Part shown: in pieces, positions 1 to 64,000 of the stretch | How the letters are laid out: each line of letters opens with the position of its first letter | Position numbering within the stretch: position 1 is the first letter of the stretch | Source: Warburgia ugandensis | Lineage: Eukaryota > Streptophyta > Magnoliopsida > Canellales > Canellaceae | Assembly: GCA_035236585.1 (NCBI GenBank) | Contig: CP141135.1 | Coordinates: forward strand, 60,976,190 to 61,040,189 | Direction: 5' to 3' | DNA length: 64,000 nucleotides | The notes under the pieces: model-generated | What the model saw: the letters and a program-made list of their open reading frames with translations, nothing else | What the model was told of the DNA's origin: nothing | The model's database searches: none | Made by a program: the position numbers and the translations under genes

Positions 1-3000
1 TGTTACCATTCTTAGAAGTAGTAAAAGAATTGTGAAAGATGAGCCTCAAAAGACTGAAAAGGTAGAAAAATCTATGAAAGATAAAGAATACTATAAGGAC
101 CCTGTTTCACTTGATGACCCAAGTCCTATACCTACTCCATTCCCTCAAAGGTTGCACCAAGCCTCAAAGTCTATCTCTAACGATGAGATTTTAGAGATTT
201 TTGAGCAAGTCAAGATCAATAGACCGATCTTAGACGCTATAATACAAATCCCATCTTATGCCAAATTCTTAAAAGACTTATGCACCATAAAGAGAAAGCT
301 AAATGTCCAAAAGAAGGCATTTTTTACTGAACAGGTTAGTTTGATTCTTCAACACCATACACCGCCAAAGTACAAAGATCCTGGTTGTCCCACTCTTACT
401 TGCATTATTGGACCCATAGGATTAACCAAGCTCTTCTTGATTTATGATCTAGTGTGAACCTATTACCATACTCAATATACGAACAGTTAGGTCTGGGTGA
501 ACTGAAACCTACTTCTACTACGCTCCAGCTAGTTGATCATTCTGTACAAATACAAAGAGGGGTAATAGAGGATGTGTTAGTCCAGGTAGAACAATTTTGC
601 TTCCCTATAGATTTTCTAGTTCTAAATACACAACCGATGGTCGACCCCTAATTGGGATAAGGTCTTGATGATGATGATGATGATGAGATACACAACCGGT
701 GGTGAATGAGAAGAATGAAATACCAGTCATCCTAGGACGACTATTTTTTGCTATGTCCAATGCCTTAATCAACTGTAGAAATGGTGTCATGAAATTGTCC
801 TTCGGCAATATGACAATAGAGCTAAACATCTTTAACATTTGTAAGCAACCTGGTGAAACTACTGATGATTTGCATAGTGTTAACATGATCAATTCAGTTG
901 TGCAAGATCAATTTCAGTCACCTTTCTTGTTCGACCCACTGGAGGCCTATTTGGCCCATTTTAATGAGTTTAAAGAGGACGTATTAATAGAGGAAGTTAA
1001 CGCCCTCATTGATTCTGTTGCTATCATGGATATAGAAAAATGGAAACCTCATTTCGAGGAACTTCCACCGAGGGAGTCCACTCCCCCTCCATCATCCATA
1101 AAACCTCCTAAGCTTGAATTGAAATCTCTACCATCAGATTTAAAATATGCCTTTTAGGAGACCAAGAGACTTATCTGTAATAATTTCCTCCAAATTAGAA
1201 ACATCTCAAGAGGAAAAGTTAATAGACACTTTAAAAGAACACAAAGGAGCTATAGGATGGACCATAGCTGATATAAAGGGTATTAACCCTTCAATCTACG
1301 CCCATAGGATATATCTAGAGGATGAAGCTAAACCATGTCATCAAATGCAAAGAAGGCTAAATCCTAATATGAAATATGTGGTTAGAGCAGAAGTCTTAAA
1401 GTTGCTTGATGTGGGAATCATTTATCCCATAAGTGATAGCAAATGGGTAAGTCCAACTCAAGTGGTTCCAAAGAAGTCTGGAGTGACAGTAATAACTAAT
1501 GCCAATACTGAATTGATCCCTACTAGGGTTACCACTGGTTGGTGTATGTGTATCAACTATAGAAAGTTGAATTACATTTACAAGGAAGGACCATTTTCCT
1601 TTTGTTGATCAAATGTTAGAAAGGGATGCAGGACATAAACATTATTTTTTTCTAGATGGTTATTTAGGATATAACCAAATAGAAATTGCACTCGAAGATC
1701 AGGAAAAGACAACATTCACATGTCCTTTTGGCACTTTTGCTTACAAAAGAATGCCATTTGGATTATGTAATGCTCCTTCTACATTTCAACGTTGCATGTT
1801 AAGCATTTTTAGTGACATGGTAGAGAGAATTTTAGAAGTTTTCATGGATGACTTTTCTGTTTTCGGTAATTCATTTGAAACATGTCTCGAAAATTAAAGA
1901 AAAGTCTTAATTCGTTGTAAAGAAAAGAACCTAGTGCTTAATTGGGAAAAATGTCATTTCATGGTTCCTAAGGGAATAGTCCTAGGTCACATCGTGTCAT
2001 CCAAACGTATAGAGGTAGATAGAGCCAAAGTTGGTCTAAATACCAATCTACCCGTTTCAAAATCTATTAAGGACATTTGCTCTTTTCTAGGTCATGCAGG
2101 ATTCTATAGGAGGTTCATTAAAGATTTTACTGCAATATCTAGACCATTATGTCACCTCCTCACAAAGGATATTCCTTTTGAGTGGACTTAGGATTGTCAA
2201 AAAGCTTTTATAAAGCTAAAAGACAAGTTGACCACTGCACCTGTCATGCAGCCACCTAATTGGAGTCTACCCTTTGAAATCATGTGTGATGGTAGTGATT
2301 ATGCAGTAGGAGCTGTACTCGGGCAGAGAAAAGAGAAGAAGCCATACGTCATCTACTATGCCAGTAAGACCTTAAATAGCACCCAAATGAACTATTCCAC
2401 TACGGAGAAACAACTCTTAGCAGTTGTCTTCGCATTGGATAAATTCAGGTCTTACTTGGTTGGATCTAAAATAGTCATATTCACTGACCATTCGGCTCTC
2501 AAGTATCTCCTTTCTAAGAAAGATGCTAAGCCTAGACTAATTAGATGGATTCCCTTACTTCAAGAGTTTGATATTGAAATAAAAGATAAAAAGGGAGTAG
2601 AGAATGTGGTAGCTGACCATTTGTCTTGCCTAGTCCTAGCAGAGTCTTTTAGATGAGTTGCTAATTAAAGACACTTTCCCTGATGAGCAACTTTTTCATG
2701 TTTCCCATCCTCCTTGGTTTGCTGATATTGCGAATTATTTAGTTATAGGAAAAATTCCTGAACATTGGACTAAACAAGAAAAGGAAAAATTCTTTTCCAA
2801 TGTTAAGCACTATTTGTGGGATAATCCATACCTATTTAAGTATTACCCATATCAAATTATTCGGAGATGTGTTCCTGAATTAGAACAACATAGTGTCATC
2901 TCCTTTTGTCATTCAGAAGCATGTTGTGGACATTTTTCAGCATAGAAAACAGCTGTAAAGATTTTGCAGTGTGGTTTCTATTGGCCATCATTATTCAAAG

Positions 3001-4007
3001 ACACTCATGTGTTTTGTAAATCTTGTGAGTGATGTCAAAAGTTAGGAGGAATAAACCATAGGAATATAATGCCTTTAAACCCTATCCTTATTATAGAAGT
3101 TTTTTATTGTTGGGGTATAGATTTCATGGGTCCATTTCCACCTTCTTTTGGCTACATTTATATCTTATTAGATGTATATTATGTTTCAAAATGGATTAAG
3201 GCTATCTCATGTAGGCATAATGATCACAAAATAGCTCTTAAATTCTTAAAACAAAATATTTTTTTCTAAATTTGGGACTCCTTGGGCCATTATAGGTGAT
3301 AACGGTGTACACTTTTGCAACAAACCATTTGAAGCACTCATGAAAAAACATAATATAACCCATAAAGTTGCAACACCATATCACCAGCAAACAAGTGGAC
3401 AAGTAGAAGTATCTAATCGGGCCATAAAACTAATCCTTCAAAAGACTGTAAATTCGGATGGTAAAGATTGGTCTCTTCGACTAACTAATGCACTCTGGGC
3501 TTACAGGACTGCATATCGCACCCCGATTGGTATGTCTCCATATTGTATTGTACACGGTAAGGCTTGTCATTTGCCTGTGGAATTGGAATAGAGAGCTTGT
3601 TAGGCTATAAAGACATTTAATTTCAATATGGATAAAGGAAGCTCACATAGAAAACTCCAACTTAATGAGTTGGAAGAGATCAGGGAAGAAGCTTATGAGA
3701 GTAATAGGATATATAAAGAAAAGATGAAAGTTTTTCATGATAAGAACATAATGAGAAAATCCTTTACTCCAAGCCAGAAGGTTCTACTTTACAATTCTAA
3801 GCCTCACCTATTTCCAGGTAAGCTTAGATCTCGATGGACCGGTCCATATATAGTAAGAGAAGTTTTTCCATATGGGACCATCGAGATTGAGGATGCTAGG
3901 ACTAGTCATACTTTTAAAGTGAATGGTCAATGTTTAAAGCCTTTCCTAGAATATGAGAATCTAGAAGTTGAGTCCACAACTCTAGAGGATCTTGTTTATC
4001 AGGATTG
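1..4007 (+). pseudogene. gag-pol polyprotein remnant of Athila-like element
   Basis: The gag-pol polyprotein would supply protease, reverse transcriptase, RNase H and integrase for retrotransposition. Visible landmarks include a protease region around 450-1,000 with a LGELKPTSTTLQL-type stretch and a VILGR motif, and the RT core FAYKRMPFGLCNAPSTFQR followed by FMDDFSVFG. RNase H shows [18 protein letters not shown], and integrase shows DFMGPFPPSFGY and [13 protein letters not shown]. The C-terminal tail has the PSQKVLLYNSKPHLFPGKLRSRW pattern, which is typical downstream of gypsy integrases. The remnant is not translatable as a whole. It is nearly the same in sequence as 40,300-42,920, which is internally shorter. 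Confidence 0.88.
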
Positions 4008-5668
4008 AGTGGATCTCATCCCTGTGTACCATATTTTGTATTTTTTTCTCTGCATCACCCATATTCATTTTAGGTCATACTTTTTAAAACATTGAGGACA
4101 ATGTTTTTGTTAGGTTGGGGGGGTGTAGAATTCTAGCAAATTGTAGTTCTTTTTTAGGTGCTTTCCTTGGTTTTTCAAAAAAAAAAAAAAAAGAAAAAGA
4201 AAAAAATGGAAATTTTTAGGTCATTTCCAATACTATGATGAGAATTGGATTTTCTGAAGGATAATCTTGATAACTTTAGCTTATTAATGGTATTGAGTAT
4301 GATTAATTAATCATTTTACACAATTTCTAAAATATTCTATGAAAGCAAAGTCTTAGATCACATCTGTACTCGCAGTTGCATATAGATAATCTAGAAATCG
4401 TGAAGAAATTCAATGGAGACTTATAACCTAAGAACGTTTTAGAGCCATTCATCCTTTTTGAGAGGTTATAAATGTTCTTAATTTTCTTTAGCGTACTTAA
4501 AGAAAATTGATCCCAAACTCTTAAATTTGGCTAATTACCTGAATAATTAGAGTACTATCTTTAAATTCTGGAAGTTCATTGAATCTGATAGATTATAGGA
4601 AACCTAGAAAATTATTTAGGCCATCCTTGTTGTGAACGTAGAGACATAAAGCCTACCATAAAGTATTTTTACCACTAGTTACCCAAGTTGAGCCTTTTAA
4701 AATAAGCATTTTCTTTTGTCACCCAAATTAACTTTTACCCATATTAACCTAGTATAAATTAACCATTACTGATTTTCTTTGAAAAATAAGTTAGAGAGTA
4801 ATGAAGAAATACCTTTTAGTTGCAATGAAAGTCAAAAAGTGGATATCAAGAAAAGAAATATTCTTCAAAGTGAGTAAAAAGCACTTAAATATAAAGAAAA
4901 GAGTTTGAAGAAAAAAAAAAAAAAGAGAGAGAGAGAGAAAAGAAGAAAGAAGAAGAAGAAGTTTGAAGAATGCAAAGAAAGAGTTGTGAACTTTAGTAGA
5001 AGACCTCTACTTATTTTTTTGAAGAAACTTCGAATACCCTTATACCTTTTCTTTGGTAACTTGTCCTAAGCCTACATTTCGTCCCAGTTAAAGACCTATT
5101 GATTCTAGGATGAATATAGTCTTGATGAGGAAATGAATGGATATGATTTAAAAGAGTGATATTTCTAAATATTCAAAGGTAACGGCATCCATTCCAAAGG
5201 GATCAAAACAATTACATTCCTTAGTAACTCCCGTTCTTCATGAATATATGTGAGATAAATTTTCTTTTATTAACTCTTCTCATATAATTAAAAGAGAGAT
5301 ATGATTTGAACCCTCTATCTGAGAGATTTTATTTTTGAGTGTATGCCATTAGTAACGGTTGAGGTCAAAACATATTTCACATGGAGTTCAAAAGTTAGAA
5401 GTTTACTCAGAGATAAAGATTATTCTATGTGTAGACTGTACGCACACACACACACACACTCACTATGAGATATGAGCTTAACTAGAATATTTTTAGCATA
5501 TGGATAGGGTTTAGAATTCTTCAGTCATCTTTATTAGTATGCTAAAGTGGAAAGATTTATTGAAGATAATTCCCTGAAGAAAGTGGAGATCACCTAAAAA
5601 AATATAAAAAATTTGAGTTGATTTTTTTGCATCTTTTACTAGGGACTAGCAAAATGCTGTTTGGGGGG
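4008..5668 (+). other. 3' noncoding region of forward element, with polypurine tract
   Basis: About 1.66 kb without credible coding lies between the pol tail and the LTR, as is usual for Athila-type elements. It holds A- and AG-rich runs near 4,178-4,205 and 4,910-4,960, a CA microsatellite at 5,443-5,459, and ends in TTGGGGGG at 5,661-5,668. That run directly abuts the LTR and is the likely plus-strand primer (polypurine tract). A second G-run sits near 4,118. The region is repeated at 24,150-25,158, 33,752-35,459, 42,921-44,584 and 63,074-64,000. Confidence 0.75.
5443..5459. repeat. (CA)n microsatellite
   Basis: A CA dinucleotide run within the 3' noncoding region of the element. The same site carries runs of different length in the other copies: 24,921-24,952, 35,212-35,251, 44,353-44,373 and 63,844-63,871. 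Confidence 0.9.
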
Positions 5669-7706
<2,038 letters not shown>

Positions 7707-8799
7707 CTTTTCTTTCATTTTCATTTTTTTAATCTCTTTTAAAGAATATTTCTTTTCTCAATATTCACTTTTCTGCTCTGATTGCAACTAAAAAGTATAT
7801 TTTCATTCATCTCTAACTTATCTTTTGAAGAAATAGGTAATGGATATATTATAGAGGGTTAATATGTGTTAAGATTAGTTGTGTGAGAAAAGAAAGAGCT
7901 TATATATTAAGGCTCAAATTGGCTGACTAGTGGTAAAATTATATTTGAGTAAGCTTTATGTCTGTATGTTAACAAAGATGGCCTAAATCATTTTCTAAGA
8001 TTTCTATAATCTATTGGATTCAATAAACCTTTAGAACCTCAAAGATAATACTCTAATCATTCTAGTAGTTACTCAAATTTGAAAGTTGATGGGATCAAGT
8101 TTCTTTAAGCACGTTGAAGAAAATTAAAAATATTTATAACCTGTCAGAAGGAATGACCAGCTCTAAAGCTCACTTAGGTTATAGGTCTCTATTGAATTTC
8201 TTCAGGATTTTTCAGTCATAACTACTTATCACTTAGACTATATACATGTAGTTGTGTATACAGAGATGATTTGAGACTTAGCTTTCATGAAATACTTTAG
8301 AAAATAAGTAAAATGATGAATTAATCATGTACAATTCTATTAATAAGCTAAGGATGGTAATTCAAGATTAGGCTTTCAGAAAATCCAATTCTCATCATTG
8401 TATATGAAATGTCCCGTTTTCTTTTCTTTTCTTTTTCTTGTTTAATAAAAAAATTTAACAAAAACTTAAATATACTAAAATTCTACAGCCCCAACCTGAT
8501 AGAAACAATGTCCTCAATGTTTAAATAGTATGAACTAAAATGAATATGGGTGATGTATAGGAAACAAAATACAAAATATGGTACAAAGGGATCATATCCA
8601 CTCAATCCTGATAAACAGGATCCTCTAGAGTTGTGGACTCAACTTCTAGGTTCTCATACTCTAGAGTTGAGGTTTCCATTTTTCTGTATCCATGATAGGA
8701 ACAGAATCAAAGAGGGAATTAACTTCCTCTATTAATGCATCCCCATTAAACTCATTCAAATGGGCCAAACAGGCCTCCAGTGGGTCTAACAAAGAAGAC

Positions 8800-11300
8800 G
8801 ACTAAAATTGATCTTGCACCACTGAATTGATCATGTTAACATTATTTAAATCATCCATAGTTTCACCAGGTTGCTTACAAATGTTAAAGATGTTTAGCTC
8901 TAATGTCATATTGCTAAAGGACAGTTTGATGACACTATTTCTATAGTTGCTTAAGGCATATGACATACCCAAAAATGCTCGTCCCAAGATGACTGGTATT
9001 TCATTCTTCTCATTCACCACCAATTGTGTATTTAGAACTAAAAAAATCTACAGGGAAGCAAAATTGTTCTACCTAGACTAATACATCCTCTATTACCCCT
9101 CTCAGTATTTTTATAGAATGGTTAGTTAGCTGGAGTGTAGTAGATGTAGGTCTCAGTTCTCCCAGACCTAACTGTTCATATACCGAGTATAGTAATAGAT
9201 TCATACTAGATCCCATATCAAGCAAAGCTTGATTGATCTTATGGTTGCCAATAATGCAAGTAAGAGTGGGGCAACCTAGATCCTTGTATTTTAGTGGTGT
9301 ACGATGTTGAAGAATAGAACTCACTTGTTTAGTAAAAAATGCCTTCTTTTGCACATTGAGTTTTCTTTTTGTGGTGTATAGGTCATTTAAGAATTTGGCA
9401 TATGATGGGATCTGTTTTATTGCATCTAAGATTGATATGTTGATCTTGACCTACTTGAAAACCTCTAAGATCTCATCATTGGAGGCAGACTTTGAAGCTT
9501 AACTCAACCTTTACGTAAATGGGGCAGGGATAGGACATGGGTTGACATGTGAGGTAAGGTCCTTCTATTTAGACTTTTCTGTGACCTTAGTGGACTTTTC
9601 TACTTGGTCAATCTTTTAAGGTTCATCCTTCTCAATTCTTTTATCACTCAAAAGAATGGTGACAGTCTTGGTCTGTTTTATAGTAGAGCTGGATAATGCT
9701 TTACGGACATTAGTGTTAATCGCATGCATTGTCTTAGGATTTGCTTGTGGTTAAGCTGAAAACTTTTCTTTTTCCATGTTTCACATCATCTGACTCATCA
9801 TATTTTCTAACACTTTCATAAACTTTTCTAATTGAGAAATTTTCCTCTCCTAATTTTAAAGTATCTGATTATCCTCTCCATGCATTTTGGATGGGGGATA
9901 TATGGTGAAGGAGCAGGATTTTGATGAGCTTAGTAAGATAGGGTAAGGAGTCCTTAATTTTGTTGATGAGGCAGGTACATACCTGATTGTGAAATATTAA
10001 TTTTGTTGATGAGGTAGGAATGGACCTGATGTGAAATATTTGTTGTGGGTCCATTTCTCCAATTGAAGTTAAGGTGGTTTCTCCAATTGAGATTGTATGT
10101 TTTAGAAAAGGGGGAAAAAGGTTGCTTATAAGAGTTTAGGGAATTTATCTATTCATGAAGTACATCTTGAAATGCTGGTATTGTTGGGCATTCATGAGTA
10201 ACGTTTACATCACTCTCACAAATACTGCAAACCTGTTCGATCTTCATGGAGGCAACTTTCACCATTTCTATGGCCTTTACTTTTCTAGTAAGGGAGGTTA
10301 TCTTTGCATTTATGTCATCTTTTTCATTCAAGGAAAAAATACCTCCCTTAGAAGATGTGGTGGGCTTTGTTCTATCTGAATGATCAATTCTTTCTAAATC
10401 AACCCAGGTGTGCGCACTCTCAACTAACCATTCTAAGTACTCTTGCTCTTCTTCTAGTTTTTTTCTTAGGAAATTACCATTGTACATCGTTTCTACAAAC
10501 TAACGCATATCAGAGTTTAATCCTTCATAAAAGAAGCTAATAATGTGCCAAGATTCATATCCATGCTTTGGACATGTTAACAACATATCTTTGAATCTTT
10601 CCCAGCATTGATAGAAGCTCGCTTTGTCATTTTGGGTGAAGATCATAATCTTTCGGCGAAGAGTGTTGGTTTTATGAGTTGGGAAGAACTTTTTCAAGAA
10701 CTCCCTTGTCATGTCTTGCCAGGTTTGTATTGAACCTGTTGGTAGCATATTGAACCACATCTAAACTTTTTCCTTTAAAGAGAAAGGAAAAAGCTTCAAC
10801 CTTACCATATTTAATTTGACATTTTGTGTGCGCTGTGTAGTACACACTTCATCGAATTTTTTAGGTGTAGGTAAGGACTTTCACTGTCCAACCCATGATA
10901 TTTTGGGAGTAATTGAATTACTCCCGTTTTTAGCTCTATGGTATCCACATTTTGAGGTAGAATGACACAAGATAGCGTACTTGTATGAGTTGGTTGAAGA
11001 TAATCCCTTAGTGTTCTACCACAAGGGTTTTGATAAAAATCATTATCTCTATGGTCACTCTATTGGTCCCACTCTACATTTTCATTTCTTCTCCAGTTCC
11101 TAAGGTTGGTGGATGATTATTCCTCTTTAGCAGAGGTTGATGCTCTTCATCTATTAGAGGTGGTGGGTCCTCATTCATAAGGAGCGTGGGGCCCAGATCT
11201 CCTCTAACACTACATAGGGGTGAGTTATCCCTTGATCTTTATTCAATATTTGAATGAATTAGTTATATGTTGTTTTTGACTAAATGTCCAGTTTTATTGC
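8800..11300 (-). pseudogene. gag and protease remnant (reverse element)
   Basis: Gag forms the virus-like particle and protease cleaves the polyprotein. On the minus strand, 10,760-10,500 reads as a gag core with TWQDMTREFLKKFFPTHK and SFYQCWERFKDML, typical of the plant retrotransposon gag domain. 10,487-10,149 continues with a cysteine/histidine cluster (CSICES...) resembling the nucleocapsid zinc knuckle. 9,354-9,073 carries the protease region with ALLDMGSSMNLLLYSVYEQLGLG, and 9,023-8,802 carries VILGRAFLGMSYAL. The frame is interrupted several times. A near-identical copy lies at 47,720-50,220, and the protease part recurs at 31,126-31,727. Confidence 0.82.
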
Positions 11301-12471
11301 ATGTTCATAAGTGCATACAACATGGATTCTTTTTTGTTTACCTAAATAATTTTAAATGCTAATGATAGGGCACAAAAATTCAAACACCTCAAAGGCCAAG
11401 AAGTAGACAATTTGATTATCTCAGAATTGTGTTGGGGAGAAGCTTTTAGATTAGCCTAATCTAATGCCCCTCCTTTCTTTCAGACTTGTCCTACTGCTTA
11501 CTAGTTAGATCCTACCTAACCAACCACTTCACAGCCTCCTCAGTTAGCCATAGGTAGTCTAAGTCATAGAATGTGTTGACAGAGCTAGTCGTTTAAAAAC
11601 CAGCGTAGTAGGTTAAATGGGGGCCACTAGGGTGGCAATAGATTGCCTCCTTCCAAGAGGGTCCCATTAGCATATGGTGGGCCTTATAGGTCTCTTCTAG
11701 TTGATTTTAAATTAAATTGGAAGGTTGGGATATGTGCTTGTAGTGATTATCTTAGGTGGGCCAAGAGGTGGTGATGAAATTCACCCTTGATTTTGTTGGG
11801 TTGCGTTCCCTTATTAATTAATTTTTCCATTCTATGACAATTCGGTCAACATATAATCACCGTAAAGCATTTAAATATGCCCTAAAAATGCAATAAAAAT
11901 TAACAACTAATGAAAACATTAAAAATGCACCATATATCGAATGTATTCTATAAGATTTTTATACAAACAACTAATGCAATTTTAATCTATAATGCACAAC
12001 CTAAACTAAAACTTTTAAGGGGTTTAGAAATTTCTCACATGGGTCCTAAAAAAAAATCTTCTCGTACAAGGGTGGGACCATTTACATTCCACCTCAACTT
12101 TCAGGTTACAATGGTCCACCCTTAACATGTATTATTACAGCCTTTTAAATTAACTATGAAAATAAAAAATAAATTATATTAAATCCTCACTATAATTCAC
12201 TCAAAATAAACTACAAAATCCTAATTAAACTCCTTAAATTTCTTCTTTCTTTTCCAAATTTCCTACAAAATAAGAAATTATCATAAGTACTAAAAATTAG
12301 GAGACATTAAATTTATGAACTAACAAAATTTTAAAATGCACCTAATTTGCCTAAAATGTTAAAACAATGCAACTCCTAAAATTTTTGAAATTTTATATTT
12401 TTTTAAAATTTTATATATTTTTGAAAATTTTTATATTTTTTGATTAAAATTTATGAAAACACCATTGTGGG

Positions 12472-12489
12472 TCCTCGGCAATGACACCA
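12472..12489 (-). other. Primer-binding site, tRNA-Asp-like
   Basis: On the minus strand this reads TGGTGTCATTGCCGAGGA, six bases inside the LTR edge. It differs by about four bases from the TGGCGCCGTTGCCGGGGA-type site, complementary to the 3' end of tRNA-Asp, that is usual for Athila and many plant gypsy elements. It fixes the element's orientation and the LTR boundary at 12,496. Confidence 0.75.
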
Positions 12490-12495
12490 AAAACT

Positions 12496-13632
12496 TGTTG
12501 ATATTTTTCGCAAGTGCACGACTATTGTAGTTTAGCTAGTACAGGTCCAGGTCAATTTCCACAGGGACTCGACTTAATTTTTGGAGTTTACACAAATTTT
12601 AATTATAAATTAACAAAATAACATTCAAATTGATTAACCCATGAGTACAATGTTCTAAATTTAATTAAAATTAATTACAATAATAATCCAAATACAAATT
12701 TCGCACCCTGATCGTTGTGTCATGCAATGAATCATAACTGAAATTACTTCTCCTAGAAACTAATATGAGAATAAAGCTAACTTAGATAAAGTAAAATATG
12801 GATTAAAAAAACAAAATAGGCTACAAGACAAAACAGGACATGAAAGTAATTTGGATTTTTCACTGAGGTCATTTTTTGGAATTTTTTCTATTTTTTGGTT
12901 TTAAACGAAAACCAGATGAAGAGAAACCCCACGGAGGGGGCCAGAGGAAGGAGGAACAAGGGAAACAAGAGAGGGAAAAGAGGAAAGAGGGCTGGCCAGA
13001 GGTGGGGAAGAACACAAGAGCAGAGGAGGAATTGGGCAAAGCAATGGAGAGCCACTACTGGGGCGGTCGGTGAAGAGAGGTGCTAGCTAGACTAGCATGG
13101 AATGCGATGGAGAAACAAAGAGAGAGGTGTAATGAGAGAGAGAGAGAGTGGTCAGAGGTTGGTGTCGGAGATGATCTAGGAGAGAAGGGGAAATCTGGGT
13201 TGCCAGAGAAGATCTGGGAGAGAAGGGGAAATTTGAGTTGGTTATTGGCGCCGATGGCAGAGCTATCGTGTAGGTGATTTGGGCCGGCTAGTGATGCTAG
13301 GAGGAGGAGGATAGAGAGAAGAAAGGGAGAGAAGAGGTGTGGAAGGGGGTCGGTATCTGGCTGGTAAGAGAGAGATAGACAGACAGAGGAAAGAGAAGAG
13401 GGTTCTAGGCGGCGCTGGTTTAGGCTACCCAGATGGGTTTGGGCAATGATGGAGAAAGCCGACAGGCAGAGGCTTTAAAAGAGCATTTATTGATAAAGTG
13501 ACTTGTAAAAGATTTTTTTGGTTTTGATCTATAGGGTGGGGTACAATCCAATGGGCTTTGAAATTTGTTTCAAAACATCCAAAATTCCATTGGGTTGTTG
13601 TTTGAACAATCAAACTAACCCTAGTTAATGCA
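12496..13632 (-). repeat. 5' LTR of reverse element, ~1,137 bp
   Basis: On the minus strand it starts TGCATTAAC and ends ATCAACA, immediately before the primer-binding site. It contains a CGTGCACTTGCG stretch near its 3' end, equivalent to that of the 2.0 kb LTR. The stretch 12,910-13,400 is almost pure purine on the plus strand, hence pyrimidine-rich in the element's own sense, and shares a CTGGCC core with the larger LTR. The outer end (13,632) is inferred from the TG...CA rule and from identity with 51,418-52,554. No matching second LTR of this type is in the window. Confidence 0.7.
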
Positions 13633-16600
13633 TTTTGATCTTATTTAAAGCAAATTGTTGTTCTTGGATTTGTTTCTTCTTTTTTGATTTTGTTACTTGT
13701 TTTGACTTTTCAAAAGAAAAAATTATCCTATTTGTATAACTAGTTTTGGGATGTAAGATTTTTTCAATCAAATTACATGCTTTTGGTGCAAACATTCCAA
13801 CTCAAGAATAAAAGAAGACTTCCTTTCTAGCTATACATACTGTCATAGTGTGTCAATTAGATAGAAACTCTTTATATCTACTATTAAAACCATCAAAGTG
13901 TATAGCCTATATCCCCCATTTTTGTGCTAGTGTTCCCAATTTGGAAATGAAAAGAAAAGTTATAACAAATAGAAACCCAATACGTTTTTTTTTTTCGCTA
14001 TTAAATTTGTAGCTTTTATCCAACTGAAGAATTGAAACAAGTTCCTCTCTTCTAGCTACACTGACTAAATCATGTGTGAATTCCTAAGAGACCCTTTACA
14101 TATACTAGCAAGACCATCCAAATATGCAACCAATCAACCACCCCTTTTCATGATGACAGTGTTTGTAGATCTAAGTCATTTATCATGTTCAGAATGGCTT
14201 AGATGGACTAGATAACTAATTTTATCCCAAATGAGTTGTTTTAGCCAATTGATCCTTTGGTAAAATGTAAAAACCATCCATATTCATTTTATCTTTCAAA
14301 GAGCCAAAGAAGATAGTTAAGATCACCCAAATGCATTGATGTCGCTTGGCCTACTTAATTTCTATAAGCTAAACACAGTGACCGGCTTAGATATTCAACC
14401 AAAACCTCTATGGGTAGCGTCTACTTCTTAGGATGCTTGAGTGCCTACACCTATCACGAATCAAAGGGATAGAGCAACAAACCATTACCTGTTGCGTGAA
14501 AGAGAAGAGAAAGTTTGCAAAAGAGAAAGTTGTTGGGTGGAAGAAGCCAGCTGATGTATTATGAGATGAAGTAGTAGTAAAAGGCTGTAATGGTTTTGTT
14601 GCAAAAGAAACTATAATTGTAGAATCATAATTTTAATGAAGTTATGACGAACTAAGAGGCTTGAGACTTTAATTTGGGGTAGCAATATATGCACCCCTTG
14701 TCCTTCCACATGAGTCCGTCTATAATTGTAGATGGGCCTAGATATTGAAAGATCCTAGTCATCAATAATATTTTCCTTGATTTAGATGAGCTATGCTCTA
14801 AAATTCTCATCCATGAGATCATCCTAACAATTACTGTTATTGGTTCTTAAATAAGAAACCTGGAAGAAACTATGATCTTCTCTAGCTTTAGGAAGCTGTA
14901 GAGATTTTTAAAGAGAGAGGCTCAATTTTCTTCTGAGCTTTTCAAGATAGAAAAGATAAAATGAGGAAACAAAGAGTAAAAATGATAAATTCTAAGTATT
15001 CATTTGGATTTGTCTTAGACAAAGTAACTTTAATGATCTTAACTTGCCTTTTTTTATAGATCTTAAGTTGTTCAACATGTTGGGCATGACTTAAAGTAAG
15101 TGGAAAAATTCATGCCCATTAGATAATTCATCCCATATTTTTAAAGTGAAAATTGCATCCATACTTTAGTACATGTTTCTTTAAGTTAAGAATCAAAACT
15201 AAGAAAACACAGGTAAAGTATCAAATGGGCACGAAATTTGTTAGTTAGCATATCTAAGTCGTCATTTCCAAAATGATGAGTGGTTTAGATCTACTAAAGA
15301 GGCAAGTAAAAGTCTCTTGCCCTCAAACAAATCCAAGAGCACACTTGAATTATGATTCCTCGACAAAGAGAGACATTGAGGATTGCCATGGAATGTTATA
15401 CAAACACATCTATGATCACACCTTGTATCTATAGCCTATAAGAGTGTAATGACATGGGTTTTTATAATACATTTTTGTAATTCTTTTTGAAGTGTCAGGC
15501 CCTAAATAAGGCAAGTTATGATGTAATGATCCAAACATTTTATGCTTTTACTAAAATTGGAAATTAATATATATATACTAAATGTTTTAATTTATTTAAA
15601 ATAGGAAATAAAAGAATTTGTGAGAAATCTTTATGTCATTAGATTGTACGCTCAAAATGGAATCCAACGCCTCGGAAAACGCCGAAAACGGAGTTCGTAT
15701 GACCAAGTTATGACATGTTAAAGATAAGGGGCATTTTTATAAAATGCATTTAAACACAAGACTTTCATAGTCTTGTAAGAGTCAGTTCAAAGCATGAAAG
15801 GAATTCACACTACCTTTAACTCTTTTGTTTGCAAAATCTAAGCTGTTCATCATGTCTAGAGCACAAAAATCAGTAAATTGCAAGAAATCAATGACTTTGG
15901 ATGATCCTAACCGCTTGTTTTTTTGAATTAAAACTAAAAAAATTCTATGGTCATGATTTTCAGCTCAAAGAAAAATAGGCTAAAGACATCTAGTGAACAT
16001 GAAATCTTATTTTTAGCCTATCTAAGTCATTCTGAGCATGGTGAATTGTTTATATCTACAAAACATTATCATTATGAATGGAAAAAACATAGCATGGACT
16101 CCTACCAGCACTCGTGTTCATATTTGATGGGGAAGAAACCCACCAAAGATGTAGCTGTTACATGAGATTTTTTGTAGTCACTCATTTTAAGGGCTGCAAA
16201 TCCGATAAAAGATACAAATTCGGGATTGGTTATAGTTTCGTGTGCATGTATCTCTGCACACATTCCATGCTCAACTATGACTTCTTAATCGTTCAACTAT
16301 TAACAAATGCTAGAACTGAAGGTCTCATAACAGTTAATTAGATGGAGACGAATTTTTACGCTTCTGTGCTCAATGATCAACCATGCAGTGATAGGGAATG
16401 CTAAAAGGATGCCCTGTATAAGGAGTCGTCTCTCAACTAGGTCGTGTGTCTAACTTTTATAAAAAACTAAGGCGATCCTCACAGAACAAATCATTCCTCA
16501 ACTGGAGTCGACTTGTGTTAATGGTCATTCCTAAACTGACAACTTAGGATCCCTTGTAAGTACCAAAGAGAAATGCTGGTATACAGCGTGAGAACACCCT

Positions 16601-16992
16601 AACGGTGATGCAACTCCACTTCTGTACTGTGGATTCTAATACCATTGATCCAGGCCATACATCTGGCTTCCCTAACTTCGGATATCTTTTGGTGTAGAAT
16701 CATGCTAAAAGGGTAGTTTTAGCATCCAAGAAATGATGCTTTCATCTTGTATTCAACAACCTATAACACAATTTGTTTGATAATACTAAATTTCTTTTGA
16801 TATGATACACCAACTTTCCACGTTACGAAATACCAACTCAAAAATATCATTTGTTAATTATGCACAAGATCCTTAATCTTACGTATTCTGGTACAAAATT
16901 AATTAACCACATTCATATCCTCCAATCAGAAGCTTTGACGTCCTCCTGCACGTTGTGAACAAAAGATTTGCCCTCCAGAAGAAGATTTCATT
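13633..16992. other. Gene-poor spacer upstream of terpene synthase 1
   Basis: No convincing gene, tRNA or rRNA. The short open frames here (for example 15,947-16,165 and 16,114-16,341) have no recognisable domain and overlap one another. The stretch includes diverged short repeats (13,798-14,164; 15,228-15,300 versus 15,998-16,070) and an AT microsatellite near 15,570. The same DNA is at 52,555-55,916. Confidence 0.7.
13798..14164. repeat. Diverged tandem pair, ~140 bp units
   Basis: 13,798-13,935 and 14,022-14,164 share an ordered set of words: CAACT-AAGAAT, CTTCTAGCTA/TTTCTAGCTA, AAACTCTTTATAT/GACCCTTTACATAT, CTA-TA-AACCATC and a closing AGTGTT. Similarity is roughly two thirds by eye. The pair looks like an old duplication, perhaps of a degraded transposon. 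It is repeated at 52,720-53,086 as part of the large duplication. Confidence 0.5.
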
Positions 16993-17042
16993 CACGTGCA
17001 CACTCTCTCTCCGTTTTATATATGATGTAGGAGAGTATAAAT
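16993..17042 (+). promoter_or_regulatory. Terpene synthase 1 core promoter: G-box and TATA box
   Basis: A perfect G-box CACGTG at 16,993-16,998 lies about 20 bases upstream of a TATATAT element at 17,017-17,023. A second TATAAAT is at 17,036-17,042, and the first ATG is at 17,072. G-boxes are bound by bHLH (MYC2-type) and bZIP factors and are common in jasmonate- or light-responsive terpene synthase promoters. Actual regulation is inferred. The element is identical in the second copy (55,917-55,966). Confidence 0.55.
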
Positions 17043-17071
17043 CATCAATAAGTTCTAGCGGCTTATAAAGT

Positions 17072-20061
17072 ATGGCTCTTTCTGTCCACTTCTTCTCCGG
17101 CCCTTGCTCCCTACCTTCCAGTGAGAGCTAGTAGACACGTTAACATGACTATGCGCGTTAGATGCAACCTAAGCACTGAACAGATGGAGTCAGCTACTAC
17201 TCGGCGATCGGGAAATTACCCAAAAAGCTTTGGAGATTATGATTTCATTCAGTCACTAAAGAGTGATTATAAGGTGGTTGTCAAAATTTTTATTATTTCA
17301 CCATCGTTGCGTTTTGCACTGCATGTTAGCTAACTCGCCGCTTCATTATGCAGCTTGAAATGTATGAGACAAAACTCGAGGAACTGAAAGAAGAAGTGAG
17401 GTCTTTGCTCAGAAGAACGAATGGACTCATAGATCAGATGATGCTGATTGATACAATTCAACGCCTAGGAGTGGGACATCACTTCAAGAAAGAGATCAAG
17501 CAAGCATTAACTACCATGTCCATTGATGATAACAACAAGAAGATCAAGCAAGATTTATATGCTACGTCTCTCCGATTTCGTCTCCTCCGGCAACATGGGT
17601 TCGTCGTCTCACAAGGTAAATGTGTTCACGAAACAAGTAAGCTTAGTAAAACTGTTAGTATGCCTAAAATTTTTATGTTTGTGTGAGACAGACGTTTTTA
17701 ATGAGTTCAAGGATGAGAAGGGTGAATTCATGGCATCCCTTTGCGAGGACATAAAGGGACTATTAAACTTGTATGAGGCTTCATACCTTAGTTTCCAAGG
17801 GGAGACTGTCTTGGACGAGGCAAGAGCTTTCTCAGTCATGCATCTCAAGGATCTACAAGGAAACACAACCCCACAAATGAAAAGACAAGTGGAGCATGCA
17901 TTAGAGCGTCCCTACCATTGGAGGATGATAAGGTTAGAGGTTAGGTGGTATATTGAAGCATATGCCGAGGACGAGGATATGAACCCTTTGTTATTTGAGC
18001 TGGCTAAGTTGGACTACAACATGGTGCAAGCTCTATACCAGAGCGAGGTTAAACAAATGGCGAGGTACGTGCATAAAATGTTAAATCCCACGGTGGTAAG
18101 GTGAAATTTGTTTGGGTAAATCTGTGCGTACTTGAGTTTATTTTTTCAGTCTTTGTGTCGATGTATATAAAAGAAAAAAGGGCAGCCCGGTGCAAGAAAT
18201 TTCGGTAAATAAAAGGCTGGGGAATTTGCAGACCACAAAGGTTCATAGTATATGCAGCCTTGCCTTGCATTTTTGCAAGACGCTGTTTTCATACCTCAAA
18301 CTAGTGACTTCAAGGTCACGCGATGACGACTCTATAGCAGTAAATATTTCATTTCCTCATATATAAATGAACTTATTTTTCTGTTGAAGGTTAATTAGAC
18401 ACACACATCCTGAGCAGTCTCGAACCTGCGGCTTGCCACGGGGCAGGCTCCTCATGTATAATTGATTGGACCATCATCGTGCTTCACCATGGTGCATCAG
18501 GATAGGATTTTGATCGCTCTTTCACTAAATGTATGCTTGTACGTGGCACAGTTTAAACACTTGAAACCTCAACTCAGCTAGCAAGTGACCTGAGTCAAGT
18601 TCACCGGAGTAAATTGTTCCTCCAAAACCGAGTCTGGTTTCCAAAAAATTTGTTTGATATGTTAACTTTACGCAAAATATGTTATTGCTATGTATAGCAT
18701 TTTGGATAGGCCAGCGGGTTAGGGTGTTTTGAGTGGCTTGTAGGTCTGGCAAGTTTTAAACTATGGTTTGTGGTGGTCCCTAGTTGGGTTACAACTGCTG
18801 TTATGTCTTGCAGGTGGTGGAGGAATGTGGGTCTACACAAACACTTGACTTTTGCAAGAAGTCGTCTGATGGAGTGCTTCTTGTGGGCAGTCGGATTTAT
18901 CTCCGAACCCGAGTTGGGACATTCTAGACGAGGGCTTGTAAAAGTAGGTCAGCTTATAACAACCATTGATGATGTTTATGACATTTATGGTTCGCTAGAA
19001 GAATTGGAGCTCTTCACAGATGCTGTTGATAGGTGGGTTGGCCTTTCTATTTTCAAGTGTTCACTAGAAAGCCTTCAGTGATCAAGAGACATATAAAATG
19101 CCGTTCTTTTACTCTCACGATCAGGCAGTTGATTGATCTCTGTGGCTTTTTGTTAGGTGGGATGTCAAAGCCATGGAAAAACTTCCACAATACATGCAGA
19201 TATGTTTCCTAGCACTCTTCAACTCTGTAAACGAAATGGCTTATGACACCCTAACTGAACAAGGATGGGAAATCACAGGGCATCTAAAGAGAGGGGTATC
19301 GTATCTGCACCCTTCCTTGTCAAAGTTAATTTTCTCTACGATGATATGAATTTCTAATTCTATATTGTGGGTTGTTTCTTTGATGCAGTGGGCAGAGTTG
19401 TGCAAATCTTATCTTATCGAGGCAAAATGGTATAAAGAAGGATACATACCAACACTGGATGAGTACCTAAACAATGCCTGGATTTCAATTGGAGGGCCAG
19501 TCCTATTTATTAGCACCTATTTCTTCATCAAACCAAAGATAACAAAGGAGTCGCTAGAGTTAATAGAAAGCACCCCAACTCTCATACAATACTCATCAAT
19601 GATTTTGCGCCTTTGCGATGATCTAGGGACTTCACTGGTACGCAAGAAATTATCCATAGGGTTTACCATAATCCGTTAATTTTTCTCAACCTTTATGTGT
19701 TTAGAGATTACATTTTCTAACTACTAATTGCATTGCACATTTTCCCACAACATAGGCGGAGCTAGAAAGAGGCGATGTTCTCAAAGCGAAGGAATGTTAC
19801 ATGCATCAAACAGGCACTTCTGAGGCAGTTGCTCGTGAACACATATGGGGTCTCATTGACGAGTTATGGAAAAAGATGAATAAAGAGTCGTTCTCTTGTT
19901 TACCCTTCCCTCGTTCTTTCATCAATGCTGCATGGGATCTTGCTCGGATTGCTCAGCTATATTACCAAAATGGCGATGCATATGGTAATCCAAACGATGA
20001 GACTAAGGAGAGAACCATGTTACTCATAGCCAAACCCATTTCAGTGATGTGTAATAAGTAA
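17072..20061 (+). CDS. Terpene synthase, TPS-b class (copy 1), seven exons
   Basis: Likely converts a prenyl diphosphate (geranyl diphosphate in typical TPS-b enzymes) into a volatile terpene; the product cannot be told from sequence. Exons: 17,145-17,273 (from the in-frame ATG), 17,354-17,615, 17,692-18,064, 18,814-19,032, 19,157-19,295, 19,389-19,637 and 19,756-20,061. All six introns are GT-AG, and the 219/139/249-base exons match the classic seven-exon plan. They give 558 residues without internal stops. Motifs: RR at 20-21, RSR 270-272, DDVYD 307-311, DDLGTSLAE 451-459. Oddities: the first ATG (17,072) opens a transit-peptide-like leader ([17 protein letters not shown]) in a different frame that stops before joining RRSGNY, so translation may begin at 17,145 without full plastid targeting. 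The RRx8W tryptophan is glycine (residue 30). Family call is firm; function and expression are uncertain. Confidence 0.88.
18172..18359 (-). mobile_element. tRNA-derived SINE (Au-like) in intron 3
   Basis: Read on the minus strand it contains AAAACAGCGTCTTGCAAAAA, then GCAAGGCAAGGCTGC, an ACCTTTGTGGTC stretch, and ends GCACCGGGCTGCCCTTTTTT. This order is the widespread plant Au-type SINE body, as I recall it. The tRNA-related head (about 18,359-18,295) is diverged. Possible target-site duplications TATATAAA flank it at 18,164-18,171 and 18,360-18,367. It sits in the 749-base third intron, antisense to the gene, and is present in both gene copies, so it predates the duplication. Confidence 0.7.
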
Positions 20062-20111
20062 TTAAGTTGGTTTTTGCTACTGATTGGCGTTACCAGATGG
20101 TAGTTGGATAT

Positions 20112-20117
20112 AATAAA
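20112..20117 (+). terminator. Poly(A) signal of terpene synthase 1
   Basis: AATAAA lies about 50 bases after the TAA stop, in AT-rich DNA. Position and sequence fit a plant near-upstream polyadenylation element. Confidence 0.45.
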
Positions 20118-20899
20118 TTAAACATTTTCCCGTATATGATACTTCTACTTTTGTTTTGTTTTGTTTTTCTTCTTCTTCTTCGTCTTCTTCTTCTTTTCTC
20201 TGTGTCTAAAGATTAGATTGAATTTAGATACAACTTCATGAACATTTTAATTGTGGTTAACCATTCTGATTGCATATATATTCATATTATTTGTTTGAAA
20301 ATTTTATACAAAAACGGTGAATTAATAAAAAATAATATGATGTGGATGGGCTTCATGGAGCGACTAACATAATTTAAATTAAATGAAAAATGTCATGAAG
20401 TAGTGCACTTACATTCCAAGGAAAAGTATCATGTGACAATCATTAATCTATACCCCAGCCTTGCTTGGTAGTCATACTCAAATTAACAATCAATGACAAA
20501 TCAAGTAACTTGGGTCTTTTTATTTACTACATTTACCAATTGCGCTATGCTGAAGGTACTTAAACTATGAAAACCCTAATTTTTTTGGAATTTTTTGGAA
20601 TTTTTTTGAAATTAATTAAAATTTTCACAAAAATTGAGGTAAAATATTGAGTTTAATATATATTAATTTTTAGAAAAAGAATCAAGTATTGAGTCATAGA
20701 TATTTGGTATTATTTACAGAAAACCCTTCAGAATGGCTGAAAGCATGTTGAAATCTAAGCTCGGGTGAAAAAGTCCTATTTTTTTTTATAATTTTTGATA
20801 AATTTACATTTACCTATAAGTGTAAAATGGTCATGTCACTTTTATGTGGGGTCTAGAAGAGTTGGGTAAGCTGGTGGACAGCCGGCTCATAAAATATCA
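20118..20899. other. AT-rich spacer downstream of terpene synthase 1
   Basis: No gene seen. It contains a TTTTG/CTT-rich run at 20,150-20,200 and A/T homopolymer-rich DNA at 20,575-20,660. The copy at 59,042-59,821 differs by a few bases, including a small replacement near 20,456. Confidence 0.6.
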
Positions 20900-23800
20900 A
20901 TGATGAGGAATAAACATGATAAAGAATATGCTTTGAATTTTACAAGAAAAGTAAAAATTCATTTAAAATTAAAAACAATTAAAAATAATATTAAAATAAT
21001 CATAACTTTACACTATAAATATCCCTCCCCTACTCCCACGAAATTTCACAAACTCTATGGAACTTCCCCCTCCCTTCTCTCCCCTCTTTCCTTTTCTTTC
21101 TCTCGTCTCTTTCCTTTTTTCTTTTTTTTTTCTCTATCCTCCCTTTACTGTGGCAGAGCATGTCTACAGACGCACTAGAGGGAATATTCCATCATGGAAT
21201 GTCAAGCCCGTCTGCGGACTAGTCGTCTCGACGGAATAGGGTTTTTCGCTGGAAAACTCTAAATCAATTAGCCATTGCCTATGGACCATTGGAATCAAAT
21301 CTTGACTGTTGGATGGCGTTAGGCTGACATGATCTATCAAAGCCCTAAGATGTCAATTTGATCAGATGAGTTTTCAGCGGTGAAGTCCCCAGAAAACAGT
21401 ACCTCCAGCGACATATATTTTTTAGGCATGGATCTCTTTTTTTGGCTTGATTTTTTTGCTCTGGACACTTCAAGTACGGGCACCTCATCCCAGTCTATCT
21501 AGTCCGGCACTTTTCCAAGCCTTAGGATTACCAGACTGGATTTTCTGGCATGATTTTTTTGCCGAATCCAATACCAGTGATACAGGTGAAAAACACCTAT
21601 AAACGTAATTGATTGAGAATTCTGAACCATTGATGGATTCAAAGGGTTCCAAAACCCCAGGGAATGAAATCTAGGAGGTCAGATCATCCAGATATGAGAG
21701 ATCTAGGAAAAACTGATCTGACAATCCAAATCGAACCATCTCGACTATCCCAGGTCACCCACCCCATTCCATCGACTACCCGAGGTGGAATGCGGCTGGG
21801 ACAGGTTGCTGCTTGACATCGATCTGAGGACCCAGATTGAATCTGGTCCCTTGTTTGATTTGAAATCTTAAAATTTCAATTAAGTGCTCATTTTAACTCC
21901 AAATCAATATCAGAAAGAAGCTCTAGATTCCTGATAAATATTAGAATCTAATGGAACTATAAATTTATGTGTTATGCATTGTAAAATTCTATACAAAAAG
22001 AGGTACTAATTCCCAAGATTGGTCAAATCTGACATGATCAGATCTTGGATTCCTAATCCATTAGTGATCTAGTGATGAGGGAACATAGAATCAAGGGTTA
22101 GATGTGACTCATCTGAAATGAATTAAGAAATTTCACGTTAATAGAAGAGAAATCTTAAAAATAGAACATAGATCTACTTGATCTAAGTAATCAAGCATGA
22201 TCAAAAGCTATAAAACAGCATGGATGGTGATCTAAGGATGAGATCATGATAAATCAATGGCCTAATACGGCTAATTTGGGATGGATTGAAATCTATGCCC
22301 CTGAATTTGATGAATTGACTTAAGATCTTCTTGATCGAATGGATCAAGAAAGATTAGATCATATGATGAGATGCATCAATGATCTAGGGATGATATCACA
22401 TTAAGAGAATGTCATAGATCTGAATAAAAATGAAAGATCAAGATCGAAACCCTTAAGGGGATGAAAAATGAATAATATGATCAATGGATCAAAATGAATA
22501 GATAAGATGAATTCAAATGATCGTGTAAATTATTAATGTAAATATTCTTTTATTTGCTTAGTAGATGTTAAATTTATTTATTCATGCTTTAATTGTTCAT
22601 TGTTGTGAAAATTACATGAAAAATATAATTAAATAAAAATAGATATTGATGAACATTTATAATGCATATAGACATGGACTTAATGATAGTAAGGGCTATA
22701 GTTAGTAAGATAATATAAGGAATATCATTTCCTTGGCTCAAAATTATGAGAATAATAAACCCTATGAATGAAATCTTAAATGTTCATGGCTTTAATTAAA
22801 ATCAAATAGCAAGGGTACCTAGGGTTTGATGCTTATAGGAACCTTATGAAGGTTGAGTTAAGGTCAAACCAGTGAATACTGAACATTGTAAGTCTTCTCA
22901 CTCATTTATTTTCTAGATTAGGGTTTGCATTTAGAATAATTTTGCATTGGTTGTTAGTTAATTAAATATAGAAACATACTTTATAATTATTGCATTTTAG
23001 GGTTTGCATTAGTTTATTGCTTTCAATTGCATTTAGGACACGTTTAATGCTTTAAGGTGATATATATAGTGATCGAACTGCCATGGAGTGTGGAATTCAT
23101 TAGTAAGGGCACCTTACCCCTATAAGATCAAGGGTGGATTTTATCACCACTCCTTAGCTCACATAGGATAATCACCTCAAGCGTGCAACCACGCCATTCA
23201 CATTAATTTAAAATCAATTAAAAGAGACCTATAGGGTCATCACATGCTCATAGGTATAGGGTCATCAAATGCTCATAGGACCCTCTTAATAGGACATGAT
23301 TTACTGTTACTCTAGTGGCTTTTGATCACTGTGGTTATTGGGGGTTGTCTAATAGAGCCTCGCTCTTCCCCCACCTCCTGTTGACGTTTGTGAGGTCTAG
23401 CGCCTCCTTACACGAGGGTTGTATTAACCGCTTTGGTTAGAACCTAAATGGTAAGCAGTAGTCAACTCCTCAAGAGAGTAGGAGCATTAGAATAGGCTAA
23501 TTAAAAGCATTGTCCCCACAGAAAATAAAAGAAATCAAAATATATATGCTTGTTAGCCTTAGGGGATTGCTTGATTGTGTACTCGATTGTGCATCATTCT
23601 AGGCATTTAGGTTGCATCATTTAGGATAATCTTATTTATTTTTATTTTTAATTAAAAAAAAAGGAAAAGAAAAAAAGATCTTTCATTGTATGCCCTTTTG
23701 GATACGGGACAAAACTGGTAGGTTAGTCTCATACGACAAAAAAGACAGACCAACAATGACTAATCAACGATCAAGGGGTAATTCACCCCATGGTAGTGTC

Positions 23801-24150
23801 AGAGGTGATCGTGGTCATCCACTCATCATGAATGAGGACCCAACGCCTCTAATTGATGATGAATATCAACTTCCATTAAGGAGGAATATTCATCAACAAA
23901 GAAATTGGAGAAGGAATGGAAATAGGGAATGGGACCAACAAAGTGACCATGGAGATAATGATGTTTATCAAAATCCTCATGGAAGGACCTTAAGAGACTA
24001 CCTTCAACCTACACGCACTAGTACGCCATCTTGTGTTATTCTTCCTCAAAATGCTGGTGCGTTGGAATTAAAAACAGGAGTAATCCAATTACTTCCCAAA
24101 TTTCATGGGCTAGATAGTGAGAGTCCTTATTTGCATCTTAAAATAATCCT
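20900..24150 (+). mobile_element. 5' part of a forward gypsy element: LTR-like region, leader, gag start
   Basis: The TATA box CTATAAATAT (21,013-21,022) is followed by a pyrimidine-rich stretch (21,060-21,150), as expected for an LTR promoter and transcript start. From about 23,030 the sequence is homologous to the leader of the reverse element (minus strand 11,850-11,300), including an ATCAAGGGTG...TTCATCACCACC block and a GCATTAGA-TAGGCTAAT block. A 25-base tandem repeat lies at 23,221-23,270. A gag fragment follows at 23,690. I could not place the LTR edges or a primer-binding site. The element is a shortened fossil and continues with 3' noncoding DNA and the LTR at 25,159. Confidence 0.6.
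23690..24150 (+). pseudogene. gag N-terminal fragment
   Basis: About 150 residues open in one frame, beginning MPFWIRDKTGRLVSYDKK. It contains LRDYLQPTRTSTPSCVILP and ending LLPKFHGLDSESPYLHLK, a stretch characteristic of Athila-type gag just before the retrotransposon gag domain. The homologous part stops there, and the sequence passes into element 3' noncoding DNA. The remaining gag and pol are absent, so this is a fossil fragment. The copy at 62,612-63,073 has the same translation. Confidence 0.75.
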
Positions 24151-24917
24151 TTTCTTTTGTCACCCAAATTAACCTTTACCCATATTAACCTAGTATAAAT
24201 TAACCATTACCCATTTTCTTTGAAAAATAAGTTAGAGAGTAATGAAGAAATACCTTTTAGTTGCAATGAAAGTCAAAAAGTGGATATCAAGAAAAGAAAT
24301 ATTCTTCAAAGTGAGTAAAAAGCACTTAAATATAAAGAAAAGAGTTTGAAGAAAAGAAAAAAAAAAGAGAGAGAGAGAGAAAAGAAGAAAGAAGAAGAAG
24401 AAGTTTGAAGAATGCAAAGAAATGTAGAAAAAGAAATATTCACTTCAGCAAAAGGAAAGAAAGAGTTGTCAACTTTAGTAGAAGACCTCTACTTATTTTT
24501 TTGAAGAAACTTTGAATACCCTTATATCTTTTCTTTGGTAACTTGTCCTAAGCCTACATTTCGTCTTAGTTAAAGACCTATTGATTCTAGGATGAATATA
24601 GTCTTGATGAGGAAATGAATGGATAGGATTTAAAAGAGTGGTATTTCTAAATATTCAAAGGTAACGGCATCCATTCCAAAGGGATCAAAACAATTACATT
24701 CCTTAATAACTCCCATTCTTCATGAATATATGTGAGATAAATTTTCTTTTATTAACTCTTCTCACATAATTAAAAGAGAGATATGATTTGAACCCTCTAT
24801 CTGAGAGATTTTATTTTTGAGTGTATGCCATTAGTAACGGTTGAGGTTAAAACATATTTCACATGGAGTTCAAAAGTTAGAAGTTTACTAAGAGATAAAG
24901 ATTATTCTATGTGTAGA

Positions 24918-24955
<38 letters not shown>

Positions 24956-25158
24956 TGAGATATGAGCTTAATTGGAATATTTTTAGCATATGGGTATCAT
25001 TTGGAATTCTTCAGTCATCTTTATTAGTATGCTAAAGTGGAAAGATTTATTGAAGATAATTCCCTGAAGAAAGTGGAGATCACTTAAAAAAATATAAAAA
25101 ATTTGAGTTGATTTTTTTGCATCTTTTACTAAGGACTAGCAAAATGCTGTTTGGGGGG
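24151..25158 (+). other. 3' noncoding region of shortened forward element
   Basis: Homologous to about 4,690-5,668: AG-rich run near 24,355-24,400, CA microsatellite at 24,921-24,952, and the TTGGGGGG polypurine tract at 25,151-25,158 abutting the LTR. No coding potential. Confidence 0.75.
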
Positions 25159-27196
25159 TGTATTAAGTGTTCAATTTTGGTCAAAATACCCCTAATTAAG
25201 TGTTTAATTAGAGCATCTAGGCCACTAATTTCAAGATTTTACACAAAATATTTGATCTTAGCTTTAATTGGCCATCCAACCGTTGAATTGCAAGATTTAG
25301 TGGTCAGATGATCATCAAAGCTAATGAGAGGAATAATAAATGGTTCAGATGATTCTAATTGGGTTATGTGTATTGCAGATCAATCAACTCAAGCGTGGAT
25401 GATCCAGATCAAATCACAAAAATCAAATGAGGATAATGAAGCTGCATGGAAAAAGAAGACTTTGAAGACTCCTAGAACAGAACAAAGTTGAAGATTCCAG
25501 AGTTCTAGTAAGATTGGAATGCTGATGAACCCCACCCTTCCTCTTATCTGTCTTTTCCCTCTCTCTTATCTCTCTCCTCTCTTTTTTCTCTCTCTTATCT
25601 CCCTCTCTCCTACGTGTCTCTCGCCCCCTTTTTATTCCCCTTCCCTTCTCTCTTCTCACGATTTTCTCTTTCTCTCCTTCTCTCTTTTGGGCTGGCCAAC
25701 TTTCCACTCTCTTCTCACCCTCTCCTTCCCTCTCTCTCACGTACCCACCTCTCTTCTCCTTCTTTCTCACTACTCTCCTCTCTCCATTCTCTCCCTCTTC
25801 TCATTCTCTCCCCTTTCTCATTCTCTCTCGCACCTTTCCCCCACCTCCAAGCTATATCTCTCTTCTCACGTTCTCTTTTCTCTCTCTAAACCGAATATCA
25901 CTCAATTCTCCTCTCTCTCTCAACCGCAACACTTCACCAGCCTTCTCAGCCCAAATCCATTCTCCTCTTCAACCCACTTCTTCCCAGCTTCTCCTTCAAC
26001 GCCCCAGTCCACACCACATCCTTCCTTCACTTCCCTTCCTATCTCTCTCTCTCTCTGCTGCCCCTCTCTTCTTCTTCTCTCATACTCCCTTCCCTCTCTT
26101 ACCTGCCACTTCTTCTCTCTCCCCTCGTCTCCCTCTCTATTTGATCAACGGAAGACGCAGCTTGCCCAGCTCGACAAGTTGTTTTCCTCTGCCCAGTCCC
26201 TTTGTCTACACACACTCTAGCTTTCCCTCTTCCTCCTCTCTCTCAACTCTAGTGTCGATTCTCTGCCGGTCGGTTCAGGCGACATCAAGGTACGGTCAAG
26301 AGACAGAATCCCAAGTCGGGTTTCCAATTTCCTCCTGCGCCCATCTCTTCCTTTCCTCCTCTCTTTCCTTTCTTCCTTCTTCTTCTTCCTCCTCTGTTTC
26401 TCTCTTCCTTCATCGGGTTTTTCTTAAAAATCAGATTTTTGGCTTAATTTTGATTTTGCCCTTTTATTTTAAATTCAATTACATCCATGTCCTCTCTCTT
26501 TAATTTCGTCTGTGTCCTGTTTATCCTAGTTCTATTTTATCTGTGTTTGTCTTATCCATGAATAGCTTAATCTCTACCCGATCAATTAAGGTCTAACACA
26601 ATCAATGGGTTAGCCTTAATCACCCAAAATCTTCAATTTCTCATTTATTCTCATTTGATTTCAAATAAAATTTACAAGTTCATTCTTAGTACTTCCCTAG
26701 ACATAATTGAGGTCTTTGATCTTCATTCTGATATCCCAAAATCAATCTGAACTGTCCAAATCCCAAATTTACAAATTAGCCCAGATCTTGATCATTTTGA
26801 TGAATTTGACAAATTTGACCAATGGATCTCCAATCAAGAAGGTAATGAAGACATATATGGAGGATGATCATCTCTCAGGAGGCTGATCATCTCTCAAGGC
26901 ATCAGATTTGAATATTTTGATAGAGATTGATCTAGGGAAGTAGTTTTTTTTATTGTTATTTGATTTTGTTTGTTTTCTTTAGGAATTAGAAATTCTGTAA
27001 GTTTGAGAATTTGATTGGATTTGAACTTTAATTATCATTTCAATAATTCCAGTAATTTTGAGTGATTTATTTTTAATTTTAGAGAATTAAATTTTATTAA
27101 AAATCCTACTTTTTAAGTCAAGTTTTCCTGGGATCGACCCGTACTTGCATACGCTACACTACAATAGCCCGTGCACTTGTGGTTAAACAATCAACA
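25159..27196 (+). repeat. LTR (forward), 2,038 bp
   Basis: TGTATTAAG...CAATCAACA ends, same family as 5,669-7,706, with the mid-LTR pyrimidine tract (25,520-26,400). It differs from the 5,669 LTR at roughly one base in twenty over the first 240 bases, much more than the two duplicate copies differ, so it separated earlier. Confidence 0.85.
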
Positions 27197-30100
27197 CTTT
27201 TCTTTCATTTTCATTTTTTTTAATCTCTTTTGAAGAATATTTCTTTTCTCAATATTCACTTTTCTGCTCTAATTGCAACTAAAAAGTATATTTTCATTCA
27301 TCTTTAACTTATCTTTTGAAGAAATAGGTAATGGATATATTATAGTGGGTTAATATGGGTTAAGATTAGTTGTGTGAGAAAAGAAAAGGCTTATATTAAG
27401 GCTCAAATTGGCTGACTAGTGGTAAAATTATATTTGAGTAAGCTTTATGTCTGTATGTTAACAAAGATGGCCTAAATCATTTTCTAAGATTTCTATAATC
27501 TATTGGATTCAATAAACCTTTAGAACCTCAAAGATAATACTCTAATCATTCTAGTAGTTACTCAAATTTGAAAGTTGATGGGATCAAGTTTCTTTAAGCA
27601 CGTTGAAGAAAATTAAAAATATTTATAACCTGTCAGAAGGAATGACCAGCTCTAAAGCTCACTTAGGTTATAGGTCTCTATTGAATTTCTTCAGGATTTT
27701 TAAGTCATAACTACTTATCACTTAGACTATATACATGTAGTTGTGTATACAGATATGATTTGAGACTTAGCTTTCATGAAATACTTTAGAAAATAAGTAA
27801 AATGATGAATTAATCATGTACAATTCTATTAATAAGCTAAGGATGGTAATTCAAGATTAGACTTTCAGAAAATCCAATTCTCATCATTGTATATGAACTG
27901 TCCCTTTTTCTTTTCTTCTCTTTTTCTTGTTTAATAAAAAAATTTAACAAAAACTTAAATGTACCAAAATTCTATAGCCCCAACCTGATAGAAACAATGT
28001 CCTCAATGTTTAAATAGTATGAACTAAAATGAATATGGGTGATGTATAGGAAAAAAAAATACAAAATATGGTACAAAGGGATCATATCCACTCAATCCTG
28101 ATAAACAGGATCCTCTAGAGTTGTGGACTCAACTTCTAGGTTCTCATATTCTAGGAAAGGCTTTAAACGTTGAAAAACTTTTTTAACTATATATGGAACT
28201 GTCCATCGAGATCTAAGCTTACCTGGGAAGAGTTGAAGCTTAGAGTTGTAAAGAAGTACCTTTTGGGATGGAGTAAAGAATTTTCTTAAAATGTTTTGAT
28301 CATGAAAAACTTTCATATTTTCCTTGTAGATCCTATTACTCTCATAAGCTTCATGTCGGATCTCCTCCAACTTATTAAATTGGAGCTTACGATGCGAACC
28401 TGCTTTGCCCATATCAAAATTTTAATCTTTTAATTGCATAGTAGGCTCTATGTTCCAATTCTACGAGCAAGTGATAATCTTTACAATAAATAATACGGTA
28501 AGGGGACATGCCAATTGGGGTCTTACATGTAGTCTGATATGCCCAAAGCGCATCCATCAATCGAATAAACCAATCCTTGTGGTATGGGTTAACAGTCTTC
28601 TGCAAAATTTGTTTAATGGCCCGATTTGAGACTTCAACTTGTCCACTTGTTTGTGGGTAATACGAGGTTGCAACTTTATATGTGATGTTATATTTTTTCA
28701 TTAATGCTTCAAAAACTCTATTGCAAAAATGAGTCTCATTGTCACTAATGATGGCTCGAGGTGTTCCAAATTGGGAAAATATATTTTCTTTTAAGAACTT
28801 AATGATTGTTTTATGATCATTAACTTGACATGGAATAGCCTCGATCCATTTGAAAACATAGTCTACTGCGACTAAAATATATAGGTATCCAAAAGAAGGT
28901 GCAGACGGCCCCATGAAATCAATGTCCGGCAATCAAAGACCTTCACTATTAGAATGGGGTTTAAAGGCATCATATTCCTAGGAGTTATTCCTCATAAATT
29001 TTGGTAGTGCTCACATGCCTTACAGGTGTAATAGGTGTCTTTGAAAAGAGTTAGCCAGTAGAAACACATTGTAAGATTTTTGTAGCTGTTTTCTTGGCAG
29101 AAAAATATCCATCACATGTTTCTGAGTGACAAAAAGAGATGATACTGGATTGTTCAATATCAGGCACACATCTTCTAATTATTTAATCCAAGCAGTATTT
29201 AAAAAAATGCGGATCATCCTAAAAATACTGTTTGACATTGGAGAAGAATTTTGTCTTTTCATTTTTGGTCCAATGTTCCAGTATCTTTCCTATGGCTAGA
29301 TAATTTTCAATATCTGCAAACCAAGGGAGATTGGAGACATTAAAAAGTTGTTCATCAAGGAAGGTATCCTTGATTGGAAATAAATCCAAAGACTCAGTTA
29401 GGATCAATCTAGAAAGGTGGTCTGCTACTACGTTTTCTACTCCTTTCTTATCTTTAACCTCTAAATCAAATTCTTGGAGTAGAGGGCTCCATTTAAGAAG
29501 TCATGGCTTAGCATCTCTCTTTGAAAGAAGGTACTCTAGTGCTGAATGATCAGTGAAAATGACTATCTTAGAGCCTATCAAGTAAGACTTGAACTTATCT
29601 AGTGCAAAGACTACGGTAAGGAGTTCCTTTTCCTTGGAAGAATAATTTATTTGTGCACTATTAAGTGTCTTGCTTGCATAGTGGATGACATAGGTCTTCT
29701 TATCCTTTCTTTATACTAAGACTTCCCCTACAGCATAACCACTTGCATCACACATGATTTTAAAGGGCACTTTCTAGTTGGATGATTGCATGATAGGTGT
29801 AGTGGTTAACTTCTCCTTTAGTTTAGTAAAGGCTTAGTAACAATCAGCAGTTGATTCGAATGGAGTGTCCTTAGCTAGGAGGTTACACAATGGTCGAGAT
29901 ATTGTACTAAAATCTTTTATAAACTTCTTGTAAAATCCTGCATGTCCTAAAAAGGAGTGAATGCCTTTAACTGTTTGAGAGGTGGGCGATGAGAAATGAG
30001 ATCAATTTTTGCTTTGTATACCTCTCTTCCTGTGGACGAGACAATATGACCAAGTACAATCCTTTGAGGTACCATGAAGTGACACTTTTCCCAATTTAGG

Positions 30101-31727
30101 ACTAAGTTCTTCTCATCACAATAGTGGAGGACTTTTCTCAAATTTTCTAGACACATATAAAATGAATTCCCAAAAATTAAGAAATCATCCATGAAAACCT
30201 CTAGAAAGCGCTCTACCATATCATTGAAAATACTCAACATGCTTCTTTGAAATGTTGCAGGAGCATTACATAATTCGAATGGCATTCTTTTATAAGAAAA
30301 AGTGCTAAACAAATATGTAAATGTGGTCTTTTCCTAATCCTCAGGTGCAATTTCTATTTGATTATACCTTGAATAACCATCTAGGAAATAATAGTACTAA
30401 CGTCTTGCAACCCTTTCTAACATTTGATCAACAAAAGGCAAAGGAAAATGGTCCTTCCTTGTGACAACATTCAACTTTCAACAGTCGATACACATATGCC
30501 AACTAGTGATTACCCTAGTAGGAATCAATTCATTGTTGTCGTTAGTTATTACTGTCACTCCAGACTTTTATGGAACCACCTGAGTAGGACTTACCCATTT
30601 GCTATCACTTATGGGATAGATGATTCCCTTATCAAACAACTTTAGGACTTCTACTCTAACTACATCTTTCATATTAGAATTTAACCTTCTTTGCATTTGA
30701 TGACATGGTTTAGCTTCATCCTCTAGATATATCCTATGGGTGCAGATTAAGGGGTTAATTCCCTTTAGATTAGCTATGGTCCATCCTATAACACCTTTGT
30801 GTTCTTTTAAAGTGACTATTAACTTTTCCTCCTGAGATGTTTCTAATTGGGAGGAAATTATTACAGGAAAAGTCTCCTTTTCTCCTAAATAAACATATTT
30901 TAAATATGATGGTAGATATTTCAATTTAAGTTTAAGAGTTTTTACGGATGATGGAAGGGGAGTGGACTCCCTTAGTGGAAGGTCCTCGAAATGAGGTTTC
31001 CATTTTTCTATATCCATGATAGGAACAGAATCAAAGAGGGAATTAACTTCCTCTATTAATGCATCCCCATTAAACTCATTCAAATGGGCCAAACAGGCCT
31101 CCAGTGGGTCTAACAAAGAAGACGACTAAAACTGATCTTGCACCACTGAATTGATCATGTTAACATTATTTAAATCATCCATAGTTTCACCAGGTTGCTT
31201 ACAAATGTTAAAGATGTTTAGCTCTAATGTCATATTGCTAAAGGACAGTTTGATGACACTATTTCTATAGTTGCTTAAGGCATATGACATACCCAAAAAT
31301 GCTCGTCCCAAGATGACTGGTATTTCATTCTTCTCATTCACCACCAATTGTGTATTTAGAACTAAAAAAATCTACAGGGAAGCAAAATTGTTCTACTTAG
31401 ACTAATACATCCTCTATTACCCCTCTCGGTATTTTTATAGAATGGTTAGTTAGGCTGGAGTGTAGTAGATGTAGGTCTCAGCTTCTCCCGGACCTAACTG
31501 TTCATATACCGAGTATAGTAATAGATTCATACTAGATCTCAGATCAAGCAAAGCTTGATTGATCTTATGGTTGCCAATAATGCAAGTAAGAGTAGGGCAA
31601 CCTAGATCCTTGTATTTTAGTGGTGTACGATGTTGAAGAATAGAACTCACTTGTTCAGTAAAAAATGCCTTCTTTTGCACATTGAGTTTTCTTTTTGTGG
31701 TGTATAGGTCATTTAAGAATTTCGCAT
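27197..31727 (-). mobile_element. Fossil Athila-like element (reverse), pol part
   Basis: Read on the minus strand: protease region (31,727-31,120), reverse transcriptase (about 31,116-29,950), RNase H (about 29,800-29,400), integrase (about 29,300-28,414), C-terminal tail (28,412-28,092) and 3' noncoding DNA (28,091-27,197). It is the longest reverse-strand pol copy in the window. Broken, with roughly ten interruptions. The gag end abuts a forward element at about 31,728-31,735 with a short perfect palindrome (31,728-31,743). The LTR side joins the forward LTR at the same point as in the other three copies. Confidence 0.85.
28092..31727 (-). pseudogene. pol remnant: protease, RT, RNase H, integrase
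   Basis: Integrase is well preserved: DFMGPSAPSFGYLYILVAVDY, then FGTPRAIISDNETHF and [13 protein letters not shown], which carry the expected D, D and E of the DDE active site. The RT part shows FSYKRMPFELCNAPATFQRS and FMDDFLIFGNS. The protease part has LGCPTLTCIIGNHKINQALLDL. The order matches Ty3/gypsy. The copy is a fossil and not translatable end to end. Confidence 0.85.
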
Positions 31728-32190
31728 ATGAGCCATGGCTCATAAAACAAATACATTCCGTCGTAAGATAATGAACTTTACCCAAAAAGATAAAGAATCA
31801 TTCTACCAATGTTGGGAAAGGTTCAAAGATCTATTGCTTACTTGCCCACATCATGGCTATGAGCCATGGCGCATTATCAGCTTCTTATATGAAGGACTTA
31901 ATTCTGACATGCGCCAATTTGTAAAGATGATGTGCAATGGTAACTTTTTAAATAAACAACCAGATGAGGTGGAGGAGTATTTGGAATGGCTAGCTAAAAG
32001 TGCTCAAACCTAGGCTGACTCAGAAAGAGTAGAACATTCAGATAGACCCAAGCCTACTACCACATCTACTAGGGGAGGAATGTATGCCATGTCTGAAAAA
32101 GATGAAATTAGTGCCAAAGTAGCAACCCTAGCTAGAAAAGTAGAAGCCATAGAAATGGGGAAGAAAATCTCAAATAATGATGAAGAAGTG

Positions 32191-32232
32191 TGTAACATTT
32201 GTGAAAGTACTTCACATCTTACTCAGGAATGT
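32191..32232 (+). other. Nucleocapsid CCHC zinc knuckle
   Basis: CNICESTSHLTQEC fits Cx2Cx4Hx4C exactly, the RNA-binding knuckle of retroviral and retrotransposon nucleocapsid. It is the best preserved gag landmark in the window and confirms that the flanking sequence is gag. Confidence 0.85.
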
Positions 32233-35210
32233 CCTACCATCCCTGCCTTTCAATATGTACTTCATGATCAGGCTAATGCACTTAATAATTATAAAAGACC
32301 TTTCTCCCCATATTCAGAGACATATAATCCCAACTGGAGAAACCATCCAAATTTCAGTTGGCGAAATGGACTAAATGCAAATGTCTCTCAACCAGGCCCA
32401 TATCAGAGTCATCAACAACCAAACCAAGGACTACTTGCTCCACCCCATACCAAACTCATCACCCTCATTCTTCTAGACTTTACTTGCCCCCACCCAAAAG
32501 GCATGTAGAGGATAATCAAGTTACTCAAAACCAGGAAAAGAAAATTTCTCAATTAGAAAGTCAAATAAAACAAACAAACCAGTCCGTGAATGAACTAAAA
32601 AATATGATGAGTCAAATGATGCAAAGTATAGGAAAAGAAAAGTTTCCAGCTCAACCACAAGTAAACCCTAATGGAGTGCATGCGGTTAGTACTAATGCAT
32701 CTGATGAAACATCTAGCTCTACCATGGAACAGACTACGGTTGTTACCATTCTTAGAAGTAGTAAAAGAATTGAGAAAGATGAGCCTCAAAAGACCGAAAA
32801 GGTAGAAAAATCTACGAAAGATAAAGAATACTATAAGGACCCTATTTCACTTATTGACCCATGCCCTATACCTGCTCCATTCCCTCAAAGGTTGCACCAA
32901 GCCCCAAAGTCTGTCTCTAACGATGAGATTTTAGAGATTTTCAAGCAAGTCAAGATCAATAGACCGATCTTAGATGCTACAAAACAAATCCTATCTTATG
33001 CCAAATTCTTAAAAGACTTATGCACCATAAAGAGAAAGCTAAATGTCCAAAAGAAGGCATTTTTTACTGAACAGGTTAGTTTGATTCTACAACACCATAC
33101 ACCGCCAAAGTACAAAGATCCTGGTTGTCCCACTCTTACTTGCATTATTGGCAACCATAGGATTATCCAAGCTCTTCTTGATTTAGGATCTAGTGTGAAC
33201 CTATTACCATACTCAGTATAAGAACAGTTAGGTCTGGGTGAACTGAAACCTACATTTACTACGCTCCATCTAGTTGATCATTCTGTAAAAATACCAAGAG
33301 GGGTAATAGAGGATGTGTTAGTCCAGGTAGAATAATTTTGCTTCCCTATAGATTTTCTAGTTCTAGATACACATCCTGTGGTGAATGAGAAGAATGAAAT
33401 ACCTGTCATCTTAGGATGACTATTTTGGCTACATCCAATGCCTTAATCAACTGTATAAATGGTGTCATGAAATTGTCCTTTGGCAATATGATAATGAGAA
33501 AATCCTTTACTCCAAGCCAGAAGGTTCTACTTTACAATTCTAAGCCTCACCTATTTCCAGGTAAGCTTAGATCTCGATGGACCGGTCCATATATAGTAAG
33601 AGAAGTTTTTCCATATGGGACCATCGAGATTGAGGATGCTAGGACTAGTCATACTTTTAAAGTGAATGGTCAATGTTTAAAGCCTTTCCTAGAATATGAT
33701 AATCTAGAAGTTGAGTCCACAACTCTAGAGGATCCTGTTTATCAGGATTGAGTGGATCTCATCCCTGTGTACCATATTTTGTATTTTTTTCTCTGCATCA
33801 CCCATATTCATTTTAGGTCATACTTTTTAAACCATTGAGGACAATGTTTCACAAAGTTGGGGGGTGTAGAATTCCAGCAAATTGTAGTTCTTTTTTAGGT
33901 TTTTCGGTGCTTTCCTTGGTTTTTCAAAAAAAAATGAAAAATTTTAGGTCATTTCCCATACTATGATGAGAATTAGATTTTCTGAAGGATAATCATGATA
34001 ACTTTAGCTTATTAATGGAATTGAATATGATTAATTAATTATTTTACTCAATTTCTAAACTATTCTATGAAAGCAAAGTCTTAGATCATATCTGTACACG
34101 CAGTTGCATATAGATAGTCTAGAAATCGTGAAGAAATTCAATGGAGACCTATAACCTAAGAAATTTTTAGAGCCATTCATCCTTTTTGAGAGGTTATAAA
34201 TGTTCTTAATTTTCTTTAGCGTACTTAAAGAAAATTGATCCCAAACTCTTAAATTTGGCTAATTACCTGAATAATTAGAGTACTATCTTTAAATTCTGGA
34301 AGTTCATTGAATCTGATAGATTATAGGAAACCTAGAAAATTATTTAGGCCATCCTTGTTGTAAACGTAGAGACATAAAGCCTACCATAAAGTATTTTTAC
34401 CACTAGTTACCCAAGTTGAGCCTTTTAAAATAAGCCTTTTCTTTTGTCACCCAAATTAACCTTTACCCATATGAACCTAGTATAAATTAACCATTACGTA
34501 TTTTCTTTGAAAAACAAGTTAGAGAGTAATGAAGAAATTCCTTTTAGTTGCAATGAAAGTCAAAAAGTGGATATCAACAAGAGAAATATTCTTCAAAGTG
34601 AGTAAAAAGCACTGAAATATAAAGAAAAGAGTTTGAAGAAAAGAAAAAAGAGAGAGAGAGAGAGAGAAAAGAAGAAAGAAGAAGAAGAAGTTTGAAGAAT
34701 GCAAGGAAATGTAGAAAAAGAAATATTCACTTCAGAAAAAGGAAAGAAAGAGTTGTGAACTTTAGTAGAAGACCTCTACTTATTTTTTTGAAGAAACTTC
34801 GAATACCCTTATACCTTTTCTTTGGTACATTGTCCTAAACCTACATTCTGTCCCAGTTAAAGACCTATTGATTCTAGGATGAATATAGTCTTGATGAGGA
34901 AATAAATGGATAGGATTTAAAAGAGTGGTACTTCTAAATATTCAAAGGTAATGACATCCTTTCCAAAGGGATCAAAACAATTACATTCCTTAGTAACTCC
35001 CATTCTTCATGACTATATGTGAGATCATTTTTCTTTTATTGACTCTTCTCACATAATTAAAAGAGAGATATGATTTAAACCCTCTATCTGAGAGATTTTA
35101 TTTTTGAGTTTATGCCATTAGTAACGGTTGAGGTCAAAACATATTTCACATGGAGTTCAAAAGTTAGAAGTCTACTCAGAGATAAAGATTATTCTATGTG
35201 TAGACTGTAT

Positions 35211-35211
<1 letters not shown>

Positions 35212-35251
<40 letters not shown>
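35212..35251. repeat. (CA)n microsatellite, longest copy
   Basis: About 20 CA units at the same site of the element's 3' noncoding region as the other four CA runs in the window. Confidence 0.92.
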
Positions 35252-35254
<3 letters not shown>

Positions 35255-35459
35255 TATGAGATCTGAGCTTAAGTGGAATATTTTTAGCATATGGGTAGGG
35301 TTTTGAATTCTTCAGTCATCTTTATTAGTAAACTAAAGTGGAAAGATTTATTGAAGATAATTCCTTGAAGAAAGTGGAGATGACCTAAAAAAATAAAAAA
35401 AATTTGAGTTGATTTTTTTGCATTTTTTACTAGGGACTAGCAAAATGCTGGTTGGGGGG

Positions 35460-37468
35460 TGTATTAAGTGTTCAATTTTGGTCAAAATACCCCTAATTTA
35501 GTGTTTAATTAGAGCATCTAGGTCATCAATTTCAAGATTTTACACAAAATATTTGATCTTCACTTTAATTGGCCTTCCAACCATTGAATTGCAAGATTTA
35601 GTAGTCAGATGATCATCAAAGCTAATCAGAGGAATAATAAATGGTTCAGATGATTCTAATTAGGTTCTATGTATTGCAGATCAATCGACTCAAGCGTGGA
35701 TGATCCAGATCAAATCACGAAAATCAGATGAGGATACTCCTAGAACAGAACAAAGTTGAAGACTCCAGAGTTCTAGTAAGATTGGAATGCTGATGGATCC
35801 CACCCTTCCTCTTATCTGTCTTTTCCCTCTCTCTTATCTCTCTCCACTCTTTTCTCTTTCTCTCTTTTCTCCCTCTCTCCTACACGTCTCTCTCCCCCTT
35901 TTTATTCCCTTTCCCCTCTCTTCTCACGGTTTTCTCTTTCTCTCCTTTTCTCTTTTGGGCTGGCCAACTTTCCACTCTCTTCTCACCCTCTCCTTCCCTA
36001 TCTCTCACGTACCCACCTCTCTTCTCCTTCTTTCTCACAACTCTCCTCTCTCCATTCTCTCCCTCTTCTCATTCTCTCCCCTTTCTCATTCTCTCTCGCA
36101 CCTTTCCCCTACCTCCAAGCTATATCTCTCTTCTCACATTCTCTTTTCTCTCTCTAAACCGTATCTCACTCTCTTCTCCTCTCTCTCTCAACCGCACCAC
36201 TGCACCATCCTTCTCAGCCCAAATCCATTCTCCTCTTCAACCCACCTCTTCCTAGCTTCTCCTTCAATGCCCAGTCCACACCACACCACATCCTTCCTTC
36301 CCTTCCTGTCTCTTTCCCTCTCTCTGCTGCCCCTCTCTTCTTCTTCTCTCATACTCCCTTCCCTCTCTTACCTGCCTCTTCTTCTCTCTCCCCTCGTCTC
36401 CCTCTCTATTTGATCAACAAAAGACGCAACTTGCCCAGCCCAACAAGTTGTTTTCCTCTGCCCAGTCCCTTTGTCTACACACACTCTAGCTTTCCCTCTT
36501 CCTCCTCTCTCTTTACTCCGGTGTCGATTCTCTGCCGGCCGGTTTAGGCGACGTCAATGGACGGTCAGGAGACGGAAACCCAAGTTGGGTTTCCAATTTC
36601 CTCCTGCTCCCATCTCTTCCTTTCCTCCTCTCTTCCCTTTCTTCCTTCTTCTTCTTCTTCTTCTTCTTCTTCGCTCTTCCTTCATCAGGTTTTTCTTAAA
36701 AACCAGATTTTTGGCTTAATTTTGATTTTGCACTTTTATTTTAAATTCAATTACATCCCTGTCTTCTCTCTTTAATTTCGTCTGTGTCCTGTTTATCTTA
36801 GTTTTATTTTATCTGTGTTTGTCTTATCCATGAATAGCCTAATCTCTACACGATCAATTAAGGTCTAACCCAATCAACGGGTTAGCCTTAATCACCAAAA
36901 TCTTCAATTTCTCCTTTATTCTCATTTGATTTCAAATAAAATTTACAAGTTCATTCCTAGTACATCCCTAGATATAATTGAGGTCTTTGATCTTCATTAT
37001 GATATCCCAAAATCAATCTGAACTGTCCAAATCCCAAATTTACAAATTAGCCCAGATCTTGATCATTTTGATGAATTTGACAAATTTGACCAATGGATCT
37101 CCAATCAAGAAGGTAATGAAGACATATATGGAGGATGATCATCTCTCAGGAGGCTGATCATCTCTCAAGGCATCAGATTTGAATATTTTGATAGAGATTG
37201 ATCTAGGGAAGTAGTTTTTTTTTATTGTTATTTGATTTTGTTTGTTTTCTTTAGGAATTAGAAATTCTGTAAGTTTGAGAATTTGATTGGATCTAAACTT
37301 TAATTATCATTTCAATAATTCCAATAATTTTGAGTGATTTATTTTTAATTTTAGAGAATTAAATTTTATTAAAAATCCTACTTTTTAAGTCAAGTTTTCC
37401 TGGGATCGACCCGTACTTGCATACGCTACACTACAATAGCCCGTGCACTTGTGGTTAAACAATCAACA
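35460..37468 (+). repeat. LTR (forward), ~2,009 bp
   Basis: TGTATTAAG start after a TGGGGGG run, CAATCAACA end, internal pyrimidine tract at 35,800-36,680 and a CTT run near 36,640-36,672. Same family as the LTRs at 5,669, 25,159 and 44,585. Confidence 0.85.
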
Positions 37469-40221
37469 CTTTTCTTTCATTTTCATTTTTTTTAATCTCT
37501 TTTGAAGAATATTTCTTTTCTCAATATTCACTTTTCTGCTCTAATTGCAACTAAAAAGTATATTTTCATTCATCTTTAACTTATCTTTTGAAGAAATAGG
37601 TAATGGATATATTATAGTGGGTTAATATGGGTTAAGATTAGTTGTGTGAGAAAAGAAAAGGCTTATATTAAGGCTCAAATTGGCTGACTAGTGGTAAAAT
37701 TATATTTGAGTAAGCTTCATGTCTGTATGTTAACAAAGATGGCCTAAATCATTTTCTAAGATTTCTATAATCTATTGGATTCAATAAACCTTTAGAACCT
37801 CAAAGATAATACTCTAATCATTCTAGTAGTTACTCAAATTTGAAAGTTGATGGGATGAAGTTTCTTTAAGCACGTTGAAGAAAATTAGAAATATTTATAA
37901 CCTGTCAGAAGGAATGAACAGCTCTAAAGCTCACTTAGGTTATAGGTCTCTATTGAATTTCTTCAGGATTTTTAAGTCATAACTACTTATCACTTAGACT
38001 ATATACATGTAGTTGTGTATACAGATATGATTTGAGACTTAGCTTTCATGAAATACTTTAGAAAATAAGTAAAATGATGAATTAATCATGTACAATTCTA
38101 TTAATAAGCTAAGGATGGTAATTCAAGATTAGGCTTTCAGAAAATCCAATTCTCATCATTGTATATGAAATGTCCCGTTTTCTTTTCTTTTCTTTTTCTT
38201 GTTTAATAAAAAAATTTAACAAAAACTTAAATATACCAAAATTCTACACCCCCAACCTAATAGAAACAATGTCCTCAATGTTTAAATAGTATGAACTAAA
38301 ATGAATATGAGTGATGTATAGGAAAAAAAATACAAAATATGGTACAAAGGGATCATATCCACTCAATCCTGATAAACAAGATCCTCTAGAGTTGTGGACT
38401 CAACTTCTAGGTTCTCATATTCTAGGAAAGGCTTTAAACATTGACCATTTACTTTAAAAGTATGACCAGTCCTAGCATCCTCAATCTCGACAGTTTTATA
38501 TGGAAAAACTTCTTTAACTATATATGGAATTGTCCATCGAGATCTAAGCTTACCTGGGAAGAGTTGAAGCTTAGAGTTGTAAAGAAGTACCTTTTGGGAT
38601 GGAGTAAAGAATTTTCTTAAAATGTTTTGATCATGAAAAACTCTCATCTTTTCCTTGTAGATCCTATTACTCTCATAAGCTTCATGTCGGATCTCCTCCA
38701 ACTCATTAAATTGGAGCTTACGATGTGAACTTGCTTTGTCCATATCAAAATTTTAATCTTTTAATTGCATAGTAGGCTCTATGTTCCAATTCTACGAGCA
38801 AGTGATAATCTTTACCATAAATAATACGGTAAGGGGACATGCCAATCCGGGTCTTAAATGCAGTCTAATATGCCCAAAGAACATCCCTTAATCGAATAAA
38901 CCAATCCTTGTGGTATGGGTTAACAGTCCTTTGCAAAATTTATTTAATGGCCCGATTTGAGACTTCAACTTGTCCACTTGTTTGTGGGTAATACGGGGTT
39001 GCAACTTTATATGTGATGTTATATTTTTTCATTAATGCTTCAAAAACTCTATTGCAAAAGTGAGTCTCATTGTCACTAATGATGGCTCGAGGTGTTCCGA
39101 ATTGGGAAAATATATTTTCTTTTAAGAACTTAATGATTGTTTTATGATCATTAACTTGACAAGGAACAGCCTCGATCCATTTGACAACATAGTCTACTGC
39201 GACTAAAATATATAGGTATCCAAAAGAAGGTGCAAACAACCTCATGAAATCAATGCCCGGCAATCAAAGACCTTCACTATTAGAATGGGGTTTAAAGACA
39301 TCGTATTCCTAGGAGTTATTCCTCGTAAATTTTGGTAGTGCTCGCATGCCTTACAGGTGTAATAGGTGTCTTTGAAAAGAGTTAGCTAGTAGAAACACAT
39401 TGTAAGATTTTTGTAGCTGTTTTCTTGGCAGAAAATTATCCATCAAATGTTTCTGAGTGACAAAAAGAGATGATACTAGATTGTTCAATATCAGGCACAC
39501 ATCTTCTAATTATTTAATCCAAGCAGTATTTAAACAAATACGAATCATCCTAAAAATACTGTTTGACATTGGAGAAGTTAAACAAATACGAATCATCCTA
39601 AAAATACTGTTTGACATTGGAGAAGAATTTTGTCTTTTCATTTTTAGTCCAATGTTCCAGTATCTTTCCTGTGGCTAGATAATTTTCAATATCTGCAAAC
39701 CAAGGGAGATTGGAGACATTAAAAAGTTGTTCATCAAGGAAGGTATCCTTGATTGGAAATAAATCCAAAGACTCAGTTAGGATAAATCTAGAAAGGTGGT
39801 CTGCTACTACGTTTTCTACTCCTTTCTTATCTTTAACCTCTAAATCAAATTCTTGGAGTAGAGGGCTCTATTTAAGAAGTCATGGCTTAGCATGTCTCTT
39901 TGAAAGAAGGTACTCTAGTGCTGAATGATCAGTGAAAATGACTATCTTAAAGCCTATCAAGTAAGACTTGAACTTATCTAGTGCAAAGACTACGGTAAGG
40001 AGTTCCTTTTCCTTGGAAGAATAATTTATTTGTGCACTATTAAGTGTCTTGCTTGCATAGTGGATGACATAGGTCTTCTTATCCTTTCTTTATACTAAGA
40101 CTTCCCCTATAGCATAACCACTTGCATCACACATGATTTTCAAGGGTACTTTCTAGTTGGATGATTGCATGATAGGTGTAGTGGTTAACTTCTCCTTTAG
40201 TTTAGTAAAGGCTTAGTAACA
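37469..40221 (-). mobile_element. Fossil Athila-like element (reverse), integrase to RNase H part
   Basis: Read on the minus strand: RNase H (about 40,200-39,750), integrase region (about 39,650-38,940), C-terminal tail (38,743-38,363, including PSQKVLLYNSKLQLFPGKLRSRW) and 3' noncoding DNA (38,362-37,469). It is very close to the reverse copy at 27,197-31,727 but ends earlier on its 5' side, where it meets a forward element at 40,222. Broken in several places. Confidence 0.82.
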
Positions 40222-40249
40222 AGCTCAACCACAAGCAAACCCTAAGGGA

Positions 40250-42920
40250 GTGCATGCGGTTAGTACTAATGCATCTGATGAAACATCTAGCTCTACCATG
40301 GAACAGACTAAGGTTGTTACCATTCTTAGAAGTAGTAAAAGAATTGAGAAAGATGAGCCTCAAAAGACTGAAAAGTTAGAAAAATCTATGAAAGATAAAG
40401 AATACTATAAGGACCTTGTTTCACTTGTTGACCCGTGTCCTATACCTGCTCCATTCCCTCAAAGGTTGCACCAAGTCCCAAAGTCTGTCTCTAACGATGA
40501 GATTTTAGATATTTTCAAGCAAGTCAAGATCAATAGACCAATCTTTGATGCTATAAAACAAATCCCATCTTATGCCAAATTCTTAAAAAACTTATGCACC
40601 ATCTAGTGTGAACCTATTACCATACTCAATATACGAACAGTTAGGTCTGGGTGAACTGAAACCTACTTCTACTACGCTCCAGCTAGTTGATCATTCTGTA
40701 CAAATACAAAGAGGGGTAATAGAGGATGTGTTAGTCCAGGTAGAACAATTTTGCTTCCCTATAGATTTTCTAGTTCTAAATACACAACCGATGGTCGACC
40801 CCTAATTGGGATAAGGTCTTGATGATGATGATGATGATGAGATACACAACCGGTGGTGAATGAGAAGAATGAAATACCAGTCATCCTAGGACGACTATTT
40901 TTGGCTATGTCCAATGCCTTAATCAACTGTAGAAATGGTGTCATGAAATTGTCCTTCGGCAATATGACAATAGAGCTAAACATCTTTAACATTTGTAAGC
41001 AACCTGGTGAAACTACTGATGATTTGCATAGTGTTAACATGATCAATTCAGTTGTGCAAGATCAATTTCAGTCACCTTTCTTGTTCGACCCACTGGAGGC
41101 CTATTTGGCCCATTTTAATGAGTTTAAAGAGGACGTATTAATAGAGGAAGTTAACGCCCTCATTGATTCTGTTGCTATCATGGATATAGAAAAATGGAAA
41201 CCTCATTTCGAGGAACTTCCACCGAGGGAGTCCACTCCCCCTCCATCATCCATAAAACCTCCTAAGCTTGAATTGAAATCTCTACCATCAGATTTAAAAT
41301 ATGCCTTTTTAGGAGACCAAGAGACTTATCCTGTAATAATTTCCTCCAAATTAGAAACATCTCAAGAGGAAAAGTTAATAGACACTTTAAAAGAACACAA
41401 AGGAGCTATAGGATGGACCATAGCTGATATAAAGGGTATTAACCCTTCAATCTACGCCCATAGGATATATCTAGAGGATGAAGCTAAACCATGTCATCAA
41501 ATGCAAAGAAGGCTAAATCCTAATATGAAATATGTGGTTAGAGCAGAAGTCTTAAAGTTGCTTGATGTGGGAATCATTTATCCCATAAGTGATAGCAAAT
41601 GGGTAAGTCCAACTCAAGTGGTTCCAAAGAAGTCTGGAGTGACAGTAATAACTAATGCCAATACTGAATTGATCCCTACTAGGGTTACCACTGGTTGGTG
41701 TATGTGTATCAACTATAGAAAGTTGAATTCTGTTACAAGGAAGGACCATTTTCCTTTTGTTGATCAAATGTTAGAAAGGGATGCAGGACATAAACATTAT
41801 TTTTTTCTAGATGGTTATTTAGGATATAACCAAATAGAAATTGCACTCGAAGATCAGGAAAAGACAACATTCACATGTCCTTTTGGCACTTTTGCTTACA
41901 AAAGAATGTCATTTGGATTATGTAATGCTCCTTTTACATTTCAACGTTGCATGTTAAGCATTTTTAGTGACATGGTAGAGAGAATTTTAAAAGTTTTCAT
42001 GGATGACTTTTCTGTTTTCGGTAATTCATTTGAAACATGTCTCGAAAATTAAAGAAAAGTCTTAATTCGTTGTAAAGAAAAGAACCTAGTGCTTAATTGG
42101 GAAAAATGTCATTTCATGGTTCCTAAGGGAATAGTCCTAGGTCACATCGTGTCATCCAAACGTATAGAGGTAGATAGAGCCAAAGTTGGTCTAAATACCA
42201 ATCTACCCGTTTCAAAATCTATTAAGGACATTTGCTCTTTTCTAGGTCATGCAGGATTCTATAGGAGGTTCATTAAAGATTTTACTGCAATATCTAGACC
42301 ATTATGTCACCTCCTCACAAAGGATATTCCTTTTGAGTGGACTTAGGATTGTCAAAAAGCTTTTATAAAGCTAAAAGACAAGTTGACCACTGCACCTGTC
42401 ATGCAGCCACCTAATTGGAGTCTACCCTTTGAAATCATGTGTGATGGTAGTGATTATGCAGTAGGAGCTGTACTCGGGTAGAGAAAAGAGAAGAAGCCAT
42501 ACGTCATCTACTATGCCAGTAAGACCTTAAATAGCACCCAAATGAACTATTCCACTATGGAGAAACAACTCTTAGCAGTTGTCTTCGCATTGGATAAATT
42601 CAGGTCTTACTTGGTTGGATCTAAAATAGTCATATTCACTGACCATTCGGCTCTCAAGTATCTCCTTTCTAAGAAAGATGCCAAGCCAGAAGGTTCTACT
42701 TTACAATTCTAAGCCTCACCTATTTCCAGGTAAGCTTAGATCTCGATGGACCGGTCCATATATAGTAAGAGAAGTTTTTCCATATGGGACCATCGAGATT
42801 GAGGATGCTAGGACTAGTCATACTTTTAAAGTGAATGGTCAATGTTTAAAGCCTTTCTTAGAATATGAGAATCTAGAAGTTGAGTCCACAACTCTAGAGG
42901 ATCCTGTTTATCAGGATTGA
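40250..42920 (+). pseudogene. gag-pol remnant, second copy
   Basis: About 400 residues are open at 40,853-42,052, running from VILGRLFLAMSNALINCRN (protease end) through MQRRLNPNMKYVVRAEVLKL and CINYRKLNSVTRKDHFPFVDQ to FMDDFSVFGNS, the RT catalytic box. The RT thumb and connection (FLGHAGFYRRFIKDFTAISRPL) and part of RNase H follow. The integrase is absent and only the end of the pol tail remains. Fossil. Confidence 0.86.
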
Positions 42921-44584
42921 GTGGATCTCATCCCTGTGTACCATATTTTGTATTTTTTTCTCTGCATCACCCATATTCATTTTAGGTCATACTTTTTAAA
43001 ACATTGAGGACAATGTTTTTGTTAGGTTGGGGGGGGTGTAGAATTCTAGCAAATTGTAGTTCTTTTTTAGGTGCTTTCCTTGGTTTTTCAAAAAAAAAAG
43101 AAAAAGAAAAAGAAAAAAATGGAAATTTTTAGGTCATTTCCAATACTATGATGAGAATTGGATTTTCTGAAGGATAATCTTGATAACTTTAGCTTATTAA
43201 TGGTATTGAGTATGATTAATTAATCATTTTACACAATTTTTAAAATATTCTATGAAAGCAAAGTCTTAGATCACATCTGTACTCGCAGTTGCATATAGAT
43301 AATCTAGAAATCGTGAAGAAATTCAATGGAGACTTATAACCTAAGAAAGTTTTAGAGCCATTCATCCTTTTTGAGAGGTTATAAATGTTCTTAATTTTCT
43401 TTAGCGTACTTAAAGAAAATTGATCCCAAACTCTTAAATTTGGCTAATTACCTGAATAATTAGAGTACTATCTTTAAATTCTGGAAGTTCATTGAATTTG
43501 ATAGATTATAGGAAACCTAGAAAATTATTTAGGCCATCCTTGTTGTGAACGTAGAGACATAAAGCCTACCATAAAGTATTTTTACCACTAGTTACCCAAG
43601 TTGAGCCTTTTAAAATAAGCATTTTCTTTTGTCACCCAAATTAACTTTTACCCATATTAACCTAGTATAAATTAACCATTACCGATTTTGTTTGAAAAAT
43701 AAGTTAGAGAGTAATGAAGAAATACCTTTTAGTTGCAATGAAAGTCAAAAAGTGGATATCAAGAAAAGAAATATTCTTCAAAGTGAGTAAAAAGCACTTA
43801 AATATAAAGAAAAGAGTTTGAAGAAAAAAAAAAAAAAAGAGAGAGAGAGAAAAGAAGAAAGAAGAAGAAGAAGTTTGAAGAATGCAAAGAAAGAGTTGTG
43901 AACTTTAGTAGAAGACCTCTACTTATTTTTTTGAAGAAACTTCGAATACCCTTATACCTTTTCTTTGGTAACTTGTCCTAAGCCTACATTTCGTCCCAGT
44001 TAAAGACCTATTGATTCTAGGATGAATATAGTCTTGATGAGGAAATGAATGGATATGATTTAAAAGAGTGATATTTCTAAATATTCAAAGGTAACGGCAT
44101 CCATTCCAAAGGGATCAAAACAATTACATTCCTTAGTAACTCCCGTTCTTCATGAATATATGTGAGATAAATTTTCTTTTATTAACTCTTCTCATATAAT
44201 TAAAAGAGAGATATGATTTGAACCCTCTATCTGAGAGATTTTATTTTTGAGTGTATGCCATTAGTAACGGTTGAGGTCAAAACATATTTCACATGGAGTT
44301 CAAAAGTTAGAAGTTTACTCAGAGATAAAGATTATTCTATGTGTAGACTGTACACACACACACACACACACACACTCACTATGAGATATGAGCTTAACTA
44401 GAATATTTTTAGCATATGGATAGGGTTTAGAATTCTTCAGTCATCTTTATTAGTATGCTAAAGTGGAAAGATTTATTGAAGATAATTCCCTGAAGAAAGT
44501 GGAGATCACCTAAAAAAATATAAAAAATTTGAGTTGATTTTTTTGCATCTTTTACTAGGGACTAGCAAAATGCTGTTTGGGGGG
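42921..44584 (+). other. 3' noncoding region of forward element, second copy
   Basis: Matches 4,008-5,668 with a CA microsatellite at 44,353-44,373 and a TTGGGGGG polypurine tract just before the LTR. No gene. Confidence 0.75.
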
Positions 44585-46627
44585 TGTATTAAGTGTTCAA
44601 TTTTGGTCAAAATGCCCCTAATTTAGTGTTTAATTAGAGCATCCAGGCCATTCATTTCAAGATTTTACACAAAATATTTGATCTTAACTTTAATTGGCCA
44701 TCCAATCGTTGAATTGCAAGATTTAGTGGTCAAATGATCATCAAAGCTAATCAGAGGAATAATAAATGGTTCAAATGATTCTAATTGGGTTCTGTGTATT
44801 GTAGATCAATCGACTCAAGCGTGGATGATCCAGATCAAATCACAAAAATCAAATGAGGATAATGAAGCTGCATGGAAAAAGAAGACTTTGAAGACTCTTA
44901 GAACAGAACAAAGTTGAAGATTCCAGAGTTCTAGTAAGATTGGAATGCTGATGAACCCCACCCTTCCTCTCATCTGTCTTTTTCCTCTCTCTTACCTCTC
45001 TCCTCTCTTTTTTCTCTCTCTTATCTCCCTCTCTCCTACATGTCTCTCCCCCCTTTTTATTCCCCTTCCCTTCTCTCTTCTCACGATTTTCTCTTTCTCT
45101 CCTTCTCTCTTTTGGGCTGGCCAAATTTCCACTCTCTTCTCACCCTCTCCTTCCCTCTCTCTCACGTGCCCACCTCTCTTCTCCTTCTTTCGCACAACTC
45201 TCCTCTCACCATTCTCTCCCTCTTCTCATTCTCTCCCCTTTCTCATTCTCTCTCGCACCTTTCCCCCACCTCCAAGCTATATCTCTCTTCTCACGTTCTC
45301 TTTTCTCTCTTTAAACCGAATATCACTCTCTTCCCCTCTCTCTCTCAACCGCAACACTGCACCAGCCTTCTCAGCCCAAATCCATTCTCCTCTTCAACCC
45401 ACCTTTTCCCAGCTTCTCCTTCAACGCCCCAGTCCACACCACATCCTTCCTTCCCTTCCCTTCCCTTCCCTTCCTATCTCTCTCTCTCTCTCTGCTGCCC
45501 CTCTCTTCTTCTTCTCTCATACTCCCTTCCCTCTCTTACCTGCCACTTCTTCTCTCTCCCCTCGTCTCCCTCTCTATTTGATCAACGGAAGACGCAGCTT
45601 GCCCAGCCCGACAAGTTGTTTTCCTCTGCCCAGTCCCTCTGTCTACACACACTCTAGCTTTCCCTCTTCCTCCTCTCTCTCTACTTAGTGTCGATTCTCT
45701 GCCGGTCGGTTCAGGCGACGTCAACGGACAGTCAAGAGACAGAATCCCAAGTCGGGTTTCCAATTTCCTCCCGCGCCCATCTCTTCCTTTCCTCCTCTCT
45801 TTCCTTTCTTCCTTCTTCTTCCTCTTCTGTTTCTCTCTTCCTTCATCGGGTTTTTCTTAAAAATCAGATTTTTGGCTCAATTTTGATTTTGCTCTTTTAT
45901 TTTAAATTCAATTACATCCATGTCCTCCCTCTTTAATTTCGTCTGTGTCCTGTTTATCCTAGTTCTATTTTATCTGTGTTTGTCTTATCCATGAATAGCT
46001 TAATCTCTACCCGATCAATTAAGGTCTAACCCAATCAACGGGTTAGCCTTAATCACCCAAAATCTTCAATTTCTCCTTTATTCTCATTTGATTTCAAATA
46101 AAATTTACAAGTTCATTCTTAGTACTTCCCTAGACATAATTGAGGTCTTTGATCTTCATTCTGATATCCCAAAATCAATCTGAACTGTCCAAATCCTAAA
46201 TTTACAAATTAGCCCAGATCTTGATCATTTTGATGAATTTGACAAATCTGACCAATGGATCTCCAGTCAAGAAGGTGATGAAGACATATATGGAGGATGA
46301 TCATCTCTCAGGAGGCTGATCATCTCTCAGGACATCAGATTTGAAGATTTTGATAGAGATTGATCTAGGAAAGTAGTTTTTTTATTGTTATTTGATTTTG
46401 TTTGTTTTCTTTAAGAACTGGAAATTCTGTAAGTTTGAGAATTTGAATGGATCTGAACTTTAATTATCATTTCAATAATTCTAGTAATTTTGAGTGATTT
46501 ATTTTTAATTTTAGAGAATTAAATTTTATTAAAAATCCTACTTTTAAGTCAAGTCTTCGTGGTATTGACCCGTACTTGCATACGCTACACTACAATAGCC
46601 CGTGCACTTGTGGTTAAACAATCAACA
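44585..46627 (+). repeat. LTR (forward), ~2,043 bp
   Basis: Counterpart of 5,669-7,706, differing at about one base in the first 240. Its CT run near 45,476-45,492 is short and is followed by the mixed pyrimidine stretch that the 5,669 LTR lacks. Confidence 0.86.
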
Positions 46628-47719
46628 CTTTTCTTTCATTTTTATTGTTTTTAATCTCTTTTGAAGAATATTTCTTTTCTCAATATTCACTTTTCTGCTC
46701 TGATTGCAACTAAAAAGTATATTTTCATTCATCTCTAACTTATCTTTTGAAGAAATAGGTAATGGATATATTATAGAGGGTTAATATTGGTTAAGATTAG
46801 TTGTGTGAGAAAAGAAAGGGCTTATATTAAGGCTCAAATTGGTTGACTAGTGGTAAAATTATATTTGAGTAAGCTTTATGTCTGTATGTTAACAAAGATG
46901 GCCTAAATCATTTTCTAAGATTTCTATAATCTATTGGATTCAATAAACCTTTAGAACCTCAAAGATAATACTCTAATCATTTTAGTAGTTACTCAAATTT
47001 GAAAGTTGATGGGATCAAGTTTCTTTAAGCACGTTGAAGAAAATTAGAAATATTTATAACCTGTTAGAAGGAATGACCAGCTCTAAAGCTCACTTAGGTT
47101 ATAGGTCTCTATTGAATTGCTTCAGGATTTTTGAGTCATAACTACTTATCACTTAGACTATATACATGTAGTTGTGTATACAGATATGATTTGAGTCTTA
47201 GCTTTCATGAAATACTTTAGAAAATAAGTAAAATGATGAATTAATCATGTACAATTCTATTAATAAGCTAAGGATGGTAATTCAAGATTAGGGCTGTCAG
47301 AAAATCCAATTCTCATCATTGTATATGAAATGTCCCGTTTTCTTTTCTTTTCTTTTTCTTGTTTAATAAAAAAATTTAACAAAAACTTAAATATACTAAA
47401 ATTCTACAGCCCCAACCTGATAGAAACAATGTCCTCAATGTTTAAATAGTATGAACTAAAATGAATATGGGTGATGTATAGGAAAAAAAATACAAAATAT
47501 GGTACAAAGGGATCATATCCACTCAATCCTGATAAACAGGATCCTCTAGAGTTGTGGACTCAACTTCTAGGTTCTCATACTCTAGAGTTGAGGTTTCCAT
47601 TTTTCTGTATCCATGATAGGAACAGAATCAAAGAGGGAATTAACTTCCTCTATTAATGCATCCCCATTAAACTCATTCAAATGGGCCAAACAGGCCTCCA
47701 GTGGGTCTAACAAAGAAGA

Positions 47720-50220
47720 CGACTAAAATTGATCTTGCACCACTGAATTGATCATGTTAACATTATTTAAATCATCCATAGTTTCACCAGGTTGCTTACA
47801 AATGTTAAAGATGTTTAGCTCTAATGTCATATTGCTAAAGGACAGTTTGATGACACTATTTCTATAGTTGCTTAAGGCATATGACATACCCAAAAATGCT
47901 CGTCCCAAGATGACTGGTATTTCATTCTTCTCATTCACCACCAATTGTGTATTTAGAACTAAAAAAATCTACAGGGAAGCAAAATTGTTCTACTTAGACT
48001 AATACATCCTCTATTACCCCTCTCAGTATTTTTATAGAATGGTTAGTTAGCTGGAGTGTAGTAGATGTAGGTCTCAGTTCTCCCAGACCTAACTGTTCAT
48101 ATACCGAGTATAGTAATAGATTCATACTAGATCCCAGATCAAGCAAAGCTTGATTGATCTTATGGTTGCCAATAATGCAAGTAAGAGTGGGGCAACCTAG
48201 ATCCTTGTATTTTAGTGGTGTACGATGTTGAAGAATAGAACTCACTTGTTTAGTAAAAAATGCCTTCTTTTGCACATTGAGTTTTCTTTTTGTGGTGTAT
48301 AGGTCATTTAAGAATTTGGCATATGATGGGATCTGTTTTATTGCATCTAAGATTGATATGTTGATCTTGACCTACTTGAAAACCTCTAAGATCTCATCAT
48401 TGGAGGCAGACTTTGAAGCTTAACACAACCTTTACAGAAATGGGGCAGGGATAGGACATGGGTTGACATGTGAGGTAAGGTCCTTCTATTTAGACTTTTC
48501 TGTGACCTTAGTGGACTTTTCTACTTGGTCAATCTTTTAAGGTTCATCCTTCTCAATTCTTTTATCACTCAAAAGAATGGTGACAGTCTTGGTCTGTTTT
48601 ATAGTAGAGCTGGATAATGCTTTACGGACATTAGTGTTAATCGCATGCATTGTCTTAGGATTTGCTTGTGGTTAAGCTGAAAACTTTTCTTTTTCCATGT
48701 TTCACATCATCTGACTCATCATATTTTCTAACACTTTCATAAACTTTTCTAATTGAGAAATTTTCCTCTCCTAATTTTAAAGTATCTGATTATCCTCTCC
48801 ATGCATTTTGGATGGGGGATATATGGTGAAGGAGCAGGATTTTGATGAGCTTAGTAAGATAGGGTAAGGAGTCCTTAATTTTGTTGATGAGGCAGGTACA
48901 TACCTGATTGTGAAATATTAATTTTGTTGATGAGGTAGGAATGGACCTGATGTGAAATATTTGTTGTGGGTCCATTTCTCCAATTGAAGTTAAGGTGGTT
49001 TCTCCAATTGAGATTGTATGTTTTAGAAAAGGGGGAAAAAGGTTGCTTATAAGAGTTTAGGGAATTTATCTATTCATGAAGTACATCTTGAAATGCTGGT
49101 ATTGTTGGGCATTCATGAGTAACGTTTACATCACTCTCACAAATACTGCAAACCTGTTCGATCTTCATGGAGGCAACTTTCACCATTTCTATGGCCTTTA
49201 CTTTTCTAGTAAGGGAGGTTATCTTTGCATTTATGTCATCTTTTTCATTCAAGGAAAAAATACCTCCCTTAGAAGATGTGGTGGGCTTTGTTCTATCTGA
49301 ATGATCAATTCTTTCTAAATCAACCCAGGTGTGCGCACTCTCAACTAACCATTCTAAGTACTCTTGCTCTTCTTCTAGTTTTTTTCTTAGGAAATTACCA
49401 TTGTACATCGTTTCTACAAACTAACGCATATCAGAGTTTAATCCTTCATAAAAGAAGCTAATAATGTGCCAAGATTCATATCCATGCTTTGGACATGTTA
49501 ACAACATATCTTTGAATCTTTCCCAGCATTGATAGAAGCTCGCTTTGTCATTTTGGGTGAAGATCATAATCTTTCGGCGAAGAGTGTTGGTTTTATGAGT
49601 TGGGAAGAACTTTTTCAAGAACTCCCTTGTCATGTCTTGCCAGGTTTGTATTGAACCTGCTGGTAGCATATTGAACCACATCTAAACTTTTTCCTTTAAA
49701 GAGAAAGGAAAAAGCTTCAACCTTACCATATTTAATTTGACATTTTGTGTGCGCTGTGTAGTACACACTTCATCGAATTTTTTAGGTGTAGGTAAGGACT
49801 TTCACTGTCCAACCCATGATATTTTGGGAGTAATTGAATTACTCCCGTTTTTAGCTCTATGGTATCCACATTTTGAGGTAGAATGACACAAGATAGCGTA
49901 CTTGTATGAGTTGGTTGAAGATAATCCCTTAGTGTTCTACCACAAGGGTTTTGATAAAAATCATTATCTCTATGGTCACTCTATTGGTCCCACTCTACAT
50001 TTTCATTTCTTCTCCAGTTCCTAAGGTTGGTGGATGATTATTCCTCTTTAGCAGAGGTTGATGCTCTTCATCTATTGGAGGTGGTGGGTCCTCATTCATA
50101 AGGAGCATGGGGCCCAGATCTCCTCTAACACTACATAGGGGTGAGTTATCCCTTGATCTTTATTCAATATTTGAATGAATTAGTTATATGTTGTTTTTGA
50201 CTAAATGTCCAGTTTTATTG
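47720..50220 (-). pseudogene. gag and protease remnant, second reverse copy
   Basis: Same landmarks as 8,800-11,300: gag core (TWQDMTREFLKKFFPTHK, minus strand of 49,681-49,421), the Cys/His cluster (49,408-49,070), the protease region (48,275-47,994) with ALLDLGSSMNLL, and VILGRAFLGMSYAL (47,944-47,723). Not translatable as a whole. Confidence 0.82.
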
Positions 50221-51393
50221 CATGTCCATAAGTGCATACAACATGGATTCTTTTTTGTTTACCTAAATAATTTTAAATGCTAATGATAGGGCACAAAAAT
50301 TCAAACACCTCAAAGGCCAAGAAGTAGACAATTTGATTATCTCAGAATTGTGTTGGGGAGAAGCTTTTAGATTAGCCTAATCTAATGCCCCTCCTTTCTT
50401 TCAGACTTGTCCTACTGCTTACTAGTTAGATCCTACCTAACCAACCACTTCACAGCCTCCTCAGTTAGCCATAGGTAGTCTAAGTCATAGAATGTGTTGA
50501 CAGAGCTAGTCGTTTAAAAACCAGCGTAGTAGGTTAAATGGGGGCCACTAGGGTGGCAATAGATTGCCTCCTTCCAAGAGGGTCCCATTAGCATATGGTG
50601 GGCCTTATAGGTCTCTTCTAGTTGATTTTAAATTAAATTGGAAGGTTGGGATATGTGCTTGTAGTGATTATCTTAGGTGGGCCAAGAGGTGGTGATGAAA
50701 TTCACCCTTGATTTTGTTGGGTTGCGTTCCCTTATTAATTAATTTTTCCATTCTATGACAATTCAGTCAACATATAATCACCTTAAAGCATTTAAATATG
50801 CCCTAAAAATGCAATAAAAATTAACAACTAATGAAAACATTAAAAATGCACCATATATCGAATGTATTCTATAAGATTTTTATACAAACAACTAATGCAA
50901 TTTTAATCTATAATGCACAACCTAAACTAAAACTTTTAAGGGGTTTAGAAATTTCTCACAGCGGGGTCCTAAAAAAAAATCTTCTCGTACAAGGGTGGGA
51001 CCATTTACATTCCACCTCAACTTTCAGGTTACAATGGTCCACCCTTAACATGTATTATTACAGCCTTTTAAATTAACTATGAAAATAAAAAATAAATTAT
51101 ATTAAATCCTCACTATAATTCACTCAAAATAAACTACAAAATCCTAATTAAACTCCTTAAATTTCTTCTTTCTTTTCCAAATTTCCTACAAAATAAGAAA
51201 TTATCATAAGTACTAAAAATTAGGAGACATTAAATTTATGAACTAACAAAATTTTAAAATGCACCTAATTTGCCTAAAATGTTAAAACAATGCAACTCCT
51301 AAAATTTTTGAAATTTTATATTTTTTAAAATTTTATATATTTTTGAAAATTTTTATATTTTTTGATTAAAATTTATGAAAACACCATTGTGGG

Positions 51394-51411
51394 TCCTCGG
51401 CAATGACACCA
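51394..51411 (-). other. Primer-binding site, tRNA-Asp-like (second copy)
   Basis: Minus strand TGGTGTCATTGCCGAGGA, six bases from the LTR edge at 51,418. Identical to 12,472-12,489. Confidence 0.75.
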
Positions 51412-51417
51412 AAAACT

Positions 51418-52554
51418 TGTTGATATTTTTCGCAAGTGCACGACTATTGTAGTTTAGCTAGTACAGGTCCAGGTCAATTTCCACAGGGACTCGACTTAAT
51501 TTTTGGAGTTTACACAAATTTTAATTATAAATTAACAAAATAACATTCAAATTGATTAACCCATGAGTACAATGTTTTAAATTTAATTAAAATTAATTAC
51601 AATAATAATCCAAATACAAATTTCGCACCCTGATCGTTGTGTCATGCAATGAATCATAACTGAAATTACTTCTCCTAGAAACTAATATGAGAATAAAGCT
51701 AACTTAGATAAAGTAAAATATGGATTACAAAAACAAAATAGGCTACAAGACAAAACAGGACATGAAAGTAATTTGGATTTTTCACTGAGGTCATTTTTTG
51801 GAATTTTTTCTATTTTTTGGTTTTAAACGAAAACCAGATGAAGAGAAACCCCACGGAGGGGGCCAGAGGAAGGAGGAACAAGGGAAACAAGAGAGGGAAA
51901 AGAGGAAAGAGGGCTGGCCAGAGGTGGGGAAGAACACAAGAGCAGAGGAGGAATTGGGCAAAGCAATGGAGAGCCACTACTGGGGCGGTCGGTGAAGAGA
52001 GGTGCTAGCTAGACTAGCATGGAATGCGATGGAGAAACAAAGAGAGAGGTGTAATGAGAGAGAGAGAGAGTGGTCAGAGGTTGGTGTCGGAGATGATCTA
52101 GGAGAGAAGGGGAAATCTGGGTTGCCAGAGAAGATCTGGGAGAGAAGGGGAAATTTGAGTTGGTTATTGGCGCCGATGGCAGAGCTACCGTGTAGGTGAT
52201 TTGGGCCGGCTAGTGATGCTAGGAGGAGGAGGATAGAGAGAAGAAAGGGAGAGAAGAGGTGTGGAAGGGGGTCGGTATCTGGCTGGTAAGAGAGAGATAG
52301 ACAGACAGAGGAAAGAGAAGAGGGTTCTAGGCGGCGCTGGTTTAGGCTACCCAGATGGGTTTGGGCAATGATGGAGAAAGCCGACAGGCAGAGGCTTTAA
52401 AAGAGCATTTATTGATAAAGTGACTTGTAAAAGATTTTTTTGGTTTTGATCTATAGGGTGGGGTACAATCCAATGGGCTTTGAAATTTGTTTCAAAACAT
52501 CCAAAATTCCATTGGGTTGTTGTTTGAACAATCAAACTAACCCTAGTTAATGCA
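51418..52554 (-). repeat. 5' LTR of reverse element, second copy, 1,137 bp
   Basis: Same length and termini (minus strand TGCATTAAC...ATCAACA) as 12,496-13,632, with the purine-rich plus-strand tract at 51,832-52,325. Confidence 0.7.
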
Positions 52555-55500
52555 TTTTGATCTTATTTAAAGCAAATTGTTGTTCTTGGATTTGTTTCTT
52601 CTTTTTTGATTTTGTTACTTGTTTTGACTTTTCAAAAGAAAAAATTATCCTATTTGTATAACTAGTTTTGGGATGTAAGATTTTTTCAATCAAATTACAT
52701 GCTTTTGGTGCAAACATTCCAACTCAAGAATAAAAGAAGACTTCCTTTCTAGCTATACATACTGTCATAGTGTGTCAATTAGACAGAAACTCTTTATATC
52801 TACTATTAAAACCATCAAAGTGTATAGCCTATATCCCCCATTTTTGTGCTAGTGTTCCCAATTTGGAAATGAAAAGAAAAGTTATAACAAATAGAAACCC
52901 AATACGTTTTTTTTTTTCGCTATTAAATTTGTAGCTTTTATCCAACTGAAGAATTGAAACAAGTTCCTCTCTTCTAGCTACACTGACTAAATCATGTGTG
53001 AATTCCTAAGAGACCCTTTACATATACTAGCAAGACCATCCAAATATGCAACCAATCAACCACCCCTTTTCATGATGACAGTGTTTGTAGATCTAAGTCA
53101 TTTATCATGTTCAGAATGGCTTAGATGGACTAGATAACTAATTTTATCCCAAATGAGTTGTTTTAGCCAATTGATCCTTTGGTAAAATGTAAAAACCATC
53201 CATATTCATTTTATCTTTCAAAGAGCCAAAGAAGATAGTTAAGATCACCCAAATGCATTGATGTCGCTTGGCCTACTTAATTTCTATAAGCTAAACACAG
53301 TGACCGGCTTAGATATTCAACCAAAACCTCTATGGGTAGCGTCTACTTCTTAGGATGCTTGAGTGCCTACACCTATCACGAATCAAAGGGATAGAGCAAC
53401 AAACCATTACCTGTTGCGTGAAAGAGAAGAGAAAGTTTGCAAAAGAGAAAGTTGTTGGGTGGAAGAAGCCAGCTGATGTATTATGAGATGAAGTAGTAGT
53501 AAAAGGCTGTAATGGTTTTGTTGCAAAAGAAACTATAATTGTAGAATCATAATTTTAATGAAGTTATGACGAACTAAGAGGCTTGAGACTTTAATTTGGG
53601 GTAGCAATATATGCACCCCTTGTCCTTCCACATGAGTCCGTCTATAATTGTAGATGGGCCTAGATATTGAAAGATCCTAGTCATCAATAATATTTTCCTT
53701 GATTTAGATGAGCTATGCTCTAAAATTCTCATCCATGAGATCATCCTAACAATTACTGTTATTGGTTCTTAAATAAGAAACCTGGAAGAAACTATGATCT
53801 TCTCTAGCTTTAGGAAGCTGTAGAGATTTTTAAAGAGAGAGGCTCAATTTTCTTCTGAGCTTTTCAAGATAGAAAAGATAAAATGAGGAAACAAAGAGTA
53901 AAAATGATAAATTCTAAGTATTCATTTGGATTTGTCTTAGACAAAGTAACTTTAATGATCTTAACTTGCCTTTTTTTATAGATCTTAAGTTGTTCAACAT
54001 GTTGGGCATGACTTAAAGTAAGTGGAAAAATTCATGCCCATTAGATAATTCATCCCATATTTTTAAAGTGAAAATTGCATCCATACTTTAGTACATGTTT
54101 CTTTAAGTTAAGAATCAAAACTAAGAAAACACAGGTAAAGTATCAAATGGGCACGAAATTTGTTAGTTAGCATATCTAAGTCGTCATTTCCAAAATGATG
54201 AGTGGTTTAGATCTACTAAAGAGGCAAGTAAAAGTCTCTTGCCCTCAAACAAATCCAAGAGCACACTTGAATTATGATTCCTCGACAAAGAGAGACATTG
54301 AGGATTGCCATGGAATGTTATACAAACACATCTATGATCACACCTTGTATCTATAGCCTATAAGAGTGTAATGACATGGGTTTTTATAATACATTTTTGT
54401 AATTCTTTTTGAAGTGTCAGGCCCTAAATAAGGCAAGTTATGATGTAATGATCCAAACATTTTATGCTTTTACTAAAATTGGAAATTAATATATATATAT
54501 ACTAAATGTTTTAATTTATTTAAAATAGGAAATAAAAGAATTTGTGAGAAATCTTTATGTCATTAGATTGTACGCTCAAAATGGAATCCAACGCCTCGGA
54601 AAACGCCGAAAACGGAGTTCGTATGACCAAGTTATGACATGTTAAAGATAAGGGGCATTTTTATAAAATGCATTTAAACACAAGACTTTCATAGTCTTGT
54701 AAGAGTCAGTTCAAAGCATGAAAGGAATTCACACTACCTTTAACTCTTTTGTTTGCAAAATCTAAGCTGTTCATCATGTCTAGAGCACAAAAATCAGTAA
54801 ATTGCAAGAAATCAATGACTTTGGATGATCCTAACCGCTTGTTTTTTTGAATTAAAACTAAAAAAATTCTATGGTCATGATTTTCAGCTCAAAGAAAAAT
54901 AGGCTAAAGACATCTAGTGAACATGAAATCTTATTTTTAGCCTATCTAAGTCATTCTGAGCATGGTGAATTGTTTATATCTACAAAACATTATCATTATG
55001 AATGGAAAAAACATAGCATGGACTCCTACCAGCACTCGTGTTCATATTTGATGGGGAAGAAACCCACCAAAGATGTAGCTGTTACATGAGATTTTTTGTA
55101 GTCACTCATTTTAAGGGCTGCAAATCCGATAAAAGATACAAATTCGGGATTGGTTATAGTTTCGTGTGCATGTATCTCTGCACACATTCCATGCTCAACT
55201 ATGACTTCTTAATCGTTCAACTATTAACAAATGCTAGAACTGAAGGTCTCATAACAGTTAATTAGATGGAGACGAATTTTTACGCTTCTGTGCTCAATGA
55301 TCAACCATGCAGTGATAGGGAATGCTAAAAGGATGCCCTGTATAAGGAGTCGTCTCTCAACTAGGTCGTGTGTCTAACTTTTATAAAAAACTAAGGCGAT
55401 CCTCACAGAACAAATCATTCCTCAACTGGAGTCGACTTGTGTTAATGGTCATTCCTAAACTGACAACTTAGGATCCCTTGTAAGTACCAAAGAGAAATGC

Positions 55501-55916
55501 TGGTATACAGCGTGAGAACACCCTAACGGTGATGCAACTCCACTTCTGTACTGTGGATTCTAATACCATTGATCCAGGCCATACATCTGGCTTCCCTAAC
55601 TTCGGATATCTTTTGGTGTAGAATCATGCTAAAAGGGTAGTTTTAGCATCCAAGAAATGATGCTTTCATCTTGTATTCAACAACCTATAACACAATTTGT
55701 TTGATAATACTAAATTTCTTTTGATATGATACACCAACTTTCCACGTTACGAAATACCAACTCAAAAATATCATTTGTTAATTATGCACAAGATCCTTAA
55801 TCTTACGTATTCTGGTACAAAATTAATTAACCACATTCATATCCTCCAATCAGAAGCTTTGACGTCCTCCTGCACGTTGTGAACAAAAGATTTGCCCTCC
55901 AGAAGAAGATTTCATT
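52555..55916. other. Gene-poor spacer upstream of terpene synthase 2
   Basis: Copy of 13,633-16,992, again without a convincing gene. It contains the diverged repeat pair at 52,720-53,086. Small differences from copy 1 include a single base near 52,783 and AT-repeat length near 54,492. Confidence 0.7.
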
Positions 55917-55966
55917 CACGTGCACACTCTCTCTCCGTTTTATATATGATGTAGGAGAGTATAAAT
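55917..55966 (+). promoter_or_regulatory. Terpene synthase 2 core promoter: G-box and TATA box
   Basis: CACGTG at 55,917-55,922, TATATAT at 55,941-55,947 and TATAAAT at 55,960-55,966. The first ATG is at 55,996. Sequence identical to the first copy, so both genes should respond alike unless chromatin differs. Confidence 0.55.
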
Positions 55967-55995
55967 CATCAATAAGTTCTAGCGGCTTATAAAGT

Positions 55996-58985
55996 ATGGC
56001 TCTTTCTGTCCACTTCTTCTCCGGCCCTTGCTCCCTACCTTCCAGTGAGAGCTAGTAGACACGTTAACATGACTATGCGCGTTAGATGCAACCTAAGCAC
56101 TGAACAGATGGAGTCAGCTACTACTCGGCGATCGGGAAATTACCCAAAAAGCTTTGGAGATTATGATTTCATTCAGTCACTAAAGAGTGATTATAAGGTG
56201 GTTGTCAAAATTTTTATTATTTCACCATCGTTGCGTTTTGCACTGCATGTTAGCTAACTCGCCGCTTCATTATGCAGCTTGAAATGTATGAGACAAAACT
56301 CGAGGAACTGAAAGAAGAAGTGAGGTCTTTGCTCAGAAGAACGAATGGACTCATAGATCAGATGATGCTGATTGATACAATTCAACGCCTAGGAGTGGGA
56401 CATCACTTCAAGAAAGAGATCAAGCAAGCATTAACTACCATGTCCATTGATGATAACAACAAGAAGATCAAGCAAGATTTATATGCTACGTCTCTCCGAT
56501 TTCGTCTCCTCCGGCAACATGGGTTCGTCGTCTCACAAGGTAAATGTGTTCACGAAACAAGTAAGCTTAGTAAAACTGTTAGTATGCCTAAAATTTTTAT
56601 GTTTGTGTGAGACAGACGTTTTTAATGAGTTCAAGGATGAGAAGGGTGAATTCATGGCATCCCTTTGCGAGGACATAAAGGGACTATTAAACTTGTATGA
56701 GGCTTCATACCTTAGTTTCCAAGGGGAGACTGTCTTGGACGAGGCAAGAGCTTTCTCAGTCATGCATCTCAAGGATCTACAAGGAAACACAACCCCACAA
56801 ATGAAAAGACAAGTGGAGCATGCATTAGAGCGTCCCTACCATTGGAGGATGATAAGGTTAGAGGTTAGGTGGTATATTGAAGCATATGCCGAGGACGAGG
56901 ATATGAACCCTTTGTTATTTGAGCTGGCTAAGTTGGACTACAACATGGTGCAAGCTCTATACCAGAGCGAGGTTAAACAAATGGCGAGGTACGTGCATAA
57001 AATGTTAAATCCCACGGTGGTAAGGTGAAATTTGTTTGGGTAAATCTGTGCGTACTTGAGTTTATTTTTTCAGTCTTTGTGTCGATGTATATAAAAGAAA
57101 AAAGGGCAGCCCGGTGCAAGAAATTTCGGTAAATAAAAGGCTGGGGAATTTGCAGACCACAAAGGTTCATAGTATATGCAGCCTTGCCTTGCATTTTTGC
57201 AAGACGCTGTTTTCATACCTCAAACTAGTGACTTCAAGGTCACGCGATGACGACTCTATAGCAGTAAATATTTCATTTCCTCATATATAAATGAACTTAT
57301 TTTTCTGTTGAAGGTTAATTAGACACACACATCCTGAGCAGTCTCGAACCTGCGGCTTGCCACGGGGCAGGCTCCTCATGTATAATTGATTGGACCATCA
57401 TCGTGCTTCACCATGGTGCATCAGGATAGGATTTTGATCGCTCTTTCACTAAATGTATGCTTGTACGTGGCACAGTTTAAACACTTGAAACCTCAACTCA
57501 GCTAGCAAGTGACCTGAGTCAAGTTCACCGGAGTAAATTGTTCCTCCAAAACCGAGTCTGGTTTCCAAAAAATTTGTTTGATATGTTAACTTTACGCAAA
57601 ATATGTTATTGCTATGTATAGCATTTTGGATAGGCCAGCGGGTTAGGGTGTTTTGAGTGGCTTGTAGGTCTGGCAAGTTTTAAACTATGGTTTGTGGTGG
57701 TCCCTAGTTGGGTTACAACTGCTGTTATGTCTTGCAGGTGGTGGAGGAATGTGGGTCTACACAAACACTTGACTTTTGCAAGAAGTCGTCTGATGGAGTG
57801 CTTCTTGTGGGCAGTCGGATTTATCTCCGAACCCGAGTTGGGACATTCTAGACGAGGGCTTGTAAAAGTAGGTCAGCTTATAACAACCATTGATGATGTT
57901 TATGACATTTATGGTTCGCTAGAAGAATTGGAGCTCTTCACAGATGCTGTTGATAGGTGGGTTGGCCTTTCTATTTTCAAGTGTTCACTAGAAAGCCTTC
58001 AGTGATCAAGAGACATATAAAATGCCGTTCTTTTACTCTCACGATCAGGCAGTTGATTGATCTCTGTGGCTTTTTGTTAGGTGGGATGTCAAAGCCATGG
58101 AAAAACTTCCACAATACATGCAGATATGTTTCCTAGCACTCTTCAACTCTGTAAACGAAATGGCTTATGACACCCTAACTGAACAAGGATGGGAAATCAC
58201 AGGGCATCTAAAGAGAGGGGTATCGTATCTGCACCCTTCCTTGTCAAAGTTAATTTTCTCTACGATGATATGAATTTCTAATTCTATATTGTGGGTTGTT
58301 TCTTTGATGCAGTGGGCAGAGTTGTGCAAATCTTATCTTATCGAGGCAAAATGGTATAAAGAAGGATACATACCAACACTGGATGAGTACCTAAACAATG
58401 CCTGGATTTCAATTGGAGGGCCAGTCCTATTTATTAGCACCTATTTCTTCATCAAACCAAAGATAACAAAGGAGTCGCTAGAGTTAATAGAAAGCACCCC
58501 AACTCTCATACAATACTCATCAATGATTTTGCGCCTTTGCGATGATCTAGGGACTTCACTGGTACGCAAGAAATTATCCATAGGGTTTACCATAATCCGT
58601 TAATTTTTCTCAACCTTTATGTGTTTAGAGATTACATTTTCTAACTACTAATTGCATTGCACATTTTCCCACAACATAGGCGGAGCTAGAAAGAGGCGAT
58701 GTTCTCAAAGCGAAGGAATGTTACATGCATCAAACAGGCACTTCTGAGGCAGTTGCTCGTGAACACATATGGGGTCTCATTGACGAGTTATGGAAAAAGA
58801 TGAATAAAGAGTCGTTCTCTTGTTTACCCTTCCCTCGTTCTTTCATCAATGCTGCATGGGATCTTGCTCGGATTGCTCAGCTATATTACCAAAATGGCGA
58901 TGCATATGGTAATCCAAACGATGAGACTAAGGAGAGAACCATGTTACTCATAGCCAAACCCATTTCAGTGATGTGTAATAAGTAA
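55996..58985 (+). CDS. Terpene synthase, TPS-b class (copy 2), seven exons
   Basis: Exon plan and translation match the gene at 17,072-20,061 throughout. Exons: 56,069-56,197 (from the in-frame ATG), 56,278-56,539, 56,616-56,988, 57,738-57,956, 58,081-58,219, 58,313-58,561 and 58,680-58,985, encoding 558 residues. Metal-binding DDVYD (307-311) and DDLGTSLAE (451-459) are kept, so class I terpene synthase chemistry on a prenyl diphosphate is possible. It shares both oddities of copy 1: the leader opened at 55,996 is out of frame with the body, and RRx8W has glycine for tryptophan. These changes therefore predate the duplication. Identity of the two coding regions argues for a very recent event, gene conversion, or an assembly duplicate. 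Confidence 0.88.
57096..57283 (-). mobile_element. tRNA-derived SINE (Au-like) in intron 3, second copy
   Basis: Same SINE as 18,172-18,359, antisense in the third intron, with GCACCGGGCTGCCC near its 3' end and possible TATATAAA flanking repeats. Carried along by the large duplication rather than a new insertion. Confidence 0.7.
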
Positions 58986-59035
58986 TTAAGTTGGTTTTTG
59001 CTACTGATTGGCGTTACCAGATGGTAGTTGGATAT

Positions 59036-59041
59036 AATAAA
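59036..59041 (+). terminator. Poly(A) signal of terpene synthase 2
   Basis: AATAAA about 50 bases past the stop, as in copy 1. Confidence 0.45.
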
Positions 59042-59821
59042 TTAAACATTTTCCCGTATATGATACTTCTACTTTTGTTTTGTTTTGTTTTTCTTCTTCT
59101 TCTTCGTCTTCTTCTTCTTTTCTCTGTGTCTAAAGATTAGATTGAATTTAGATACAACTTCATGAACATTTTAATTGTGGTTAACCATTCTGATTGCATA
59201 TATATTCATATTATTTGTTTGAAAATTTTATACAAAAACGGTGAATTAATAAAAAATAATATGATGTGGATGGGCTTCATGGAGCGACTAACATAATTTA
59301 AATTAAATGAAAAATGTCATGAAGTAGTGCACTTACATTCCAAGGAAAAGTATCATGTGACAATCATTAATCTATACTGACCTTGCTTGGTAGTCATACT
59401 CAAATTAACAATCAATGACAAATCAAGTAACTTGGGTCTTTTTATTTACTACATTTACCAATTGCGCTATGCTGAAGGTACTTAAACTATGAAAACCCTA
59501 ATTTTTTTGGAATTTTTTGGAATTTTTTTGAAATTAATTAAAATTTTCACAAAAATTGAGGTAAAATATTGAGTTTAATATATATTAATTTTTAGAAAAA
59601 GAATCAAGTATTGAGTCATAGATATTTGGTATTATTTACAGAAAACCCTTCAGAATGGCTGAAAGCATGTTGAAATCTAAGCTCGGGTGAAAAAGTCCTA
59701 TTTTTTTTTATAATTTTTGATAAATTTACATTTACCTATAAGTGTAAAATGGTCATGTCACTTTTATGTGGGGTCTAGAAGAGTTGGGTAAGCTGGTGGA
59801 CAGCCGGCTCATAAAATATCA
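59042..59821. other. AT-rich spacer downstream of terpene synthase 2
   Basis: Copy of 20,118-20,899; no gene seen. CTT-rich run near 59,090-59,125. Confidence 0.6.
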
Positions 59822-62800
59822 ATGATGAGGAATAAACATGATAAAGAATATGCTTTGAATTTTACAAGAAAAGTAAAAATTCATTTAAAATTAAAAACAA
59901 TTAAAAATAATATTAAAATAATCATAACTTTACACTATAAATATCCCTCCCCTACTCCCACGAAATTTCACAAACTCTATGGAACTTCCCCCTCCCTTCT
60001 CTCCCCTCTTTCCTTTTCTTTCTCTCGTCTCTTTCCTTTTTTCTTTTCTTTTTCTCTATCCTCCCTTTACTGTGGCAGAGCATGTCTACAGACGCACTAG
60101 AGGGAATATTCCATCATGGAATGTCAAGCCCGTCTGCGGACTAGTCGTCTCGACGGAATAGGGTTTTTCGCTGGAAAACTCTAAATCAATTAGCCGTTGC
60201 CTATGGACCATTGGAATCAAATCTTGACTGTTGGATGGCGTTAGGCTGACATGATCTATCAAAGCCCTAAGATGTCAATTTGATCAGATGAGTTTTCAGC
60301 GGTGAAGTCCCCAGAAAACAGTACCTCCAGCGACATATATTTTTTAGGCATGGATCTCTTTTTTTGGCTTGATTTTTTTGCTCTGGACACTTCAAGTACG
60401 GGCACCTCATCCCAGTCTATCTAGTCCGGCACTTTTCCAAGCCTTAGGATTACCAGACTGGATTTTCTGGCATGATTTTTTTGCCGAATCCAATACCAGT
60501 GATACAGGTGAAAAACACCTATAAACGTAATTGATTGAGAATTCTGAACCATTGATGGATTCAAAGGGTTCCAAAACCCCAGGGAATGAAATCTAGGAGG
60601 TCAGATCATCCAGATATGAGAGATCTAGGAAAAACTGATCTGACAATCCAAATCAAACCATCTCGACTATCCCAGGTCACCCACCCCATTCCATCGACTA
60701 CCCCAGGTGGAATGCGGCTGGGACAGGTTGCCGCTTGACATCGATCTGAGGACCCAGATTGAATCTGGTCCCCTGTTTGATTTGAAATCTTAAAATTTCA
60801 ATTAAGTGCTCATTTTAACTCCAAATCAATATCAGAAAGAAGCTCTAGATTCCTGATAAATATTAGAATCTAATGGAACTATAAATTTATGTGTTATGCA
60901 TTGTAAAATTCTATACAAAAAGAGGTACTAATTCCCAAGATTGGTCAAATCTGACATGATCAGATCTTGGATTCCTAATCCATTAGTGATCTAGTGATGA
61001 GGGAACATAGAATCAAGGGTTAGATGTGACTCATCTGAAATGAATTAAGAAATTTCACGTTAATAGAAGAGAAATCTTAAAAATAGAACATAGATCTACT
61101 TGATCTAAGTAATCAAGCATGATCAAAAGCTATAAAACAGCATGGATGGTGATCTAAGGATGAGATCATGATAAATCAATGGCCTAATACGGCTAATTTG
61201 GGATGGATTGAAATCTATGCCCCTGAATTTGATGAATTGACTTAAGATCTTCTTGATCGAATGGATCAAGAAAGATTAGATCATATGATGAGATGCATCA
61301 ATGATCTAGGGATGATATCACATTAAGAGAATGTCATAGATCTGAATAAAAATGAAAGATCAAGATCGAAACCCTTAAGGGGATGAAAAATGAATAATAT
61401 GATCAATGGATCAAAATGAATAGATAAGATGAATTCAAATGATCGTGTAAATTATTAATGTAAATATTCTTTTATTTGCTTAGTAGATGTTAAATTTATT
61501 TATTCATGCTTTAATTGTTCATTGTTGTGAAAATTACATGAAAAATATAATTAAATAAAAATAGATATTGATGAACATTTATAATGCATATAGACATGGA
61601 CTTAATGATAGTAAGGGCTATAGTTAGTAAGATAATATAAGGAATATCATTTCCTTGGCTCAAAATTATGAGAATAATAAACCCTATGAATGAAATCTTA
61701 AATGTTCATGGCTTTAATTAAAATCAAATAGCAAGGGTACCTAGGGTTTGATGCTTATAGGAACCTTATGAAGGTTGAGTTAAGGTCAAACCAGTGAATA
61801 CTGAACATTGTAAGTCTTCTCACTCATTTATTTTCTAGATTAGGGTTTGCATTTAGAATAATTTTGCATTGGTTGTTAGTTAATTAAATATAGAAACATA
61901 CTTTATAATTATTGCATTTTAGGGTTTGCATTAGTTTATTGCTTTCAATTGCATTTAGGACATGTTTAATGCTTTAAGGTGATATATATAGTGATCGAAC
62001 TGCCATGGAGTGTGAAATTCATTAGTAAGGGCACCTTACCCCTATAAGATCAAGGGTGGATTTTATCACCACTCTTTAGCTCACATAGGATAATCACCTC
62101 AAGCGTGCAACCACGCCATTCACATTAATTTAAAATCAATTAAAAGAGACCTATAGGGTCATCACATGCTCATAGGTATAGGGTCATCAAATGCTCATAG
62201 GACCCTCTTAATAGGACATGATTTACTGTTACTCTAGTGGCTTTTGATCACTGTGGTTATTGGGGGTTGTCTAATAGAGCCTCGCTCTTCCCCCACCTCC
62301 TGTTGACGTTTGTGAGGTCTAGCGCCTCCTTACACGAGGGTTGTATTAACCGCTTTGGTTAGAACCTAAATGGTAAGCAGTAGTCAACTCCTCAAGAGAG
62401 TAGGAGCATTAGAATAGGCTAATTAAAAGCATTGTCCCCACAGAAAATAAAAGAAATCAAAATATATATGCTTGTTAGCCTTAGGGGATTGCTTGATTGT
62501 GTACTCGATTGTGCATCATTCTAGGCATTTAGGTTGCATCATTTAGGATAATCTTATTTATTTTTATTTTTAATTAAAAAAAAAGGAAAAGAAAAAAAGA
62601 TCTTTCATTGTATGCCCTTTTGGATACGTGACAAAACTGGTAGGTTAGTCTCATACGACAAAAAAGACAGACCAACAATGACTAATCAACGATCAAGGGG
62701 TAATTCACCCCATGGTAGTGTCAGAGGTGATCGTGGTCATCCACTCATCATGAATGAGGACCCAACGCCTCTAATTGATGATGAATATCAACTTCCATTA

Positions 62801-63073
62801 AGGAGGAATATTCATCAACAAAGAAATTGGAGAAGGAATGGAAATAGGGAATGGGACCAACAAAGTGACCATGGAGATAATGATGTTTATCAAAATCCTC
62901 ATGGAAGGACCTTAAGAGACTACCTTCAACCTACACGCACTAGTACGCCATCTTGTGTTATTCTTCCTCAAAATGCTGGTGCGTTGGAATTAAAAACAGG
63001 AGTAATCCAATTACTTCCCAAATTTCATGGGCTAGATAGTGAGAGTCCTTATTTGCATCTTAAAATAATCCTT
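59822..63073 (+). mobile_element. 5' part of a forward gypsy element, second copy
   Basis: Duplicate of 20,900-24,150: TATA box CTATAAATAT at 59,935-59,944, pyrimidine-rich run (59,985-60,065), leader homologous to the reverse element from about 61,950, 25-base tandem repeat near 62,143-62,192, then a gag fragment. LTR edges not resolved. Confidence 0.6.
62612..63073 (+). pseudogene. gag N-terminal fragment, second copy
   Basis: Translation matches the fragment at 23,690-24,150, ending LLPKFHGLDSESPYLHLK before passing into 3' noncoding DNA. Fossil. Confidence 0.75.
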
Positions 63074-64000
63074 TTCTTTTGTCACCCAAATTAACCTTTA
63101 CCCATATTAACCTAGTATAAATTAACCATTACCCATTTTCTTTGAAAAATAAGTTAGAGAGTAATGAAGAAATACCTTTTAGTTGCAATGAAAGTCAAAA
63201 AGTGGATATCAAGAAAAGAAATATTCTTCAAAGTGAGTAAAAAGCACTTAAATATAAAGAAAAGAGTTTGAAGAAAAGAAAAAAAAAAAAAGAGAGAGAG
63301 AGAGAAAAGAAGAAAGAAGAAGAAGAAGTTTGAAGAATGCAAAGAAATGTAGAAAAAGAAATATTCACTTCAGCAAAAGGAAAGAAAGAGTTGTCAACTT
63401 TAGTAGAAGACCTCTACTTATTTTTTTGAAGAAACTTTGAATACCCTTATACCTTTTCTTTGGTAACTTGTCCTAAGCCTACATTTCGTCTTAGTTAAAG
63501 ACCTATTGATTCTAGGATGAATATAGTCTTGATGAGGAAATGAATGGATAGGATTTAAAAGAGTGGTATTTCTAAATATTCAAAGGTAACGGCATCCATT
63601 CCAAAGGGATCAAAACAATTACATTCCTTAATAACTCCCATTCTTCATGAATATATGTGAGATAAATTTTCTTTTATTAACTCTTCTCACATAATTAAAA
63701 GAGAGATATGATTTGAACCCTCTATCTGAGAGATTTTATTTTTGAGTGTATGCCATTAGTAACGGTTGAGGTTAAAACATATTTCACATGGAGTTCAAAA
63801 GTTAGAAGTTTACTAAGAGATAAAGATTATTCTATGTGTAGACTACACACACACACACACACACACACACTCACTATGAGATATGAGCTTAATTGGAATA
63901 TTTTTAGCATATGGGTATCATTTGGAATTCTTCAGTCATCTTTATTAGTATGCTAAAGTGGAAAGATTTATTGAAGATAATTCCCTGAAGAAAGTGGAGA
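63074..64000 (+). other. 3' noncoding region of shortened forward element (runs off window)
   Basis: Matches 24,151-25,076, with an AG-rich run near 63,275-63,325 and a CA microsatellite at 63,844-63,871. By collinearity, its LTR should begin about 80 bases beyond the window end. Confidence 0.75.

Follow-up and report, generated by a model that had tools for sequence, protein, structure and literature searches.

A probable recent segmental duplication carrying a terpene synthase gene in a retroelement-bounded cluster of Warburgia ugandensis

Does a tree genome that shows the same terpene synthase (TPS) gene twice, in two near-identical stretches of one chromosome, really hold two copies, or has the assembly counted one locus twice? 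The question arises in a 64,000-nucleotide stretch of Warburgia ugandensis DNA (the window), which has no N and lies in a 1.12 Gb plant genome of 14 contigs. Self-BLAST and alignment of the copies confirmed that the near-identical pair, A and B, is present in the assembled sequence, with 3,769-25,079 matching 42,681-64,000 and 447-2,536 matching 40,601-42,690, both at 99.4%. The initial annotation had described a direct duplication of ~38.9 kb, collinear from base 1 and reaching the window edge. The pair is present, but the figure of 38.9 kb measures the repeat period (which becomes 40.2 kb left of a deletion in copy B), whereas the segment itself is shorter, at 33.4 kb for A and 32.2 kb for B, and the last 8.8 kb of B lie beyond the window. 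A match from base 1 does exist, but positions 1-288 agree with 40,315-40,602 at only 93.75% and fall outside the near-identical pair, whose left edges stand between 446 and 447 in A and between 40,600 and 40,601 in B. On the right, near-identity does not end at the window edge but runs to about 33,850 and 72,771 (the edge of A is approximate, between about 33,700 and 33,851), after which A/B divergence rises to roughly 5%. Collinearity is also broken, both by the different sequence left of 40,601 and by 1,242 bp missing from B (about 2,537-3,768 of A), a length taken as the difference between two alignment offsets.

Table 1. Features of the duplicated locus, in window coordinates
Feature	Position	Strand	Remarks
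Copy A	447..33850	+	33.4 kb; self-BLAST and alignment with copy B
Copy B	40601..64000 in the window, on to ~72,771 (C10:61,048,960)	+	self-BLAST and alignment
Spacer between copies	33851..40600	+	most of R3, reverse-strand pol fragment, gag fragment
R1	4697..8664	+	~4 kb repeat block
R2	24138..28154	+	repeat block related to R1
R1-related blocks	24138-28154, 34425-38425, 43610-47585, 63060-67077, 73353-77343		alignment
Upstream ATG	17072..17131	+	different frame; 19 codons, then stop
TPS gene, copy A	17145..20061	+	7 predicted exons; 558 aa from internal ATG
TPS exons, copy A	17145-17273, 17354-17615, 17692-18064, 18814-19032, 19157-19295, 19389-19637, 19756-20061	+	predicted, not from transcripts
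TPS gene, copy B	56069..58985	+	letter for letter the same as in copy A, introns included
Join, reverse gag to forward gag	31731..31739	+	7 bp filler; matches copy C 2304 and 16994
Tandem duplication in spacer	39530..39625	+	perfect, 48-bp
Second gag-type join	40222..40222	+	different end points; matches copy C 419 and 17890, 17.5 kb apart
Join, spacer gag fragment to copy B	40600..40601	+	2-bp (AT) overlap; 160 bp out of register
Deletion breakpoint, copy B	42681..42690	+	1,242 bp missing; AAGCC at both ends in copy A

The gene in both copies is a plant class I terpene synthase by its domains (PF01397, N-terminal, E 3.1e-55; PF03936, metal-binding, E 2.4e-88) and by the motifs DDVYD and DDLGTSLAE in its translation, which fit DDxxD and (N/D)DxxS/TxxxE, the metal-binding motifs of this class. 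All six introns of the predicted model are bounded by GT...AG, and the best relatives in the PDB are isoprene, sesquisabinene and limonene synthases. The motif RRx8W near the N-terminus is frequent in the TPS-b (monoterpene/isoprene) type and is not an absolute criterion; at the N-terminus of this protein the RR is present, and the W position of the 11-residue stretch is occupied by G. Identity of the two translations, noted at the outset, extends to the whole gene, all 2,917 bp from modelled start to stop, and around it A and B match exactly over 4,887 bp (15,567-20,453). Overall, 179 of 32,156 aligned sites differ between A and B. Differences are few, as had been claimed, but they are uneven and concentrated in the R blocks, with 62/24,161 (0.26%) outside the two blocks and 117/7,995 inside them, 40 of the latter in a single CT tract. 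The longest run free of any difference is 4.9 kb, so that long reads would be able to separate the copies.

Could the assembler simply have laid the same molecules down twice? This would fit the absence of any A/B substitution over 6.6 kb around the TPS gene, but a loop of this kind would not explain the 62 differences outside the R blocks or a 1,242-bp deletion confined to one copy. A third copy, C, allowed these differences to be polarised. Over 8,668-24,142, 27 sites differ between A and B, 13 derived in A, 13 in B and one ambiguous, and the distance to C is 340 of 15,143 sites for A and B alike. The even split and the equal distance to C indicate that neither A nor B is an error-laden or looped copy. 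We thus rejected a loop or copy error, which we regard as scarcely credible.

The more serious alternative is that A and B are retained haplotypes of a single locus which the assembler put together in one contig, perhaps where the spacer holds its 48-bp tandem repeat. A divergence of a fraction of a percent invites this reading, and 0.26% is possible for alleles in a stretch of low diversity. The 48-bp duplication may be the scar of a join; a 40-bp word over its centre occurs once in the genome with up to 3 mismatches allowed. In addition, an unmerged, allelic-looking 37 kb pair begins only 20 kb right of the end of copy B in the same assembly: 92,787-129,986 and 130,487-167,509 match, and both stop exactly at a 500-N gap. 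These are probably unmerged alleles, and they served as a control. The passages of PMC9516828 on false heterotype duplications give a gap between duplicates on the same scaffold as a criterion. The 37 kb pair, outside the window, carries that signature. A and B, unlike such cases, are joined free of gaps, with no N from window position -39,999 to 129,986, and both flanks of the pair are more diverged than the copies themselves. To the left, copy A is preceded by more gag sequence and, farther out, by another TPS gene, whereas copy B is preceded by R3, reverse-strand pol and a gag piece that differs by 6%. Alleles should be close on at least one side. Right of the copies divergence is ~5% (35,736-39,577 versus 74,676-78,491, 94.7%), although the last 1.1 kb of this stretch (38,503-39,577) is 97.4% identical, just 2.6% from its counterpart, a point in favour of alleles. 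Against a misjoin, the left junction does not look like an overlap: 2 bp would not suffice for the assembler to misjoin sequences there by overlap, and a 34-bp word across it occurs once in the genome with up to 3 mismatches.

Divergence was also compared with that of the control, a single locus, with the R blocks left out of the A/B side. The 19 two-kb control bins range from 0.40 to 4.39% (median 1.0%), the 12 A/B bins without R sequence from 0 to 0.49%, and the A/B mean outside R, 0.26%, lies below every control bin, although single A/B bins reach 0.49%. Bins of A/B with R sequence (6-8, 8-10 and 26-28 kb; 3.41, 0.70 and 1.50%) fall within the control range. Because the control is one locus, we do not accept divergence alone as proof against alleles. 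The edges, junction letters, divergences and third copy can be read directly in the assembled sequence, and from them we infer that the copies are not alleles. Retained haplotypes appear improbable, and we consider it likely that a recent segmental duplication really placed A and B on the same chromosome. The caution over haplotypes in the initial annotation was rightly raised; the lack of a gap at the join, the greater divergence of the flanks and the comparison with the contig-end pair lessen its force but do not remove it. A young tandem-type TPS amplification among related retroelements, as proposed there, is the best reading.

How did such a duplication arise? Unequal crossing-over between homologous retroelements had been suggested, and the right edge fits it, lying in register inside an R block of ~95% similarity. 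The left edge also lies within homologous gag pieces, but there the join is displaced from register by 160 bp and has a 2-bp overlap, and after a single in-register exchange identity should extend to 40,600, over the full period; instead it ends near 33,850, covering 33.4 kb of the 38.9-40.2 kb. The original edges may since have been hidden by deletion and conversion; even so, in-register recombination between retroelement blocks is unlikely as a one-step origin. A second possibility is that an older unit, ~5% diverged, was overwritten by long-tract ectopic conversion or break-induced replication, which would make B a genuine second copy too. This would account for the abrupt limits of identity on either side and for the ~5% divergence beyond them, where the sequence on the right remains collinear, and a shorter ectopic tract is known among the R blocks. 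However, 33 kb is very long for gene conversion and the left join is non-homologous, so overwriting of this kind is rather doubtful. The arrangement is not a textbook tandem duplication, since near-identity does not extend to 33,851-40,600 and the matching stretch. We instead propose, tentatively and at somewhat less than an even chance for this exact order, that a tandem duplication of a ~40 kb unit (447 to 40,600) arose at the 2-bp microhomology, through end-joining or template switching. Recombination between R repeats would then have trimmed the right end of the second unit or put other sequence in its place, copy B would also have lost its 1,242 bp after the duplication, and gene conversion may have acted since then between repeats and perhaps between genes.

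The setting for these events would be an older, unstable tandem TPS cluster flanked by LTR retroelement fragments in opposite orientation. TPS relatives are spread through C10:60.59-61.47 Mb, a cluster around the window. In the flanks, reverse transcriptase, RNase H and integrase occur in the Ty3/gypsy order, an order composed from two related aligned elements (RVT_1 in 40841-42049, RT_RNaseH in 2192-2653, rve in 28417-28932 on the minus strand). Three of the eight retroelement pieces scanned gave a domain match, and the other five, including the gag and integrase C-terminal pieces, gave none. The fragments are putatively of the Athila lineage. The centre of R1 is probably an LTR. The blocks at 25.2-40.2 kb, placed between the copies in the initial annotation, are indeed related to those within them, but up to ~33.85 kb they are part of copy A. 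In R2, the tract 26,815-27,388 differs from R3 at 3 of 574 sites and from its own duplicate, R5, at 20 of 573, a pattern that marks an ectopic conversion; the run of 20 consecutive sites has a permutation p of 0.0025. The direction of conversion is ambiguous (R3 into R2, or the R1 type into R5), because R1 and R5 differ at only 1/572 sites there. Three neighbouring units appear to have lost their TPS gene through separate deletions. In copy C, the two points of the 31,731 join lie 14.7 kb apart with a TPS gene between them; the same join is found in copy B at ~70,652, and being common to A and B it is older than their duplication.

Conversion may also have homogenised the genes. Within 13,863-20,455 there are 0 A/B and 81 A/C differences; the corresponding numbers outside are 27 and 259 (Fisher p 0.0013). 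The contrast is no more than suggestive, since the gene region also stands closer to copy C than its flanks do: A/C differences number 7/1,677 in exons, 10/1,240 in introns, and 47/1,934 and 69/3,504 in the flanks. Purifying selection was considered as the cause of this low divergence and set aside, as the codons (5 nonsynonymous and 2 synonymous changes between A and C) do not support it. Our literature search for terpene synthase together with interlocus gene conversion returned no paper, which says little about print at large.

The start of the gene bears on its product. Near 17,117 the sequence differs by 11 bp from that of paralogues, which parts the upstream ATG from the TPS frame. Extra bases are present at this place, with the frame open from the ATG, in a paralogous exon 1 at about -23,345 and in exon 1 of an inverted copy at ~217.5-218.1 kb (window coordinates), and 9 of 14 other long exon-1 matches have a net length 11 bp greater. 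The amplified lineage is thus 11 bp shorter near the start than most relatives. We found no in-frame plastid transit peptide; the upstream ATG is out of frame in A and C, and B equals A in this region. Because this start codon is out of frame, plastid targeting has probably been lost, and the label of volatile-terpene gene, which suits the domains and metal-binding motifs, sits less well with it. According to PMC6593445, gain or loss of a transit peptide has moved TPS enzymes between compartments, with examples mainly from the TPS-a subfamily. The genes in A, B and C resemble those enzymes in being without the in-frame N-terminal leader that two paralogues keep; they differ in that the Warburgia genes are predicted ones and those enzymes are mainly TPS-a. 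One might speculate further, although we think it unlikely, that the lineage under amplification and homogenisation (A, B, C) owes the loss of its plastid leader to a deletion of 11 bp and that translation now begins at an internal methionine immediately past the 19-codon upstream frame. The enzyme would then be cytosolic, might make sesquiterpenes and would be under selection for dosage, in a locus where opposed retroelement arms go on removing and multiplying the gene.

If the duplication is real, it is seen at an early stage, and its two edges, a third copy and several apparent TPS losses can be read side by side, so that a single locus allows the gains, losses and gene conversions of a specialised-metabolism gene to be counted. 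Should it be false, the assembly overstates the number of TPS copies, and the 37 kb pair around the contig gap suggests that false duplications do occur there. Tandem TPS clusters of angiosperm genomes, grapevine for example, contain near-identical neighbours and show gene loss. The present locus, with many TPS genes and fragments in <1 Mb, near-identical neighbours and nearby loss, most likely adds nothing beyond this known kind of cluster, and its duplication is most likely of an ordinary kind. Unlike those clusters, the unit here is bounded by opposed retroelement arms, and the joins left by gene loss can be read at base level.

The window (C10:60,976,190-61,040,189, in a plant genome of 1.1225 Gb in 14 contigs) was compared with itself. 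Positions 447-2,536 matched 40,601-42,690 and positions 3,769-25,079 matched 42,681-64,000, both at 99.4%, which bore out the near-identical pair claimed by the initial annotation. An extended comparison, with 40 kb added on the left and 160 kb on the right, revealed that the pair, copies A and B, runs on past the right end of the window. Base-by-base alignment placed the left edge of near-identity between 446 and 447 in A and between 40,600 and 40,601 in B, and the right edge near 33,850 and 72,771, so that A measures 33.4 kb and B 32.2 kb; alignment offsets showed 1,242 bp of A to be missing from B. The 38.9 kb given earlier for the duplication therefore holds as the distance from copy to copy, and not as the size of the segment.

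Overall, A and B differ by 179 substitutions in 32,156 aligned sites. Outside the two R blocks, repeats of about 4 kb, we counted 62 in 24,161 sites, and inside them 117 in 7,995, of which 40 fall in one tract that is a pure CT repeat in copy A. This (CT)53 run (6,548-6,653), where the other five of the six R blocks compared carry ordinary sequence of similar length, either arose by expansion together with deletion or is an artefact of sequencing through pyrimidine-rich DNA. The divergence of 62/24,161 translates into roughly 0.51, 0.20 or 0.10 million years if 2.5e-9, 6.5e-9 or 1.3e-8 substitutions per site and year are assumed, general values not fitted to this plant. No substitution was found from 13,862 to 20,456, a stretch with a single 2-bp indel at 15,566, and identity is exact across 4,887 bp surrounding the terpene synthase (TPS) gene. 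In the retroelement pol region at 1,151-1,577, single-base indels set the copies apart; the pol frame is broken in A and open for 403 codons in B (40,841-42,052).

RT, RNase H and integrase domains were found in the retroelement pieces, which we take to be of Athila type. Outside the window, on its left, a block 88% similar to the centre of R directly precedes gag, so this centre may be an LTR. At 26,815-27,388, R2 of copy A differs from R3, in the spacer between the copies, at 3 of 574 sites and from R5, its own duplicate in copy B, at 20 of 573; R1 and R5 differ at 1 of 572. Sequence exchange between R repeats, ambiguous in direction, is thus supported by R2 being closer to R3 than to its own duplicate. 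Around the TPS gene, introns of A differ from those of copy C, a third related unit on C10, at 10 of 1,240 sites, less than the flanks (47/1,934 and 69/3,504; p 0.0005 and 0.004). Since introns too are less diverged, the pattern seems to reflect conversion centred on the gene, not coding constraint.

Had a single unequal crossing-over made the pair, identity should cover the whole period and the join should be in register. Both predictions fail: the left join is offset from register by 160 bp, and the near-identical stretch ends 6.7 kb before the period is complete. Unequal crossing-over, as raised in the initial annotation, would fit the right edge, which is in register, and not the left. The simplest history, which we offer tentatively, would begin with the tandem copying of a segment of about 40 kb, through end-joining or template switching at 2 bp of microhomology. 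Recombination between R repeats would then have led to replacement or loss of the second unit's right end, and a 1,242-bp deletion at AAGCC in copy B would have followed.

Our own TPS model, predicted from the genomic sequence, comprises seven exons with GT-AG introns and 558 residues, starting at an internal ATG at 17,145. Its translation contains both terpene synthase domains; among solved structures, those of isoprene, sesquisabinene and limonene synthases come closest. The motifs used were DDxxD, the second metal motif and RRx8W; the first two are intact in the translation, and the tryptophan of RRx8W is not. An upstream ATG at 17,072 opens a 19-codon frame with a stop ahead of 17,145. Extra bases are present at this position in two paralogues (C10 ~60.953 Mb and 61.194 Mb), and in all three exon-1 stretches from these two, the paralogues in which the frame was read, the corresponding ATG shares the reading frame of the enzyme. 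In a genome search, exon 1 matched at 100% without length change solely at A, B and C. Among 14 other long matches (five further short ones were excluded), the net length was +11 bp in nine and +9, +3, +3, +44 and +15 bp in the remaining five. It seems that the A/B/C lineage has lost a leader, probably a plastid transit peptide. The paralogue at C10:61,193,729-61,194,306 (minus strand) has exon 1 twice, one of them with a premature stop. In the TPS paralogue at C10:60.953-60.958 Mb, exons 3 and 4 enclose a 77% similar piece of the R block, at -21,044 to -20,279 in window coordinates and so outside the window.

Genome search also revealed TPS exon matches on C10 spanning 60.586-61.467 Mb in at least about 13 groups, and elsewhere at least on C7, C14, C4, C12, C11, C3 and at one additional C10 place. 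TPS groups at C7:7.43-7.54 Mb and C14:14.937/14.953 Mb show several equal-score matches at even spacing, which suggest additional near-identical TPS duplications. Copy C (C10:61.276-61.296 Mb) is 95-98% like A and B and differs from them in layout, its order being reverse-strand pol and gag, the TPS gene, then forward gag and pol. Judged from this layout, the units with the joins listed in the table may formerly have contained a TPS gene. The first of these joins is also present in copy B, at ~70,652, and is therefore older than the A/B duplication.

Joins at which TPS-containing sequence may have been lost
Feature	Position	Sequence skipped	Junction	Measured against
Join	31,731 to 31,739	14.7 kb containing TPS in copy C	7-bp filler	copy C
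Join	40,222	17.5 kb containing TPS in copy C	≤1 bp overlap	copy C
Third similar join	78,638 (outside the window)		2 bp overlap	copy A

The same assembly provides a control for retained alleles, a 500-N gap at 129,987-130,486 in window coordinates, outside the window. On its left, 37.2 kb match the 37.0 kb on its right (92,787-129,986 and 130,487-167,509; C10:61,068,976-61,143,698). Because both members end exactly at the gap, as expected of alleles at two contig ends, they are probably unmerged alleles, i.e., a false duplication in the assembly. This pair differs at 567 of 36,821 sites (19 two-kb bins, 0.40-4.39%, median 1.0%), whereas divergence in the 12 A/B bins free of R blocks lies between 0 and 0.49% (Mann-Whitney p 5e-6, with bins not independent). 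A/B bins with R blocks, excluded from this comparison, gave 3.41% (6-8 kb), 0.70% (8-10 kb) and 1.50% (26-28 kb). Divergence below that of the control makes it less likely that A and B are ordinary alleles of one locus, although a single control locus of unannotated content cannot settle the matter.

The flanks are a stronger counter-argument, since alleles should remain close on at least one side. Copy A is preceded by gag and, beyond it, an R-like block, and another TPS gene lies about 18 kb farther out on that side; copy B is preceded by R3, reverse-strand pol and a gag piece that differs by 6% from that of A. The right flank (35,736-39,577) is 5.3% from its counterpart overall and just 2.6% in its last 1.1 kb. 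The left join, with a mere 2-bp overlap and a 34-bp word that occurs once in the genome, also speaks against alleles. With copy C as outgroup, the 27 A/B differences at 8,668-24,142 divide into 13 derived in A, 13 in B and one unresolved. Both copies show 340 differences from C over 15,143 sites; such evenness weighs against either being an error-laden or looped copy. A perfect 48-bp tandem repeat between the copies (39,530-39,625) could, on the other hand, mark a join. It lies in a reverse-strand pol fragment, and none of three paralogous stretches set beside it carries it; the word across its centre has no other occurrence in the genome at up to 3 mismatches.

Collectively, we are fairly confident that the duplication of A and B is genuine. 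It is probably a real, young segmental duplication of an ordinary type, set in a TPS cluster that changes fast, to which the broken leader adds a modestly interesting twist. Of the features of false duplications given in PMC9516828, the one compared here, a gap between duplicates, is absent for A and B and present for the 37 kb pair.
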